A stretch of DNA of 64,000 nucleotides. Source: Gordonia crocea. Lineage in GTDB: Bacteria; Actinomycetota; Actinomycetes; Mycobacteriales; Mycobacteriaceae. The translations under genes were made by a program, and so were the position numbers. Of this stretch, positions 1 to 64,000 are shown one piece after another. A model generated the notes under the pieces. It saw only the letters and a list, made by a program, of their open reading frames with translations. It was not told where the DNA came from and searched no databases. Numbering within the stretch: position 1 is the stretch's first letter; every line of letters starts with the position of its first letter. The stretch is from positions 193,710 through 257,709 of the forward strand of contig NZ_BJOU01000019.1 in NCBI RefSeq assembly GCF_009932435.1. Direction: 5' to 3'.

Positions 1-2
1 CG

Positions 3-1208
<1,206 letters not shown>

Positions 1209-1214
1209 GGTTCA

Positions 1215-1334
1215 GGGCCCAGTCGGCGGAGATGAGGGCCCAGTCGACGAAGATGAGGGCCCAGTCGACGGAAAACGGGGCCCAGTCGGCGAAGATGAGG
1301 GCCCAGTCGACGGGAAACGGGGCCCAGTCGGCGG
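1215..1334. repeat. 21-bp tandem repeat array 1
   Basis: Six head-to-tail units of 21 bp (the last is cut short), each beginning GGGCCCAGTCG followed by RCG and seven more variable bases. The array fills the entire gap between the stop codons of the convergent genes ahcY and tmk; the tmk TAA touches the last unit directly. The length is a multiple of three, so some frames stay open through it and give artificial RAQSTxM or DWALxxV peptide repeats. Related arrays lie at 28.6, 30.8, 59.5 and 59.9 kb. Confidence 0.95.
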
Positions 1335-1976
1335 TTAGGCGAGGAGTTCGGCGGCCAGACCCGGCACCGGGTCGCCGCTGAGCACCCGCCACGGCGACAC
1401 CCACTGCGCAGCGGCGAGGCCTCGATAGGCCTCGTCGACGCGCGCCTGCAACGCCGCGTCGCGCTCGTAGCGGTCGCGGTCGCGGCCGGCATCGGTCTCG
1501 GCCCGGTCGACGGCCCGCTGCGCGGCCACCTCGACCGGCACGCCGAGAAACAGTTGCCAGTCGGGGACCGGCAGGTCGAAGCGGTCGAACTCCAGCGCGC
1601 GCACCCACTCGGTGGCGGCGACCGCCGCACCCGTCGACCGCTCGGCAACGCGCGCCGCGGTGTAGGCGGCGTTGGAGGCGACGTAGCGGTCGGCGACGAC
1701 GACGTCGTTCTCGGCGATCAGCGAGCGCAGCGCCGGTGCCGCCTCCCGCCGGTCGAGGGCGAAAAGCAGCGCCATCGCGTACGCGCTGTCGGTGACGTCG
1801 CCGTGGAAGCCGCGCAATGCCTCGGCGCTGAGATCGGCATGCACGGATTCGCCGTAGCGGGGAAAGGCGATGGTGGCCACGCGAACCCCGTCGGCCTCCC
1901 ACCCTCGGCGCAGCCCGTCGACGAGGGTGCGTTTCCCGGCTCCGTCGATTCCCTCGACGGTGATGAAAGTTGCCAC
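1335..1976 (-). CDS. tmk: thymidylate kinase
   Basis: Phosphorylates dTMP to dTDP in the thymidine nucleotide pathway. The 213-residue product begins with the P-loop ITVEGIDGAGKRTLV, contains the DR(Y) motif region DVVVADRYVASNAAYTAAR, and matches the mycobacterial Tmk in length and layout, including FPRYGESVHADL and the ALFALDR-type segment. I chose the GTG at 1974-1976 because translation from there begins two residues before the conserved core; the longer open frame upstream has no family similarity and runs toward mtrA. It is convergent with ahcY, divergent from mtrA, and its stop abuts repeat array 1. Confidence 0.94.
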   Translation of the reverse strand: MATFITVEGIDGAGKRTLVDGLRRGWEADGVRVATIAFPRYGESVHADLSAEALRGFHGDVTDSAYAMALLFALDRREAAPALRSLIAENDVVVADRYVASNAAYTAARVAERSTGAAVAATEWVRALEFDRFDLPVPDWQLFLGVPVEVAAQRAVDRAETDAGRDRDRYERDAALQARVDEAYRGLAAAQWVSPWRVLSGDPVPGLAAELLA

Positions 1977-2084
1977 GGTGCACGACCCTACCGAGTGCGC
2001 ACGGCCGTGTCCGGCGGTGCCCGGGCAGACGTGATGGCGCGCGTTGCGCCGTCGTCGGCCCGGCGCGTCGATACCGCCCAAAAG

Positions 2085-2100
2085 GTCACGGAAGTGTCAC
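2085..2100 (+). promoter_or_regulatory. possible MtrA direct-repeat box upstream of mtrA
   Basis: Two GTCAC motifs start 11 bp apart (2085-2089 and 2096-2100) immediately before the mtrA ATG. MtrA is known to bind direct repeats of GTCAC-like elements spaced about one helical turn. Autoregulation is an inference; the site also overlaps the expected ribosome-binding region. Confidence 0.4.
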
Positions 2101-2101
2101 T

Positions 2102-2788
2102 ATGGAGCGCATGAAGCCACGTGTCCTCGTCGTCGATGACGATGCCGCTCTCGCGGAGATGCTGACCATCGTGCTTCGCGGTGAGGGCTTCGAGCCGTTC
2201 CACGTCGCCGACGGGACCCAGGCGCTGACCGCGGTGCGTGAAATCCGACCCGACCTCGTGTTGCTCGACTTGATGCTGCCGGGGATGAACGGCATCGACG
2301 TCTGCCGCGTGCTGCGCCAGGACTCGGGTGTGCCGATCGTGATGCTGACCGCCAAGTCCGACACGGTCGACGTGGTGCTGGGGCTTGAATCCGGCGCCGA
2401 CGACTACATGGTCAAGCCCTTCAAGCCCAAGGAACTGGTGGCGCGCATCCGGGCCCGGCTGCGCCGCACCGACGACGAGCCCGCCGAGATGCTGTCGATC
2501 GGCCCGGTGGAGATCGACGTGCCGGCGCACAAGGTGACCCGCGACGGACAGCCGATCTCGTTGACCCCGTTGGAGTTCGACCTCCTCGTCGCGCTCGCGC
2601 GCAAGCCCCGCCAGGTGTTCACCCGCGACGTCCTGCTCGAGCAGGTGTGGGGCTACCGGCACCCGGCTGACACGCGCCTGGTGAACGTGCACGTGCAGCG
2701 GCTGCGCGCCAAGGTGGAGACGGATCCGGAGAACCCGGAGATCGTCCTGACCGTGAGGGGTGTCGGCTACAAAGCCGGGCCGCCGTGA
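2102..2788 (+). CDS. mtrA: DNA-binding response regulator MtrA
   Basis: Essential OmpR-family response regulator partnered with the MtrB kinase; in mycobacteria it controls cell division, wall metabolism and replication genes. The 228-residue product has a receiver domain (about 1-120) with acidic residues in VLVVDDD, the phospho-acceptor Asp56 in LLDLMLPG and Lys in [12 protein letters not shown], then a winged-helix DNA-binding domain (about 130-228) ending [11 protein letters not shown]. It is near identical in layout to the M. tuberculosis protein, which is also 228 residues. The start is the ATG at 2102; a longer open frame upstream has no homology. The stop overlaps the GTG start of mtrB by four bases, so the two are translationally coupled. 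Confidence 0.97.
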
Positions 2789-4452
2789 CCGAGCGTTCCG
2801 GTCGGGGCCGCGCCTCCCGTCCGCGCCGCCCCAACAGTGCCGCGGTCCGGCTGCGTCGAACCCTGACCACCCTGGGCCACCGCTTCGGCGGGGTCTGGCG
2901 GCGCTCCCTCCAACTGCGCATCGTCGTATCGACCCTCGCACTGTCGTTGGTCGTGCTGCTCATTTTGGGATTCGTCCTGATGTCGCAGATCACCAACAGC
3001 CTGCTCGACGCCAAACTGGGTGCCGCGGAAGAGGAGATCGACCGGGCCCGCGTCGTCGTCGAGCGCGACCTGGCCAGTCCCGATCCCAGTACCCCGGTGA
3101 TCGCCCGGCTGCGCCAGACCCGTGCCCTGCTGACCGAGCGCGACACCGGCGAATCGGGCAGCGGGTCGCGCGCGGTCGGCGCCTTCGACACGGTGCTCCT
3201 CGTGCGCAGCCCCGGCGCGAGCACCGACGACACCGGCGTCGGACCGGTCGCCGCGATCCCGCAGAACCTGCGCATGATGATTCAGAGCGGGCAGGTCGCC
3301 TACCAGTATTCGAAGGTGGAGACGACCGGTGGGGCGAACACCGCCGCCCTGTTGATCGGCACCCCGACGAATGCGGCGGTCCCCGGACTGGAGCTGTACC
3401 TGGTCTTCCCGTTGAGCGCCGAGGAGGACACGGTCACCCTGGTGCTGCGGACGTTGGCCACCGGCGGCGTCGTCCTCCTGGGGTTGTTGGCGGCGATCGC
3501 CTGGTTGGTGTCGCGCCAGGTCGTGCTCCCGGTGCGGTCGGCGGCCCGGGTGGCAGTGCGCTTCGCCAGCGGCCGGCTCTCCGAGCGGATGCCGGTGCGC
3601 GGTGAGGATGACATGGCGCGGCTGGCGATGGCGTTCAACGACATGGCCGAGAGCCTGCAGCGGCAGATCACCCACCTCGAGGAGTTCGGCGGCCTGCAGC
3701 GCCAGTTCACCTCCGACGTCTCCCACGAGTTGCGGACCCCGCTGACCACCGTGCGGATGGCTTCGGACCTGCTCTACGAGGGCCGCGACGACCTCGACCC
3801 GGTGCGCAAACGCTCGGTCGAGCTGCTCGACAAGGAGCTCGACCGGTTCGAGACCCTCCTCACCGAACTGCTGGAGATCTCCCGCCACGACGCGGGCATG
3901 GCCGAACTCGCGGCCGAGCAGATGCCGATGACGATTCCCATCGATGCTGCGCTGCAGACCGTGCGCCACCTCGCCGACGAGACCGGGACCGAACTGGTCA
4001 TCGACCTCCCGGCGGAGCCGGTGGTGGCCGAGATCGACCCGCGCCGCGTCGAGCGCATCTTGCGCAACCTGCTCGCCAACGCGATCGACCACTCCGAGCA
4101 GCGCCCTGTCACACTGACGATGCGGACCGACGGCGATGCGGTGGCGGTCACCGTCCGCGACCGCGGAGTCGGGTTGCGCCCCGGAGAGGAGAAGTTGGTG
4201 TTCAACCGGTTCTGGCGCTCGGACCCGTCGCGCTACCGGCGTTCCGGCGGCACCGGGCTCGGATTGGCGATCAGCGTCGAGGACGCCCACCTGCACGCCG
4301 GGCGGTTGGAGGCGTGGGGAGAACCGGGGCAGGGGGCGAACTTCCGCCTCACCCTGCCGCTCAAGCGGGGGCACAAGCTCCTGGGCAGCCCGTTGCCGTT
4401 GCGCCCGGTCGACGTCCGGACGTCGGGGCCGACGACGGGGGACGGCCGGTGA
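2785..4452 (+). CDS. mtrB: sensor histidine kinase MtrB
   Basis: Membrane sensor kinase that phosphorylates MtrA. The 555-residue protein has a basic cytoplasmic N-terminus, a first membrane helix around residues 45-70 ([19 protein letters not shown]), an extracytoplasmic sensor region to about 225, a second helix ([15 protein letters not shown]), a HAMP linker, the dimerisation/phosphoacceptor helix [18 protein letters not shown] with His about residue 314, and an ATPase domain with N box [16 protein letters not shown] and [10 protein letters not shown]. Starts at a GTG that overlaps the mtrA stop (GTGA), and its own stop overlaps the start of lpqB in the same way, defining a tightly coupled mtrA-mtrB-lpqB operon. 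Confidence 0.96.
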
Positions 4453-6257
4453 CTGCGGGCCGGCGGATGGTCGCCGGACACCGGCGCCGGGTACTGGTGA
4501 TGGCCATCGCGGCGACGATCGGCCTCGCCCTGAGCGGGTGTGTGGCGATCCCCAATGACTCGCCCCCGCAACCGTTGAAGAGCTTCGAACGCCGCCCCGA
4601 CGCCAAGCCGCTGCCCAAGCCGACTGCCGCCATGGACCCCGAGGCCCTGGTCTACGGCTTCCTCAAGGCGACCGCCGACCCCAGCGCGGCGCATTCGGCG
4701 GCGCGGGCCTTCCTGACGACGGAGAACGGGGCGAGGTGGGACGACCGGGGCGACGCCGCCGTGCTGAGCAACGTGAACGTGCTGATCGATTCGCGCACCG
4801 ACACCGCCGCGACGGTCCGCGTCACCGGGGACAACACCGCGACGATGAAGGTCAACGGACAGTTGCTCCCCGCCACGGGGCGGATCGAGACGACGTTCCG
4901 ACTCACCCGGACGCCGGTGGGTTGGCGCATCGACGGCCCGCTGGCGCCCGGGGTCATGATCGACCGCACCCAGTTCGAGGCGACCTATCGGTTGGTGACG
5001 CTCTACTTCACCGACCGCGGCCGGTCCCGGCTGATCGGCGATCCGCGGTGGTTCTACATCGGCCAGACCGGAGCGGCCTCGGTGGCGGCCCGGCTGCTCG
5101 CCGGTCCCAGCCTCGACCTGGCCTCCGCCACCGCGTCGGCGATACCGGCGACGGCGGAGTTGGGGCCGGTGACCCAACGCCACGGCGGCGGGGTCCAGAT
5201 CGACCTGCGGAACGCGGGCACGCCGTCGGCCCCGGAGCGGTCGCTGCTGGCCGCGCAACTGGTGTGGACGCTGAGCAGTGTGGACGCCCCCGCGCCGTAC
5301 GCGATCACCCTCGACGGGGCGCCGTTGCTGCCCGACCATCCCGACGGCCTGCGTCTCGCCGACGTCGAACGCTATTCGCCGACCGGGACGTCGGGTCAAG
5401 CGGATCGGCTGGCGGTGATCAGCGGCGGCCGGCTCAACGACGTCGTCGACGGGCGGCTCGATCCGGTCCGGGGCGACCTCAACGACGGGAACCAGGTCGC
5501 GTCGGCCGGTCTGAGCGCGGACCGCACCCGCGTCGCGGCCGTGCGCATGGTCCGTCCGGCCGGCACCACGCCCACCCCGGCCCCCGGTGCTCCGCCGGCC
5601 GCACCGACACCGGCGCCCGGACCGGCCCGGACGCAACTGGTGACCGGCGCGTTCGGCGGGGACATGCAGACCCTCACCTCGGGGGCGACGATCACCCGGC
5701 CGAGTTTCGGCGCCGCCAACTCGGTGTGGGCGGTGGTCGACGGCAAACCGACCCGCTGGTCGATCGCCGACGGGGTGCGCACCGCGGTCGCCGACACCGC
5801 CGCGTTGTCGGCGGTGGCGCACGGCCCGATCACCGACCTCCAGGTCTCGCCCGACGGGGTCCGCGCGGCGCTGATCGTCGCCGGGCAGGTGCTGTTCGCC
5901 ATCATCGACGAGCGGGAGGACGGCCAGGTGGCCCTCGCCCATCCGCGGTTCGCGGCGTACAACATCGGCAACCGCGCCGTCGCGCTGGATTGGGCGTCGC
6001 CGACGACGCTCGTCGTGGCCCGTGATGCCACCGAGTCCCCGGTCACCCAGGTGCCGGTGTCGGGTTTGCCCGCGGCGGGCCTGGGGTCGGGGAACTTGGC
6101 ACCGCCGGTGCACGCCGTGGCGGCGAACCTGTCCTCCACCTACGTGGCCGACACCCGCGGGGTGCTGGTTTTGACGACCAGTTCGGGTAACCGCGACCAG
6201 ACGTGGGCCGATGTGCCGGCCGCCAAGGGGGCCGACATCATCCCGGTGCTGCCCTAG
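4449..6257 (+). CDS. lpqB: lipoprotein LpqB (MtrAB accessory)
   Basis: Exported lipoprotein that interacts with the MtrB sensor domain and modulates MtrA phosphorylation in mycobacteria. The 602-residue product has a basic start, a hydrophobic stretch and the lipobox LALSGC, so Cys about 33 would be lipidated. A GerMN-type domain occupies roughly residues 190-310 and a beta-propeller-like C-terminal half follows. A Pro/Ala/Thr-rich linker ([19 protein letters not shown]) interrupts the C-terminal half. I prefer GTG 4449, which gives the GTGA overlap with mtrB; an ATG at 4467 is possible. Last gene of the mtrAB operon, convergent with the ComF-like gene. Confidence 0.92.
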
Positions 6258-6292
6258 TTCTACTGACCCGGGACGTTGGGTACGGCGGCGCC

Positions 6293-6997
6293 TCAGTCGG
6301 CGGCCGCGATCGCGAGGACCACCGCCACCGGCACGCCGCGGCGGGCGAGGATTCGCACCGATTCGGCCGCGGTGCTCCCGGTGGTGACGACGTCGTCGAG
6401 GAGCACGACGACGTCGTCGGGCGAAAGTTCCAGCGACCGTAGGTGATTGGTGTCGCACCGGATCGAGCCGTGGAGGTTCGCCCGGCGGGCGCCGGCATCG
6501 AGGCCGGCCGAGTCGCGCACCCAGCCGCCGGTGTGCAACACCGGTGCGACGACCACCCGCGAGCCCAGGCGGCGCGCGGCGGCGCGCGCGTACGCCGTCA
6601 CCGGATCGCCTCCGCGTCGGCGGGCCGCGACGGCGCGCGTGGGTGCGGGGACCAGGACGAGGCGCGGCGCGTCGGGCAGTTCCCGCCACCGGAAGAGGGT
6701 GACCGCGGCACGCGCCAGGGAGTGTCCGATCGGGTCGACGAGGTCGCGGCGCCCGTGTTCCTTGACGGCGATGATCGCGGCGCGCAGCGGGCCGCGGTAG
6801 GGGCCCAAGACCCAGACGGCGGCCGCGACGGGGGTCGCCGGCTCGACGAGGCGCGGGACGTCGGCGAGGCTGCGCGCGCAGCGCGGGCACCACGGCGTCT
6901 CGGGGGTGCCGCAGCCGCCGCAGACCACGGGGGCGACCAGATCGGCCAGCGCGCGTGCCAGCTCGGCGGGCGTGAATCGATGGGTCGACCCCTCCAC
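6293..6997 (-). CDS. ComF family phosphoribosyltransferase-like protein
   Basis: A 234-residue member of the ComF family, homologous in position to Rv3242c. The N-terminus has a four-cysteine zinc-ribbon pattern (CGGCG then CPRC), and the C-terminal half has the type I phosphoribosyltransferase PRPP loop VVVLLDDVVTTGSTAAE. ComF proteins act in DNA uptake in naturally competent bacteria, but their substrate is unknown and competence is not established here, so only the fold can be asserted. The gene is convergent with lpqB and divergent from hpf. Start is a GTG at 6995-6997 just before the zinc ribbon. Confidence 0.85.
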   Translation of the reverse strand: MEGSTHRFTPAELARALADLVAPVVCGGCGTPETPWCPRCARSLADVPRLVEPATPVAAAVWVLGPYRGPLRAAIIAVKEHGRRDLVDPIGHSLARAAVTLFRWRELPDAPRLVLVPAPTRAVAARRRGGDPVTAYARAAARRLGSRVVVAPVLHTGGWVRDSAGLDAGARRANLHGSIRCDTNHLRSLELSPDDVVVLLDDVVTTGSTAAESVRILARRGVPVAVVLAIAAAD

Positions 6998-7159
6998 CCG
7001 AGCCCCCCTCGTCGGCCGATGATCACAATCACACCATTGCGGGCGCGTTCAGTGGGGCAAAACCTGGCAGGCCGACGGGGAGGCGACTACGGTCGAGATC
7101 AACATCCCCGCCCCGCACACGGAGGCGCTACCTGGGAGGTGAGGCCGCTGACACTTCGG

Positions 7160-7179
7160 TGCCAGCCGCCCGGCTGGCA
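7160..7179 (+). promoter_or_regulatory. hairpin in hpf 5' leader
   Basis: TGCCAGCC and GGCTGGCA form a perfect 8-bp stem with a four-base loop, 43 bases upstream of the hpf start and ahead of its AGGAGGA ribosome-binding site (7211-7217). There is no U-tract, so it looks like an RNA leader element rather than a terminator. The roughly 220-bp intergenic stretch 6998-7222 otherwise holds only the divergent promoters. Confidence 0.5.
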
Positions 7180-7222
7180 TAGCTAGATCGTTCGAGTTGT
7201 TCCGCCAGTAGGAGGAAGTTGT

Positions 7223-7969
7223 ATGTCGTCCGTCATTCACCGCAAAGGTCAGCGCGAGCCGAAGGTCACCCGGCGCGAGGGGGAGCAACCGTTCGACGCC
7301 GAGGCCGCCTTCACCCGCCCGCCGGGCACGGTCATTTCGGCAGAGCCGGCCGAACCGAACGCGGCGGTGAACTTCTCCGGGCGCAACGTCGAGATTCCCG
7401 AGCACTACCAGGTGTACGTGCGGGACAAACTGGCCCGGCTGGAGCGGCTCAACCCGGCCATCTTCCGGTTCGACGTGCAGCTTTACCACGAGCGCAACCG
7501 GCGCCAGTCCAAGGCGTGCCAGCAGGTGGAGATCACCGCCACCGGCAAGGGGCCGGTGGTCCGCGCGCAGGCCGGCGGGGAGAACTTCTACGCCGCACTG
7601 GAGTTGGCGCTGGACCGGATGGAGTCACGGCTGCGGCGGACCAAGACGCGCCGCGAGGTCCATTACGGACTGCGGACACCGACGTCGCTGGCCGAGGCGA
7701 CCGCCACCGGTGCGGGCGACCTGGCCGGCAGTGCGGCGGATTCGGTGGCCGAGGCGGACGTGGACCGGTACGCGGTGGACGACCACGAGCCGGGGCAGAT
7801 CGTCCGCGTCAAGGAACACCCGGGCGAGCCGATGACCGTTGATGACGCGCTGTACGAGATGGAACTCGTCGGGCACGACTTCTTCCTGTTCCTCGACAAG
7901 GAGACCGACCGCCCGTCGGTCGTCTATCGCCGGCACGCGTTCGACTACGGCCTGCTCCGGTTGGTGTGA
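7223..7969 (+). CDS. hpf: long-form ribosome hibernation promoting factor
   Basis: Long HPF proteins bind the 30S subunit and dimerise 70S ribosomes into inactive 100S particles or protect idle ribosomes under stress. The 248-residue product has a variable N-terminal extension, the S30AE/YfiA domain at about residues 48-140 (NFSGRNVEIPEHYQVYVRDK onward), a linker, and the C-terminal dimerisation domain around 196-248 with PMTVDDALYEMELVGHDFFL and RRHAFDYGLLRL. Strong ribosome-binding site AGGAGGA precedes the ATG. Orthologue of Rv3241c and directly upstream of secA1, as in mycobacteria. Confidence 0.94.
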   Translation: MSSVIHRKGQREPKVTRREGEQPFDAEAAFTRPPGTVISAEPAEPNAAVNFSGRNVEIPEHYQVYVRDKLARLERLNPAIFRFDVQLYHERNRRQSKACQQVEITATGKGPVVRAQAGGENFYAALELALDRMESRLRRTKTRREVHYGLRTPTSLAEATATGAGDLAGSAADSVAEADVDRYAVDDHEPGQIVRVKEHPGEPMTVDDALYEMELVGHDFFLFLDKETDRPSVVYRRHAFDYGLLRLV

Positions 7970-7974
7970 CGAGG

Positions 7975-7994
7975 GGCGCCGCTCCGGCGGCGCC
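7975..7994 (+). terminator. GC hairpin after hpf
   Basis: GGCGCCGC and GCGGCGCC form an 8-bp perfect stem with a four-base loop six bases after the hpf stop. No T-run follows, so it would be a weak or Rho-assisted terminator, or an mRNA-stabilising end. A second hairpin lies at 8063-8080 (GCCCCCGG / CCGGGGGC) in the secA1 leader. Confidence 0.45.
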
Positions 7995-8124
7995 GCTCTA
8001 ACCGACGTGCTGGCGCACGCGTCCCTGTTGTTCCGTACCATGTCAGAGGGTTCGGTGTGAGTGCCCCCGGGTCCGGGGGCGCCGATCGGGCCAGACACTC
8101 ACGGTTACACACAAGGGATTGCCA

Positions 8125-10905
<2,781 letters not shown>

Positions 10906-10962
10906 ATCGACGGTATTTCGGATCGCAGGGAACCGAACGGCGTTGCGCTGCGTCCCAGTTAT

Positions 10963-11526
10963 ATGGAGACCAGTCGCGTCGTGGTCCGGCCCGCGCCCAG
11001 GTTCGAACACCCGGGACGCTGGGCGGTGGAATGCGGGTGCACCGCACCGGTCCCGGTTGAGGAGACGGCAGCGGACCGTCGCGCCGACGATCCGGTCGCG
11101 GCCACCCGGGCCGTCGCGGACCGGACCCCGGCGCCCGGTCCGCCGGCGGCGCAGTTGGCCTCGGCCCGCGCGTTCGCCGTCGCGGCGATGACGGTGGTGC
11201 TCGAGGTGATCGACCGTCGGCGGCCCGTCGGCGCACTGGACCCGTTCGTCGCCGCGCCGGTGGCCGACCATGTGATCGCGCGCGGCAAGGCGCGCCACGA
11301 ATCACGCGCGCTGCCCGGGTCCTCGGCTCCGGGCCTGCGGCTGCGGCGGGTGCACATCCAACTCGGGGTCGACGGCGCGGCCGAGTTTTTCGGCAGCTAC
11401 ACCTGCGGCGACCGGGTCCGCGCCTTCGCCGGCCGCATGGGTGTGCCCCCGCGCGGACCGCGCCGGCGGGGCCGGGCCGGTGGCGGGGTGCCGGCCTGGC
11501 AGGTGCAGGGCTTGATGTTGGGCTGA
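10963..11526 (+). CDS. Rv3235 family protein
   Basis: A 187-residue protein of the actinobacterial Rv3235 (DUF6459) family, function unknown. The recognisable core is the C-terminal half: a helix RAFAVAAMTVVLEVIDRRRPV, the segment HVIARGKARH and a strand-rich end RRVHIQLGVDGAAEFFGSYTCGDRVRAFAGRM. The N-terminal 60 residues are low-complexity Pro/Ala-rich. A C-terminal basic patch (PPRGPRRRGRAGG) follows the core. It lies 57 bases after secA1 on the same strand and 47 bases before the WS/DGAT-like gene, the same neighbourhood as Rv3235 in M. tuberculosis. Assignment rests on core motif and synteny. Confidence 0.75.
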   Translation: METSRVVVRPAPRFEHPGRWAVECGCTAPVPVEETAADRRADDPVAATRAVADRTPAPGPPAAQLASARAFAVAAMTVVLEVIDRRRPVGALDPFVAAPVADHVIARGKARHESRALPGSSAPGLRLRRVHIQLGVDGAAEFFGSYTCGDRVRAFAGRMGVPPRGPRRRGRAGGGVPAWQVQGLMLG

Positions 11527-11573
11527 TGATGCTCGCCTCTGATTGCGTGTCGGGCCGATAGGATCGCGTCATC

Positions 11574-13007
11574 ATGGTGAACCGGCTTACTCCGCGCGAA
11601 GCGATGTATTACTTCCTCGACGAGGGCTCCTCGACCGTGCATGTCGGCGCGCTCATCATCGTCGATCCCACCGCCGACGGCGCCGAGCCCGGGTTGGACT
11701 ACCAGTCGTTGGTGTCGCTGATCGAGGGTCGCATCCAGCTCGCGCCGCGCTACCGGCAACTCGTCAAGCCGGTCGTCCTCGGTTTGGCGCGCCCGGTCTG
11801 GGTCGACGACCCGGACTTCGACATCAACTTCCACGTCCGACGGGCCGGGCTGCCGCGGCCGGGTGCCACCGAGCAACTGCAGGACCTCGTCGGCCGGATC
11901 CTGTCGCGGCCGCTGGACCCGCAGCGCCCGTTGTGGGAGATGTATCTGATCGAAGGGCTGGCCGACGGGGCGATGGCCATCCTGACCAAGACGCACCGGT
12001 GCGTCCTGGGCCCCGATTCCCCGGAGCTGTCGGGATTGCTGCTCGACGCCGAACCGGAGTTCGGCGAGCCCGCCGAGGACATCTGGTTGCCGACGCGGGC
12101 GCCGAGCCAGGCCCAACTCGCGGTGGATGCGATCGCCGAGGGGTTGGCCCGGCCCGGGGAACTCGTGGAGAGCATCGTCGGGAACGGACCCGTCGGCGGG
12201 TTGCGCGACCTGGTGACGTCGACGGCCAGCCGGGCCACCGAGGCGATCTCGCAGGTCACCAATTCGGCGCCGCCCAGCCGGTTGAACCAGGCCACGACGT
12301 CGACGCGCAGCTTCGCCGTCGCGTCGATCCCGGTCGCCGAGGCCGCCCGGGTCGCCGAGCAGTACCGCTGCGGCCAGCGCGATGTGGAACTGGCCGTCGT
12401 CACCGGGGTGTTGCGCCGCTGGATGCTCTCGTTCACCGACACCCTCGGTGCCGGGGCGACCGTGCGCGTGGTCCTGCCGATCGGTTCGCGTCCCGCCGAC
12501 GACGAGGCCGATTCCGGAACCGGGCGGCCGCGCGACGGTTGGTTCGGGGAGGACGGGCCGGGGTTCGTCACCGATCTGCCGGTCGGCGAGGCGAATCCGA
12601 CGGTGGTCCTGGCGCAGGTCGCCGGGCTGGCGACGCGCAACGCGCAGTCCGCGTCGCGGCAGACCACGCGGGTCAGTCCGCTGCTGCCGGATTTGGGTGT
12701 GGTCCCGTTCGGCGACGCGGCCGCGCGGTTCTTCACCAGTTGGAACCGGCACACCTACAACCTGCCGATCGCCGTGGTGGCGACGCCGATCGGACAGCGG
12801 TGGGTGCGCGGCGTGCCGGTGCGGGAGCTGTTCGGGATCCCGGCGCTGCTGGCCAACCGGGCGTTGGCCATCGCCGTGATGACCTATGCCGACCACATCG
12901 AGTTCGCCTACCTCGGCGACCGCGGCGTGATGTCGGACCTGCCCGCCCTCGTCGACTACACCCACGACGCCTTCGATGAGATCACCGACGCCGAGGGAGG
13001 TCGATGA
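11574..13007 (+). CDS. WS/DGAT-like acyltransferase with degenerate active site
   Basis: The 477-residue product has the full length and layout of actinobacterial wax ester synthase/diacylglycerol acyltransferases (Tgs family): N-terminal LTPREAMYYFLDE, MHVG-type VHVGALIIVDP, and PLDPQRPLWEMYLIEGL preceding the catalytic loop. The loop, normally HHxxxDG, reads H141-R-C-V-L-G-P here: the second (general base) histidine is Arg142 and the DG pair is GP. Triacylglycerol or wax ester synthesis is therefore doubtful; a binding, structural or altered catalytic role is possible. Position corresponds to Rv3234c/Rv3233c (tgs3 region). The frame is intact, so it is not an obvious pseudogene. Its stop is one base before the next gene. 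Confidence 0.85.
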   Translation: MVNRLTPREAMYYFLDEGSSTVHVGALIIVDPTADGAEPGLDYQSLVSLIEGRIQLAPRYRQLVKPVVLGLARPVWVDDPDFDINFHVRRAGLPRPGATEQLQDLVGRILSRPLDPQRPLWEMYLIEGLADGAMAILTKTHRCVLGPDSPELSGLLLDAEPEFGEPAEDIWLPTRAPSQAQLAVDAIAEGLARPGELVESIVGNGPVGGLRDLVTSTASRATEAISQVTNSAPPSRLNQATTSTRSFAVASIPVAEAARVAEQYRCGQRDVELAVVTGVLRRWMLSFTDTLGAGATVRVVLPIGSRPADDEADSGTGRPRDGWFGEDGPGFVTDLPVGEANPTVVLAQVAGLATRNAQSASRQTTRVSPLLPDLGVVPFGDAAARFFTSWNRHTYNLPIAVVATPIGQRWVRGVPVRELFGIPALLANRALAIAVMTYADHIEFAYLGDRGVMSDLPALVDYTHDAFDEITDAEGGR

Positions 13008-13008
13008 C

Positions 13009-13530
13009 GTGCGGGTCTACCTGCCGGCAACGCTCGCGATGCTGCAATCGCTCAATGAGACAGGCGAATTCACGCCGGTGGGCGGTACGGCCTTCGCGCT
13101 GACCCCGGCCCTGCGGGAGGCGTACACCGCCGGCGACGACGAGGAACTCGCCGAGGCGGCGCTTCGTGAAGCCGCCCGGGCGAGCCTGCGGTTGCTCGGC
13201 GCGGACGAACCCGAGACCGACGAGGAGCACGACGGGGCGTCGCTACCGCCGCGGCGCGTCGTGGTGGCCGCCGACGTCGAGCAGGTGGCGCTGCGGCCGG
13301 ATCTGGACGCCGCGGTGGTCAAGGTGACCGGTGTGGTGCCGCGGTCGGCGATCGCCGCGGTGCATGTCGACGGGGCCGACGCCGAAGCCGCGGTGCGGGC
13401 CGCGGTGGCCGCGGTGGACGCGGCCGACCTGGGCGATCTCGATGCGGAACTTGCGATCGGCGATGCCGAAGATTTCGACCTGGGTTGGTACGCCACCCAG
13501 GAGCTGCCGTTCCTGCTGGAATTGTTGTAG
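13009..13530 (+). CDS. DUF6912 family protein (Rv3231c-like)
   Basis: A 173-residue conserved actinobacterial protein of unknown function, orthologous in sequence and place to Rv3231c. It opens VRVYLPATLAMLQSLNETG, continues with FALTPALREAYTAGDDEELAEAALREAARASLRLL, and has a second alpha/beta half with repeated AVHVDGADAEAAVRAAVAAV and a C-terminal YATQELPFLLELL. I chose GTG 13009, which places GGAGG of the preceding gene's end seven bases upstream and starts exactly at the conserved RVYLPAT; the ATG upstream at 12976 is inside the preceding gene. Expected to be co-translated with the WS/DGAT-like gene. Confidence 0.85.
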   Translation: MRVYLPATLAMLQSLNETGEFTPVGGTAFALTPALREAYTAGDDEELAEAALREAARASLRLLGADEPETDEEHDGASLPPRRVVVAADVEQVALRPDLDAAVVKVTGVVPRSAIAAVHVDGADAEAAVRAAVAAVDAADLGDLDAELAIGDAEDFDLGWYATQELPFLLELL

Positions 13531-13560
13531 TGCAGCTGCGTCCAACGACGCATGCAGCTT

Positions 13561-13574
13561 GCCCACTTGTGGGC
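13561..13574. terminator. hairpin between convergent genes
   Basis: GCCCAC-TT-GTGGGC gives a 6-bp perfect stem 31 bases after the DUF6912 stop. It is preceded by another dyad, AGCTGCGT ... ACGCATGCAGCT, at 13534-13559. Together they separate the convergent DUF6912 and secreted-protein genes and may terminate both. No T-run is present. Confidence 0.4.
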
Positions 13575-13615
13575 GGAGGATGGTGGCGCACCGCCTTGGA
13601 TCTACTTAGAGCCGG

Positions 13616-14401
13616 TCACTGCGGATCAATGCGGTAATTCTGCGCCACGAGCTGCAACCATTGCGTCTGCGAGGGAACGCGATCACCCCGGTCGACAATC
13701 GTCGTGAAGTGCGGGACGCCCGGGACGATCTTCGTCGTGTTGTGCGCGCCCACGGAGTTGTGTTCACACTGTCCGGACGCAGTGCGAGCAACCTTGTTCG
13801 GATAGGCCGGAAGGATCTTTCCGCCGACGAAGCCGCGATTCCCCAAGCACGTCAGACTGCCGCCGACGACGGCGCCGGCAACCTGGTTGGCGGCAGAGTG
13901 GTTGCGCAGGAAGTCGAGGTTGCCGCCGACCGAGATCTGCGATACGCACGTCGAGAAATTCCCGAGCGTCGGATAGTTCGTGCTCGACACGTCCCAGGGT
14001 GCATCCGGCCCGCTGTCAGTGATGGTCAAGTCACCGCGGATCGTCGAGGAGCAGATACCATTTGCGGTTCCCAGCCCGAAGAAGGCAGCCTTGTTCGGAT
14101 GCAGGGTGGTGTGGGTGACGGCCACACTGCCGAGGACGGTGCTTGTGATGAGCCCAAACGTCGAGGCGCGCACCGACGTCACGCTTCCGGTGACCAACGA
14201 GTGCTGTACGAGGCACCAGTGGCCCGGCGAGACCGTGACGTTGCGGAAGACTCCCTGAATGATCTGATCGGAGCAGGTGACGTCACTGTGTCGCGATTGC
14301 GCGTGCGAGGGTGAGACGGTGCCGAGTAAGAGGAGGGCCGCAGCCTGGGCGCCCACCAGCAGTCGACGGACGGCCCTCGTTTCGCCGATCACGCCGATCA
14401 C
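13616..14401 (-). CDS. secreted cysteine-rich protein of unknown function
   Basis: A 261-residue protein I do not recognise. From GTG 14401 it has a basic start, a hydrophobic helix LLVGAQAAALLLLGTV and a signal-peptidase I-like site SPSHA-QS, so the mature protein is probably exported. The mature part is Ser/Thr/Val/Gly-rich with alternating strands (VTVSPGHWCLVQHSLVTGSV, SVAVTHTTLH, GDLTITDSG, VGGNLDFLRN, VGGSLTCLGN) suggestive of a beta-solenoid, and has six cysteines that could form three disulfides. The GTG start gives a 4-base GTGA overlap with the upstream DUF1254 gene, so the two form one operon. Base composition is visibly less GC-rich than the neighbours, consistent with acquisition. 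Confidence 0.7.
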   Translation of the reverse strand: MIGVIGETRAVRRLLVGAQAAALLLLGTVSPSHAQSRHSDVTCSDQIIQGVFRNVTVSPGHWCLVQHSLVTGSVTSVRASTFGLITSTVLGSVAVTHTTLHPNKAAFFGLGTANGICSSTIRGDLTITDSGPDAPWDVSSTNYPTLGNFSTCVSQISVGGNLDFLRNHSAANQVAGAVVGGSLTCLGNRGFVGGKILPAYPNKVARTASGQCEHNSVGAHNTTKIVPGVPHFTTIVDRGDRVPSQTQWLQLVAQNYRIDPQ

Positions 14402-15813
14402 TGCTTCACGGCCTGTGGAGTCTTCCACTCACCGTCGAGGGCCGGCTTCTTCGGCCAGTACAACCGCAGGATCATCTGGAACGGGCCTTCGGGCGCGGGG
14501 AGCCAGTTGGCCTCCTTGTCCTTGCCGGGCGACTGGTTCTGCACGTGCAGCGTGACGCCTCCGTCGGGATCCTTGATCAGGCCGGGCAGCATCGGCGAGT
14601 TGACCAGGTAGCGGTCGATCGGATTGGCCACGAGCAGACTCTGGGGCATCCGGTACATGGTGATCGACCAGAACGAATGGACCGGCGGCAGCTGGCCGGG
14701 GGCGAAGCGCAAGGTGTAGGAGTGGGCGCCGGACAGTGGAGCTTTCGTCGAATCGTTGGCGACAACGGGGTAGAGGGCTTCTTTTGCGACGTTGCCGTAG
14801 ATGCCGAGCACCGAGCCGGCCATCCGGTAGAGGTAGTTGTCGCCGAGTTCGGCGTGCGTGCCGAACAGGTCCGCGGAGGTGACCTTGCCGGTGTTGAGCT
14901 CGTCGGTCTGGAATGTCGCCAACTCGGCCAGGGCATCGGCCATGCCATCCTTGACGGCCTGCAACTGTTCGGGACTCAGTGTGTCGGGGTTGAATCCGCC
15001 GTCGGGTCCGATGCCGATGGAGGCGAAGCGCTCGCGCAGCGCCTTCTCGTCGGGGAACACGGGGGCGTACTTGAGGACGAAACCAAGGATCTCGAAGAAC
15101 CTCGGTGAGGTTCGCTGCTCTTCGACGGTCAGCGGCGTGATGAAGTCGACGGGCGGGGCCGTGGCCGCCGGCTTGCCGGTGAAGGCTGATAACGGCTGCA
15201 CCTTGTACCCGGCCTGGATTCGCTTGACGTTGTCCAGGTCGGCTGGATCGAACAGTTGGGTCCGGTAGATGATCAACGAGAAGTCGGTGTCGGCCCGGAT
15301 CACCTCGTCGATGCCCGCGGGCTTCTCGCCATTCCAGCCGGGACCGGCCAGCAGATACTTACCACCGTCATTGCCGGTGGTGCGGCTGCCGACGTAGTGG
15401 TAGTCGTAGGTGTAGGCGTCGATGAACTGCAGCGAGTAGTAGCGGTTCGCGTCGATCTTGGGGACGGTCAGCACGAGGGGCTCGGCGCGCAGATCGGCAC
15501 CGATGAACGAGTACGGCGTGTCGGAGTTGGGGGTCTGAACGGTGGTGTCGGCCGGAGTGAAGACCCGGGCGATGCTGTGCAGTGTGTTCCAATCGCCTTT
15601 GTACTGCGGGTTTGCCTTGTCGGCGAAGTAGGAGTGTTGGATGCGATAGCTGTCGACCAACGGCAATCCATAGATGTAGGCCTGTTTGGCGATTTCGCGG
15701 AATTGTAGGGGTGTCCGAGCTCCGGAGGTCTCCGCCGGCTCACCATCGCTTTGGCAGGCGGCGATGGCGAGGGTCGCGGCGGTGAGAGTGGCGACAATCC
15801 CAACACGCTTCAT
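14398..15813 (-). CDS. DUF1254/DUF1214 lipoprotein
   Basis: A 471-residue lipoprotein. It begins MKRVGIVATLTAATLAIAAC, whose AIAAC is a lipobox. The DUF1254 domain follows (QAYIYGLPLVDSYRIQHSYF, then TVQTPNSDTPYSFIGADLR) and a DUF1214 domain closes the protein (SFWSITMYRMPQSLLVANPI, ending WLPAPEGPFQMILRLYWPKK). These two-domain proteins are widespread, cell-envelope or periplasmic, and without an established reaction. The ATG at 15811-15813 is preceded by AAGGAGG. It is first in a two-gene operon with the secreted cysteine-rich protein and is divergent from an AraC regulator, which probably controls it. Confidence 0.88.
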   Translation of the reverse strand: MKRVGIVATLTAATLAIAACQSDGEPAETSGARTPLQFREIAKQAYIYGLPLVDSYRIQHSYFADKANPQYKGDWNTLHSIARVFTPADTTVQTPNSDTPYSFIGADLRAEPLVLTVPKIDANRYYSLQFIDAYTYDYHYVGSRTTGNDGGKYLLAGPGWNGEKPAGIDEVIRADTDFSLIIYRTQLFDPADLDNVKRIQAGYKVQPLSAFTGKPAATAPPVDFITPLTVEEQRTSPRFFEILGFVLKYAPVFPDEKALRERFASIGIGPDGGFNPDTLSPEQLQAVKDGMADALAELATFQTDELNTGKVTSADLFGTHAELGDNYLYRMAGSVLGIYGNVAKEALYPVVANDSTKAPLSGAHSYTLRFAPGQLPPVHSFWSITMYRMPQSLLVANPIDRYLVNSPMLPGLIKDPDGGVTLHVQNQSPGKDKEANWLPAPEGPFQMILRLYWPKKPALDGEWKTPQAVKQ

Positions 15814-15904
15814 CGAGTCCTCCTTGTAGGTGATGGATACAACTGTGCCGGACGAGGGCGGGTGCGTCTTGACTCTGCTGGACGGAGTTTTTACTTTGAG
15901 GGAC

Positions 15905-16900
15905 ATGCTGCTGATCCGGGGTTCGAGTCTGAGCGGCTTCGACACGCTCGTCGGCGACTGTGGCGGGGATGCCGTAGCACTACTAGCGGCGGCCGGTGTC
16001 GACCCCGGCGATGTCGGGGACCACGAACGGTTCATTGTCTGTAGGAATGCCGTGTTGGCCGTGGAGACTGCGGCTGCGGTTCTCGATGTTGCGGACTTCG
16101 GTCGCCGACTCGCCGATCTGCAGAGCATCGACATCCTCGGACCGGTGGGCGTCGCGGCCCGCACCGCCGGCACCGTCGGTGAGGCGCTGGGGATCTTCGA
16201 CACCTATATGGACACCTACAGCGCTGCGATTCTCGCCCAGGTCGGGCCCGGCCCCGACGATGGGCTGGCGCGATTCGAGTACAGCTTCCTGATGGATCCC
16301 GCGCCGCCGCAGGCCCAATCCATCGAGCTCGCACTCGGTCTCACCCTTCGCGTCTTCCGGACCCTCCTGGGGACCGCGTATCGACCGGTGGCGGTGCACC
16401 TTCCGCATTCGGCGCTGGGCTTGCCGTCGTCGTATCGCTACTACTTCGGCTGCTCGCCGCGATTTGATGAGCCGGTCGCCGGCTTCACCGTTCGGGCAGC
16501 GGATCTGGAGCGGCCGTTGGGGCGCGACCCGCTGGTCCACCAGGTGGCCATGAACTACCTCGTCGACGTCATGGCACACCGGGAACGTGCGATTGTGGGC
16601 TCGGTCCGCAGCGTCCTGCGGCAGTTACTCCCGACCCGCAGGCTCAACATCGATCTGGTCGCCGGCCAGTTCAACCTGCATCCGAAGGCTCTGCAGCGGC
16701 GCCTCGCCGCCGAGGGGACGAGCCTGGCGGAGTTGGTGGACCAGACCCGGCGCGACATCGCCGAGCGGTTGCTCGTCGGGTCGGACTTGTCGGTCGCACA
16801 GGTGGCCCGGCAGCTCGGCTATACCGAGCAGAGCACGTTGACGCGCGCCTGCCGGCGTTGGTTCGATGCGAGCCCGACGGAGCTGCGCGCGCGAGGATGA
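15905..16900 (+). CDS. AraC family transcriptional regulator
   Basis: A 331-residue regulator with an N-terminal arabinose-binding-like sensor domain (LLIRGSSLSGFDTLVGDCGG onward) and a C-terminal AraC double helix-turn-helix (FNLHPKALQRRLAAEGTSLA and LSVAQVARQLGYTEQSTLTR, ending RRWFDASPTELRARG). The architecture resembles the OruR/ArgR-like regulators of catabolic or virulence genes. I chose the ATG at 15905 because the sensor domain starts right there and it leaves 91 bases for divergent promoters; the frame is open back to 15830, where starts would sit almost on top of the divergent DUF1254 start. Likely regulates the adjacent lipoprotein operon. Its stop is three bases from the convergent reductase gene. 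Confidence 0.85.
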   Translation: MLLIRGSSLSGFDTLVGDCGGDAVALLAAAGVDPGDVGDHERFIVCRNAVLAVETAAAVLDVADFGRRLADLQSIDILGPVGVAARTAGTVGEALGIFDTYMDTYSAAILAQVGPGPDDGLARFEYSFLMDPAPPQAQSIELALGLTLRVFRTLLGTAYRPVAVHLPHSALGLPSSYRYYFGCSPRFDEPVAGFTVRAADLERPLGRDPLVHQVAMNYLVDVMAHRERAIVGSVRSVLRQLLPTRRLNIDLVAGQFNLHPKALQRRLAAEGTSLAELVDQTRRDIAERLLVGSDLSVAQVARQLGYTEQSTLTRACRRWFDASPTELRARG

Positions 16901-16903
16901 CGG

Positions 16904-18016
16904 TCAGACGTCGAGCGAGCAGTCGCCGGCCGCGGCGGACACACAGGTCTGGATGCGCTCGCCGGCCACATGCTCGACGCCGGTGCGCAGGTCGCGGACG
17001 ACGCCGGCCTCGACCGGGACGACACAGCTCTGGCAGATCCCCATCCGGCAGCCGAAGGGCATGAGCACGCCGGCCGCCTCACCGGCCTCGAGGATCGTGG
17101 TCGCCCCGTCGATCGTCGCGGTCTTGCCGCTGCGGGTGAACGAGACCGTCCCGCCCTGCTCACCGGCGGCGCCGCGTTCGAGGGCGAAGCGCTCGAGGTG
17201 CAGGTGGTCGCGCACGCCGGCGTCGTCGAACATCCCGGACACCAGGTCGAGGAAGCCGCCGGGACCGCACGCCCAGGTCTCGCGCTGGGCCCAATCCGGG
17301 CACAGGGCGCCGATCCCGTCGGGGGTGAGGCGGCCGTCGCGGCGGGTCTGGTGGAGGTGGACGGTGATCCCGCGGTCGGCATAGCCGGCCAGCTCGTCGG
17401 CGAAGAGGACGTCGTCGGCGGTGGGGGCGGAGTGGACCAGCACGATGTCGGTGCGCTGGCCGCGGTGCTCGACCGTTCGCAGCATCGAGATGATCGGGGT
17501 GATGCCGCTGCCGGCGGTGAGGAAGAGGAGGGTGGCAGGTAGCGGCTCGGGCAGGACGAATTCGCCGGCGGGGGCGGCGAGGCGGACGATGGTGCCCGGC
17601 TTGAGCCCGGTCACCAGGTGGGAGGAGAGGAACCCCTCGGGCATCGCCTTGACCGTGATGGAGACCGTTTGCTGCTGTTCGGCGAGGTCCGGTGCGGAGG
17701 TGAGCGAGTAGGAGCGCCAGATCCAGCGCCCGCCCACGGCGACGCCGATGCCGAGGTACTGCCCGGGCTGGTAGTCGAAGGAGAAGCCCCATCCGGGTTT
17801 GATCTCGATGGTCGCCGAGTCCGCGGTCTCGCGGCGCACCGAGACGACTCGGCCGCGCAGTTCGCGCGCCGACCACAGCGGGTTGGCCAGGTGCAGGTAA
17901 TCGTCGGGCAGCAGGGGGGTGGTGATCCGGGCGGCGGCGGCGCGCACCCACTGCGACGCGCGGTGGCGCGCGTTGACGCCGCGCACCGGCTCTTCGAATC
18001 GTTCACGCCAATTCAT
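16904..18016 (-). CDS. flavin/2Fe-2S reductase of the acyl desaturase system (Rv3230c-like)
   Basis: A 370-residue electron-transfer protein that supplies electrons from NAD(P)H to a membrane desaturase. Domains in order: an N-terminal segment typical of this subfamily, an FAD domain with [10 protein letters not shown], a nucleotide-binding domain with [17 protein letters not shown] and [11 protein letters not shown], and a C-terminal plant-type 2Fe-2S ferredoxin domain with [12 protein letters not shown] and a distal TCVSAA cysteine. M. tuberculosis Rv3230c is the partner of DesA3 stearoyl-CoA desaturase, and here it also sits head-to-head with desaturase genes across a shared 105-bp control region. 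ATG start at 18014-18016. Confidence 0.93.
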
Positions 18017-18074
18017 GCGTGGGTACTCCTTCTGCGGCGGCCCGGGTGACTGGGGGCTGGACAACCTCCGTAAT

Positions 18075-18100
18075 CGTAACCTACGCTTGCGTAAGTTACG
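18075..18100. promoter_or_regulatory. 26-bp palindromic operator of the desaturase locus
   Basis: A near-perfect dyad: arms CGTAAC and GTTACG outside, TACGC and GCGTA inside, 11 of 12 pairs matching around a TT centre. An additional half-like element, CGTAGGTTA at 18105-18113, is the exact complement of TAACCTACG at 18077-18085. It lies between the reductase and the first desaturase. Size and symmetry fit a TetR-family operator (fatty-acid desaturases are often under such repressors, for example DesT in Pseudomonas). The regulator is not identifiable from the window. Confidence 0.75.
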
Positions 18101-18121
18101 AACCCGTAGGTTAGGACGGAC

Positions 18122-19441
18122 ATGGCAATCTCCGACATCCCCGAGTATGCCCATCTCACCGATGCAGACGTCGAGGCGTTGGCCGCGGAACTGGACCAGA
18201 TCCGCGCCGACATCGAGGCCGACCGCGGCGAGCGCGACGCCCGGTACATCCGCAACACCATCCGCCTGCAGCGCGGACTCGACCTCGCTGGGCGCGCGAT
18301 GATCGCCGGCGGGAGCCGCCGGGGCCTGTGGTGGGCCGGGGCATCGACGCTGGGCGTCGCCAAGATCATCGAGAACATGGAACTGGGCCACAACGTCATG
18401 CACGGCCAGTGGGATTGGATGAACGATCCCGAGGTCCACTCCACCACCTGGGAGTGGGACAACACCGGCCCGTCGGCGCACTGGAAGCACACCCACAACT
18501 ACATCCACCACAAGTACACCAACGTCTTGGGGATGGACGACGACGTGGGGTACGGCCTGCTCCGGGTGACCCGCGACCAGCGGTGGCGCCCGTTCTACCT
18601 GGGCAACCTGGTCTACAACACGATCCTCGCGCTGTTCTTCGAGTACGGCGTGGCCGCCCAGCACCTGGAGCTCGGCCGCAAGCGCCGCACGCCCGAGGAC
18701 AAGGCGCAGTTCTCCGCCGACCTGCGCGACGTCGGCGCCAAGATCGGCCGACAGGTCGGCAAGGACTACATCCTGTACCCGGCCGTCGTCGGTGCGGTCA
18801 CCCGCTCGCCGCGGGCCGCGCGGCGCACGGCCGGCGCCAACCTCGTCGCCAACATCATCCGCAACCTGTGGACCAACGCGGTCATCTTCTGCGGCCACTT
18901 CCCCGACGGTGCCGAGAAGTTCACCAAGAAGGACATGGACACCGAGTCGCAGGGGCAGTGGTACCTGCGCCAGATGCTCGGCAGCGCCAACTTCCACTCC
19001 GGTCCGGTCCTGGGCTTCATGTCCGGGAACCTGTCCTACCAGATCGAGCACCACCTGTTCCCGGACCTGCCGAGCAACCGGTTGCCCGAGATCGCGCAGC
19101 GGGTCCAGGCGCTGGCCGAGAAGTACGACCTGCCCTACACCACGGGGTCGTTGCCGGTGCAGTACCTGAAGTCGTGGCGGACCATCGCCAAGCTGTCGCT
19201 GCCCGACCGGTTCCTGATCGCCACCGCCGACGACGCGCCCGAAACCGCGTCGGAGCGCCGCTTCAAGTCCGAGGACCCGTCGAAGCCGCTGGTCTCGACG
19301 GTGGATCCGGTGACCGGGCGCCGTCGCGGTCTCCGCTCGGCGATCGCCGGGATGCGGCAGCGCCGCCGCTCGCGTCGGGTCGTCACCGCGCTGCGGACCG
19401 GCCCGGGGACCGACCCCGGACGGTCGTCGCGGGCCGCGTGA
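18122..19441 (+). CDS. desA3: membrane fatty acyl-CoA desaturase, copy 1 (DesA3-like)
   Basis: Di-iron membrane desaturase that introduces a delta-9 double bond in stearoyl-CoA, feeding oleate for membrane lipids. The 439-residue protein has the three histidine boxes: [11 protein letters not shown] (from about residue 89), [12 protein letters not shown] and [19 protein letters not shown], and hydrophobic helices between them. The C-terminal 70 residues are basic and variable ([20 protein letters not shown]). Diverges from the reductase across the palindromic operator. M. tuberculosis has one gene here (Rv3229c, desA3); this genome has a second copy immediately downstream. Start ATG 18122 lies nine bases after the second half-site. 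Confidence 0.92.
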
Positions 19442-19497
19442 GGACCATCGGCCCGCGGGTGGGCATGTCGTCCCGACGACGCGCATAATAGACCGCG

Positions 19498-20712
19498 ATG
19501 GCAATCACCGATATCCGCGAGTACGCGCACCTGAGCGACGCCGACGTCGAGGCGCTCGGCGCCGAGCTTGACTCGTTGCGCCGCGAGGTCGAGTCTGACC
19601 TCGGCGCGCGCGACGTCGCCTACCTGCGGCGCACGATCCGTGCCCAGCGGGCGCTGGAGATCGTCGGGCGCGTGGCGCTGCTGGGCAGCCACAAGCGCGG
19701 CCTGTGGTGGCTGGGGACCGGGTCGTTGGCGTTGGCCAAGATCATCGAGAACATGGAACTCGGCCACAACGTCATGCACGGCCAGTGGGATTGGATGAAC
19801 GATCCCGAGATCCACTCCACGACGTGGGAGTGGGACATGGTGTGTGCCGCTCCCCATTGGAAGCACTCGCACAACTTCATCCACCACAAGTACACCAACG
19901 TCGTCGGGATGGACCACGACGTCGGGTACAAGACCCTGCGGGTGACCCGTGACCAGCCCTGGGAGCCGCGCTGGCTGGCCCAACCCTTCGCCAACCTGCT
20001 GCTCGCGGCGACCTTCGAGTGGGGGATCGCCCTCCACGACCTGGAATTGGGCGCGGTCGCCCGGGGCGAGAAGTCCAAAGCCGAGGCGGCCCCGCAGATC
20101 CGGGAGTTCGTGCGCAAGGCGGGGCGCCAGATCGCCAAGGACTACGTGCTCTTCCCGGCGCTGACCGGGCCGAACTTCAAGCACACCCTCACCGCCAACT
20201 TGACCGCCAACGTGGTGCGCAACCTGTGGGCGTACGTCGTCATCTTCTGCGGACACTTCCCCGACGGGGCGGAGAAGTTCACCGTCGACTCGCTGGAGGA
20301 GGAGACGGCCGGCGCGTGGTACCTGCGCCAGATGCTGGGGACGGCCAACTTCGAGACCGGTCCGGTCATGGCCTTCCTGTCCGGCAATCTGTCCTACCAG
20401 ATCGAGCACCACCTCTATCCCGACCTGCCGAGCAACCGGTTGGCCGAGATCTCGGTCCGGGTGCGGGAACTGTGTGAGAAATACGACCTGCCCTATACGA
20501 CCGGCTCGCTGTTCACCCAGTACATGCAGACGTTGCGGACCATCAACAAGCTCGCGCTGCCCGATCAACTGCTGCGCGACACCGTCGACGACGCGCCCGA
20601 AACCGCGTCCGAGCGCCGGTTCGACGGCCGGCCCGCCGAACGGGGGCTCAAGACCGCGCTGCGGGACCTGGCCCGCTCGCGCCGCCGCCGGATCCGGCGC
20701 TCCTGGCGATAG
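19498..20712 (+). CDS. membrane fatty acyl-CoA desaturase, copy 2
   Basis: A 404-residue paralogue of the preceding desaturase, sharing its opening MAI-DI-EYAHL-DADVEAL pattern and all three histidine boxes ([42 protein letters not shown]). Differences gather in the central helices and the shorter C-terminal tail. The two genes look like a tandem duplication that has diverged, perhaps giving different chain-length or position specificity. The 56-base gap contains a possible separate promoter (CATAATAG at 19485-19492), so it may also be transcribed independently. Stop lies six bases from the convergent rsgA. Confidence 0.9.
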
Positions 20713-20718
20713 CCGCGG

Positions 20719-21750
20719 TCAGCTCTCCGCGTCGGCGTCACTGGAATGCGGGTCGCCGGAATGCAGTGCGACGAGGATGTTGCGCACGGCTTGGGCCCGT
20801 CGTGACGCCGCGCCCTCGAGGAGGTCCAGCGCGCACTCCGGATCGGCCGGCGGGCCCAGGTGGGTGCAGCCGCGCGGGCAGTCCTCGATGGCCTCGCGAA
20901 GATCGGCGAAGGCGTTGACCACGTCGTCGGGGGAGACGTGGGCCAACCCGAAGGAGCGGATCCCCGGGGTGTCGACCACCCAGGTGCCGGGGATGCCCGG
21001 GACCGGCAGCGCCACCGACTGGGTCGAGGTGTGGCGTCCCTTGCCGACGCCGGACACCTCGCCGGTGGCCCGATCTGCTTGGGGGACAAGACGATTCACC
21101 ATCGTCGACTTGCCGACACCGGAGTGTCCGATGAGCGCGGTCAGCTTTCCGGCGAGGAGTTCGCCCAACCCGTCGAGGTCGTCGTCGCGCCCGGCGGACA
21201 CAATCGGCAGGTCCAACCCGTCGAAGGCCGCGCGGAACGCCGACCCGTCGGCGAGGTCGGACTTGGTGAGCGCCAAGACCGGGCTTAGCCCGCCGACGTA
21301 GGCCGCGGCCAAGGCCCGCTCCACGAAGCCGGTCCGCGGCGGCGGGTCGGCCAGCGCGGTCACGATGAGCAGTTGGTCGGCGTTGGCGACGACGATGCGC
21401 TCATACGGGTCGGTGTCGTCGGCGGTGCGGCGCAACACCGACGAGCGGTCGTCGACGCGGACGATCCGGGCGAGGGTGTCCTTGTCGCCGGACACATCGC
21501 CGACCACGCCGACCCGGTCGCCGACGACGATGGGGGTGCGGCCCAATTCCCGGGCCCGCATGGCCACGACGACCCGCTCCGGGTCGGCCTCGATCGCGCA
21601 GCCCCAGCGCCCCCGGTCGACCGAGACGACCATGGCGCCCGACGCGTCGGCGTGGGCCGGTCGGGTCTTGGTGCGCGGGCGCGAACTCTTCCCCGGGCGA
21701 ATCCGGACGTCGGATTCGTCGTAGCCCCCGGTGGTCCGCCCCCGGCTCAC
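20719..21750 (-). CDS. rsgA: ribosome small-subunit GTPase RsgA
   Basis: Circularly permuted GTPase that checks and matures the 30S subunit. The 343-residue product has an OB-fold region (about 40-110), the G4 motif LTKSD preceding G1 [12 protein letters not shown] as expected from the permutation, a G3 [12 protein letters not shown], and a C-terminal zinc site [16 protein letters not shown]. The N-terminal 25 residues are basic. The GTG start overlaps the aroA stop (GTGA), so it is translated with aroA. Orthologue of Rv3228. Confidence 0.93.
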
Positions 21751-23027
21751 TCGGCGGTGACCCCCGCGCCGAGCATGGCCGACCACATCCCGGGGAAATC
21801 GGGCATCGTCTTGGCCGTGGTGGCGATGTCGACGACCTCGACGCCGGGCACGCACAGGCCGATCACCGCGCCCGCGGTCGCCATCCGGTGGTCGGCGTAG
21901 GACTCCCACACCCCGCCGTGCAGCGGGCGCGGGCGGATCAGCAATCCGTCGTCGAGTTCCACCGCGTCGCCGCCGAGCCGGTTGATCTCGGTGACCAGTG
22001 CCGCCAGGCGGTCGGTCTCGTGCCCGCGCAGATGGCCGATGCCCCTCAGTCGGGATTCGCCGGTCGCCAGGGCGCACAGCGCCGCGATCGTCGGGGTCAG
22101 CTCGCCCACGGCGCGCAGGTCGGCGTCGATGCCGCGCAGTTCGCCGGTCCCGACGACGGTCAGCACGCCGTCGGCGCCCAGGGTGGCGTGCGCGCCGAAG
22201 TCGCCGAGGATGTCGACGAACTGCGCACCGGGTTGGGTGGTGACCGCCGGCCAGCGCGGGACGCGCACCGTGCCCGTCGTCGCGGCGGCGGCGGCCAGGA
22301 ACGGGGAGGCGTTGGACAGGTCGGGCTCGATCACCCAGTCGTGCGCGGCGATCGGCCCCGGCGCGACCCGCCACTCGTCGGGGACATCGGTGGCGACGTC
22401 GACGCCGTGCACCGCCAGCATCGACAGCGTCATCTCGACATGCGGCATCGACGGCACCGGATCGCCCCGGTGGATGACCCGCACCCCGCAGTCGAAGCGC
22501 GCGCCCGACAGCAGCAACCCGGAGACGAACTGCGACGACGCCGACGCGTCGATCACGACGTCCCCGCCGGCCACGGCGCCACGGCCGGCGACGGTGAACG
22601 GCAGTGCGGCGCCGGTGATCTCGGCGCCGAGGTCGCGCAGCGCGTCGAGGATGGTGCCCAGCGGTCGGGAGCGGGCCTGCTCGTCGCCGTCGAAGGCCAC
22701 GGTGCCGGTCGCCAGCGCGGCGACCGGGGGGAGGAAGCGCATGACGGTGCCCGCGAGCCCGCAGTCGACAGTCGCGGCGTGCAGCGGCCGCGGCGTCACG
22801 GTGACCCGGGTCGGGTCGTCGTCGGCGATGTCGATGCCGGTGCCCATCGCGGCCAGGCCGTGGAGCATCAGGTCGGTGTCGCGGCTGCGCAGCGTCCCGT
22901 CGACCGTCGACGGGCCGTCGGCCAGCGCGGCGAGGACCAGGGCGCGGTTGGTGATGGACTTCGAGCCGGGGAGTGCGACGGTCGCCGACACCGGGGCGGG
23001 CGCGGTGGGGGCGGACCAGGTCGTCAT
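21747..23027 (-). CDS. aroA: 3-phosphoshikimate 1-carboxyvinyltransferase (EPSP synthase)
   Basis: Transfers enolpyruvate from PEP to shikimate-3-phosphate in aromatic amino acid biosynthesis. The 426-residue protein has [20 protein letters not shown] at the N-terminus, [14 protein letters not shown] for PEP binding, [17 protein letters not shown], the catalytic region [20 protein letters not shown], and [14 protein letters not shown] near the end. The spread of these motifs matches the compact actinobacterial form. Transcribed with rsgA; divergent from the NUDIX gene. Orthologue of Rv3227. Confidence 0.96.
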
Positions 23028-23070
23028 GGCGTCCAGTCTCTCATGGGCGCCGGCGGGGGATAATCGACGG

Positions 23071-23538
23071 ATGGCGTCGCACAGTGCGGGACTGCTGCTC
23101 TACCGGGCGGCGGCCGATCCCGGCGGGTTCGAGGTGTTGCTGGTCCATCCCGGTGGGCCGTTCTGGGCCCGCAAGGACGCCGGCGCCTGGTCGATCCCGA
23201 AGGGGGAGTACGAGGCGGCCGAGGACCCGCTCGCGGCCGCTCGGCGCGAGTTCGGCGAGGAGACCGGTTCGCCTGCGCCGGAGGGCACGGAGATCGACCT
23301 CGGTGAGGCGGTGCAGCGCGGCGGCAAGGTGGTGCGCGCGTTCGCGCTGCGCGGCGACCTCGACGCCGCGGCCGTCGTGTCGAACACCTTCGAGATGGTG
23401 TGGCCGCCGAAGTCGGGGCAGGTGCGCGAGTTCCCGGAGGTCGATCGCGCCGAGTGGTTCACCGCCGCCGATGCGGCCGACAAGCTCAACCCCGCCCAAG
23501 CGGTGTTCCTGGACCGGCTGGCCGAGACGTTGGGATGA
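23071..23538 (+). CDS. NUDIX hydrolase
   Basis: A 155-residue NUDIX-fold protein with the signature spread across [20 protein letters not shown] followed by TG (Gx5Ex7REUxEExGU). The neighbourhood [11 protein letters not shown] before the box and the later [19 protein letters not shown] are typical of the family related to diadenosine polyphosphate or mutator-type hydrolases acting on nucleoside diphosphate compounds. Substrate cannot be read from sequence. Start ATG 23071; longer upstream frames run antisense through aroA. It is divergent from aroA by 43 bases. Confidence 0.88.
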
Positions 23539-23615
23539 ACCCCCAGGCCACGGCGGTGTCCGATTTGTGCGATTTGGCACGACCGGCGTCAATGTGGCAT
23601 TTTTGCGCTCAGCAG

Positions 23616-25024
<1,409 letters not shown>

Positions 25025-25062
25025 CCCCGATCGCGACTGCCTGCCGGAGTAGCGTGGACGCC

Positions 25063-25404
25063 ATGAGCGTCACCATCGGCAGGGTTTACGACGACGTTCC
25101 GCCCGGGGTCACCCGGGTGCTGGTCGACCGGTTGTGGCCGCGCGGCATCCGTAAGGGCGACCCGCGGATCGGGCAGTGGTGCAAGGCGGTGGCGCCGAGT
25201 ACGCAACTGCGCCAGTGGTACGGCCACGACCCGGCCAAGTTCGACGAGTTCGCCCGCCGCTACCGCGCCGAGTTGGGTGGCGGGGAGCAGGCCCAAGCCC
25301 TCGCCGAGATCCGCGAGCTGGCCGCCGCGGGCGACGTCGAATTGGTGACGGCGACGAAGGATCCCGACCACAGCGAGGTGCCGATCATCGTCGGCGAACT
25401 CTGA
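25063..25404 (+). CDS. DUF488 family protein
   Basis: A 113-residue DUF488 (YeaO-like) protein. Family marks are VLVDRLWPRGIRKGDPRI, the WCKAVAPSTQLRQWYGHDPAKFDEFARRYRAEL core, and LVTATKDPDHSEVPIIVGEL at the end. Members are small cytoplasmic proteins without an assigned reaction; some are linked to uric acid or sulfur metabolism only by annotation. Start ATG 25063 is 38 bases after gdhA on the same strand, so co-transcription is likely. Convergent with a small hypothetical gene. Confidence 0.85.
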   Translation: MSVTIGRVYDDVPPGVTRVLVDRLWPRGIRKGDPRIGQWCKAVAPSTQLRQWYGHDPAKFDEFARRYRAELGGGEQAQALAEIRELAAAGDVELVTATKDPDHSEVPIIVGEL

Positions 25405-25432
25405 CCCGGAGATCGGGGCGATACGTCGTTGT

Positions 25433-25633
25433 TCAGTCCTCGCTGGAGCGGCGGTCGCCGAGATAGGCGAGCAGCGCCGGATCCGAGGACACGAGACGGT
25501 CGATCTCCTCGCCGCCGTCGCACCGGTACATCCCCACCACCACCGCGGGGCCGCGGCGGGACAGCACCCGCCACACCGCGCCGGAATCGGCCCACCGGCG
25601 CAGGACGGCCGTCGGATCGGTGCCACTGCCCAT
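25433..25633 (-). CDS. small conserved hypothetical protein
   Basis: A 66-residue protein with a compact alpha/beta look: helix AVLRRWADSGAVWRVL, strand pair GPAVVVGMYRC, then EEIDRLVSSDPALLAYLGDR. I have seen similar small proteins in actinobacterial genomes but know no function. It is oriented opposite to DUF488 and opposite to the next gene, so it has its own promoter in the 60-base gap to 25693. The codon pattern (GC-rich third positions) supports real coding. Confidence 0.65.
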   Translation of the reverse strand: MGSGTDPTAVLRRWADSGAVWRVLSRRGPAVVVGMYRCDGGEEIDRLVSSDPALLAYLGDRRSSED

Positions 25634-25725
25634 ACCCCGATCCTAGGCCCGATGTCGGACGCCGATGGTCTAATTCGAACACCAGTTCACCGATGGTCGG
25701 TGGCGGTCCGAATCCGGAGGCGGCA

Positions 25726-26217
25726 ATGGTGGGACGAGGCGACAACGGCGAGTACGGGACGGTAGACGAGGTGTGGGAGGGCTTCGCGGGCTGGCTTGCC
25801 GCTCGGCTGATGGAGTTGCCGGTGGCGTCGGTGATCGACGCCGGCCGTGCCGACGCCACACCTGCGACCGACGGGTACGACGTGGAGTGCGCCCAGATGC
25901 AGCGCTTGCACGGGGACCGGTTCCTGTTGCGGCTGTCGACGACGCTGATGATCATCCCCCTCCTCGACGCCTACGACGGGGAGATGGTCGAGCCGGACCG
26001 GTGGCACCACGACGGGTTGTTCGAGGACTGCACCCACGGCTACCTGGTCAGCCAGTCGGCCGTGTTGGTCGCCGATCTCGTCGTCGCATGGTTCCGGGAG
26101 CGGTGTGGTTTCGCCAGTCCCGACCGGATTGGATTCGCCTATATGAAGGCGAAATCGTTGCCCCGCACCGGGGGCGGTGCGCGATTGCGCCTACCGCGCG
26201 CGGCCCTGGATCGATAG
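25726..26217 (+). CDS. hypothetical protein
   Basis: A 163-residue protein not recognised. It is acidic with many aromatic residues and may be mostly helical: EVWEGFAGWLAARLMELPV, a possible amphipathic/hydrophobic strand LRLSTTLMIIPLLDAYDG, then a WHHDGLFEDCTHGYLVSQSA segment and VADLVVAWFRERCGF. The C-terminus is basic. I chose ATG 25726 because GGAGG at 25716-25720 is correctly spaced; the frame also has an ATG at 25693. No signal peptide or clear membrane helix. Confidence 0.6.
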   Translation: MVGRGDNGEYGTVDEVWEGFAGWLAARLMELPVASVIDAGRADATPATDGYDVECAQMQRLHGDRFLLRLSTTLMIIPLLDAYDGEMVEPDRWHHDGLFEDCTHGYLVSQSAVLVADLVVAWFRERCGFASPDRIGFAYMKAKSLPRTGGGARLRLPRAALDR

Positions 26218-26300
26218 CGGTGCGCCCCCCCATCCCGGCGGCATAGGGTGGGGGCAGGTCGGGGATGCAGAATGAAGCGATACACAACGATGGAGGGCAC

Positions 26301-26576
26301 ATGGAACTGAGCGTGGGCGGGATTATCGGGCTGATCATCTTCGGCGCGGTCATCGGAATCCTGGCAAGGGTGGTGATGCCCGGCAAGCAGTCGGTGTCGG
26401 TGCTCGTGACGGTCATCCTCGGCATCCTCGGTGCCGTGGTCGGCTACTGGGTGGCGGCGAAACTGGGTGTCGCCGACACCGCGGGGATCGACTGGTGGCG
26501 CTGGATCATCAGCATCGCCGCGGCGGTGGTGTTGACCGTCGGGTACGAGGCGATCACCTCGCGATCGTCGAGCTGA
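26301..26576 (+). CDS. GlsB/YeaQ/YmgE family membrane protein
   Basis: A 91-residue protein with three predicted membrane helices (GIIGLIIFGAVIGILARVVM, VTVILGILGAVVGYWVAA, WIISIAAAVVLTVGYEAI) and the conserved glycine-rich pattern of the transglycosylase-associated stress protein family. The cytoplasmic loop carries the conserved MPGKQ. Such genes are often stress induced, but the molecular role is unknown. ATG 26301 follows GGAGG; an upstream in-frame ATG at 26265 lacks a good site. The stop is one base before the next gene, implying a shared transcript. Confidence 0.85.
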   Translation: MELSVGGIIGLIIFGAVIGILARVVMPGKQSVSVLVTVILGILGAVVGYWVAAKLGVADTAGIDWWRWIISIAAAVVLTVGYEAITSRSSS

Positions 26577-26577
26577 C

Positions 26578-27225
26578 ATGCGCGTCGTCATCGTCGGCGG
26601 CCACGGGAAGGTCGCCCTGCGGGCAGCCCGATTGTTGACCCATCGGGGAGACGAGGTCACCGCCTTGATCCGGCGGGCCGATCAGGCCGACGAGGTCGCG
26701 GAGACCGGCGCCGAGCCGGTGCTCTTCGACGTCGAGGCGACGACCGAGTCGGCTTTTGCCGAGGTCATCGGCGGTCATGACGCGATTGTGTGGTCCGCGG
26801 GTGCGGGCGGGGGCAACCCCGCCCGCACCTACGCGGTCGACCGTGACGCGGCGATCCGTTCGATGCGCGCGGCCGCGACGGCCGGCGTGCGCCGGTATGT
26901 GATGGTCTCCTATTACGGGGCCAGCACCCATCACGGTGTGCCCGAAGACAACTCGTTCTTCACCTACGCGGAGGCGAAGGCCGCGGCCGATGAATTCCTC
27001 CGCGGAACAGACCTGGACTGGACGATCCTGGGACCCAGCACGCTCACCGACGGTCCCGGTGGGGGAGTCGAGGTCGCCGAGGCCGGTTCGGCCACCGGGC
27101 AGGTCAAGGGCGCCGTCAGCCGGGACACGGTTGCGGCGGTCGTCGTCGCGGCCCTGCACGATCCCGCCACCATCCACCGCCAATTGGAGTTCAACGACGG
27201 TCCGAACGCCGTGGGAACCTGGTGA
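26578..27225 (+). CDS. NAD(P)-binding epimerase/NmrA-like protein
   Basis: A 215-residue atypical short-chain dehydrogenase of the NAD(P)H-binding (SDR_a5/NmrA-like) group. The Rossmann loop is VVIVGGHGKVALRAARLL, the central strand DAIVWSAGAG follows, a YxxxK-like YAEAK motif sits after VMVSYYGAST, and WTILGPSTLTDGPGGG is the typical substrate-cover segment. These proteins are usually putative NADPH sensors or reductases. It starts directly after the membrane protein gene and its stop overlaps the FAD-oxidase start, so it is in one operon. Confidence 0.82.
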   Translation: MRVVIVGGHGKVALRAARLLTHRGDEVTALIRRADQADEVAETGAEPVLFDVEATTESAFAEVIGGHDAIVWSAGAGGGNPARTYAVDRDAAIRSMRAAATAGVRRYVMVSYYGASTHHGVPEDNSFFTYAEAKAAADEFLRGTDLDWTILGPSTLTDGPGGGVEVAEAGSATGQVKGAVSRDTVAAVVVAALHDPATIHRQLEFNDGPNAVGTW

Positions 27226-28595
27226 CCGGGTTCACCACGGATGCATTTGGGCGAATCGTCGGAGCGAACCAGGTTCTGACCGACCCCGATCTGATGCGGG
27301 GCTACCTCGCGGACTGGACGGGGCGGCGCACCGGTGCCGCCGATGCGGTCGTGCGGCCCCGAACCACCGCGGAGGTGTCCGCCGTGGTTGCCGAATGCGC
27401 GCGCACCGGCGTCGCGGTCGTCGTCCAAGGGGGCAACACCGGTCTGGTCGGCGGATCTGTTCCGGAGGTTGCGGGTGGGCCCGTCGTCGTCTTGTCGACG
27501 GCGCGGATGACCGATGTCGAGGCCGTCGATCCGGTGGAGATGTGCGTCGGAGTCCAGGCCGGTGCCACGGTCGCCTCGATCGCGGCGGCGGCGGCAGCCG
27601 CGGGTACCCGGTTCGCGATCGATCTGGCCTCGCGCGACTCGGCCACCGCGGGCGGGATCGTGGCGACCAGCGCGGGTGGCATCCACGTGGTCCGACACGG
27701 CGGCACGCGGGCACAGGTGCTGGGGATCGAGGCGGTTCGCGCCGACGGCCGGGTCCTTCGCCGGTGGAGCCCGTTGCGCAAGGACAACGTCGGCTATGAC
27801 CTGCCCGGGCTGCTGGCCGGGAGCGAGGGCACGCTGGCGGTGATCACCGGGGTGTTGTTCGCGGTGGTCGATCAGCCGGGGCACACGGCGGCGGCGGTCG
27901 TCGGCATCGACACTGCCGACGAGGTGTTCACCCTGATCCGGCAGATTCGGCGGGCCGGGCTCGTGATCGAGGCCGTGGAATTGATGACGCGGGCCGGTGT
28001 CGCGCTGGTCGTCGAGGCAGGGGCGCGGCCGGCGTTGGCCGGGTCGAGTGGGTATCAGGTGTTGCTGGAGGTATCCGGTGCGGACCCGGTGCAGCGCCTG
28101 GCCGCCGTGCTGGCCGACAGCGGCGTCGCCGACGCGGTCGTCGACGAGGGGCCCGCGCGGCCGCTGTGGGAACTGCGCGAACGCCACACCGAGACGATTG
28201 CCGCGGCCAGCACGACGGTGCCGGTCAAGCTCGACGTCACCATCCGCCGACGTGATCTGGACGCCTTCCTCGCCGATCTGGACGAGTTGATCGCGTCGTT
28301 GCCCTACCCCTGCCGGTTGGTCGTCTTTGGCCACGCCGCCGACGGAAACCTCCACGTGAACCTGCTCGACGTCCCCGTCGAACAGCAGGCCGAGGTGGCC
28401 CACCGGGTTTTGGAGCGGGTTGTGGCGCGCGAGGGCAGTGTGAGCGCCGAGCACGGCATCGGCCGAGACAAACGGGAGTGGCTCTCGGTCGTCCGTGACG
28501 AGGTCGACGTGGCGACCATGCGTGCGGTGAAGCAGGCCTGGGACCCCGACGGCCGGCTCAATCCCGGCGTCCTCTTTCCCGACGCCCCCGACTAA
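27222..28595 (+). CDS. FAD-linked oxidase (GlcD/D2HGDH-like)
   Basis: A 457-residue vanillyl-alcohol-oxidase-fold flavoprotein. The FAD domain contains VVVQGGNTGLVGGSVPE, SRDSATAGGIVATSAGG and LLAGSEGTLAVIT; the C-terminal cap has VKLDVTIRR, FGHAADGNLHVN and the closing SAEHGIGRDKREWL. These marks define the family of D-lactate, glycolate and D-2-hydroxyglutarate dehydrogenases that oxidise D-2-hydroxy acids. The precise acid is not predictable. GTG start overlaps the stop of the previous gene (GTGA). Its stop codon abuts repeat array 2, which separates it from a convergent membrane protein. Confidence 0.9.
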   Translation: MTGFTTDAFGRIVGANQVLTDPDLMRGYLADWTGRRTGAADAVVRPRTTAEVSAVVAECARTGVAVVVQGGNTGLVGGSVPEVAGGPVVVLSTARMTDVEAVDPVEMCVGVQAGATVASIAAAAAAAGTRFAIDLASRDSATAGGIVATSAGGIHVVRHGGTRAQVLGIEAVRADGRVLRRWSPLRKDNVGYDLPGLLAGSEGTLAVITGVLFAVVDQPGHTAAAVVGIDTADEVFTLIRQIRRAGLVIEAVELMTRAGVALVVEAGARPALAGSSGYQVLLEVSGADPVQRLAAVLADSGVADAVVDEGPARPLWELRERHTETIAAASTTVPVKLDVTIRRRDLDAFLADLDELIASLPYPCRLVVFGHAADGNLHVNLLDVPVEQQAEVAHRVLERVVAREGSVSAEHGIGRDKREWLSVVRDEVDVATMRAVKQAWDPDGRLNPGVLFPDAPD

Positions 28596-28597
28596 CC

Positions 28598-28737
28598 GTC
28601 GACTGGGCCCTCTTTCCCGTCGAGTGGGCCCTCGATCCCGTCGAGTGGGCCCTCGATCTCGTCGAGTGGGCCCTCGATCTCGTCGACTGGGCCCCCGATC
28701 TCGTCGACTGGGCCCTCGATCCCGTCGACTGGGCCCC
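28598..28737. repeat. 21-bp tandem repeat array 2
   Basis: Seven 21-bp units in the orientation GTCGACTGGGCCC plus eight variable bases; some units have GTCGAG in place of GTCGAC. The array begins two bases after the stop of the FAD-linked oxidase and ends one base before the stop codon of the convergent membrane-protein gene, so it occupies the whole intergenic space. It is the reverse-complement orientation of arrays 1 and 3. Confidence 0.95.
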
Positions 28738-28738
28738 G

Positions 28739-29221
28739 CTACGCCCAGGCGACGACGACCCCGACGACGAGGACCACGACGGTTCCCACCTCGCCGACGA
28801 TCAGCGCGATCATGAAACCGCGGACCAGACCACCGGGCCTCGGATGGAATTGGTTGTCGGTGTCGCGCAACGCACCGTGCAACACATAGCTGGCGATCGC
28901 AGCGACGAAGAAGAACACCGCGACGGCGACACATACGGCATTGACCCACGCCGGCCACGCAGAAAGCGCGGTGAGCGCTGCCAGAACGAGCGTCGCGAAC
29001 GAATACATGAGGGCCGCGCGGTGGGCGATGTCGACGTAGACATGCGCCTGTCCGTTCGGCGACGTCAGGATTTGCCGGTACTTCCACACCCCCAACAGCA
29101 TCGCCCACGCGAGGATGAGGCCCGCGGCGACGACCGTGGCGATGGTGACGGCGTCGAGCTGGTCGATCAGTGCACCGCGCTCGCCGGCGACGTGGCAGAT
29201 TGCGCGGGAATCGATAGGCAT
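28739..29221 (-). CDS. integral membrane protein of unknown function
   Basis: A 160-residue protein with four predicted membrane helices: VTIATVVAAGLILAWAMLLG, AALMYSFATLVLAALTALSA, AVCVAVAVFFFVAAIASYVL and ALIVGEVGTVVVLVVGVVV. A conserved-looking loop DTDNQFHPRPGGL lies between helices 3 and 4. I do not recognise the family. ATG 29221 is preferred over a GTG further upstream because it leaves the shared promoter gap with the divergent monooxygenase. The stop abuts repeat array 2. Confidence 0.7.
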   Translation of the reverse strand: MPIDSRAICHVAGERGALIDQLDAVTIATVVAAGLILAWAMLLGVWKYRQILTSPNGQAHVYVDIAHRAALMYSFATLVLAALTALSAWPAWVNAVCVAVAVFFFVAAIASYVLHGALRDTDNQFHPRPGGLVRGFMIALIVGEVGTVVVLVVGVVVAWA

Positions 29222-29268
29222 GGGCTGGGACCGTTCTGCTGGGCTGAACCCGACCACGGCGACTGTGT

Positions 29269-29286
29269 CATCGAACGATGTAAGGT
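29269..29286 (+). promoter_or_regulatory. possible promoter and operator of the monooxygenase
   Basis: The dyad CATCG-AA-CGATG (29269-29280) is directly followed by TAAGGT (29281-29286), a reasonable -10 element 27 bases before the GTG start. A regulator bound to the dyad would overlap the promoter spacer. No nearby regulator gene is present. Confidence 0.35.
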
Positions 29287-29313
29287 TGGGGTACGCCGAG
29301 GAATCGAGGAATC

Positions 29314-30843
29314 GTGGCTGAGGACAACGTTATCGCGCGCGGGGGCGCCGAGAGTGCGAGGGCACCGGAGTTCGACGCGGTGATCGTCGGTGCCGGATTC
29401 GGTGGGATGGGCGCGGCGATCGAGTTGAAGCGTCAGGGTGTCACCAACATCGCCATCGTCGAGCGCGAAGACGATCTCGGCGGTACCTGGCACGTCAACC
29501 ACTACCCAGGGCTGGCGGTGGACATCGCCTCGGTCACCTACAGCTATTCGTTTGAACCCAACCCGTACTGGTCGCGGCTCTTCGCGCCCGGCGCAGAGCT
29601 CAAGCGGTATGCCGAGCACGTGGCTGACAAATACGACCTGCGCCGCCATATGACTTTCGGTGAGCAGGTTGCGCGCGCCGAATGGGACGAGACGAATTCC
29701 ATGTGGCGCGTTTTCAGCGAGGATGGCACCGAGCGAACCGCACGCTTTCTGCTCACGGCGACGGGATTCCTGTCCCAACCGCGTACCCCCGACATCCCGG
29801 GGATCAAGACGTTTGCCGGCAAGGTCATCCACACGACGGCGTGGGAGGACGGCCACGACTTCACCGGTGAACGCGTGGCCGTCATCGGAACCGGCGCGAC
29901 GGCGGTGCAGTTGATCCCCGAGATCGCCAAACGGGCAGCAGCGCTGACGGTCTATCAGCGCACCGCGATCTGGGTCGTGCCCAAAGTCGACTTCGCCATT
30001 CCGCGGGCGGTGCAGAAGTTGTTTGCCCGTGTGCCGGCCACGCAGAAGGCGGCACGTCTGGTGAACACGGCGATGCTTGAGCTCCTCATGGTGACCGGCG
30101 TGCTCCACTACAAGCAGTTCAAATTGGGAAACAAGGGCGCCGAGCGCCTCGCCAAGGCACATCTGCGAAACCAGATTGCCGACGAGGAGCTGCGTGCGAA
30201 GCTCACCCCCAACTACGACTTCGGGTGCAAGCGGCCGACTTTCTCCAACGAGTACTTTGCGACCTTCACCAAGCCGAATGTGCACTTGGAGACGTCGTCG
30301 ATCGTCAAGGTCGATCCCGACGGTCTCCTGACTGCCGACGGGGAGAAGACGGAGATCGACACCTTGGTGCTGGCCACCGGATTCGACCTGTGGGACACCA
30401 ACTTTCCCGCTTTCGAGATCCGCGGCCGGGACGGCAAAGACCTCGGCAAGTGGTGGCGTGCCGAACGTTTCCAGGCTTACGAAGGGATCACGGTGCCGAA
30501 GTTTCCGAACTTCCTCACGCTCAACAGTCCCTACTCGTACAGCGGACTGTCGTACTTCACGACGATCGAAGGGCAGATGCGCCACATCGCCCGCTTGCTC
30601 GGCGAGTTCAAACGTCGAGGTGCCGTCACGTTCGAAGTGACCGACGACGCGAATACGCGCTTCCTCGACGACGTGACGCGCCGCCTGGAGTCGTCGGTGT
30701 TCTATCGCGGCGACTGCTCGACGTCGCGCAGCTATTACTTCAACCACGCGGGCGAGGCGACCCTGCTCCGACCGCGCTCGACCCCGGGGACGCTGCGCGA
30801 GATGGCAACCTTCCCGCTCTCGGACTACGAGTTCACCCGCTGA
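29314..30843 (+). CDS. flavin-containing / Baeyer-Villiger type monooxygenase
   Basis: A 509-residue FAD- and NADPH-dependent monooxygenase. FAD loop VGAGFGGMGAAIELKRQG, then DLGGTWHVNHYPGLAVD; the NADPH loop is VIGTGATAVQLIPEIAKR; the Baeyer-Villiger fingerprint region FAGKVIHTTAWEDG has W-E where many BVMOs have WP or WD. It resembles the mycobacterial Rv3049c/Rv0892 group more than EthA. Such enzymes oxidise ketones, sulfides or aromatic side chains; the substrate is unknown. GTG start follows CGAGGAATC. Codon use is slightly less GC-biased than the backbone genes, and it lies in the accessory stretch. Stop is two bases from repeat array 3. Confidence 0.88.
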   Translation: MAEDNVIARGGAESARAPEFDAVIVGAGFGGMGAAIELKRQGVTNIAIVEREDDLGGTWHVNHYPGLAVDIASVTYSYSFEPNPYWSRLFAPGAELKRYAEHVADKYDLRRHMTFGEQVARAEWDETNSMWRVFSEDGTERTARFLLTATGFLSQPRTPDIPGIKTFAGKVIHTTAWEDGHDFTGERVAVIGTGATAVQLIPEIAKRAAALTVYQRTAIWVVPKVDFAIPRAVQKLFARVPATQKAARLVNTAMLELLMVTGVLHYKQFKLGNKGAERLAKAHLRNQIADEELRAKLTPNYDFGCKRPTFSNEYFATFTKPNVHLETSSIVKVDPDGLLTADGEKTEIDTLVLATGFDLWDTNFPAFEIRGRDGKDLGKWWRAERFQAYEGITVPKFPNFLTLNSPYSYSGLSYFTTIEGQMRHIARLLGEFKRRGAVTFEVTDDANTRFLDDVTRRLESSVFYRGDCSTSRSYYFNHAGEATLLRPRSTPGTLREMATFPLSDYEFTR

Positions 30844-30845
30844 CG

Positions 30846-30968
30846 GGGCCCAGTCGACGAGATTGAGGGCCCAGTCGACGGGAATGAGGGCCCAGTCGAC
30901 GGGGATGAGGGCCCAGTCGGCGGGATCGAGGGCCCAGTCGACTGGGATGAGGGCCCAGTCGGCGGGGG
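30846..30968. repeat. 21-bp tandem repeat array 3
   Basis: Six units in the orientation GGGCCCAGTCG plus ten bases, filling the space between the stop codons of the monooxygenase and the convergent hemerythrin-like gene. The last unit runs into the complement of the hemerythrin TGA. Same orientation on the + strand as array 1. Confidence 0.95.
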
Positions 30969-31397
30969 TCAGGCCCGGTCGCAGACCCACCCGTCGGGCA
31001 TCGAGCCGGCTTCGAGGAAGTCGCGCAGCTCGCTCGACGACTCCTCGTCGAGCGCGGTGTCGGCCTGAGGGTAGAGGATCATCTCCTCTTTGGGGTTGTG
31101 CGCCTCGATCTGCGCGACGAGATCGCGGCGCAACGAGCCGATCCGCGGGTCGGCGGGGTCCTCGCGCAGGATCGGCTCGAGCTCGTCCATCAGGTGCCAC
31201 ATCTGGCCGTGCTCGAGCAGCATCACCATGACGGGGCCGAGCATTCCCGCTTCGCGCAGCGGCGGGAACAGCAGTTCCTCTTCCAGGTAGATGTGGCGTC
31301 GCAGGGCGGCAATGGCATCCAGCATGGTGCCCTCGCCGTCGATCCCCGCATCGATGTCGACATGCTCTTGTTGTAGAGCCTGAGCAAGAGTGGTCAC
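30969..31397 (-). CDS. hemerythrin HHE domain protein
   Basis: A 142-residue four-helix protein of the hemerythrin-like HHE family, expected to bind a di-iron centre. Candidate ligands in order are His12 (QEHVD), His35 and Glu39 (RRHIYLEEE), His63 and His68 (EHGQMWHLM), and His100 with Glu104 (AHNPKEEMILYP). Roles reported for relatives include sensing or scavenging of nitric oxide, oxygen or peroxide. GTG start at 31395-31397 has GGGAGG upstream, and a clear TATAAT -10 sits at 31433-31438 on the same strand. Its stop touches repeat array 3. Confidence 0.85.
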   Translation of the reverse strand: MTTLAQALQQEHVDIDAGIDGEGTMLDAIAALRRHIYLEEELLFPPLREAGMLGPVMVMLLEHGQMWHLMDELEPILREDPADPRIGSLRRDLVAQIEAHNPKEEMILYPQADTALDEESSSELRDFLEAGSMPDGWVCDRA

Positions 31398-31432
31398 CGC
31401 GAACCTCCCAGCAATTTAACGGAATCCACTCA

Positions 31433-31438
31433 ATTATA
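31433..31438 (-). promoter_or_regulatory. -10 element of the hemerythrin gene
   Basis: On the minus strand the sequence reads TATAAT, a perfect -10 hexamer, inside a short AT-rich island in GC-rich DNA. It is 36 bases upstream of the GTG start. No convincing -35 hexamer was seen. Confidence 0.55.
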
Positions 31439-31503
31439 TTGCGCGGCGCGGCCGCAGCGGACGGTCGGAGACGTTGGTCCCGGCCGCGTGCCCACCCGCG
31501 GGG

Positions 31504-32229
31504 CTACGACGGGGACTCGGTCGGCCGCCCGGCCACGAGGTCGCCCAGTTCCAGCCCGAGCCGACCCCATCGGGCGTCGAGACCGTCGGCGCGGTCCCGG
31601 GCCCGTCGCCGCTGCTCCGGCGAGTAGCGCTTGTGCGCCCACCGCGAATCCGGTCGGGCCAGGCGGAACGCCCCGATCCAGGCGATCGGCGGCAGGAAGG
31701 CGCCGAAGACGGCCGTGGAGTACTTGCCCTTCGCGACGCAAACGAGCAACGCCAGCAGGTGGACCGGGAGCCCGGCGAGGAAGCCGAGGTGGCCGAGATC
31801 GGCCGAGGAGGTATCCGCGAGTGGGTCGATGCCGACGGCCAACAGGCCCAGCACCGCACTGGTGAGCATCACGACCTGCACCGACAGTTGCCCTTCGCGC
31901 GACCAATACACGTCTTGCAGGTGGAGGAGCAAGGCAAACTCGTCGAGTACCAGCGACGACCCGACGCCGATCATCACGGCGCTGATCGCGGCCATCGGTG
32001 CCGCCCCGTGTGCGGCGACGGAGGCGATCGCACCGGTGATGGTGAGGATGATGCCGGGGATGGAGTGGTGGATGTGCACTCCGCCGCGCACGTTGTTGCG
32101 GAAGGGGCCGCGGCCGGCGCGGATCAACCGGGTGATCGCCCGGGTGAGGACGAAGGTGGCCAGGAAGGCCACGAAGAGCAGGGTCAGCGGCAGCCGACCC
32201 GGTGCGGTCAGGTCGTCGAGGGTGCCCAT
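31504..32229 (-). CDS. multi-pass membrane protein with HIHH motif
   Basis: A 241-residue protein with about six hydrophobic helices (LPLTLLFVAFLATFVLT, SIPGIILTITGAIASVAA, MAAISAVMIGVGSSLVLDEF, VVMLTSAVLGLLAVGI, LAGLPVHLLALLVCVAKG, TAVFGAFLPPIAWIGAF) and a basic C-terminal tail. The loop VRGGVHIHHSIPG and later LDEFALLLHLQDVYW are histidine- and acid-rich and look like a potential metal-binding or catalytic face. I recognise this as a conserved actinobacterial integral membrane protein but not its function. ATG 32229 is seven bases after the CoA-binding gene. Confidence 0.72.
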   Translation of the reverse strand: MGTLDDLTAPGRLPLTLLFVAFLATFVLTRAITRLIRAGRGPFRNNVRGGVHIHHSIPGIILTITGAIASVAAHGAAPMAAISAVMIGVGSSLVLDEFALLLHLQDVYWSREGQLSVQVVMLTSAVLGLLAVGIDPLADTSSADLGHLGFLAGLPVHLLALLVCVAKGKYSTAVFGAFLPPIAWIGAFRLARPDSRWAHKRYSPEQRRRARDRADGLDARWGRLGLELGDLVAGRPTESPS

Positions 32230-32236
32230 GTCCGGG

Positions 32237-32659
32237 TCAGCGGGCTATCCCGGTGCGCCGCTGCTCGATGATCAGGCACCGGTCCTCGACATACGCCAGG
32301 CCGGCGTCGGTGGCGATCCGGCGTGCCTCCGGTGACGTGATGCCCAACTGCAGCCACAGTGCCGTCGCCCCGGCCTCGACGGCGGCCCGTGCGACGTCGG
32401 CGCAGTCGGCGGACGGGCGGAACACGTCGACGAGCCCCACCTGTTCGGGCACCTGCGCCAACGACCGGTAGACCTTCTCGCCGACGATCTCATCGGCGTG
32501 CGGGTTGACCGGGATGATCCGCCATCCGTGCTTTTGCATGTACGCGGGGACTTCGTTGGCGGCCTTGGCCGGGTCGGCGCTGGCCCCGACGACGGTGATC
32601 GTGTCGTAGGACCGCAAGATCTCCTCGACGACGGCGTCGGTGTCTGCTCGGTTGCCCAT
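32237..32659 (-). CDS. CoA-binding protein (YccU/Rossmann family)
   Basis: A 140-residue single-domain Rossmann protein of the CoA_binding_2 family. It shows ITVVGASADPAKAANEVPAY, the strand-turn GWRIIPVNPHADEIVGEKVY, VDVFRPSADCADVARAAVE and ALWLQLGITSPEA, all family features, ending VEDRCLIIEQ. Members bind CoA or nucleotides and their role is unresolved. It is the third gene of a probable four-gene operon: SRAP, DUF1345, CoA-binding, membrane protein. Confidence 0.85.
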   Translation of the reverse strand: MGNRADTDAVVEEILRSYDTITVVGASADPAKAANEVPAYMQKHGWRIIPVNPHADEIVGEKVYRSLAQVPEQVGLVDVFRPSADCADVARAAVEAGATALWLQLGITSPEARRIATDAGLAYVEDRCLIIEQRRTGIAR

Positions 32660-32668
32660 GGGTCGAGC

Positions 32669-33307
32669 CTACGGGGAAAGGCCCGAGATCAGGTTGATCA
32701 CCAGCGCGAGGATCACCGTTCCGAACAGGTAGGACAGCAGCGCCTGGAACAGGGCGGGCCGTCGCATGAGGGAGCCGGAGAGGTTGGTGTCGGACACGGT
32801 GAAGCTCATCCCGATGGTGAACGAGACGTATGCGAAGTCGACGAAACGGGGTAGCTCCTGCTGGTTGAAGTCGATTCCGCCGACCGGGTCGGTGTAGTAC
32901 AGGCGGGCGTAGTGCGTCGCGAACAGGGTGTGGATCGCGGTCCACGAGGTCACCACCGCCATGATCGTGGCGAGGACCAGCCACGGATTGCCGTGACGGA
33001 AGAGCGCGACGACGACGCTGGTCAGGCTGAACAGTGTCGCGGCAGCCACGAGCAACACAGACCACCCGGTGGTCATGTCTCCTCGTCGGGCGAAGTGCTC
33101 GGTGGTCGCCGCATCCATCGGGCCCAGCGCGATCCAGGTGAGCACGACGAACACCGCGGCGGTGGTGAACCACACCGACAGCCGGACTTCGACCCTCCAC
33201 CCGGCCCACAGTCCCACCGCGACCAGGGTGCCGATCAACAACGACAACAGGAGGCGCCACAGCGCCGACGATTCGCGTACGCGGGCCATGACCGCTGCCG
33301 GGGTCAC
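32669..33307 (-). CDS. DUF1345 membrane protein
   Basis: A 212-residue DUF1345 protein with five or so membrane helices. Family motifs are the WTAIHTLFATHYARLYYTDP segment and FVDFAYVSFTIGMSFTVSDT, plus the RRPALFQALLSYLFGTVILAL end. The DF(x)YFS(x)TIGM-like motif is reminiscent of ion-channel pores, but function is not established. The GTG start overlaps the stop of the SRAP gene (GTGA), so translation is coupled. Confidence 0.85.
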   Translation of the reverse strand: MTPAAVMARVRESSALWRLLLSLLIGTLVAVGLWAGWRVEVRLSVWFTTAAVFVVLTWIALGPMDAATTEHFARRGDMTTGWSVLLVAAATLFSLTSVVVALFRHGNPWLVLATIMAVVTSWTAIHTLFATHYARLYYTDPVGGIDFNQQELPRFVDFAYVSFTIGMSFTVSDTNLSGSLMRRPALFQALLSYLFGTVILALVINLISGLSP

Positions 33308-34086
33308 GACACCGGGTCCAGCAACTGGGGCCCGTTGTTGGCGACCCGGTTGACCAGCGGGGCGACCTCGCGGATCTCGATGGCGTCGGCCAGCTCCCGG
33401 GCCGGCGGCGCGAACATCTCCGCGGGGGCGGGCGCGTCGGGGTTCAGCCAGTCCGACCACCACTGGCTCGGCATGATGAGCGGCATCCGGTCGTGGATCT
33501 CGCGCAGGTCGCCGACCGAGTCGGTGGTGAGAATCGTGCAGCTGAGCAGCGGCGGTTCGTCGGGCCCGGCGTCGCGCGGCCGCCACACCGACCACAACCC
33601 GCCCATGAACAGCCGGGTGTGGTCGGCGGGCGACATGAAATAGGGGACTTTTCGCGTCTTACCGTCGTCGGCGACGGCCTTGCGCCACTCGTACCAGCCG
33701 TCCATCGGGACCAGGCACCGCTTGGACTTCACCGAGGAGCGGAAGGACGCCTTCTCCGCCGCCGTCTCGGCGCGGGCGTTGAACAGCGAGCCCTTCCCGA
33801 TCTCCTTGGCCCACGGCGGGACCAACCCCCACCGCATGGCCCGGATACGGCGGGTCGGATCGCTTGGGTCGGCGTCATCATGGGCGTGCCGGTCGACGAC
33901 GGTCAGGACGGTCGTCGTCGGGGCGAGGTTGTAGTTCTCCCACCGGGACCGCACCGGCGCATCAACGGAATCGAGGGTCTGTTGTGCGGGCGCCTCGGGT
34001 GCCGGCAGGTCGGGTACCTCGTTCACCGCGTCGATCTCGGCGGCCAGTTTCGCCGGGTCGGTCGTCACCGCATAGCGTCCGCACAT
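33304..34086 (-). CDS. SOS response-associated peptidase family protein (HMCES/YedK)
   Basis: SRAP proteins form a thiazolidine cross-link with abasic sites in single-stranded DNA and shield them during replication. The 260-residue product starts MCGRYAV, leaving the catalytic Cys2 at the N-terminus after methionine removal; NYNLAPTTTV, the MRWGLVPPWAK core with FNARAETAAEKASFR, the CLVPMDGWYEW glutamate and the late HDRMPLIMP histidine complete the active site. Orthologue of Rv3226c. It is divergent from sigH. Confidence 0.93.
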   Translation of the reverse strand: MCGRYAVTTDPAKLAAEIDAVNEVPDLPAPEAPAQQTLDSVDAPVRSRWENYNLAPTTTVLTVVDRHAHDDADPSDPTRRIRAMRWGLVPPWAKEIGKGSLFNARAETAAEKASFRSSVKSKRCLVPMDGWYEWRKAVADDGKTRKVPYFMSPADHTRLFMGGLWSVWRPRDAGPDEPPLLSCTILTTDSVGDLREIHDRMPLIMPSQWWSDWLNPDAPAPAEMFAPPARELADAIEIREVAPLVNRVANNGPQLLDPVS

Positions 34087-34117
34087 GCCTCAATGCTAGG
34101 GAACGGCCCTGACATGG

Positions 34118-34143
34118 GGAATGCGTGCGGGCGGATGAGCGTT
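34118..34143 (+). promoter_or_regulatory. consensus SigR/SigH-type promoter of sigH
   Basis: GGAAT at 34118-34122, an exact 18-base spacer and GTT at 34141-34143, which is the textbook sequence recognised by sigma-R/SigH thiol-stress factors. It points to positive autoregulation of sigH. The predicted transcript starts near 34150, about 180 bases before the conventional sigH start, and includes the alternative start at 34220. Confidence 0.75.
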
Positions 34144-34327
34144 GAGCCCTTCAGACGGTCGTCACGACGACCTGCGACGACGACCAACGACGACGATCAA
34201 CGACGACGAGGAGCGCGGTATGGCATGCACGGTTGCGGCCCCGGTGACGGAGCGCCAGATCTTCGGCTCGCTAGACTTGGGCGAGCACCGGGTCGATGCG
34301 CGCCCGGGCGGAACCGGAAGGACCGTC

Positions 34328-35002
34328 GTGAGCGAAACGCCCGCCGACGAGGCGGAGGACATTGATGCCGTCGCCGCGGGCGACGATCAGACCGACCAGG
34401 CCGACGAGACCGACGAGGAGCGGACCGCGCGCTTCGAGCGCGACGCGCTGCCGTTGCTCGACCAGCTCTACGGTGCGGCGCTGCGGATGACGCGCAACCC
34501 CGCCGACGCCGAAGACCTGGTCCAGGAGACCTACATCAAGGCCTTCTCCGCGTTCTCGTCGTTCCGCAAGGGCACCAACCTCAAGGCGTGGCTGTACCGG
34601 ATCCTCACCAACACCTACATCAACAGCTACCGCAAGAAGCAGCGGCAACCGGCGCAATATCCGACCGACGAGATCACCGACTGGCAGCTGGCCCAGACCG
34701 CCGAGCATTCGTCGACCGGTTTGCGGTCCGCCGAGATCGAGGCGCTCGACGCGCTGCCCGACGATGAGATCAAGGAAGCCCTGCAGGCCCTGCCGGAAGA
34801 CTTCCGCATGGCGGTCTACTACGCCGACGTGGAAGGGCTGCCCTACAAGGAGATCGCCGAGATCATGGACACCCCCATCGGCACCGTGATGTCGCGGCTG
34901 CACCGCGGCCGGCGCCAGCTGCGCGACCTGCTCGCCGACGTCGCCCGGGAACGGGGCTTCAACCGCGGGGACAAGACCGCAGAGGCGGGTGCGAAGCGAT
35001 GA
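34328..35002 (+). CDS. sigH: RNA polymerase sigma factor SigH/SigR
   Basis: ECF sigma factor for heat and oxidative (thiol) stress, held by the redox-sensitive anti-sigma RshA. The 224-residue form has an acidic N-terminus, sigma region 2 ([20 protein letters not shown], then [18 protein letters not shown]), [14 protein letters not shown] and region 4 ([20 protein letters not shown], then [20 protein letters not shown]). GTG 34328 follows GGAAGGA. The frame is open further upstream: ATG 34220, preceded by GAGGAG at 34208-34213, would give a 260-residue form with a cysteine-containing extension, reminiscent of the unstable sigma-R' isoform of Streptomyces. The stop overlaps rshA by four bases. 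Orthologue of Rv3223c. Confidence 0.94.
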
Positions 35003-35382
35003 CCGGCACCGATCCCGAGTTCGAAGCGCTCGACTGCACCAACGTCCTCGCCGACGTATGGCTGCTCCTGGACAACGAATGCGACCCGGCCGCCCGGGCG
35101 CGGCTCCAGGAGCATCTCGACCGCTGCCCGGCCTGCCTGGCGCAGTACGGCATCGAGCAGCAGATCAAAGACCTCGTCGGTCGCAAGTGCGGCGGCGAGC
35201 GCGCCCCGGCCGGCCTCGCCGATCGGCTTCGCGTGCAGATCCGTCAGTCCACGACGGTCACCCAGTCCTCGGACGGGACCTCGGTCTCGCGCACGACGGT
35301 GACCCGGACCAGTGTCTCCTCCCAGCGGGGAGCCGACATCGCGCCGCAGGTGGAAACAGAAAACCCGGGCGACCGGCGGTAA
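34999..35382 (+). CDS. rshA: zinc-type anti-sigma factor RshA
   Basis: Binds SigH under reducing conditions and releases it when its cysteines are oxidised. The 127-residue protein has the ZAS motif in [16 protein letters not shown] (HxxxCxxC) with an earlier cysteine in LDNECDP. The C-terminal third is Ser/Thr-rich and variable. ATG overlaps the sigH stop (ATGA). The final codons lie within a strong hairpin. Orthologue of M. tuberculosis Rv3221A. Confidence 0.92.
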
Positions 35383-35401
35383 AGCCGGCGACACCCGGGT
35401 T
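35362..35401. terminator. hairpin at the end of rshA
   Basis: Outer arms AACCCGGG (35362-35369) and CCCGGGTT (35394-35401) and inner arms CCGGC (35373-35377) and GCCGG (35384-35388) form an interrupted stem that includes the rshA stop codon. It separates rshA from the convergent bL37 gene and could serve both directions. The T-run is only weak. Confidence 0.6.
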
Positions 35402-35423
35402 CGCTTCAGATCCGACGAGCGGA

Positions 35424-35498
35424 TCAGGCGTTCGGCCGCTTGCCGTGGTTGGCGGCGTTCTTCTTGCGAGCGCGCTTCTTGCGTCCACGCTTTCCCAT
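35424..35498 (-). CDS. 50S ribosomal protein bL37
   Basis: A 24-residue, extremely basic peptide, MGKRGRKKRARKKNAANHGK and ending RPNA. It matches the actinobacteria-specific large-subunit protein bL37 (24 residues in M. smegmatis, nearly the same sequence), which sits in the 23S rRNA near the tRNA exit/decoding side in mycobacterial ribosome structures. ATG 35496-35498 has AAGGAGAG upstream. The gene is antisense to nothing known and lies between rshA and the biotinyl protein, as in mycobacteria. Such genes are commonly missed by gene finders. Confidence 0.88.
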   Translation of the reverse strand: MGKRGRKKRARKKNAANHGKRPNA

Positions 35499-35609
35499 GG
35501 GACTCTCCTTCTCCTGTGGTGACCCCATTCTTTCACGGCCGGGTCGACAACCGGAAAACGAGCCCCGCTCGCGGGTGGATCCGGCGCGCCGTGGGCTACC
35601 TTTAGGTGC

Positions 35610-35825
35610 ATGGCTGAAGACGTTGTTGCCGAGATCGTGGCCACCGTTCTCGAGGTGCTCGTTTCCGACGGCCAGCCCGTCGAGGTCGGGGACACCCTCG
35701 TGCTGCTGGAGTCGATGAAGATGGAGATCCCGGTCGTCGCCGAGGACGCCGGCGTGCTCGACGAGGTGAAGGTGTCGGTCAACGACGTGATCCAGGCCGG
35801 CGACGTGATCGCCACCTACAAGTAG
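35610..35825 (+). CDS. biotinylated carrier protein TB7.3
   Basis: A 71-residue stand-alone biotinyl/lipoyl attachment domain. The biotin site is LLESMKMEIPV with the modified lysine between methionines; the hammerhead fold is completed by DEVKVSVNDVIQAGDVIATY. Orthologue of Rv3221c (TB7.3). In mycobacteria the partner is uncertain; free-standing BCCP-like domains may act with acyl-CoA carboxylases encoded elsewhere. It is seven bases upstream of pdtaS and likely co-transcribed. Confidence 0.93.
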   Translation: MAEDVVAEIVATVLEVLVSDGQPVEVGDTLVLLESMKMEIPVVAEDAGVLDEVKVSVNDVIQAGDVIATYK

Positions 35826-35832
35826 CGCCCCG

Positions 35833-37395
35833 GTGTCGACCCTCGCCGATCTCCTTGCCGTCCACACCTCCCTCTCCGACGAGCAGGGCGGGCATTTGCA
35901 GCGCCTGGTGGGGGAGTGGCAGCTGCTGGCCGACCTGTCCTTTGCCGACCTGCTGCTGTCGGTGCCCGACACCGCCGACGGTCCGACCGGCGGGTTTGTG
36001 ACCGTTGCCCAGTGCCGGCCCAACACGGCCTCGACGGTGCTGCCCGCCGACGAGGTCAGCCGTGTGGTCAGCGCCGAACGAGGCCGGGCGATGCGCGGCG
36101 CGATGACCGACGGGAAGATCGTCGTCGACCAGGCGGCGATGCTGGGCGGGGTCGCGTTGCGACGCGATCTGATCCCGGTCCGCTTCGACGGCGAGGTGAT
36201 CGCCGTCCTCACCCAGGCCGCGGCCAACACCGACCGCATCCCGTCGCCGTTGGAACGGGCCTACCAGGCCTCGGCGGGAGACCTGTGCAACATGGTGGCC
36301 GACGGGACGTTTCCGCCGGTCGAGGGCAATGAGGCCGGGCTGTCCACCCCGCGCGCCGGAGACGGTTTCGTGCGCATCGACGCCGAGGCCCACGTCCTCT
36401 ACGCCAGCCCGAACGCGTTGTCGGCCTTCCACCGCATGGGCTTCACCAGCGACCTCACCGGGGCCCATCTGGGGGATGTCCTGGCCGAGCTGGTGTCCGA
36501 CGCCTTCGACGCGCAGGACGCGGCGGCGATGATCCGCCTCGGCGCGTCCGGCCCGGCGCTGGATCCGGGGGCGGCCGGCGACCGGGTGCTGCGCCTGGAG
36601 ATCGACGCCCGTCGGGCGACCGTACTGGTCCGCGTCGTGCCGCTGCGTCCCCGCGGGGTGGCCACCGGCGCGATCGTGCTGGTCCGCGACGTCACCGAGG
36701 TCAAACGCCGCGATCGAGCCCTGATCAGCAAGGATGCGACGATCCGCGAGATCCACCACCGGGTGAAGAACAACCTGCAGAGCGTGTCGGCGCTGTTGCG
36801 ACTGCAGGCCCGACGCACGTCCAATCCCGACGCGCAGACCGCGCTGACCGAGGCGGTGCGGCGGGTGGCCTCAATCGCCCTGGTCCACGAGTTCCTCTCC
36901 GGCAGCGTCGACGAGGAGGTCGAGGTCGACGAGGTCGTCAACCGCCTGCTGCCGGTGTTGGTCGACGCGACCAACACCAGCGCCGGCAACGCGCAGGTCG
37001 TCGTCGATGGTCGGTTCGGCGTGCTGCCCGCCGACCTGGCGATGCCCCTGGTGATGGTGCTGACCGAATTGATCCAGAACTCGGTCGAGCACGGATTCAC
37101 CGGCGGCCGGGCCGGGCGGATCGAGGTACAGGCCCGCCGCGGATTGCGGGAGCTGTCGATCCGGGTGAGCGACGACGGCGACGGCATCGCCGACGATTTC
37201 GATGTCGCCACCAGCGGCCACCTCGGGCTGCAAATCGTGCGCACCCTGGTCGAGATCGACCTCAACGGCACCGTCGAGTTCGGCAACGCGCCGGGCGGAG
37301 GCGCCTCGGTGCAGGTCGTCATCCCGGTTGCGCCGCAGGCCAACGGGTTGCTGGCGAACGAAAAAGCCCCGGACGCCGGTGGCGTCCGGGGCTGA
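35833..37395 (+). CDS. pdtaS: sensor histidine kinase PdtaS
   Basis: Cytosolic HisKA_2-type kinase that phosphorylates the antiterminator PdtaR. The 520-residue protein has an N-terminal GAF-like domain (about 1-150), a PAS-like domain (about 160-290), the dimerisation box EIHHRVKNNLQSVSALLRLQ with the phospho-histidine, and an HWE/HisKA_2-type ATPase with ELIQNSVEHGF, DDGDGI and GHLGLQIVRTLV. No membrane helix. GTG 35833 is preferred for length agreement with the ~500-residue mycobacterial protein. The last codons form one arm of the whiB1 terminator. Confidence 0.93.
   Translation: MSTLADLLAVHTSLSDEQGGHLQRLVGEWQLLADLSFADLLLSVPDTADGPTGGFVTVAQCRPNTASTVLPADEVSRVVSAERGRAMRGAMTDGKIVVDQAAMLGGVALRRDLIPVRFDGEVIAVLTQAAANTDRIPSPLERAYQASAGDLCNMVADGTFPPVEGNEAGLSTPRAGDGFVRIDAEAHVLYASPNALSAFHRMGFTSDLTGAHLGDVLAELVSDAFDAQDAAAMIRLGASGPALDPGAAGDRVLRLEIDARRATVLVRVVPLRPRGVATGAIVLVRDVTEVKRRDRALISKDATIREIHHRVKNNLQSVSALLRLQARRTSNPDAQTALTEAVRRVASIALVHEFLSGSVDEEVEVDEVVNRLLPVLVDATNTSAGNAQVVVDGRFGVLPADLAMPLVMVLTELIQNSVEHGFTGGRAGRIEVQARRGLRELSIRVSDDGDGIADDFDVATSGHLGLQIVRTLVEIDLNGTVEFGNAPGGGASVQVVIPVAPQANGLLANEKAPDAGGVRG
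37361..37393 (-). terminator. intrinsic terminator of whiB1 inside the pdtaS 3' end
   Basis: A 13-bp perfect stem, AGCCCCGGACGCC (37365-37377) with GGCGTCCGGGGCT (37381-37393), three-base loop. On the minus strand it is followed by five T residues, so it is a canonical terminator for whiB1, which ends 15 bases away. On the plus strand it is coding for the end of pdtaS and can still act as a bidirectional barrier. Confidence 0.85.
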
Positions 37396-37407
37396 TCGGA
37401 AATCTCG

Positions 37408-37662
37408 TTAGACGGTGCTGCGCGCGCGGGTGCGGGCGGTGCGGCGCTTCAGCGCGCGGCGCTCGTCCTCGCTCATCCCGCCCCAGACACCGGCGTCCTG
37501 GCCGGAGTCCAGCGCCCAGGTCAGGCACTCGGCCGTCACCGGGCAGCGGTTGCACACAAGCTTCGCGTCGGCGATCTGGGCGATCGCCGGACCGCTCGTC
37601 CCCACCGGGAAGAACAGCTCGGGGTCTTCGTCGCGACAGATTGCCTTGTGGCGCCAATCCAT
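37408..37662 (-). CDS. whiB1: transcriptional regulator WhiB1
   Basis: Essential iron-sulfur WhiB-family regulator; its 4Fe-4S cluster reacts with nitric oxide and it binds the SigA subunit. The 84-residue protein has the four cluster cysteines Cys9, Cys37, Cys40 and Cys46 (ICRDED and LVCNRCPVTAEC), the turn GVWGGMSEDERRAL and a basic C-terminal tail RRTARTRARS. It is nearly identical to M. tuberculosis WhiB1 (Rv3219). A CRP-type site lies about 130 bases upstream, in keeping with Rv3676 control of whiB1 in mycobacteria. Confidence 0.97.
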   Translation of the reverse strand: MDWRHKAICRDEDPELFFPVGTSGPAIAQIADAKLVCNRCPVTAECLTWALDSGQDAGVWGGMSEDERRALKRRTARTRARSTV

Positions 37663-37784
37663 TTCTACAGATCTCCTCTGGGCACGCGTCTAGGCGCGCC
37701 CCTCATTAAGCCTCGGGGGCGTTGGCTGGTTCATTTTGGCTGTTCGCACAAGCGTCGACTACCGTTCATCCGCTCGTGGTTCCT

Positions 37785-37800
37785 TGTGAATACTTTCACG
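37785..37800 (-). promoter_or_regulatory. CRP-type binding site upstream of whiB1
   Basis: TGTGA-ATACTT-TCACG matches nine of ten bases of the CRP/Rv3676 consensus TGTGA-N6-TCACA. It lies 123 bases upstream of the whiB1 start within the AT-richer intergenic gap 37663-37885. In M. tuberculosis whiB1 is known to be controlled by Rv3676 through such sites. The gap otherwise holds the whiB1 leader. Confidence 0.65.
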
Positions 37801-37885
37801 AATCGAGCCGAAGTCAATAGGATTCTATTAACACGTGGGCAACGTCACTGTGAACGCGGGGTTCGGATTTGTGTGCTAACGGGTG

Positions 37886-38845
37886 CTAGCGGCCCTGCTC
37901 AGCGGGTGCGACGACGGCCAGCGCGTCGGCACGATACCCGAAAGTCATCTCCGCGCGGTCACCGGTGAAGTCGCCGTCGATCTGCGTCGGCAGGGGTGTC
38001 GGGGAGGAGAAGGACACGGCGGTCACGTCGTCGTCGCGGAAGAGGTGCCCGGCGCGCGGGTCGGCCCCCACCAGCAGCCGGGTCGCCAGCGGCAGGTTGC
38101 GCGCGACGCTCATCGTCGACGAGGCGAAGACGCCGAGGCCGCCGGCCAGCGAGGTGGTCGGGTTGGTCTCGATGACCCGCCCGCCCAAGAACGTCCACGG
38201 CGTGGTGTTGAGGACGAAGGCGAAGCTGGTGTCGGTCAGCGTCGTGGTCGTCTGGTCCCGGTCGGTGACGGTGACGGTGAAGCGCTGCTGGTCGGCGCGG
38301 TTGCGCAGGAAGGTCACCACCGTGGTGAACAGGTATCGGCCCGGGGTGGCCGCCTTTCCGCGGTGGCGCTTGGCCTCCATGGCGGCGACCACGCGGGCGT
38401 CGATCCCCATGCCGCAGTTGAAGAGGAACCAGCGGTCGTCGGTGACACCCAGGTTCACCCGGCGCTGGGCGCCCGATTCCAACAGTTCGATCAGTTGGGC
38501 GGTGGCCCGCAGCGGATCGGCGTCGATGCCCAGCGCCCGCGCGAAGACGTTGGCACTCCCGCCGGGGATGATGCCCAACCGTGGCTGCGTGGCGGGCGGC
38601 GGGTCATCGGGGCGGCCGAGCAGCCCGTTGACGACCTCGTTGACCGAGCCGTCGCCGCCGTGGACGACGACCGCGTCGTAGCCACCGTCGTCGAGCGCCC
38701 GCCGCGCGAACTCCTCGGCGTGCCCCCGGTGGGTGGTCTGCTCGACCGTGAGGTCCATTCGGGAACCCAGGGTGTGGGCAAGGGTGTCGCGGCCGGCCGG
38801 CGTGGTGGCGGTCGCGTAGGGATTGACGATGAGCATGGCGCGCAC
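37886..38845 (-). CDS. diacylglycerol kinase family protein (Rv3218-like)
   Basis: A 319-residue lipid kinase-like protein. The catalytic domain has LIVNPYATATT at the start, the nucleotide motif VVVHGGDGSVNEVVNGLLG and LGIIPGGSANVFARALGI; the second beta-sandwich domain ends LPTQIDGDF. Family members phosphorylate diacylglycerol or sphingosine-type lipids; the substrate is unknown here. I chose GTG 38845 (VRAMLIVNP), though the ATG three codons later would also work. Divergent from a small membrane protein gene. Confidence 0.85.
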   Translation of the reverse strand: MRAMLIVNPYATATTPAGRDTLAHTLGSRMDLTVEQTTHRGHAEEFARRALDDGGYDAVVVHGGDGSVNEVVNGLLGRPDDPPPATQPRLGIIPGGSANVFARALGIDADPLRATAQLIELLESGAQRRVNLGVTDDRWFLFNCGMGIDARVVAAMEAKRHRGKAATPGRYLFTTVVTFLRNRADQQRFTVTVTDRDQTTTTLTDTSFAFVLNTTPWTFLGGRVIETNPTTSLAGGLGVFASSTMSVARNLPLATRLLVGADPRAGHLFRDDDVTAVSFSSPTPLPTQIDGDFTGDRAEMTFGYRADALAVVAPAEQGR

Positions 38846-38910
38846 GGAACACCACCCTACGTCTGTGCCCCGACCGCCGTACAACGACGCGGGGGCAATA
38901 CCCTTGGGCC

Positions 38911-39324
38911 ATGCCTCTGATAACCCCCGTTCCGCGCCCCATACGGTGGGCCGGTATCTCGATCGCCGCCCAGGGGTGCGTCGGCGTGGTCGCCGCCGCG
39001 ATCCTGGTGGTCCGGGCACTGGGCGGCCACCACGAGGACTTCGCCAGCGGCTACGGGCTGGCCCTGTGGTGCGGGTTCATCGGTCTGGGCGTGCTGGCCG
39101 GCGGGATCGCGCTGCTGCGCGGGAAGCGGTGGGGCCGCGGGATCGGCGTCGTGGCGCAGCTGCTGCTGCTGCCGGTCGCGTACGCCCTGCTGACCGACAG
39201 TCATCTGCCGTTCCTCGGTGTGCCACTGGGGTTCTGGGCGCTGGGCACGCTCGGGGCGCTCTTCACGACGGCCTCGCTGACCTGGGCCGCCGGACCGGAT
39301 GCCTCGACCGACCTCGAACCGTAA
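38911..39324 (+). CDS. membrane protein (Rv3217c-like)
   Basis: A 137-residue protein with four predicted membrane helices (IRWAGISIAAQGCVGVVAAA, LALWCGFIGLGVLAGGIALL, GIGVVAQLLLLPVAYALL, LGVPLGFWALGTLGALFTTA), orthologous in sequence character and position to Rv3217c. The loop LRGKRWGRGIG is the most distinctive. No function known. Ten bases before parA-like gene, probably co-transcribed. Confidence 0.8.
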   Translation: MPLITPVPRPIRWAGISIAAQGCVGVVAAAILVVRALGGHHEDFASGYGLALWCGFIGLGVLAGGIALLRGKRWGRGIGVVAQLLLLPVAYALLTDSHLPFLGVPLGFWALGTLGALFTTASLTWAAGPDASTDLEP

Positions 39325-39334
39325 GGTGGGCAGC

Positions 39335-40129
39335 ATGACAACCATCGTCGCGATCGCCAATCAGAAGGGCGGCGTCGCCAAGACCACCACCACCGTCTCG
39401 CTGGGGGCCGCGTTGGCCGACCTGGACGCCTCGGTCCTCGTCGTCGATCTTGATCCGCAGGGCTGCCTGACGTTCTCCCTGGGGCACGATCCCGACCAGC
39501 TCCAGGTCTCGGTCCACGACGTGCTGCTGGGCGAGGAGGAGATCGCCGACGCGCTGTTGACCACCGACGACGGGGTGACCCTGCTGCCGGCCACCATCGA
39601 CCTGGCCGGCGCCGAGGCGCTGCTGCTGATGCGGCCGGGCCGCGAATATGCGCTCAAGCGCGCGCTGGCCGACGTGGCGCAGGACTATGACGTGATCCTG
39701 ATCGACTGCCCGCCCTCGTTGGGCGTGCTGACCCTCAACGGGCTGACCGCCGCCGGATCGGTCATGGTGCCGCTGCAGTGCGAGACCCTGGCCCACCGGG
39801 GTGTCGGGCAGCTGTTGCGGACGGTGACCGAGGTTCAGCAGATCACCAACCCGGACCTGCAGCTTCTCGGGGCCATCGCCACGCTCTACGACGCGCGGAC
39901 GACGCACAGCCGCGACGTCTTGGCCGACGTCGCCGACCGCTACGACCTGTCGGTGATCAACCCGCCGATCCCGCGCACGGTGCGGTTCGCCGAGGCCTCG
40001 GCCTCCGGGGTGTCGGTGCTGCGCGGCCGCAAGAACAAGGGCGCCATCGCATACCGCGAGCTCGCACAGAACCTGTGGAACCACTGGACCAAGGGTGCCG
40101 AGCTGACGGCCTTCGACGTGGAGCTCTGA
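39335..40129 (+). CDS. ParA family ATPase (Rv3213c-like)
   Basis: A 264-residue deviant-Walker ATPase of the ParA/MinD superfamily. Walker A' is NQKGGVAKTTTTVSLG, Walker B is DVILIDCPPSLGVLTLN, and the A-box DPQGCLTFSLG is present. The chromosomal parAB pair lies near oriC in these bacteria, so this is an additional orphan ParA, matching Rv3213c; there is no ParB partner here. It may position an unknown cargo or act with envelope growth. ATG 39335 after GTAAGGTGGG. Convergent with the Rv3212-like gene. Confidence 0.88.
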   Translation: MTTIVAIANQKGGVAKTTTTVSLGAALADLDASVLVVDLDPQGCLTFSLGHDPDQLQVSVHDVLLGEEEIADALLTTDDGVTLLPATIDLAGAEALLLMRPGREYALKRALADVAQDYDVILIDCPPSLGVLTLNGLTAAGSVMVPLQCETLAHRGVGQLLRTVTEVQQITNPDLQLLGAIATLYDARTTHSRDVLADVADRYDLSVINPPIPRTVRFAEASASGVSVLRGRKNKGAIAYRELAQNLWNHWTKGAELTAFDVEL

Positions 40130-40138
40130 CGCGGCCGA

Positions 40139-41389
40139 CTACGGTCCGTAGACCGAGACGAGCGTGCCGCGCTGCTCGACGATCCCATCGCCGATGGCGG
40201 CCGGAATGATCGGGTCGCGCACCTCGGGGTTCTCGCGCGAGACGGGGATCTGCCCGGTCCGGCGCCCGGTCGCCGCGTCGACGACGAGATAGCCCTCCGG
40301 ATCGGGAATCAGCATCGATTCGCCGAGGGCGACGCCCGGCCCGCTGGTGCCGGCAACGGTGAACCGCGGGACCATTGAGATCGCGTCGAGGACCGCGGTG
40401 GCGGCACCGGTCCACACCGATACCAGTCCCTCGCCGGCCACCGATTCGCTCCCGGCCGGGAGCTCGGCACCGCCGGGGACCGGATGGCGCCCGGTTTCGG
40501 CCCCGTCGGAATCAAAAGTGCGGATGGCGGCCGCGGTCGGTTCGGGGGTGTTGGCCCCACCGTCGTAAACCCCGATCGCCGAGTCGGACATGCCGACGAC
40601 GACCGGCGGGGCGAACGCGGTTCCGCTGGTGATCACCGTCGAGCCGTAGGAGGGGATCTTCTCGTCCTTGTCCAGGACGGCGCCGATGACGGTCAGGCGG
40701 TAGCCCGGATCTCCGTCGCAGTGCTCGATGATCGCGACCCGGTCGCCGGCGGTCATGCCGGACTTCAGCCGGCAGCCGTGGCCGTCGTGGCGGCCGAGAT
40801 CCGGTTTGACGCGGGCGTCGATGCGACCGTATTCGATGCCGCGCACCAGGTTCGAGCCCCAGGTCTCCAGCCGGGTGGGGCCGATGCTCAGGACGTAGCC
40901 GCCGTCGGAGGTGAGGGTCACGGTTTTGTCGGCGTCGGAGCTTCGGGTCCCGCGGCGGGTACCGCGGTGCGCGTCGATCGCGGTGACCTCCCCGCAGCCG
41001 CGGGAGTTGGCGTAGGCGGCCAGGGCGGTGGGCGTCGTCGGCGACCAGGCCGAGAGCACCGCGCACACCGGGATCTTCCGCTCGTAGCGCCAGATCGCCT
41101 GGCCGGTGCGCGGATCGCGTGCCTGGACCACGCCGCCGTCCCCGGTGAGCACAACGCTGTCGGTGACCTGCGGAGACCGGGTCGCCGTCGACGGCGCGGT
41201 CCAGCGGTGGACCAGTCGGGCCGGGACCTGTGCCGGATAGGGCTGCGCGGCCGGAGAGGCCGTTGGCGGGGTCAGCGTCGTCCTGCGGGCGGAGCTGAAA
41301 TACCAAATGCCGACCGCGGCGACGACGACGGCGACGACGATCAGCGCCGTGACGACGAGGTCGACGGGCCGTCGGCGCAACGGGGGCAT
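40139..41389 (-). CDS. membrane-anchored beta-propeller protein (Rv3212-like)
   Basis: A 416-residue protein with one N-terminal membrane helix (VVTALIVVAVVVAAVGIWYF) following a basic PPLRRRPVD start, so the bulk is outside. The rest has repeated blades of the PQQ/outer-surface propeller kind (VVLTGDGGVVQARDPRTGQA, YVLSIGPTRLETWG, GYLVVDAATGRRTGQI). Conserved in Mycobacteriales as Rv3212; function unknown, possibly linked to envelope growth. Placed 12 bases after rhlE on the same strand. Confidence 0.82.
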   Translation of the reverse strand: MPPLRRRPVDLVVTALIVVAVVVAAVGIWYFSSARRTTLTPPTASPAAQPYPAQVPARLVHRWTAPSTATRSPQVTDSVVLTGDGGVVQARDPRTGQAIWRYERKIPVCAVLSAWSPTTPTALAAYANSRGCGEVTAIDAHRGTRRGTRSSDADKTVTLTSDGGYVLSIGPTRLETWGSNLVRGIEYGRIDARVKPDLGRHDGHGCRLKSGMTAGDRVAIIEHCDGDPGYRLTVIGAVLDKDEKIPSYGSTVITSGTAFAPPVVVGMSDSAIGVYDGGANTPEPTAAAIRTFDSDGAETGRHPVPGGAELPAGSESVAGEGLVSVWTGAATAVLDAISMVPRFTVAGTSGPGVALGESMLIPDPEGYLVVDAATGRRTGQIPVSRENPEVRDPIIPAAIGDGIVEQRGTLVSVYGP

Positions 41390-41401
41390 CGTGGGGAGGT
41401 G

Positions 41402-43015
<1,614 letters not shown>

Positions 43016-43214
43016 ATGTGTTTGTCCAAGACCTCTCGGATAGCTCGCGCGCACCGATGGCTTGGTCAGCTCCGAAGTGATTCGCGGCTCCCGGGGCGGG
43101 GCGCGTGCGGAGCGGTGCGCGCACATTTCGTCGGTGCCATCTGCGGGGATTCGCGACGGCACCGTTGAACAGTGTACTTGGTCAGCCGTACCGGACCCGC
43201 TTACCATCGGGCGC

Positions 43215-43859
43215 ATGGACGAAAACCCCGGCATCGCGAAGCTGTTCTCGGTTCTCATCGCCGGCGAGTACGCCGCCCATAGCCGGCTGATTTCCGAGTC
43301 CGCGATGGCGCCCGACGTGGCCAGCCGGATCGCGATCGGCCGGATGGCCGCCTCGGAGATGAACCACTTCGAGGAGCTGGCCCAGCAGCTGGTCAAGCGG
43401 GGGATCGACCCACTGGAGGCGGTGCTGACCCACCTCGACATCTTCGACCGGTACCACGGCACCACCAACCCCAAGACGTGGGACGAGGTGATGGTGAAGG
43501 CCTACGTCGGCGACGGCTTGGCCGCCGACGTCTACCGCGAGATCGCCGACGGGATGCCCGACGAGGCGCGCACCGTCGTGTCGACGGTGATGGCGCAGAC
43601 CGGCAACTCCGAGTTCGCCCGCGACTGGGTGCGCGCCCGGGTTGCCGAGCAGCCGGATCTGAAGTGGCCGTTGACCCTGTGGGGACGCCGCCTCCTAGGC
43701 GAGGCGATCACCCATGCGCAGTGGGTCCTCGCCGCTGAAGAGGAGGTGACCGACCTGCTGTTCACGGGGGGCTCCACCGACCTCGCCGCCGTTTCCCGAT
43801 TCTTCGACTCGGTCACCGAGCGTCATGCGGAACGCATGGCGGACTTGGGGTTGGGGTAG
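43215..43859 (+). CDS. ferritin-like fold protein (Rv3210c-like)
   Basis: A 214-residue all-helical protein of the ferritin-like hydroxylase group that includes Rv3210c. Likely metal ligands are in GEYAAHSRL, ASEMNHFEELAQQL and the later EAITHAQWVLAAEEEV, giving the E-ExxH pattern of a di-iron four-helix bundle. Related proteins include tRNA hydroxylase MiaE, but the substrate is not known here. It diverges from rhlE and is followed by a 193-base gap with a potential RNA structure. Confidence 0.82.
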   Translation: MDENPGIAKLFSVLIAGEYAAHSRLISESAMAPDVASRIAIGRMAASEMNHFEELAQQLVKRGIDPLEAVLTHLDIFDRYHGTTNPKTWDEVMVKAYVGDGLAADVYREIADGMPDEARTVVSTVMAQTGNSEFARDWVRARVAEQPDLKWPLTLWGRRLLGEAITHAQWVLAAEEEVTDLLFTGGSTDLAAVSRFFDSVTERHAERMADLGLG

Positions 43860-43958
43860 GTCAGACTCGCTTATCGGGCGCTGGTCCGACGGAATTGCGT
43901 CTGGCGTAGGCGGCGCCGATCGTTGTCGTTTTACTCGCGATCGTCATCGTGTGGGCGG

Positions 43959-44010
43959 CAAGCCCGCGTAGTGGCCTTCGTGGCTTCCGCTGTAGGCGAA
44001 ACCGGGCTTG
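43959..44010. repeat. inverted repeat upstream of the DUF3107 gene
   Basis: CAAGCCCG (43959-43966) and CGGGCTTG (44003-44010) are perfect complements enclosing 36 bases that contain smaller GCC/GGC stems. It lies in the 193-base gap between the ferritin-like and DUF3107 genes; the rest of the gap shows no gene. A TAGGCT -10-like element at 44040-44045 lies eight bases before the DUF3107 ATG and would give a leaderless transcript. Confidence 0.45.
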
Positions 44011-44052
44011 TGGCATGTCGTAGCGGGTCGGGTCTCGGCTAGGCTCTAGCCC

Positions 44053-44286
44053 ATGAGCGTGGAAGTGAAGATCGGCATCGTCGACAGCCCCCGGGAACTG
44101 GCCGTGCAGGTGGCCGATGACAGCGAGAAGACGTTCGACGCGGTGTCGGCCGCGCTGACCGGTAAGAGTGAATTGCTCACCCTCGTCGACGATCGCGGTT
44201 CGCGCTTCCTGGTCCCGTCGGCGAAGATCGCCTACGCCGAGGTCGGCAGCGCCGAGGTGCGCCGCGTGGGCTTCGGCTCCAAGTAG
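44053..44286 (+). CDS. DUF3107 protein (TB9.4-like)
   Basis: A 77-residue conserved actinobacterial protein, orthologue of M. tuberculosis Rv3208A (TB9.4), a T-cell antigen of unknown role. It reads VEVKIGIVDSPRELAVQV then DAVSAALTGKSELLTLVDD and ends KIAYAEVGSAEVRRVGFG; all three are family marks. Its size makes it a single alpha/beta domain. The ATG at 44053 may also be the transcript start. Convergent with the TetR gene, seven bases apart. Confidence 0.9.
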   Translation: MSVEVKIGIVDSPRELAVQVADDSEKTFDAVSAALTGKSELLTLVDDRGSRFLVPSAKIAYAEVGSAEVRRVGFGSK

Positions 44287-44292
44287 CCGCCG

Positions 44293-44985
<693 letters not shown>

Positions 44986-45037
44986 TCAACCGTGGAGCCT
45001 GCGCGGGATACCGCGCGGCCTGTGAGAAAGTTAACGC

Positions 45038-46156
45038 GTGAACCGATCCGAGGACGGCCGATCCGGCGCGCCTCGACCCCGAGCGGGCGAGGCGGCGCGT
45101 CCGCGTCCGCGTCCGCGTCCGCGCGCCGGGCAGTCCGAGTCATATCCGCGAGCCGGGCAGTCGTCGGCCCGTGGAGCCGCCGGGGCCCGACCGGGCCCGC
45201 CCCCGCCGCCCCGCACGTCGGTACCCCGGCCGGGGCCGGGGCAACCACTGACGGCCACCTGGGATCCGTCGACGGAATCGTCGTCCGCCGATGCGGCCGA
45301 GGGCAATGTGTTCTCCCGCTTCGTCGCCGCCTACGGGTGGCGCGCCTACGCGATCCCGGTTCTCGCGGTGCTCACCGTCATGCTGGTGGTCATGACGATC
45401 CGCGGCGGGAATGCCGACGGGGCGGCCGACGGTGCCTCCCCGGACAGCGGGCGCAACACCGACGTGGTCAAGGAGTCGACGCCGGTGGGCGCCCCGACGG
45501 GCACGATCGCCGCATCGGCGCTGCCGGTCGGCGCACTCCCACCTGACGGGCATTTCACCAGGGTCGGTAAGAAGTCTTTCCACGCGGTGCCGGTGAAGGC
45601 CGCACAGAAGGTCGGAACCGGCGCGCAGCTGTACACCTACACCGTCGAGGTCGAGAACGGGTTGGCGCCCATCGACTACTCCGGTGATCGTGCTTTCGCG
45701 TCGATGGTCGACGCGACCCTGGCCAATTCCAAGAGCTGGATCGGTGGCGGCAAGGTTTCGTTCAAACGGGTCAACGCGGGGCAGAACCCAGACTTGCGGA
45801 TCTCGCTGACGTCGCCCAACACCACCCGCGAACTGTGCGGCTACCAGATCAAACTGGAGAGCTCCTGCTTTTACCCGCCGACCCGACAGGTCCTCATCAA
45901 CGAGGCCCGCTGGGTGCGCGGCGCGCTCTCGTTCTCCGGCGACACGCACAGCTACCGTCAGTACCTCGTGAACCACGAGGTCGGGCACGGAATCGGCTAC
46001 GAGGCGCACGAACCGTGCAAGCAGAACGGCGCTCTCGCACCGATCATGATGCAGCAATCGTTCGGAACGAGTAACAAGGACATCATGGGACTCGATCCGG
46101 ACATGAACGCCAATCGGGCGTTGAGCTGCAGACCCAACCCGTGGCCGTTCCCATGA
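45038..46156 (+). CDS. DUF3152 membrane-anchored metalloprotease-like protein
   Basis: A 372-residue protein with a long Pro/Arg-rich cytoplasmic N-terminus (RPRPRPRPRAGQSESYPRAG), one membrane helix about residues 105-122 (YAIPVLAVLTVMLVVMTI), and an extracytoplasmic DUF3152 domain. The domain has HEVGHGIGYEAHEPC, a zinc-protease HExxH motif with a third ligand His downstream, and IMMQQSF like metzincin Met-turns. Orthologue of Rv3207c; substrate unknown. Two cysteine pairs are visible outside. ATGA overlap couples it to moeZ. Confidence 0.85.
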   Translation: MNRSEDGRSGAPRPRAGEAARPRPRPRPRAGQSESYPRAGQSSARGAAGARPGPPPPPRTSVPRPGPGQPLTATWDPSTESSSADAAEGNVFSRFVAAYGWRAYAIPVLAVLTVMLVVMTIRGGNADGAADGASPDSGRNTDVVKESTPVGAPTGTIAASALPVGALPPDGHFTRVGKKSFHAVPVKAAQKVGTGAQLYTYTVEVENGLAPIDYSGDRAFASMVDATLANSKSWIGGGKVSFKRVNAGQNPDLRISLTSPNTTRELCGYQIKLESSCFYPPTRQVLINEARWVRGALSFSGDTHSYRQYLVNHEVGHGIGYEAHEPCKQNGALAPIMMQQSFGTSNKDIMGLDPDMNANRALSCRPNPWPFP

Positions 46157-47325
46157 CGCTGCCACCGCTGGTGGACCCGGCCGCCGCACTGAGCCGCGAC
46201 GAGGTCGGCCGCTACAGCCGCCACCTGATCATCCCCGACGTCGGGATGGCCGGGCAGAAGCGACTGAAGAACGCCAAGGTCTTGGTCATCGGGGCCGGCG
46301 GGCTGGGCTCGCCGACGCTGATGTACCTCGCGGCCGCCGGTGTCGGCACGATCGGGATCGTCGACTTCGACGTCGTCGACGAGTCGAACCTGCAGCGTCA
46401 GGTGATCCACGGGCAGTCCGACATCGGCATCCCCAAAGCCCAGTCGGCCAAGAACTCGATGCTCGAGATCAACCCGTACATCACCGTGGTGACCCATGAG
46501 GTGGCGCTGAGCAACGAGAACGCGGTGGAACTGTTCTCGCAGTACGACCTGATCCTCGACGGTGCCGACAACTTCGCGACCCGCTACCTCGTCAACGATG
46601 CGGCAATCCTTGCCGGCAAGCCCTATGTGTGGGGTTCGATCTATCGCTTCGAGGGCCAGGTGTCGGTGTTCTGGGAGTCGGCACCTGACGGGCTCGGCAT
46701 CAACTACCGCGACCTGTACCCGCAGGCACCGCCGCCGGGGATGGTGCCCTCCTGCGCCGAGGGCGGCGTGCTCGGCATCCTCTGTGCGACGATCGGCTCG
46801 ATCATGGGCACCGAGGCGATCAAGCTGATCTGCGGGATCGGTGAATCGCTGCTCGGCCGGCTGATGGTGTACGACGCGCTGGAGATGACCTTCCGCACGG
46901 TGCGGATCCGCAAGGACCCGGCCGGGGCGAAGGTCACCGAGCTTATCGACTACGACGACTTCTGCGGCGTTGTCTCCGACGAGGCGCAGGCCGCTGCCGC
47001 CGATTCGACGCTGACCCCGAGCGAGGTCAAGGCGAGGCTCGACGACGGTGCCCCGGTCGCCCTGATCGACGTCCGCGACCCGGTGGAGTGGGACATCGTC
47101 CACCTGCCCGGCGCGACGCTGATCCCCAAGGGCGAGTTCGAGTCGGGGGAGGGGCTGGGCAAGATCCCGCAGGACCGCCCGGTCGTCCTCTACTGCCGCA
47201 CCGGGATCCGCTCGGCCGAGGTGTTGGCCATGGTCAAGAGCGCCGGGTTCGCCGACGCCACCCACATCCAGGGCGGGATCACCGCGTGGGCGCAGCAGGT
47301 CGACCCGTCGATGCCCATCTACTGA
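46153..47325 (+). CDS. moeZ: adenylyltransferase/sulfurtransferase MoeZ
   Basis: E1-like enzyme that activates sulfur-carrier proteins (MoaD, CysO-type) by adenylation and delivers sulfur from a rhodanese domain, serving molybdopterin and sulfur-assimilation pathways. The 390-residue product has the ThiF-type domain (RYSRHLIIPDVGMAGQKRL, VIGAGGLGSPTLMYLAAAG, QRQVIHGQSDIG) and a C-terminal rhodanese domain (ALIDVRDPVEWDI and active-site VVLYCRTGIRSAEV). Orthologue of Rv3206c. The ATG at 46153 overlaps the previous stop. Confidence 0.93.
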   Translation: MTLPPLVDPAAALSRDEVGRYSRHLIIPDVGMAGQKRLKNAKVLVIGAGGLGSPTLMYLAAAGVGTIGIVDFDVVDESNLQRQVIHGQSDIGIPKAQSAKNSMLEINPYITVVTHEVALSNENAVELFSQYDLILDGADNFATRYLVNDAAILAGKPYVWGSIYRFEGQVSVFWESAPDGLGINYRDLYPQAPPPGMVPSCAEGGVLGILCATIGSIMGTEAIKLICGIGESLLGRLMVYDALEMTFRTVRIRKDPAGAKVTELIDYDDFCGVVSDEAQAAAADSTLTPSEVKARLDDGAPVALIDVRDPVEWDIVHLPGATLIPKGEFESGEGLGKIPQDRPVVLYCRTGIRSAEVLAMVKSAGFADATHIQGGITAWAQQVDPSMPIY

Positions 47326-47338
47326 AGGCCAGGCCACC

Positions 47339-47995
47339 GTGTCCCGTGTGCGCGTTCACAACTTCTCGATCTCGCTCGACGGCTTCGGGACCGGCGAGGA
47401 CCAAACCTTCGACGAACCGTTCGGCCATGCCGGCACCCGACTGCTGGAATGGGCGTTCCCGACCCGCACCTTCACCGACATGGGATTCCACGGCGAGCAG
47501 CCGGGCACCGCGGGTGTCGACGAGGCTTTCGCCAGCCGGTGGAACGCCGGTGTCGGGGTGGAGATCATGGGCCGCAACAAGTTTGCCCCCAAACCCGGGC
47601 CGTGGCCCGACGACCAGTGGCAGGGCTGGTGGGGTGACGAGCCGCCGTTTCACACCCCGGTCGTCGTCCTCACCCACCACCCCCGGCCTCCGCTGGAGTT
47701 GTCCGGCGGCACGACCTTCCACTTCCTCGACGCACCGCCGGCCGAGGCCCTCGCCTACGCCCGGGAACTGGCGGGCGACAAGGACATCCGCATCGGCGGC
47801 GGGACGAGCACCGTGCGCGAGTTCCTGAGCGCCGACCTGGTCGACGAGATGCACATCGCCGTCGTGCCGGTGCTCCTCGGCCGCGGCGAGCGGCTCTGGG
47901 ACGGCCTGGAGGGGATCGAGAAGCGCTTCGACATCGAGAGCGTCACATCGCCCAGCGGTGTCGTGCACCTGACGTTCACCCGTCTCGCCGATTGA
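47339..47995 (+). CDS. dihydrofolate reductase/RibD-C fold protein
   Basis: A 218-residue DHFR-fold protein of the RibD C-terminal family. It shows VHNFSISLDGFGTGEDQTF, EIMGRNKFAPKPGPW, VVVLTHHPRPPL, IRIGGGTSTVREFLSADLVD and HIAVVPVLLGRGERLW. Such proteins are putative NADPH-dependent reductases, many linked to deazaflavin, riboflavin or antibiotic chemistry, without established substrate. GTG start, 13 bases after moeZ, so likely cotranscribed; a terminator lies about 90 bases after its stop. It is not at this place in M. tuberculosis and marks the start of a variable pocket. Confidence 0.82.
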   Translation: MSRVRVHNFSISLDGFGTGEDQTFDEPFGHAGTRLLEWAFPTRTFTDMGFHGEQPGTAGVDEAFASRWNAGVGVEIMGRNKFAPKPGPWPDDQWQGWWGDEPPFHTPVVVLTHHPRPPLELSGGTTFHFLDAPPAEALAYARELAGDKDIRIGGGTSTVREFLSADLVDEMHIAVVPVLLGRGERLWDGLEGIEKRFDIESVTSPSGVVHLTFTRLAD

Positions 47996-48040
47996 CCTGC
48001 GGAGTGCTCGATCACAGATCGGTGATCGGGGGCGCCGTGT

Positions 48041-48107
48041 GGTCGGGGCCGTTCATACGCCGGCGTTGCGCTGGCGCAGTGGACCGGCCCCGACCGGGGC
48101 CGTTTTT
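48041..48107 (+). terminator. terminator with competing antiterminator stem
   Basis: CGGCCCC (48085-48091) and GGGGCCG (48096-48102) form a stem with a GACC loop followed by TTTTT (48103-48107): a standard intrinsic terminator. The upstream segment GGTCGGGGCCG (48041-48051) is exactly complementary to CGGCCCCGACC (48085-48095), so it can capture the 5' half of the terminator stem. Smaller hairpins lie at 48010-48027 and around 48068-48080. The 256-base gap 47996-48251 has no convincing gene. Confidence 0.65.
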
Positions 48108-48251
48108 CGCTATGAAGTTCTCAAGGTACGTGTGTGGCCCGCGGGCCGAAGGTGCTGCGCTGGGTTAACGGATTAGTTCTGGACGGTGCCTGCGGCTCAG
48201 GCTGCGGCGTGGTCGGCGATAGTGAGGGTGCGTCGGTGGTGGCAGCGAAAG

Positions 48252-48554
48252 TCACCTCCTTCGGGTGGTGGCCGGCGCCAACGGCAACTCCCGCAACAAG
48301 TCACGGCCGTTCTTCAACCGGTGCCGCACCGGGATGCCGATGACTTCGGCCCGGGCGGTCGCAGCGGCCAATAGATAGGAGGCGATGTTGCCCATCCGGA
48401 CCGCGGTGACCATCACCCCCAGCAAGGCGTTGTCGTCGGCGATCGCCTCTGCCGACGCCAACAACGAGCCCAAGCCAGTACCGGATTCGACGGCGGCCGG
48501 CGCCAGGTCGTCGGCCAGGTCGGTGACGAATGCGGTGAGTTCGTCGTGGTTCAT
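48252..48554 (-). pseudogene. truncated gene, N-terminal fragment resembling HNH/13E12-type proteins
   Basis: A 100-residue open frame, mostly helical, with ASYLLAAATARAEVIGIPVR and KNGRDLLRELPLAPATTRR at the end. This end resembles the segment just ahead of the DUF222 domain in actinobacterial HNH endonuclease (13E12-repeat) proteins, where the sequence normally continues for several hundred residues. Here the frame stops immediately after it and downstream sequence shows no continuation in any frame that I can see. It is probably a remnant, but a short intact hypothetical gene cannot be excluded. Bordered by a large dyad upstream. Confidence 0.5.
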
Positions 48555-48567
48555 GTGACCCCCCAGG

Positions 48568-48599
48568 TCCGGGTTCGCATCATGTGGTGCGGACCCGGA
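48568..48599. repeat. 32-bp imperfect palindrome
   Basis: Arms TCCGGGTTCGCATCA and TGGTGCGGACCCGGA are complementary at 13 of 15 positions around a two-base centre, with both mismatches G-U tolerant in one strand's RNA. It lies 14 bases upstream of the truncated gene. The rest of the 48555-48734 gap is AT-rich and shows no gene. Confidence 0.6.
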
Positions 48600-48734
48600 T
48601 TAGAAACTGCGTTCTGCTGTTCTTACGAACTAGATTTCACTCTAAACGAGAGGTCTGATAACCGCGTTCTAGCGGATTGAACTGCATCGATGGTGCGGAA
48701 CGGCAGCGTCGGAAGTCAGGGTGGGTGGTTACGT

Positions 48735-49592
48735 CTAGACGCGCAGCCGGACCTGGTCGACGACTCGCATCAGGCCGGGCAGTGCGCCCGCCGTCGACCG
48801 GGGGTGCAGGGCGTGCACGGCCAAGCGGAACATGGTGGCGCGCAACAACATCTGCCCCCACTCGGGCTGATCGGCCCATCGGTCGAGCAGGTTGTCGTCG
48901 GCACCGCCCCAGGCCAGCGAATCCACCGCGACCACGGCGGCGGCCCACGACGCGGGCCGCCAGTATGGGACGATATCGGTGATGCCGGGGGCGGCGGCGC
49001 CGGCGAACAGGACCGTGCCGAACAGGTCACCGTGCACGATCTGCGACGGCGACGTCACCGGACGACGCAGCCCGGCCAGAGTCTTGACCGCCTCGAGGCT
49101 GGACTTCCCGTCGTCGGTGACCGGCTCGGCCATGCCGGCGGCCCGCGCGGTGCGCAGCGGTTGGTCCTCCCACGCGGCGCGGTCGGCGGCGGTGAACACG
49201 TCGACATCGGTGTATGGCGGGGCCGGAGGCTGCAGCAGGAAGCGAGGGCGTTCCAGCTTGGTCAGCGCAGCGTGCAGCCGATCGGCGACCTGCAGCACCT
49301 CGTCGTAGCGGGGCTCCGGCGATCCGGCGATGTAGGTGTCGGCCCGCCAGCCGGACACGACGTAGCGCCCGTCGGTGGAGCGGAACGGCCGCGCGATCCG
49401 CAGACCGTCGACGTAGAGGTTTTCCCTGGTGGCGGCGGACCAGGCGGCGCGCGCGTGGTCGGGGACCATCGACAGCACCACTTCGCCCACACGCCAGCCG
49501 CCGACCCACTGGTCACCCATCGCGATCGGCGGGTGCGCGGTCAGACCGAAGGTCTGCAGCACGTGCTCGGGCGGTTCGACAGGACTCGTCAC
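48735..49592 (-). CDS. TIGR02569 family protein (Rv3205c-like)
   Basis: A 285-residue conserved actinobacterial protein with a distant aminoglycoside phosphotransferase/kinase look: SPSQIVHGDLFGTVLFAGAA resembles the HGD(l)xxxN loop of that fold but lacks the asparagine at the usual place, and GITDIVPYWRPASWAAAVVA resembles the metal-binding IDW segment. Whether it is catalytic is unclear. Orthologue of Rv3205c. GTG start at 49590-49592. It is transcribed with the ATL and hydrolase genes upstream. Confidence 0.82.
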   Translation of the reverse strand: MTSPVEPPEHVLQTFGLTAHPPIAMGDQWVGGWRVGEVVLSMVPDHARAAWSAATRENLYVDGLRIARPFRSTDGRYVVSGWRADTYIAGSPEPRYDEVLQVADRLHAALTKLERPRFLLQPPAPPYTDVDVFTAADRAAWEDQPLRTARAAGMAEPVTDDGKSSLEAVKTLAGLRRPVTSPSQIVHGDLFGTVLFAGAAAPGITDIVPYWRPASWAAAVVAVDSLAWGGADDNLLDRWADQPEWGQMLLRATMFRLAVHALHPRSTAGALPGLMRVVDQVRLRV

Positions 49593-49650
49593 GAGCCCAG
49601 ATTACCCAGCTAGTCGCCCGATTTCGGGCAGCGACACCGGCCACGGCGGA

Positions 49651-49956
49651 TCAGGGGGCGTCGGGTGTCCAGCGGCAGCGGCGCAGGACGACCCGCCCGT
49701 CGACGACGGGCACGCCCTCTTGCGCCAGGCGCGACAATTGGCGCGAGGCCAGGTGCGCGGGCGGGCGCCCGCTCGCACTGATCACGCGGTGCCAGGGCAG
49801 ATCGGCGGAATCGGTCCGCATGATCCACCCGACGATGCGCGGGCTGGACAACCCCGCCGCGGCGGCCAGGTCGCCGTAGGTGGTGACCGACCCGGCCGGG
49901 ACGGCCGCGACAAGCGCGCGGACCCGCTCCACGTCGTCGTCGGTGACCCGGCCCAT
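49651..49956 (-). CDS. alkyltransferase-like (ATL) protein
   Basis: A 101-residue MGMT-fold protein with helix-turn-helix VTTYGDLAAAAGLSSPRIVG and the active-site box PWHRVI, where the alkyl-accepting cysteine of PCHRV is replaced by tryptophan. That replacement defines ATL proteins, which bind O6-alkylguanine without repairing it and hand the lesion to nucleotide excision repair. Orthologue of Rv3204. Twelve bases after the upstream hydrolase gene, same strand. Confidence 0.9.
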   Translation of the reverse strand: MGRVTDDDVERVRALVAAVPAGSVTTYGDLAAAAGLSSPRIVGWIMRTDSADLPWHRVISASGRPPAHLASRQLSRLAQEGVPVVDGRVVLRRCRWTPDAP

Positions 49957-49968
49957 CGCGACGGGTCC

Positions 49969-50766
49969 TCAGTCCGACCCGGTGGCCGCGCGGACCAGAC
50001 GGGCGACGAGCTCGGGCACCAGGAACGGGACCATGTGTTCGCAGTCGGCGTGATGGATGCGCACCGAGTTGGGCCGCTCGCGTGCGCAGGCTTTGAGAAA
50101 CGCCGGGCTGACCAGCGGTGGCGCCACCCGGTCGGCGACGACGACGTCGGTGGGCACCGTCGGCGGCGGCAGTTCGGCGGGGGTGGCCATCTCGCTCCAC
50201 GCGGTGGCCGCGGCGGGTTGGCTGACGCGCCAGCCGTAGGCCCCCGCCGGCAACCCGAGGGATTCCGACGGTTGCAGGTGCACGGCGATCTCCTCGTCGA
50301 GGACCTCGTCGGGGATGTCGGCCCACCCCTCGGCGCGCTTGGCGTCGCGGGCCGCCGACGGCGACGGGTAGGTCCAGTGGGCCATGCTGGCCGCGGCCAC
50401 CTCGAGGGCGCGCCCGGGATCCAGGCCTTGCGCGGGATCCAGCAGCACCAGGGCGCGGACCCGGTCGGGGTGGCGCTGCGCCAGCCGGATCGCCAGCGCA
50501 CCGCCAAACGAGTGTCCGACGACGGTGAGCGGAGAATCCGTTTGCGCGACAAGCGAATCGAGGGCGTGCAGGTGGGCGTCATAGGACCACGGCGGTTCCC
50601 AGGGGGATTCGCCGTGGCCGAGTAGGTCGGGGGCGACGACGCGGTGATCGGGCAGATCGGTAGCCAACCGGGCCCACCGGCGGCCGTGCCCGGTCAACCC
50701 GTGCAGGGCGAGGACGACCCGGTCGGAATCGGCCGGTCCGAAGGTCTCGACGGAGAGCTCAGTCAT
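49969..50766 (-). CDS. alpha/beta hydrolase (LipV-like)
   Basis: A 265-residue alpha/beta-hydrolase. It has the oxyanion region LALHGLTGHGRRWARLATDL, nucleophile elbow VVGHSFGGALAI, an acid in a later VADRVAPPLVS-type segment and the terminal His in HHADCEHMVPF. The layout and place match Rv3203 (LipV), a lipase/esterase; no signal peptide is present. ATG 50766 is adjacent to the divergent adnA promoter region. Confidence 0.87.
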   Translation of the reverse strand: MTELSVETFGPADSDRVVLALHGLTGHGRRWARLATDLPDHRVVAPDLLGHGESPWEPPWSYDAHLHALDSLVAQTDSPLTVVGHSFGGALAIRLAQRHPDRVRALVLLDPAQGLDPGRALEVAAASMAHWTYPSPSAARDAKRAEGWADIPDEVLDEEIAVHLQPSESLGLPAGAYGWRVSQPAAATAWSEMATPAELPPPTVPTDVVVADRVAPPLVSPAFLKACARERPNSVRIHHADCEHMVPFLVPELVARLVRAATGSD

Positions 50767-50837
50767 GGTGGTCCCGACGATAGCCGACCGCCCGGTTCGG
50801 GCACGGCGGTGTCGGCCCGCCGTGATTCGATAGGGGC

Positions 50838-53800
50838 ATGGTCAGCAGCCCCCAGCGCCCGTTGGTGCGCACGACGCTCGTCGGTGCGCAGGCGGCGCCG
50901 ACGGCGGCTCGGGAGTGGCCGGCGCCGGTGGCGCGGCTGATCGAAACCCCGGTGTTGGCCGATCCCGAGCAGCCGTGGCTGCCCTACCGCGTGCACGGCG
51001 GGCCGGGGAGCGGCAAGACCTCGGTGATCGTCGACGCCGCGGTGGCGCGGCTCACCGATCCGTCGATAGCCCCGGGATCGGTGTTGGTGCTGGCGGCGAG
51101 CCGGCGCGCCGGAAGCGTGTTGCGCGAGCAGATCACCCGCGCCGTCCTCGCGGCCGGCGGCTCGCCGACCGGGGCGGTGCGCGAACCACTCGTCCGGACG
51201 ATCCACTCCTACGCCTTCGCCATCCTGCGCTTGCAGGCGCAGGCGCACGACAATCCGCCGCCGCGGCTCATCACCGGGTCGGAGCAGGATGTCGTGCTGC
51301 GCGAGTTGTTGGCCGGCGACGTCGCCGACGGCGCAGCGGACTGGCCGGAGTCGCTGCGCCCGGCCCTGCTCACCGACGGCTTCGCCCAGGCGCTGCGCGA
51401 CTTGCTGATGCGGGCCGCCGAACGGGGTGCGGGACCCGAGGAACTGGTTCGGCTGGGTCGCCGTCACCGCCGGCCGGAATGGGTGGCGGCGGGGAAGATG
51501 TTCGCGCAGTACGAGCAGACCATGCTGCTGCGCGGCGCGGTCGGCGTCGGGTCCCCGCAGGCCAGCGCTCCCGCGGTGGACGCCGCAGAACTGGTCGGCT
51601 CGGCGTTGTCGGCCTTCGCCACCGACCCCGACCTCCTCGCCGCTCAGCGCGCCCGGATCCGGCACCTGCTGGTCGACGACGCCCAACACCTCGACCCGCA
51701 GGCCGCGCACCTGGTCCGGCTGATCGGCACGGGCGCCGACTCGACGATCATCGCGACGGATCCGGACCAGTCGATCTTCGGCTTCCGCGGGGCCTCACCG
51801 CGGTTCTCGGCGGAACTGGTCGATCCCTCCTCCCCGCGCGACATCGCCTTGACGCAGTCGTACCGGGCGACCCCGGCCGTCGCCGCCGTCGGCGCGGCCC
51901 TCGCCGCCCGCCTGCCGGGGGCGCGGCCCCACCGGTATCCGGAACCCGAACCGGACGGACCGACCGGTACCGCGGAGGTGAAAGTGTTCGCGTCGGCGGC
52001 GAAAGAGGCCACCGCCGTCGCCGACATGCTGCGCCGCGCCCACCTGTTCGACGACGTGGCGTGGTCGTCGATGGCCGTCATCGTCCGCTCGGTACCGCGG
52101 GCCCTGCCCGCACTGCGCCGGGCGTTCCGCGCGGCCGGCGTCCCCGTCGCCACCCCCGCCTCGGATCTGCCGCTGCACCGCCAGCGGGCGGTGACGGCCT
52201 TCCTCGTCGCGCTGCTGGCCGCCGACGGCTCGGTGTTGCCGGCCGAGTCGGTCATCACGCTGCTCACCGGGCCGATCGGCAGCGCGGACCCGGCGGCGCT
52301 GCGGCGGCTGCGGCGCGGGGTCCGGCGCGTCGACGACACCGTCGATTCGATCGACGCGCTGGGCGGCGCCCTCGCCGACGACGCCGCAGCGCAGCGATAC
52401 CTGGCGACGCTCAGCGACGCCGAGGCGCGGCCGCTGGTCCGGGTGCGCGCGGTGGTGGCCGCCGCGCGGCGGGCCATCGACGCGCACCGGTCGGTCGAGG
52501 AAGTCCTCTGGGAGGCGTGGTCGGCGTCCGGGCTGGAACGCCGGTGGGCCCCGGCGGCGTTGCGCGGCGGCCCGGCCGGCGAGCAGGCCGACCGCGACCT
52601 CGACGCGATGCTCGCCTTGTTCGAGGCGGCCGAGTCCTTCGCCGACAACCTGCCGAGCGCCGGGGTCACCGCGTTCGTCGACCACGTCGAAGCCCTGCAG
52701 ATCCCGCGGGACTCGCGGGCGAGCGCGGTGCGCGACGAAGCCGTCACCATCTGTTCGGCCCACGCCGCCGCCGGGCGGGAGTGGGACGTGGTGGCGGTGC
52801 CGGCGGTACTCGACGGGCTGTGGCCCTCGCTGCGGCCCCGCGGCAGCGTGCTCGCGACCGGCGCGCTGGTCGACCTGCTCGACGGCATCGACCCCGAGGC
52901 GGTCGACACCGTCGCGCGCAGCGCCGTCGCACTCGCCGACGAGCGGCGGTTGCTGTTGGTGGCCTGCTCCCGGGCCCGGCGGCGGCTGATGGTGAGCGCG
53001 GTCGAGGACGGCAGCGGTGAGGCGGCGCCGTCACGGTTCATCGGGGAGATCGCCGCGGCACTGGGCCAGACCGGCGGCGTGGAGGCGGAGCCGGATGCCC
53101 TGCCGGTCGACCCGGGGGTCGACCGCGTGCTGTCCCTGCCGTCGCTGGTGGCGGCGTTGCGCTCGGAGGTGCTCGCCGGTGTTGGCGGCGACGGGGGTTC
53201 GGATTCCGGCCCGACCCCGCGCGCGGTCGCGGCCGCCGAACTGCTGGCGCGGCTGGCCGATCACGACATCCCCGGCGCGCACCCGCGCGACTGGTTCGGC
53301 CTGGCGCCGGCCAGCACCGACGACCCGCTGTGGGTGCCGGCCGACGGGCCGCGACGACTCTCCCCGTCGAACATCGAGTCGCTGACGCGCTGCTCGTTGC
53401 GTTGGGTCCTCGAGGGCAACGGCGGGCGCGACGGGGATGAGACGCCGGCGGTCACCGGCACCCTTGTCCACACGCTGGTGCAGGCGCTGGCCGGACAGAT
53501 CAGCCCGACCGAGGCGACCGAGGCGTTGCGGGGGATCTGGGACCGCGTCGACACCGGCGCCGACTGGTTTTCCCGGCGTGAACTCGCGCGGGCCGAGCAG
53601 ATGCTCGACAACTTCCGCGGCTGGCTGACCGCCTCGCGCGACGAACTCACCGCCGTGGGCACCGAGGTCCCCGTCGACGCCGAGCTCGCCGCCGAGCCGG
53701 GACTGCCCGGTGCCGATATCCCGGTCCGGATCGTCGGGCGGATCGACCGGTTGGAGACAGACCGGGCCGACCGGCCCGTCATCGTCGACGTGAAGACCGG

Positions 53801-54146
53801 CAAGAGCGTGCCCACCAAGGAGGTCGCCCGCGAACACCCGCAGCTGGCCACCTACCAATTGGCCCTGCACCTGGGCGGGGTCCCGGGATTCCCGGCCGGA
53901 ATCGAGCCGGGCGGTGGGGAACTGGTCTACGTCGCGAGCCCCAACCAGAAGACCGGAGCCGCGGTGCGCGAACAGCCGGCGCTCACCCCGGAACTGATCG
54001 ACGGGTGGAAGGTGGTCCTGCGCGCGGCGGCCGCCGGCAGCGTGGGACCGGTGTTCACCGCCGTCCAGAACGACGGGTGCGGGCACTGCGGGTTGCACAC
54101 GTCGTGCCCGGCCCAGCTCACCGGGCGGAGCGTCGTCGATGACTGA
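50838..54146 (+). CDS. adnA: helicase-nuclease subunit AdnA
   Basis: One subunit of AdnAB, the mycobacterial-type motor-nuclease that resects double-strand breaks. The 1102-residue protein has an N-terminal UvrD-like motor with Walker A GGPGSGKTSVIVDAA but an atypical Walker B LLVDDAQHLDPQ (DEYQ in active helicases), ATDPDQSIFGFRGASPRFSA, and ICSAHAAAGREWDVVAVP. The C-terminal RecB-like nuclease has VIVDVKTGKSVPTKEVAREH and QLATYQLALHLGG. Cysteines in LTRCSLRW and CGHCGLHTSC fit the iron-sulfur staple of the AddB/AdnA type. Overlaps adnB by eight bases. Orthologue of Rv3202c. Confidence 0.93.
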   Translation: MVSSPQRPLVRTTLVGAQAAPTAAREWPAPVARLIETPVLADPEQPWLPYRVHGGPGSGKTSVIVDAAVARLTDPSIAPGSVLVLAASRRAGSVLREQITRAVLAAGGSPTGAVREPLVRTIHSYAFAILRLQAQAHDNPPPRLITGSEQDVVLRELLAGDVADGAADWPESLRPALLTDGFAQALRDLLMRAAERGAGPEELVRLGRRHRRPEWVAAGKMFAQYEQTMLLRGAVGVGSPQASAPAVDAAELVGSALSAFATDPDLLAAQRARIRHLLVDDAQHLDPQAAHLVRLIGTGADSTIIATDPDQSIFGFRGASPRFSAELVDPSSPRDIALTQSYRATPAVAAVGAALAARLPGARPHRYPEPEPDGPTGTAEVKVFASAAKEATAVADMLRRAHLFDDVAWSSMAVIVRSVPRALPALRRAFRAAGVPVATPASDLPLHRQRAVTAFLVALLAADGSVLPAESVITLLTGPIGSADPAALRRLRRGVRRVDDTVDSIDALGGALADDAAAQRYLATLSDAEARPLVRVRAVVAAARRAIDAHRSVEEVLWEAWSASGLERRWAPAALRGGPAGEQADRDLDAMLALFEAAESFADNLPSAGVTAFVDHVEALQIPRDSRASAVRDEAVTICSAHAAAGREWDVVAVPAVLDGLWPSLRPRGSVLATGALVDLLDGIDPEAVDTVARSAVALADERRLLLVACSRARRRLMVSAVEDGSGEAAPSRFIGEIAAALGQTGGVEAEPDALPVDPGVDRVLSLPSLVAALRSEVLAGVGGDGGSDSGPTPRAVAAAELLARLADHDIPGAHPRDWFGLAPASTDDPLWVPADGPRRLSPSNIESLTRCSLRWVLEGNGGRDGDETPAVTGTLVHTLVQALAGQISPTEATEALRGIWDRVDTGADWFSRRELARAEQMLDNFRGWLTASRDELTAVGTEVPVDAELAAEPGLPGADIPVRIVGRIDRLETDRADRPVIVDVKTGKSVPTKEVAREHPQLATYQLALHLGGVPGFPAGIEPGGGELVYVASPNQKTGAAVREQPALTPELIDGWKVVLRAAAAGSVGPVFTAVQNDGCGHCGLHTSCPAQLTGRSVVDD

Positions 54147-57100
54147 GCTGATCCCGGCCACCAGCATCGCGGCGGCTCTCGGACTACCGCGGCCCACCCC
54201 CGAGCAGGTCGCCGTCATCGAGGCGCCGCTCGAGCCGGTCCTCGTCGTCGCCGGGGCCGGCGCGGGCAAGACCGAGACGATGGCCTCGCGGGTGGTCTGG
54301 TTGGTGGTCAACCGGTTTGCCGGTCCCGAGGAGGTCCTCGGGCTGACGTTCACCCGCAAGGCGGCCAGCGAGCTGGGAGCGCGGATCCGGCGGCGGCTGG
54401 CGACGCTGGCCGGGGCGCCGGTGCTGGCCGAGTGGGACGTCGACGGGTCGCTGCGCGCCCGACTCGCCGGAGCCGACCCCGAGATCAGCACCTACCACGC
54501 CTACGCGGGACGGCTGATCGCCGACTACGGGCTGCTGCTGCCGGTGGAACCGACGTCGACGCTGCTCAGCGAAACCGAGCTGTGGCAGCTCGCCTTCTCG
54601 GTCGTCGCAAACCACCCGGGGGACCTGGCGACCAACAAGGTGCCGTCCGGGGTGACTGAGGCGGTGTTGAAGCTGTACTCCGACTCCGCCGAGCACCTCG
54701 TCGACCCGGATTCGCTGGCGAGCGCCGGACAGCGGCTCTACGACCTCGTCGACACCCTGCCCAAAGGGCTGCGCCAGCGTGACGAGCCGTCACGCAAGCT
54801 GCGCGACGTGCAGGCGGTCATCGACGAGCGCCGCGCGTTGCTCCCTCTGGTGGCGGAACTGTCGCGGCGGATGCGCGAGCAGGGCGCACTGGACTTCGGG
54901 TCGCAGATGTCGTTGGCGGCGCGCCTGGTCACCCGGCACCCGGAGGTCGTCGCCGCTGAGCGGGCGTCGGTGCGCGCCGTCCTCCTCGACGAGTACCAGG
55001 ACACCGGCCACTCCCAGCGGATCCTGTTGCGGGCGTTGTTCGGCAGCGGCGGCGGACCCGTCGCGGTGACCGCCGTCGGGGACCCGATCCAATCGATCTA
55101 CGGCTGGCGCGGGGCGTCGGCGGCCAACCTGCCGCGGTTCGCCACCGATTTCCCGCGGCCCGACGGCACGCCGGCGCAGCGGCTCGAACTACTCACGAGC
55201 TGGCGCAACGCGGCACATGCGTTGACATTGGCCAACTCCGCCTCCGACGAGTTGCGCCGCCGCGGGGTGCCCGTGTCGATTCTGCGGCCACGGCCCGATG
55301 CCCCGCTGGGCACCGTGGCCATGGCACTGACCGAGACCGTCCTGGACGAGCGGACCTGGATTGCCGAGAGGATCGCGGAGCTGTACCGGACCGCGGCCGA
55401 GGCCGGCACTGCGCCGCCGACCACCGCGATCCTGGTGCGCCGCAACGAGGATTCGGCGCCGTTGGCCGCCGAGTTGGAGGCGCTGGGCATCCCCGCCGAG
55501 GTTGTGGGTATCGGCGGGCTGCTGCACGTGCCCGAGGTCGAGGACGTGGTCGCGACGCTGCGGCTCATGGCCGACCCGATGGCCGGCAGTGCCGCGATGC
55601 GGCTGCTCACCGGTGCGCGCTGGCAACTGGGTGCCGTCGACATCGCCGCACTGTGGCGCCGCGCCCGGGAGTTGGCGGCGGGGAGCCGGGTCGCGCAAAT
55701 GCCGCTGGACACCCCCGAACAGCTGGCCCAGGCACTGGCGGCAACGGTCCCCGACGAACTGGTCGACGACGCCGGGATCGCCGACGCACTCGTCGACCCC
55801 GGCGACCCGGCCCGCTACAGCACTGAGGGTTATACGCGCATCCGTCGCCTCGGTGGGCAGCTCGAACAGCTGCGCCGGCGCATCGGACAGCCCCTCCCGG
55901 AGCTGGTCGCCGACGTCGAGCAGACGATCGGAGTGGCGGTGGAGGCGCAGATCCGCGCCCGGCGAATGCGGGGCGCGACCACCGGCCGCGAACACCTCGA
56001 CGCCTTCGCCGGCTATGTCGCGGCCTACGCCGACAAGCCGGGCGCGACGCTGCCCGGCCTCCTGGCCTTCCTCGACACCGCGGAGACCATCGAGAAAGGC
56101 CTGGAACCCGGTCGGGTCGAGGTGGCCGAGCAGCGGGTGCAGATCCTGACCGTCCACGCCGCCAAGGGGCTGGAGTGGGACGTCGTCGCCATCCCGCACG
56201 TGTGCGGCGGGATCTTCCCCAGCGGGCGATCGGAAGGGACGTGGCTCGGCAGTGCGCGCGAGTTGCCCGCCGAGTTGCGCGGTGATCTCGCCGACCCGGA
56301 CCGGGGCGGTGGGTCCGGCGAGGGGTTCCCGCGGTTGTCCCTCGACGCCGCCGGGGACCGCAAGGAACTCGAGTCGGCGCTCGAGGACCACAAGGCGGCC
56401 ATTGCCCAACGCCGCCTCGAAGAGGACCGTCGGCTGCTCTACGTCGCACTGACGCGCGCCAAGGCGTCGCTGTTCATCTCGGCGCACCACTGGTCGATGG
56501 GGTCGTCGAAACCGCGCGGAATCTCCGAGTTCTATACCGAGCTGCTCGACGTCGTATCGAGCACCATGGCCGATCCCGGCGTCGACTCCACCGGGATGTC
56601 GGTCGACATCGCCGCGCCGGAACCCGATCCGTCGGCGGAGAACCCCTTGGCCGCCCACGTCATCAGTGCCCAGTGGCCGGCCGACCACCTCGGTGAGCGG
56701 CGCCCGCGCGAGACCGCCGCCGCGGCGCTGGTCCTCGACCGGTTGACCGCCCGGGCGCAGCCGTCGCTGTTCGACGGGGTCGGCGAGGCCGCCGAACCGG
56801 TTTCCGTCGACGACGATGTCGACCGTTGGCGCGCCGAGGTCGACGTCCTGCTCGCGGAGCACGCCGCGGCCAACCAGGCCGGCGTCGACGTCGCGCTGCC
56901 CGCTCACCTGTCGGTCAGCCAGCTCGTCGACCTCGATACCGACGAGGCCACCTTCGCCCAACGGCTGCGGCGGCCGGTCCCGTTCAAACCGAACGCGCTG
57001 GCCCGCCGCGGCACCGCGTTTCACGCGTGGGTGGAACGGCGGTTCGGCGCCTCCAGCCTGCTCGACATCGACGAGCTGCCCGGTGCGGCGGACGAGACCG

Positions 57101-57492
57101 CGGTTCCCGACGAGGATCTCGCCGAGCTGATCACCCGGTTCGAGGCGTCCCGGTGGGCCAATCGCACGCCCGTCGAAGTCGAGGTGCCGTTCGAGACGGT
57201 GATCGGGTCCACGGTGATCCGCGGACGCATCGATGCGGTCTTCGCCGAACGCGGCGACGACGGGCAGCAGCGGTGGATCGTCGTCGACTGGAAGACCGGC
57301 GCGGTGCCCGAACCGGCGAAGCGCGCGTCCCTCAACATCCAGTTGGCCGCGTACCGGATCGCATGGGCGAAACTCGTCGGCGCGCACGTCGATCAGGTCC
57401 GCGCAGCCTTCCACTATGTGCGGCCGGACTTCACGCTCGAGCCCGACGACTTGCCCGATGCGACCTCGCTGGCCGCACTGCTCGCGCGATAG
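54139..57492 (+). CDS. adnB: helicase-nuclease subunit AdnB
   Basis: Lead motor and second nuclease of AdnAB. The 1117-residue protein has a complete UvrD-type motor: Walker A AGAGAGKTETMASRVV, LTFTRKAASELGARI, Walker B LLDEYQDTGHSQ, AVGDPIQSIYGWRGASAANL, VHAAKGLEWDVVAIPHV and YVALTRAKASLFIS. The C-terminal nuclease has RRGTAFHAWVERRFG, VRGRID-type VIRGRIDAVFAERG and VVDWKTGAVPEPAKRASLNI, with the catalytic Asp and Lys intact. Orthologue of Rv3201c. ATG 54139 lies inside the end of adnA, so the subunits are translated in a coupled way. Confidence 0.95.
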   Translation: MTELIPATSIAAALGLPRPTPEQVAVIEAPLEPVLVVAGAGAGKTETMASRVVWLVVNRFAGPEEVLGLTFTRKAASELGARIRRRLATLAGAPVLAEWDVDGSLRARLAGADPEISTYHAYAGRLIADYGLLLPVEPTSTLLSETELWQLAFSVVANHPGDLATNKVPSGVTEAVLKLYSDSAEHLVDPDSLASAGQRLYDLVDTLPKGLRQRDEPSRKLRDVQAVIDERRALLPLVAELSRRMREQGALDFGSQMSLAARLVTRHPEVVAAERASVRAVLLDEYQDTGHSQRILLRALFGSGGGPVAVTAVGDPIQSIYGWRGASAANLPRFATDFPRPDGTPAQRLELLTSWRNAAHALTLANSASDELRRRGVPVSILRPRPDAPLGTVAMALTETVLDERTWIAERIAELYRTAAEAGTAPPTTAILVRRNEDSAPLAAELEALGIPAEVVGIGGLLHVPEVEDVVATLRLMADPMAGSAAMRLLTGARWQLGAVDIAALWRRARELAAGSRVAQMPLDTPEQLAQALAATVPDELVDDAGIADALVDPGDPARYSTEGYTRIRRLGGQLEQLRRRIGQPLPELVADVEQTIGVAVEAQIRARRMRGATTGREHLDAFAGYVAAYADKPGATLPGLLAFLDTAETIEKGLEPGRVEVAEQRVQILTVHAAKGLEWDVVAIPHVCGGIFPSGRSEGTWLGSARELPAELRGDLADPDRGGGSGEGFPRLSLDAAGDRKELESALEDHKAAIAQRRLEEDRRLLYVALTRAKASLFISAHHWSMGSSKPRGISEFYTELLDVVSSTMADPGVDSTGMSVDIAAPEPDPSAENPLAAHVISAQWPADHLGERRPRETAAAALVLDRLTARAQPSLFDGVGEAAEPVSVDDDVDRWRAEVDVLLAEHAAANQAGVDVALPAHLSVSQLVDLDTDEATFAQRLRRPVPFKPNALARRGTAFHAWVERRFGASSLLDIDELPGAADETAVPDEDLAELITRFEASRWANRTPVEVEVPFETVIGSTVIRGRIDAVFAERGDDGQQRWIVVDWKTGAVPEPAKRASLNIQLAAYRIAWAKLVGAHVDQVRAAFHYVRPDFTLEPDDLPDATSLAALLAR

Positions 57493-57514
57493 CGGTGCTA
57501 GATTCCCACACGTG

Positions 57515-58606
57515 ATGTTCGCGAAGGGCCGGGTGAAGGCCCGCCTGCGGCGCCGGACCCGCGGCGCCCTGTCGACCGAGCCGGAATACGCGCTCGTCAA
57601 CATCGTGCGCATCCCCGATGCGCAGATGAGTCCGGCGCGCGCGATCGGGCGGCGCGTGCTGTTCGCGCTGCTGGCGCTGTTGTTCACCTCGCTGGTGGTC
57701 TTCATCGACCGTGAGGGATACCGCGATGCCACCGGCAACCCGCTGTCGTACCTCGACTCGCTCTACTACTCGGCGGTGACCCTGTCGACCACGGGATACG
57801 GCGACGTCACGCCGGTCTCGCCGGGCGCGCGACTGGTCAACATCATCGTCATCACCCCATTGCGCGTCCTGTTCCTGATCGTCTTGATCGGTACCACCCT
57901 GGAAGTGCTGACCGAGCGGTCGCGCCAGGCGCTGAGAATCCAACGCTGGAGGGCTACGTTGCGCAACCACACAGTTGTCGTCGGGTTCGGCACGAAGGGC
58001 CAGACCGCCGTCGACGCGATGATCGGCGACGGGGTCAAGCCGTCGGAGATCGTCGTCGTCGACCCGTCACAGGCCGCACTCGACGCCGCCGAGGCACACG
58101 GCCTGGTCACGGTGCGCGGCGATGCCACCAAGTCCGACGTGTTGCGGCTCGCCGGTGCGGCCCACGCCGCGAGCATCATCATCGCGACGAGCCGTGACGA
58201 CACGGCGGTCCTCACCGCGCTGTCGGCGCGCGAGATGAACAAGACCGCCACCATCGTCGCGTCGATCCGCGATTCGGAGAACACGCACGTCATGAAACAG
58301 TCCGGCGCGAACTCGGTCGTCGTGACGTCGGAGACCGCGGGCCGACTCTTGGGGATCGCGACCCAGTCGCCCAGCGTCGTGGAGGTTTTCGAGGACCTCC
58401 TCACCCCGGACGAGGGATATGCCATCGCCGAGCGGCCGGTCGACCCGACCGAAGTCGGCGGATCCCCGGCGCACACCGTCGACATCGTCCTGGGATTGGT
58501 GCGCGACGGGAAGCTCTACCGCATTGGCGAACCGGGGGTCGAGGCGATCGAGCTCGGCGACCGCCTGCTCTACGTCCGCCGCGGTCCCGCCGACAAGGAC
58601 CGCTGA
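57515..58606 (+). CDS. potassium channel with RCK/TrkA-N domain (Rv3200c-like)
   Basis: A 363-residue two-helix potassium channel. The first membrane helix is VLFALLALLFTSLVVFI, the pore has SAVTLSTTGYGDVTPVSPG with the selectivity filter TTGYGD, the second helix is LVNIIVITPLRVLFLIVLIG, and an RCK domain follows with HTVVVGFGTKGQTAVDAMI and a late TrkA-C-like region. Cytoplasmic nucleotide or ion binding to the RCK would gate it. GTG 57512 or ATG 57515 may be used. Twenty-two bases after adnB; orthologue of Rv3200c. Confidence 0.9.
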   Translation: MFAKGRVKARLRRRTRGALSTEPEYALVNIVRIPDAQMSPARAIGRRVLFALLALLFTSLVVFIDREGYRDATGNPLSYLDSLYYSAVTLSTTGYGDVTPVSPGARLVNIIVITPLRVLFLIVLIGTTLEVLTERSRQALRIQRWRATLRNHTVVVGFGTKGQTAVDAMIGDGVKPSEIVVVDPSQAALDAAEAHGLVTVRGDATKSDVLRLAGAAHAASIIIATSRDDTAVLTALSAREMNKTATIVASIRDSENTHVMKQSGANSVVVTSETAGRLLGIATQSPSVVEVFEDLLTPDEGYAIAERPVDPTEVGGSPAHTVDIVLGLVRDGKLYRIGEPGVEAIELGDRLLYVRRGPADKDR

Positions 58607-58609
58607 CCA

Positions 58610-59527
58610 ATGGCATTCGAGATGCCGCAGCCACCGCTGTTCTCCCGCTCCACCGTCGACCGGGGCGGCGAGTTCCGCGGTAACCGCGGGGCCGCGGTGC
58701 AGGGCTGGGACAGTGCCCGGGTGTTGCTGATCGATCGTCGGGGCCGGTTCGGCGTCGGCGAGAGCGGTGGCCTGCGCTGGGTGTCGGGGCCGACGGTCGC
58801 GCCGTCGCCGCCCGAGGACCTCGTGTTGCTCGGCGTCGAGGGCGAGGTGTTCTTGTGGGCGCGCCGCGTCGACGACGTGGCCGAGCCGCTCGGCGACGCG
58901 CGATCGGCCGGCCACCACCTCGGCGGCGACGATGCCGGGTTGCTGGTGACCGCGCTGGGGATGCTCAACTGGCACGACCATGCGGAGTTCTCGCCAACGA
59001 CCGGGTCGCCGACCTCGGTGGAGAAGAGCGGATGGGTCCGGCGTGATCGGTCATGCGGCCGGGAGGAGTTCCCGCGCACCGATCCGGCGATCATCACCGT
59101 CGTCCACGACGGCGCCGACCGGATTCTCCTCGGACGGCAGGCGATGTGGCCCGAGCGCTGGTATTCGACGCTGGCGGGATTCGTCGAGCCGGGGGAGTCG
59201 TTGGAGCAGTGCGTGGTGCGCGAGGTTCGCGAGGAGGTCGGCATCACCGTCACCGAGCCGCGCTATCTCGGCAGTCAGCCGTGGCCGTTCCCGCGGTCGC
59301 TAATGGTCGGGTTCGCCGCGATCGGCGACCCCGACGAGCCGCTGCAGTTCCTCGACGGCGAGATCGCCGATGCCGTCTGGTTCACCCGCGAGCAGGTGCG
59401 CGACGCGCTCGCGGCGGGGGAGTGGGCGGCGCCCGACGACGATGATGCCGCGTCGGTACCGCTGCGCCTGCCCGGCTCGGTCTCGATCGCCCGCGCGATG
59501 GTCGAGACCTGGGCCGCCGCCTCCTAA
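58610..59527 (+). CDS. nudC: NAD(+) diphosphatase NudC
   Basis: Hydrolyses NADH/NAD into NMN(H) and AMP and can remove NAD caps from RNA. The 305-residue protein has an N-terminal domain, a middle region where the E. coli zinc-ribbon cysteines are not conserved, and the NUDIX box GFVEPGESLEQCVVREVREE followed by VG, then the family signature SQPWPFPRSLM. The intact SQPWPFP differs from the SQQWPFP I recall for M. tuberculosis. Three bases after the channel gene. Orthologue of Rv3199c. Its stop codon abuts repeat array 4. Confidence 0.93.
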   Translation: MAFEMPQPPLFSRSTVDRGGEFRGNRGAAVQGWDSARVLLIDRRGRFGVGESGGLRWVSGPTVAPSPPEDLVLLGVEGEVFLWARRVDDVAEPLGDARSAGHHLGGDDAGLLVTALGMLNWHDHAEFSPTTGSPTSVEKSGWVRRDRSCGREEFPRTDPAIITVVHDGADRILLGRQAMWPERWYSTLAGFVEPGESLEQCVVREVREEVGITVTEPRYLGSQPWPFPRSLMVGFAAIGDPDEPLQFLDGEIADAVWFTREQVRDALAAGEWAAPDDDDAASVPLRLPGSVSIARAMVETWAAAS

Positions 59528-59529
59528 CC

Positions 59530-59613
59530 GCCGACTGGGCCCTCTTTCTCGTCGAGTGGGCCCTCGATTTCGTCGACTGGGCCCTCGATCTCGTCGACTG
59601 GGCCCTCGATCGT
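59530..59613. repeat. 21-bp tandem repeat array 4
   Basis: Four units in the orientation GYCGACTGGGCCC plus eight bases, followed by a decayed fifth (GCCAACTGG). It begins two bases after the nudC stop, with TAACCGCCGACTGGGCCC identical to the junction at tmk. It is inverted relative to array 5; the two flank mrx1. Confidence 0.93.
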
Positions 59614-59628
59614 GCCAACTGGACGGCG

Positions 59629-59655
59629 GGAACAACTGGCTGCCCATGTGGTGTT
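59629..59655 (+). promoter_or_regulatory. possible SigH promoter of mrx1
   Basis: GGAAC (59629-59633), a 19-base spacer and GTT (59653-59655). The spacer is one base longer than the sigH promoter's. The predicted start would be within a few bases of the mrx1 ATG, giving a nearly leaderless mRNA. Mycoredoxin genes in actinobacteria are commonly SigH controlled. Confidence 0.5.
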
Positions 59656-59664
59656 ATCAATGGC

Positions 59665-59916
59665 ATGAGTACCGATGCTCCAGCCCTGACGATGTACACG
59701 ACGACCTGGTGTGGTTACTGCAACCGACTCAAGACCGGCCTGAAGAGTCTTGGGGTCACGTGGGACGAGGTGAATATCGAGGAGGATCCGGCTGCGGCCG
59801 ACTTCGTCGGCGGCGTCAATAACGGAAACCACGTCGTTCCGACGGTGAAATATGCCGACGGATCTACCGCGACCAATCCGTCGATCGCCGATGTGCGCGC
59901 GAAACTGGGCCTCTGA
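59665..59916 (+). CDS. mrx1: mycoredoxin Mrx1
   Basis: An 83-residue glutaredoxin-fold oxidoreductase that reduces mycothiol mixed disulfides. The active site is TTTWCGYCNRLKTGL (CGYC) and the cis-proline region HVVPTVKYADGSTATNPS completes the fold. Orthologue of Rv3198A. It lies between inverted arrays 4 and 5, with a SigH-like promoter directly in front, so it is a self-contained unit rather than part of the nudC transcript only. Confidence 0.94.
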   Translation: MSTDAPALTMYTTTWCGYCNRLKTGLKSLGVTWDEVNIEEDPAAADFVGGVNNGNHVVPTVKYADGSTATNPSIADVRAKLGL

Positions 59917-59919
59917 TTA

Positions 59920-60087
59920 GGGCCCAGTCGACGGGATCGAGGGCCCAGTCGGCGGGAAGTAGGGCCCAGTCAGCGGGATAGAGGGCCCAGTCAGCGGGAT
60001 AGAGGGCCCAGTCGACGAGGATGAGGGCCCACTCGGCGGGAAAGAGGGCCCAGTCGGCGGAGATGAGGGCCCACTCGACGACGGGGA
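59920..60087. repeat. 21-bp tandem repeat array 5
   Basis: Eight units in the orientation GGGCCCAGTCG plus ten bases; two units have CACTCG and two CAGTCAG, so this is the most diverged array. It begins three bases after the mrx1 stop and ends 34 bases before the uvrD2 start, so it is the only array lying directly upstream of a gene start. Confidence 0.94.
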
Positions 60088-60121
60088 GGGGCGTCGGGAA
60101 CTGTCGGACCGGGGTGGGATA

Positions 60122-62227
60122 GTGGACGCCGTGGGGGACCATCTCGACGACCTCGACCCGGAACAGCTCGCCGCGGTGACAGCACCGCGCGGGCCGGTCT
60201 GCGTGCTCGCGGGAGCGGGAACCGGCAAGACCCGGACGATCACCCGGCGCATCGCCCACCTCGTCGACCAGGGGCAGGTCAATCCCGACCAAGTCCTTGC
60301 CGTCACCTTTACCGCCCGTGCGGCCGGCGAGATGCGGTCGCGGCTGCGAGCGCTCGGCATCGGCAGCGCCGGGTCATCGGCCGGGGTCCAGGCGCAGACG
60401 TTCCATGCCGCAGCCTTGCGACAACTGCGCTACTTCTGGCCGCGCGCCGTGGGCAACACGCGGTGGGAACTCATGGATTCCAAGCTGCCCCTCGTGGGCC
60501 GGGCGGCCCGCCGGGCACGGCTGGACACCTCGACCGAGTCGCTGCGCGACCTGGCTTCGGAGATCGAATGGGCCAAGGCGAGCCTGATCGGTCCGAGCGG
60601 CTATGCGCAGGCCGCCGCGCGCGCCGGGCGAGACCTCCCGGCACCCGCCGACGATGTCGCCAAGGTCTTCGCCGGCTATGAGGCGGCCAAGATCTCCGAG
60701 GACGGCGACCGCCTCTTCGACTTCGACGACCTGCTGATCTTCACCACCCAGATCCTGCTCGACGACGCCGGGATCGCTGACGAGTTCCGGTCGCGGTACC
60801 GGTGCTTCGTCGTCGACGAGTATCAGGACGTCACCCCGGTACAGCAGGGCCTGCTCAAAGCGTGGCTCGGCGACCGTGACGACCTGACCGTCGTCGGCGA
60901 TGCGAACCAGACCATCTACACCTTCGCCGGGGCGCGGGCGGAGTACCTGCTCAACTTCTCCCGCGAGTATCCCGACGCCCAGGTCGTCCGCCTGGTGCGC
61001 GACTACCGGTCCACGCCCGAGGTGGTCGACCTGGCCAACCGGGTGATCGGCGCCGCCCGCGGACGGGCGGCCGGCACGCGCCTCGAACTCGTCGGGCAAC
61101 GCCCCTCCGGACCACGGCCGCGTTTCGCCGAGTACCCCGACGAACCGGCCGAGGCGGCCGCCGCCGTCGCCGAGATCGCCGCGCTGATCGCTGACGGCGT
61201 GCCCGCCTCGGAGATCGCGGTGCTCTACCGCGTCAACGCCCAATCACAGGTGTATGAGCAGGCATTGACCGAGGCCCAGATTCCGTACCAGGTGCGCGGC
61301 GGCGACGCCTTTTTCGCGCGGACCGAGATCCGCCAGGCGCTGCGCGAAGTCTCTGCGGCCGCCCGGGCCGACGATCCGCCGTCGGGACCGGACCTCGTCG
61401 AGTCGCTGCGCGCCCTGCTCTTCCCGCTCGGGCTCACCCCCGACGAGCCGTCCGGCGCCGAGGCCCGGTCGCGGTGGGCGTCGCTCACCGCCCTGATCGA
61501 GCTCGCCGAAGAACTGCTCGGCCACAACCCGGAACTCGGCATGCGCGAGCTGGCCACCGAGTTGGTCTCGCGATCGCAGGCCGGACACCCCCCGACGATG
61601 CGCGGCGTCACGTTGTCCTCCTTGCACGCCGCGAAGGGGCTGGAGTGGGATGCGGTGTTCCTCGTCGGCCTGACCGACGGGGCGGTGCCGATCTCCCACG
61701 CCATCGATGCCTCCCCCGACGCGGTGGAGGAGGAGCGCCGACTGTTCTACGTCGGCGTGACCCGCGCCCGTGAACACCTGCGGCTCTCGTGGGCGCTGTC
61801 GCGCAACGAGGGCGGCCGTCGGGGCCGGCGCAAATCGCGCTTCCTGAACGGGCTGCTGCCGACCTGCGAGCGCTGCTCGTCGACGCTCATCGGCGCGCGC
61901 GCCCTGCGCACCGGGATCTGCGACTCGTGTTCGGGCGACCGGCGCCCCGCCACTGGCACGACGACGCGACGGTCGACGACGACGATGCCGCTGGCGCCGG
62001 CCGACGCCGAGCTCTTCGACGCCTTGCGCGAGTGGCGCTCGGCGGAAGCGAATCGCCAGGAGAAGCCGGCCTACACGGTGTTCGCCGACAAGACCTTGCG
62101 CGAAATCGCCACCGACCGCCCCGCCGACCTGGGTCAATTGCAGCGGGTGAGCGGCATCGGCCCGGCCAAGTTGGAGCGGTACGGCGACGCGGTGGTGGCG
62201 ATCGTGGCGAAGGCCGCTGACGGCTGA
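60122..62227 (+). CDS. uvrD2: ATP-dependent DNA helicase UvrD2
   Basis: Superfamily 1 DNA helicase, essential in M. tuberculosis. The 701-residue product has Walker A GAGTGKTRTITRRI, AVTFTARAAGEMRSRL, Walker B VVDEYQDVTPVQQ, DANQTIYTFAGARAE, LHAAKGLEWDAVFLVGL and VGVTRAREHLRLSW. After the motor come a tetracysteine motif (CERC ... CDSC) and an HRDC domain (LREWRSAEANRQEKPAYTVF), the layout that defines UvrD2. The GTG start follows GGGTGGGATA and array 5. Orthologue of Rv3198c. Confidence 0.95.
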   Translation: MDAVGDHLDDLDPEQLAAVTAPRGPVCVLAGAGTGKTRTITRRIAHLVDQGQVNPDQVLAVTFTARAAGEMRSRLRALGIGSAGSSAGVQAQTFHAAALRQLRYFWPRAVGNTRWELMDSKLPLVGRAARRARLDTSTESLRDLASEIEWAKASLIGPSGYAQAAARAGRDLPAPADDVAKVFAGYEAAKISEDGDRLFDFDDLLIFTTQILLDDAGIADEFRSRYRCFVVDEYQDVTPVQQGLLKAWLGDRDDLTVVGDANQTIYTFAGARAEYLLNFSREYPDAQVVRLVRDYRSTPEVVDLANRVIGAARGRAAGTRLELVGQRPSGPRPRFAEYPDEPAEAAAAVAEIAALIADGVPASEIAVLYRVNAQSQVYEQALTEAQIPYQVRGGDAFFARTEIRQALREVSAAARADDPPSGPDLVESLRALLFPLGLTPDEPSGAEARSRWASLTALIELAEELLGHNPELGMRELATELVSRSQAGHPPTMRGVTLSSLHAAKGLEWDAVFLVGLTDGAVPISHAIDASPDAVEEERRLFYVGVTRAREHLRLSWALSRNEGGRRGRRKSRFLNGLLPTCERCSSTLIGARALRTGICDSCSGDRRPATGTTTRRSTTTMPLAPADAELFDALREWRSAEANRQEKPAYTVFADKTLREIATDRPADLGQLQRVSGIGPAKLERYGDAVVAIVAKAADG

Positions 62228-62258
62228 CACCGCCAGAGAAGCGGCAAAAGCCCAGGTA

Positions 62259-62296
62259 GAAAATAGGTTGTGCCGTCGTTGATCGACCCGTAGCCT
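62259..62296 (+). promoter_or_regulatory. whiB7 promoter with AT-rich activator element
   Basis: GAAAATA (62259-62265) precedes a -35 TTGTGC (62268-62273), a 17-base spacer and -10 TAGCCT (62291-62296). WhiB7 autoregulated promoters carry an AT-rich triplet block just upstream of the -35; this fits. Transcription would start near 62303 and give a leader of about 340 bases. Confidence 0.65.
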
Positions 62297-62363
62297 GGAT
62301 CAGGTCATAGCAACGGGGAACGGCTCCGTTGTGCGCACGGACGAATCGGAAGGAGTGCGGACA

Positions 62364-62534
62364 GTGAACTCAACTCATGAGCTCGCCGGCCATGCCGTCG
62401 CTGTCGCGCGCCCGTGGGGCCATGCTGCCCTGCACCCTGCCGTCCTCGTCGACGCAGCGCACAAGGCGATCGCCTACCAGGCGGTAGCAGCACGAGCTCT
62501 CTGGCGATTCCCCGTACCGGATCATCCGATGTGA
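62364..62534 (+). CDS. whiB7 leader peptide (uORF)
   Basis: A 56-codon upstream ORF starting at GTG 62364 with GGAAGGAG at 62348-62355. The peptide (VNSTHELAGHAVAVARPWGH onward, ending FPVPDHPM) is not conserved in function but its position is: mycobacterial whiB7 leaders contain a translated uORF whose stalling by ribosome-targeting antibiotics prevents formation of a terminator ahead of whiB7. The uORF ends 22 bases before that terminator. Confidence 0.75.
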   Translation: MNSTHELAGHAVAVARPWGHAALHPAVLVDAAHKAIAYQAVAARALWRFPVPDHPM

Positions 62535-62556
62535 CATAACCCTCCTCGGACCCCTG

Positions 62557-62597
62557 GGCCACGGTGAATCGCGAAACGCGACAACCGTGGCCTTTTT
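62557..62597 (+). terminator. whiB7 leader attenuator terminator
   Basis: GGCCACGGT (62557-62565) pairs with ACCGTGGCC (62584-62592), an inner CGCG-AAA-CGCG hairpin fills the loop, and TTTTT follows. It lies between the uORF and whiB7, so whiB7 expression requires read-through. This is the expected position for antibiotic-controlled attenuation. Confidence 0.85.
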
Positions 62598-62641
62598 CGT
62601 TGTCACACCCGATCTGACCAACCCAAACCGTGGAGAATCCC

Positions 62642-62929
62642 ATGACCTGCCTTACCGACTGGATCGACGGCCCGTCGCCGACCAGGGGCCTCGACTCTCT
62701 CGGCCTGCCGTGCCGGGAGTCCGACGCGGACCTGTGGTTCGCCGAGTCGCCCACCGACCTGGAGGCCGCGAAGGTCCTCTGCCAGGGCTGCCCGCTTCAG
62801 CGGGAGTGCCTGGAGACCGCGATCGAGCGTGCCGAGCCCTGGGGAGTCTGGGGCGGCGAGATCTTCGAGCGCGGCCGCATCGTGGCCCGCAAGCGCCCAC
62901 GCGGCCGACCGAAGAAGGTCGTCAGCTAA
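62642..62929 (+). CDS. whiB7: transcriptional regulator WhiB7
   Basis: Iron-sulfur WhiB-family activator of intrinsic resistance to ribosome-targeting antibiotics. The 95-residue product has cluster cysteines in LPCRESDADLWF and VLCQGCPLQREC, the SigA-binding turn EPWGVWGGEIFERG and the C-terminal AT-hook KRPRGRPKK. ATG 62642 is chosen because GTGGAGAA is spaced for it; a GTG at 62630 is the alternative. The long leader with uORF and terminator is its regulatory region. Orthologue of Rv3197A. Confidence 0.95.
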   Translation: MTCLTDWIDGPSPTRGLDSLGLPCRESDADLWFAESPTDLEAAKVLCQGCPLQRECLETAIERAEPWGVWGGEIFERGRIVARKRPRGRPKKVVS

Positions 62930-62971
62930 GAATCCGGCCCGACAAGCAGATGCTCGTCGGGCCGGATTCTT
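62928..62971. terminator. bidirectional terminator between whiB7 and the ABC1 kinase
   Basis: A 16-bp perfect stem: AAGAATCCGGCCCGAC (62928-62943) with GTCGGGCCGGATTCTT (62956-62971), 12-base loop. It includes the last bases of the whiB7 stop codon and ends 19 bases before the stop of the convergent ABC1 kinase gene. Confidence 0.85.
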
Positions 62972-62990
62972 GTGTTCGGGCAGGAGGCGA

Positions 62991-64000
62991 TCAGTCGACG
63001 CCGGGCACCCACTCCGACATGATCGAACGGTAGGGCGCGTGGGCCTCGAGCTGCGCGGCGATACCGACGCAACCGAGCAGGACGCGGAAGACCATGACGA
63101 AGTTCTTCGGCACGTTGAGGTTGCGCGACGTCTTGTACACGTCGCCCCGCAGGTCGGTGGCGTTTCCGGCGGCACGCTGCAACCACTTGCGGGTGAAGTG
63201 GAACTCGTCGGTGTAGAGCGGGTCGACGAACGGCTTCAGGTAGGCCTCGAGGTCCTCGGCCGTCACCTTCGACGCATGGCTGGGTTGGATGAAATTGGTC
63301 GCCACGAGCAGATCGCGCAGTTGGTCGTAGTCCCGGTCGCGGGCCAGCCGCAGGATCGGGCCGGTCTCGGCCGGCAGGCCGTCGGGGTAGCGGCCGATGG
63401 CGCCGAAGTCGAGCACGCCGAACCGGCCGTCGTCGGCGATGAAGAAGTTGCCCGGGTGCGGGTCACCGTGCAGCAGGCCGACGCGATACGGCGAGGAGAG
63501 CTCGAACTCGGCCATGCGCGCCGCGGCCTGGTTGCGCTGCTCTTGGCTGCCCTCGGTGATCAGCCGCGACAGCGGGATCCCGTTGACCCATTCGGAGATG
63601 ACGACCTTCGGCGCGCTCGCCACGACCTTGGGGACGAGGAAGTTGGGGTCCCCGTCGAAGGCCTTCGCGAAGGCGCGCTGGTTCTCGGCTTCGCCCAGGT
63701 AGTCCAGCTCATCGTCGGTCCGGTCGATCAACTCGTCGACCATGGCTTTGACGTCGGTGCCGGGGGAGAGCTTCTGGATCAGCCCCGACATGCGCCCGAG
63801 GGTCTTGAGGTCGGCGCGCAGCGCATGGTCGGCACCGGGGTACTGGACCTTCACCGCGACGTCGCGGCCGTCCGACCACACGGCACGGTGCACCTGGCCG
63901 ATGCTCGCCGCGGCGGCGGGCTCGTCATTGAACTCGCGGAACCGTTCGCGCCACTTGGTGCCGAGCTGCTGGTCCAAGACCGCGTGCACCTTCGCCGCGG
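62991..64000 (-). CDS. ABC1/UbiB family atypical kinase, C-terminal part
   Basis: The frame is open to the window edge, so the N-terminus is missing; about 336 residues are visible of a usual ~440-450. Marks are the alanine-rich loop EPAAAASIGQVHRAVW in place of a glycine-rich P-loop, the VAVKVQYPG lysine, catalytic LLHGDPHPGNFFI and the metal-binding VLDFGAIGRYPDG. UbiB-type proteins are atypical kinases/ATPases linked to quinone or lipid metabolism. Orthologue of Rv3197, which is in the same convergent arrangement with whiB7. Confidence 0.92.
   Translation of the reverse strand, partial: AAKVHAVLDQQLGTKWRERFREFNDEPAAAASIGQVHRAVWSDGRDVAVKVQYPGADHALRADLKTLGRMSGLIQKLSPGTDVKAMVDELIDRTDDELDYLGEAENQRAFAKAFDGDPNFLVPKVVASAPKVVISEWVNGIPLSRLITEGSQEQRNQAAARMAEFELSSPYRVGLLHGDPHPGNFFIADDGRFGVLDFGAIGRYPDGLPAETGPILRLARDRDYDQLRDLLVATNFIQPSHASKVTAEDLEAYLKPFVDPLYTDEFHFTRKWLQRAAGNATDLRGDVYKTSRNLNVPKNFVMVFRVLLGCVGIAAQLEAHAPYRSIMSEWVPGVD

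Follow-up and report, generated by a model that had tools for sequence, protein, structure and literature searches.

Stop-anchored tandem arrays of a dispersed 21–22-bp repeat family in Gordonia and Williamsia and their possible role at gene ends

Dispersed repeats are common in bacteria. The MIRU of mycobacteria have a unit of roughly 40–100 bp and are inserted at overlapping stop and start codons within operons, and the dRS3 repeats of Neisseria serve as an insertion site. Classical U-tract terminators are rare in actinobacteria. The arrays described here from Gordonia crocea have a 21-bp unit and lie for a large part at stop codons. No description of the repeat was found among the listed titles and abstract openings of the open-licence literature. 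One core string does appear in three papers, all of them unrelated work (mushroom chemistry, neuroscience and insect PCR primers).

The window, i.e. the whole 64-kb stretch of G. crocea DNA that was analysed, contains five arrays with 31 units in total (Table 1). This count, made in the initial annotation, was borne out by a search for GGGCCCAGTCG with at most one mismatch: 33 matches were obtained in the window, 31 of them inside the five arrays and the remaining two (3039 and 45188) as singles, while shuffled sequences averaged 5.1 matches and never exceeded 12. A period of 21 was returned by TRF for 5/5 arrays. The eight genes that had been said to end on an array all do so, each stop lying within 7 nt of a core, and arrays 1–3 each occupy the entire gap separating two convergent genes, as had also been noted. 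Arrays 2 and 3, separated by 2.1 kb, are inverted relative to each other and face outwards, and arrays 4 and 5 form an inverted pair flanking mrx1. The unannotated protein ending on array 2, earlier called a membrane protein, gave zero family matches in a Pfam search. The ahcY reading frame is listed without its 5′ part, and its profile match starts at position 94.

Table 1. Arrays of the window and the genes that end on them (positions in the window; distance from the stop to the outermost 11-bp core in nt)
Feature	Position	Strand	Stop	Distance	Description
Array 1	1215..1334	+			6 units, each 21 bp; ahcY and tmk stops converge on it
Array 2	28596..28736	-			7 units; between convergent FAD-linked oxidase and unannotated protein
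Array 3	30846..30968	+			6 units; between convergent monooxygenase and hemerythrin gene
Array 4	59528..59611	-			4 units; immediately 3′ of nudC stop
Array 5	59919..60077	+			8 units; 3′ of mrx1 stop
ahcY (adenosylhomocysteinase)	36..1208	+	1206-1208	6	TIGR00936, 494.0 bits, slightly below cut-off 497.6
tmk (dTMP kinase)	1335..1976	-	TAA, adjoining array 1	4	NF005923
FAD-linked oxidase	27222..28595	+	TAA	4	gene call and Pfam
Unannotated protein	28739..29221	-	TAG, adjoining array 2	2	gene call
Flavin monooxygenase-like protein	29314..30843	+	TGA	2	gene call and Pfam
Hemerythrin-domain protein	30969..31397	-	TGA	7	gene call and Pfam
nudC (NAD+ diphosphatase)	58610..59527	+	TAA	4	NF001299
mrx1 (mycoredoxin)	59665..59916	+	TGA	3	TIGR02200

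The 31 units of the window are a small share of several hundred genomic copies, since GGGCCCAGTCG occurs exactly 423 times in the genome and its reversed control 16 times. The core, which had been called nearly invariant, was recovered, but it is better written GGGCCCASTCGRCG, with G or C at position 8 and A or G at position 12. Clusters of at least two cores numbered 69. Two of them, at 45.2 kb of the window and at C1:1348701, were dropped as chance, leaving 67 arrays, a lower bound that comes from the fetched part of the genome; the generic core gives 66 arrays. The core-to-core spacing is 21 in 250 of 256 cases and never 42 or 63, with 95 and 9 single-core matches ignored in the count, and the generic core search gave one spacing of 42 among 250. 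Units are more similar within one array than between arrays. Spacer positions 15–20 differ in 34–66% of between-array comparisons and the core varies little, although core conservation is partly fixed by a search that accepts at most one mismatch. Independent signs of conservation are the rarity of 42 and 63 spacings and positions 13, 14 and 21, which lie outside the search pattern. A CRISPR was rejected: units recur every 21 bp, and identical spacers occur, so that the variable part is not specific to single units.

Placement of the arrays is not random with respect to stop codons. Across 464 kb taken irrespective of arrays, 12 of 16 arrays have a called stop no more than 4 nt from their edge, where about 2.4% is expected; the edge was defined as core start and core end plus 4 nt, overlaps of up to 4 nt were accepted, and the null is not an exact mirror. 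Without the window, from which the pattern was originally known, 8 of 11 arrays still have such a stop. The G. crocea regions beyond C1:1-400000 and the window were picked for containing the core, so that the enrichment test is confined to the 16 arrays. Gene calls in these counts come from our own, crude codon-usage caller. At the outer boundary, a reverse stop triplet is found 3 or 4 nt past the 11-bp core in 29 of the 67 arrays, 23 of the triplets being called stops. The outermost unit is AGTCGGCG in 25 of these 29 arrays versus 96 of 254 other units (Fisher 5e-7). Stop triplets on the inner side may derive from the repeat unit, which often ends in TGA. For genes read into the outer end, last-codon G3 is 0.05 (n = 37), as against 0.27 in other convergent genes (n = 167). 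Outside called genes lie 53 arrays, 25 of them between two gene 3′ ends.

The arrays also have a preferred orientation, in which the stop is followed, on the upstream gene’s sense strand, by repeats of CGYCGASTGGGC. One-sided stops within 80 nt follow it by 27:6 in G. crocea and by 37:5 in Williamsia, the loci of which were drawn with a three-unit pattern. The polarity is weak in a sister species (G006; 8:4), and other Gordonia, with 24 arrays, likewise give 7:5. Williamsia did not show the exact stop spacing, its distances ranging over 2–23 nt. Neighbouring arrays are often arranged as outward-facing ‘-+’ pairs: within 6.5 kb in G. crocea, 18 are ‘-+’ versus one ‘+-’, and within 1 kb in Williamsia, after de-duplication, 19 versus 3. 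Again, the bias is weaker in G006 (7 ‘-+’, 1 ‘--’, 2 ‘++’) and in other Gordonia (4 ‘-+’, 2 ‘+-’). Many arrays are single.

The initial annotation had proposed a search of other Gordonia genomes for the unit. The family is indeed there, the core GCCCASTCGRC at a 21–22 bp period being found in 16 of 59 Gordonia genomes and in 7 of 8 Williamsia, but the GGGCCC spelling is almost confined to the G. crocea species. The two-core GGGCCC pattern occurs 447 times in G. crocea and 3 times in G006; for the generic two-core pattern the counts are 437 and 219. The core is common to both genera, and the spacers differ. Rich in arrays, besides G. crocea, are G006, G009, G019 and G043 among the Gordonia, and Williamsia deligens bears arrays too. 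Five other genera with counts of 1–2 may be chance, as the reversed control also reaches 1–2 in a few genomes. The spelling-specific core pattern was found in none of 395 other genomes of the phylum, a set that includes few close relatives. A scan of viral contigs for phage carriage matched 2 stretches. Selection or targeted insertion had been proposed from the window; the exact boundary in part of the arrays, the conserved outermost unit and the polarity speak for it, but the GGGCCC unit is the form that an older family, shared across genera, takes in one species.

Among 11 testable sites of G006 arrays in unselected stretches, four have a G. crocea array, with stop and orientation kept and the unit different, and seven have none. 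The same stops and orientation with another unit in the sister species indicate that sites can persist through a genome-wide change of spelling. For instance, arrays of other units occupy the array 2 site in G006, G009 and G043, an orthologous G006 array with a 22-bp unit lies at the array 4 site, and the inverted configuration of arrays 4 and 5 around mrx1 is retained in G006. At ahcY|tmk, G006 has a 9-bp gap, an empty site with no array, and therefore the array there is not essential; a target-site duplication was not recognised by eye at this site. By eye, three other Gordonia have apparent ordinary hairpins at tmk|ahcY, and a decayed relic lies in G. crocea opposite a G006 array.

An IS30-family element, assigned by its transposase profile (NF033563, 285.4 bits, cut-off 80; HTH_38 and rve domains), sits inside arrays in 4/4 full G. 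crocea copies. Its homologues gave 43 matches outside G. crocea, and 27 loci were fetched. Two of these, from G049, adjoin arrays, and 25 have no tandem cores, although most of the genomes concerned lack the generic core pattern anyway. Spread of the arrays by this element is unsupported, since it sits within arrays and has only four full copies, versus at least 67 arrays in the fetched part of the genome; the element is a user of the arrays. The REP-like mobile repeat that had been considered does not hold in the strict sense. RAYT (Y1_Tnp, PF01797) was found in none of the 59 Gordonia genomes, with the control positive in 5 of 14, and a RAYT-driven REP was therefore rejected.

We tentatively infer that the arrays form a dispersed, homogenising Gordonia/Williamsia family of polar 3′-end arrays and putative protein-bound boundaries, a reading that we prefer but would not yet call probable. 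A sequence-specific DNA-binding protein would occupy the cores, which recur every two turns on the same helical face. The outermost unit would provide a polar boundary where transcription from the upstream gene is stopped or insulated, by which convergent neighbours may be protected. A copying process, combining transposition-like spread with local tandem duplication, would seed and re-seed arrays and keep the unit uniform within a genome. IS30-family elements insert into the arrays. Several observations count against this reading. Neither flank has a called stop within 60 nt in 22 of 67 arrays, and several arrays overlap called genes, by the crude caller. Polarity and pair orientation are weaker in G006 and other Gordonia, stop distances vary in Williamsia, seven of the 11 G006 sites have no G. 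crocea array, and G006 does without an array at ahcY|tmk.

The arrays could instead work at the RNA level, as terminators or processing sites in which hairpins form between the cores of adjacent units or Rho is loaded by a C-rich sense strand, but this seems very unlikely. Array RNA of G. crocea does fold better than shuffles on both strands (mean z -2.35 and -2.49, n = 20; -1.6 to -4.1 for eight folds of window arrays), as does the sense strand in Williamsia (mean z -1.99, 45% below -2, n = 20; other strand 0.42), and a purely DNA-level reading has no need of the fold excess in either. The C-rich sense strand in G. crocea and G006 and the apparent hairpins at tmk|ahcY would also fit. However, array RNA of G006 shows no such excess (z -0.72 and -0.05, n = 20). 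In Williamsia, where the polarity is the same, the sense strand is rich in G (0.45, with C at 0.24). Each group was represented by no more than 20 arrays, all unpaired and with three or more units. Neither fold excess nor C-richness is thus family-wide, and both the intrinsic-terminator hairpin and the Rho-dependent terminator (rut) were rejected as family-wide properties. No RNA family reached the gathering score of Rfam in the window.

A somewhat unlikely alternative is that the arrays are ends of mobile elements, i.e. outward terminal arrays of tandem transposase-binding sites, foldback-like and with variable or no cargo, which insert beside stops and have no host role; single arrays would be solo ends. 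This would account for the precise outer ends with their conserved outermost unit, for ‘-+’ pairs that enclose 48 bp to 5.9 kb, for the empty site at ahcY|tmk and for the occupation of the same sites by different units in different species. TAA accounts for 19 of 29 boundary stops and for 33 of 319 in background, a difference that would fit an end supplying its own stop. Nevertheless, no transposase is linked to the arrays, RAYT included, the IS30 element inserts into arrays and is not bordered by them as termini, no array was demonstrated to have a target-site duplication, and many arrays are unpaired. Distinctly improbable, in our view, is a neutral satellite-like repeat that slips, spreads and survives only where it is harmless, between convergent genes. 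The convergent gaps are short (median 28 bp, n = 70) and presumably tolerant, the likeness of units within an array is what local duplication predicts, and presence varies among species, as does the state of a site where the relic seen by eye in G. crocea faces a G006 array. Such repeats would predict neither the polarity, the exact outer end and the conserved outermost unit, nor one core in two genera, nor a core so much less variable than the spacer, the last being partly fixed by how arrays were found.

The preferred reading of the arrays as polar, putatively protein-bound boundaries leaves room for a further proposal, which we consider unlikely. A self-spreading repeat may have become an orientation-dependent gene-end signal, putatively bound by a protein. 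Its recognition code would be rewritten genome-wide from one sister species to the next, in several hundred units, with some sites left in place, through concerted evolution of the repeat and its binding protein. Arrays at some shared gene ends, alike in orientation but differently spelled in sister species, suggest that a spreading repeat has gone unrecognised, one with a possible part in marking or stopping gene ends. A polar, stop-anchored family of two genera with kept but re-spelled sites would offer tractable material for two questions: by what means convergent transcripts are ended and kept apart in actinobacteria, and how short repeats spread and are homogenised in bacteria without a known transposase. 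Empty, filled and re-spelled natural versions of one site make both directly testable.

Several known systems share features with the arrays. Short repeats at many intergenic places are likewise seen in STRR of cyanobacteria and dRS3/NIME of Neisseria, which differ, as generally described, in unit length, core sequence and polarity. Foldback elements of eukaryotes resemble the paired arrays in having inverted ends built of short direct repeats in tandem, between which the cargo varies or is missing, but the present arrays are bacterial, stop-anchored and often single. Like REP/BIME, which are extragenic, present in many copies 3′ of genes, often in inverted pairs and used as IS insertion sites, the arrays are short extragenic repeats, often in inverted pairs, 3′ of genes; unlike the palindromic REP unit, they are tandem direct repeats with a 21-bp phasing. 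MIRU, which come from a related family of bacteria, are likewise dispersed intergenic tandem repeats in contact with stop codons. The arrays differ from them in a unit of 21–22 bp, outside the MIRU unit length, in lying largely after convergent stops, in their polarity and outward inverted pairs, and in a unit sequence that varies by species at one site.

The five arrays reported in the window by the initial annotation are present as described. With at most one mismatch, GGGCCCAGTCG has 33 matches in the window, 31 of them inside arrays (shuffles: mean 5.1, maximum 12). Eight gene ends had been placed on the arrays; the adjoining genes were checked by family profiles, and their stops lie 2–7 nt from an outermost 11-bp core. 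A Pfam search of the product named "membrane protein" gave no match. The unit also occurs beyond the window, with 423 exact core copies in the whole genome (G000; 3.78 Mb, 19 contigs) versus 16 for the reversed pattern. Arrays were read in an unselected sample of 464 kb, taken regardless of arrays (C1:1-400000, C1 being one contig of G000, and the window), and in 40 array-centred C1 regions. Clusters of at least two cores numbered 69, and 67 were retained after two had been discarded as chance. The interval from one core to the next is exactly 21 bp in 250 of 256 pairs.

The arrays are anchored to stop codons, as had been proposed from the window. A called stop lies no more than 4 nt from the edge for 12 of the 16 arrays in the unselected 464 kb (8/11 on C1, 4/5 in the window), where 2.4% of intergenic insertion points would do so (binomial about 7e-17, obtained with a crude gene caller of our own and a null that mirrors the accepted overlaps only inexactly). 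Convergent gaps in this genome are short in general (median 28 bp). This accounts for arrays that take up the whole gap once inserted, though not for the exact spacing from the stop. At the outer (3′) end, the array in its own orientation reads GGGCCCAGTCGRCG plus 0–1 nt and then a reverse stop triplet in 29 of 67 cases, at offset 4 from the 11-bp core in 22 arrays and at offset 3 in 7. Twenty-three of these 29 triplets are stops of called genes. TAA accounts for 19 of the 29, versus 33 of 319 background genes, and 25 of the 29 arrays have AGTCGGCG as their outermost unit, a form that 96 of the 254 other units take (Fisher 5e-7). At the inner end, 20 of 67 arrays have a stop triplet directly against GGGCCC or overlapping it, a count to be read with the fact that many units themselves end in TGA.

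Genes entering the outer end (n = 37) differ from 167 other convergent genes in their last five codons, where third-position C reaches 0.65–0.86 versus 0.41–0.56; third-position G in the last codon is 0.05 versus 0.27. Their gene-wide usage is normal (0.50, n = 23, versus 0.49). Last-codon C is likewise high in Williamsia (0.85 versus 0.44, n = 20), but without TAA. The bias is most simply described, for now, as avoidance of G over the 18 nt leading up to the array.

The arrays are also polar. Among those with a called stop on one side only, within 80 nt, the stop is outer rather than inner by 27:6 in G000 and 37:5 in Williamsia, and more weakly by 8:4 in G006, another Gordonia genome, and 7:5 in other Gordonia. 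Neighbouring G000 arrays separated by at most 6.5 kb run "-" then "+" in 18 cases, "+" then "-" in one and "++" in one, the last being a single array split by an insertion sequence. De-duplicated pairs less than 1 kb apart give 19 "-+" and 3 "+-" in Williamsia, 7 "-+", 1 "--" and 2 "++" in G006, and 4 "-+" and 2 "+-" in other Gordonia. Such inverted pairs, which the initial annotation had not reported, occur in the window as well: arrays 2 and 3 enclose two genes, and arrays 4 and 5 enclose mrx1.

When other genomes were searched, the core proved to be shared and the GGGCCC spelling to be nearly confined to G000. The exact GGGCCC family is expanded in G000 only, among 59 Gordonia genomes and 401 genomes of the family; its two-core pattern gives 447 matches there, 3 in G006, 2 in G054 and zero elsewhere in the 401. 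The generic core (GCCCASTCGRC) at a period of 19–24 is found in 16 of the 59 Gordonia genomes (reversed control 0–2), led by G000 (437), G006 (219), G043 (121), G019 (89) and G009 (59). Across the family, 27 of the 401 genomes and 8 of the 31 genera carry it, five of these genera with 1–2 matches only; Williamsia is the strongest genus outside Gordonia (7 of 8 genomes sampled). Further spellings occur within Gordonia: the unit of G011 is 19 bp long, and that of G049 is of a GTGCGCACGCTCGGCG type, 21 bp long. This spelling of the core had no match in a phylum sample of 395 other genomes. Three 21-bp units with core GTGCCCACTCGACG were seen in Terrabacter aerolatus (L288), a genus we take to lie outside this family, by transfer or chance; a GGGCCCAGTCGACG-type array was seen in G158 (L239, L241), a genome placed in the family itself. 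The single GGGCCC array of G006 was probably transferred recently, because its segment is 98–99% identical to that at G000 C1:38227 while other orthologous array flanks are about 70–92% identical.

Coordinates of the shared segment and of the IS30-family element
Feature	Location	Remark
Near-identical segment	G000 C1:about 37500-39000 (L059); G006:C93:48700-50100 (L194)	GGGCCC array in both
IS30-family element	L093:2612-3922; L158-L161	four full copies

Arrays turn over between species. The FAD-oxidase junction carries 7 GGGCCC-type units of 21 bp in G000, 6 GTGCCC-type units of 21 bp in G006, and about 2 and 3 units of 22 bp in G009 and G043, all 3′ of the corresponding stop and in equal orientation. 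The inverted pair at nudC|mrx1|uvrD is retained in G006 with 22-bp units. At C1:220513 both boundaries are common to G000 and G006 (TGA before; CGRCGR then TTA after) while the units differ (GGGCCCAGTCGACGAGATTGA versus GGTGCCCACTCGGCGTAGGTSA). The two bases preceding GCCCA in two-core matches of the fetched DNA are GG in 222 of 225 for G000, a figure partly selected for but in agreement with unselected whole-genome counts, and GT in 64 of 76 for G006. The sites are therefore partly old, but the spelling has been rewritten in each species, and mutations arising separately in several hundred units would hardly achieve this. Eleven G006 arrays in unselected stretches could be tested, leaving aside one transferred case; G000 carries an array at the corresponding place for only 4 of them, and none was found for the rest. 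Opposite one G006 array, C1:219945-219995 (L068) resembles by eye a decayed relic of a 22-bp array. The ahcY|tmk gap is an empty 9 bp in G006 and holds ordinary-looking hairpins, by eye, in G045, G004 and G013; in G043 (L130) an inverted repeat with AAACCCAACACTTCGGGAC units stands where G000 has array 1. Around mrx1 in G043 (C1:2694400-2695100, L167) a different inverted repeat (GGTCTCGATACGGTTCCTCGCCCATGG...) breaks up the arrays and may represent an additional family of repeats.

An IS30-family element of G000 (1.31 kb; NF033563, 5e-85) lies within or against these arrays in all four full copies and in one 28-bp end. Each full copy interrupts a core of GGGCCC or GTGCCC type, and to the eye a short duplication of the target seems to accompany it; the G006 counterpart of the one GTGCCC-type array holding the element is free of it. 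A second IS30-family element, 48% identical, lies in GTGCGCACGCTCGGCG-type 21-bp arrays of G049 at both loci read (L327, L339) of three matches. Tandem cores were absent from 25 of 27 fetched loci of homologues in Gordonia genomes.

Folding of the array RNA gives a mean z of about -2.4 for either strand in G000; for the sense and the other strand the values are -0.7 and -0.05 in G006, and -2.0 and 0.4 in Williamsia. G000 and G006 have a C-rich sense strand, whereas that of Williamsia is G-rich with equal polarity. Neither a fold excess nor a C-rich sense strand thus holds in all three lineages as a family-wide property, yet the arrays may have an RNA role, because the excess is seen in two of the three. 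Since all three have in common the core, a spacing of two helical turns and the direction of the core, while the RNA properties vary, the favoured reading is that a protein recognises the core as double-stranded DNA. The bound array would form a polar boundary at gene ends, and the repeat carrying the cores would also spread. The sequence comparisons show the family, its anchoring, its polarity and its turnover, from which the protein, this function and the copying process are inferred.

The closest known kinds are MIRU, REP/BIME, STRR and dRS3 repeats and eukaryotic foldback elements. The arrays differ from MIRU in unit length and from REP in the transposase, as RAYT (PF01797) was not found in the 59 Gordonia genomes. 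No description of this family was found in the portions of the literature accessible to our search, and we rate it as an apparently undescribed variant of the known kinds of dispersed repeat.
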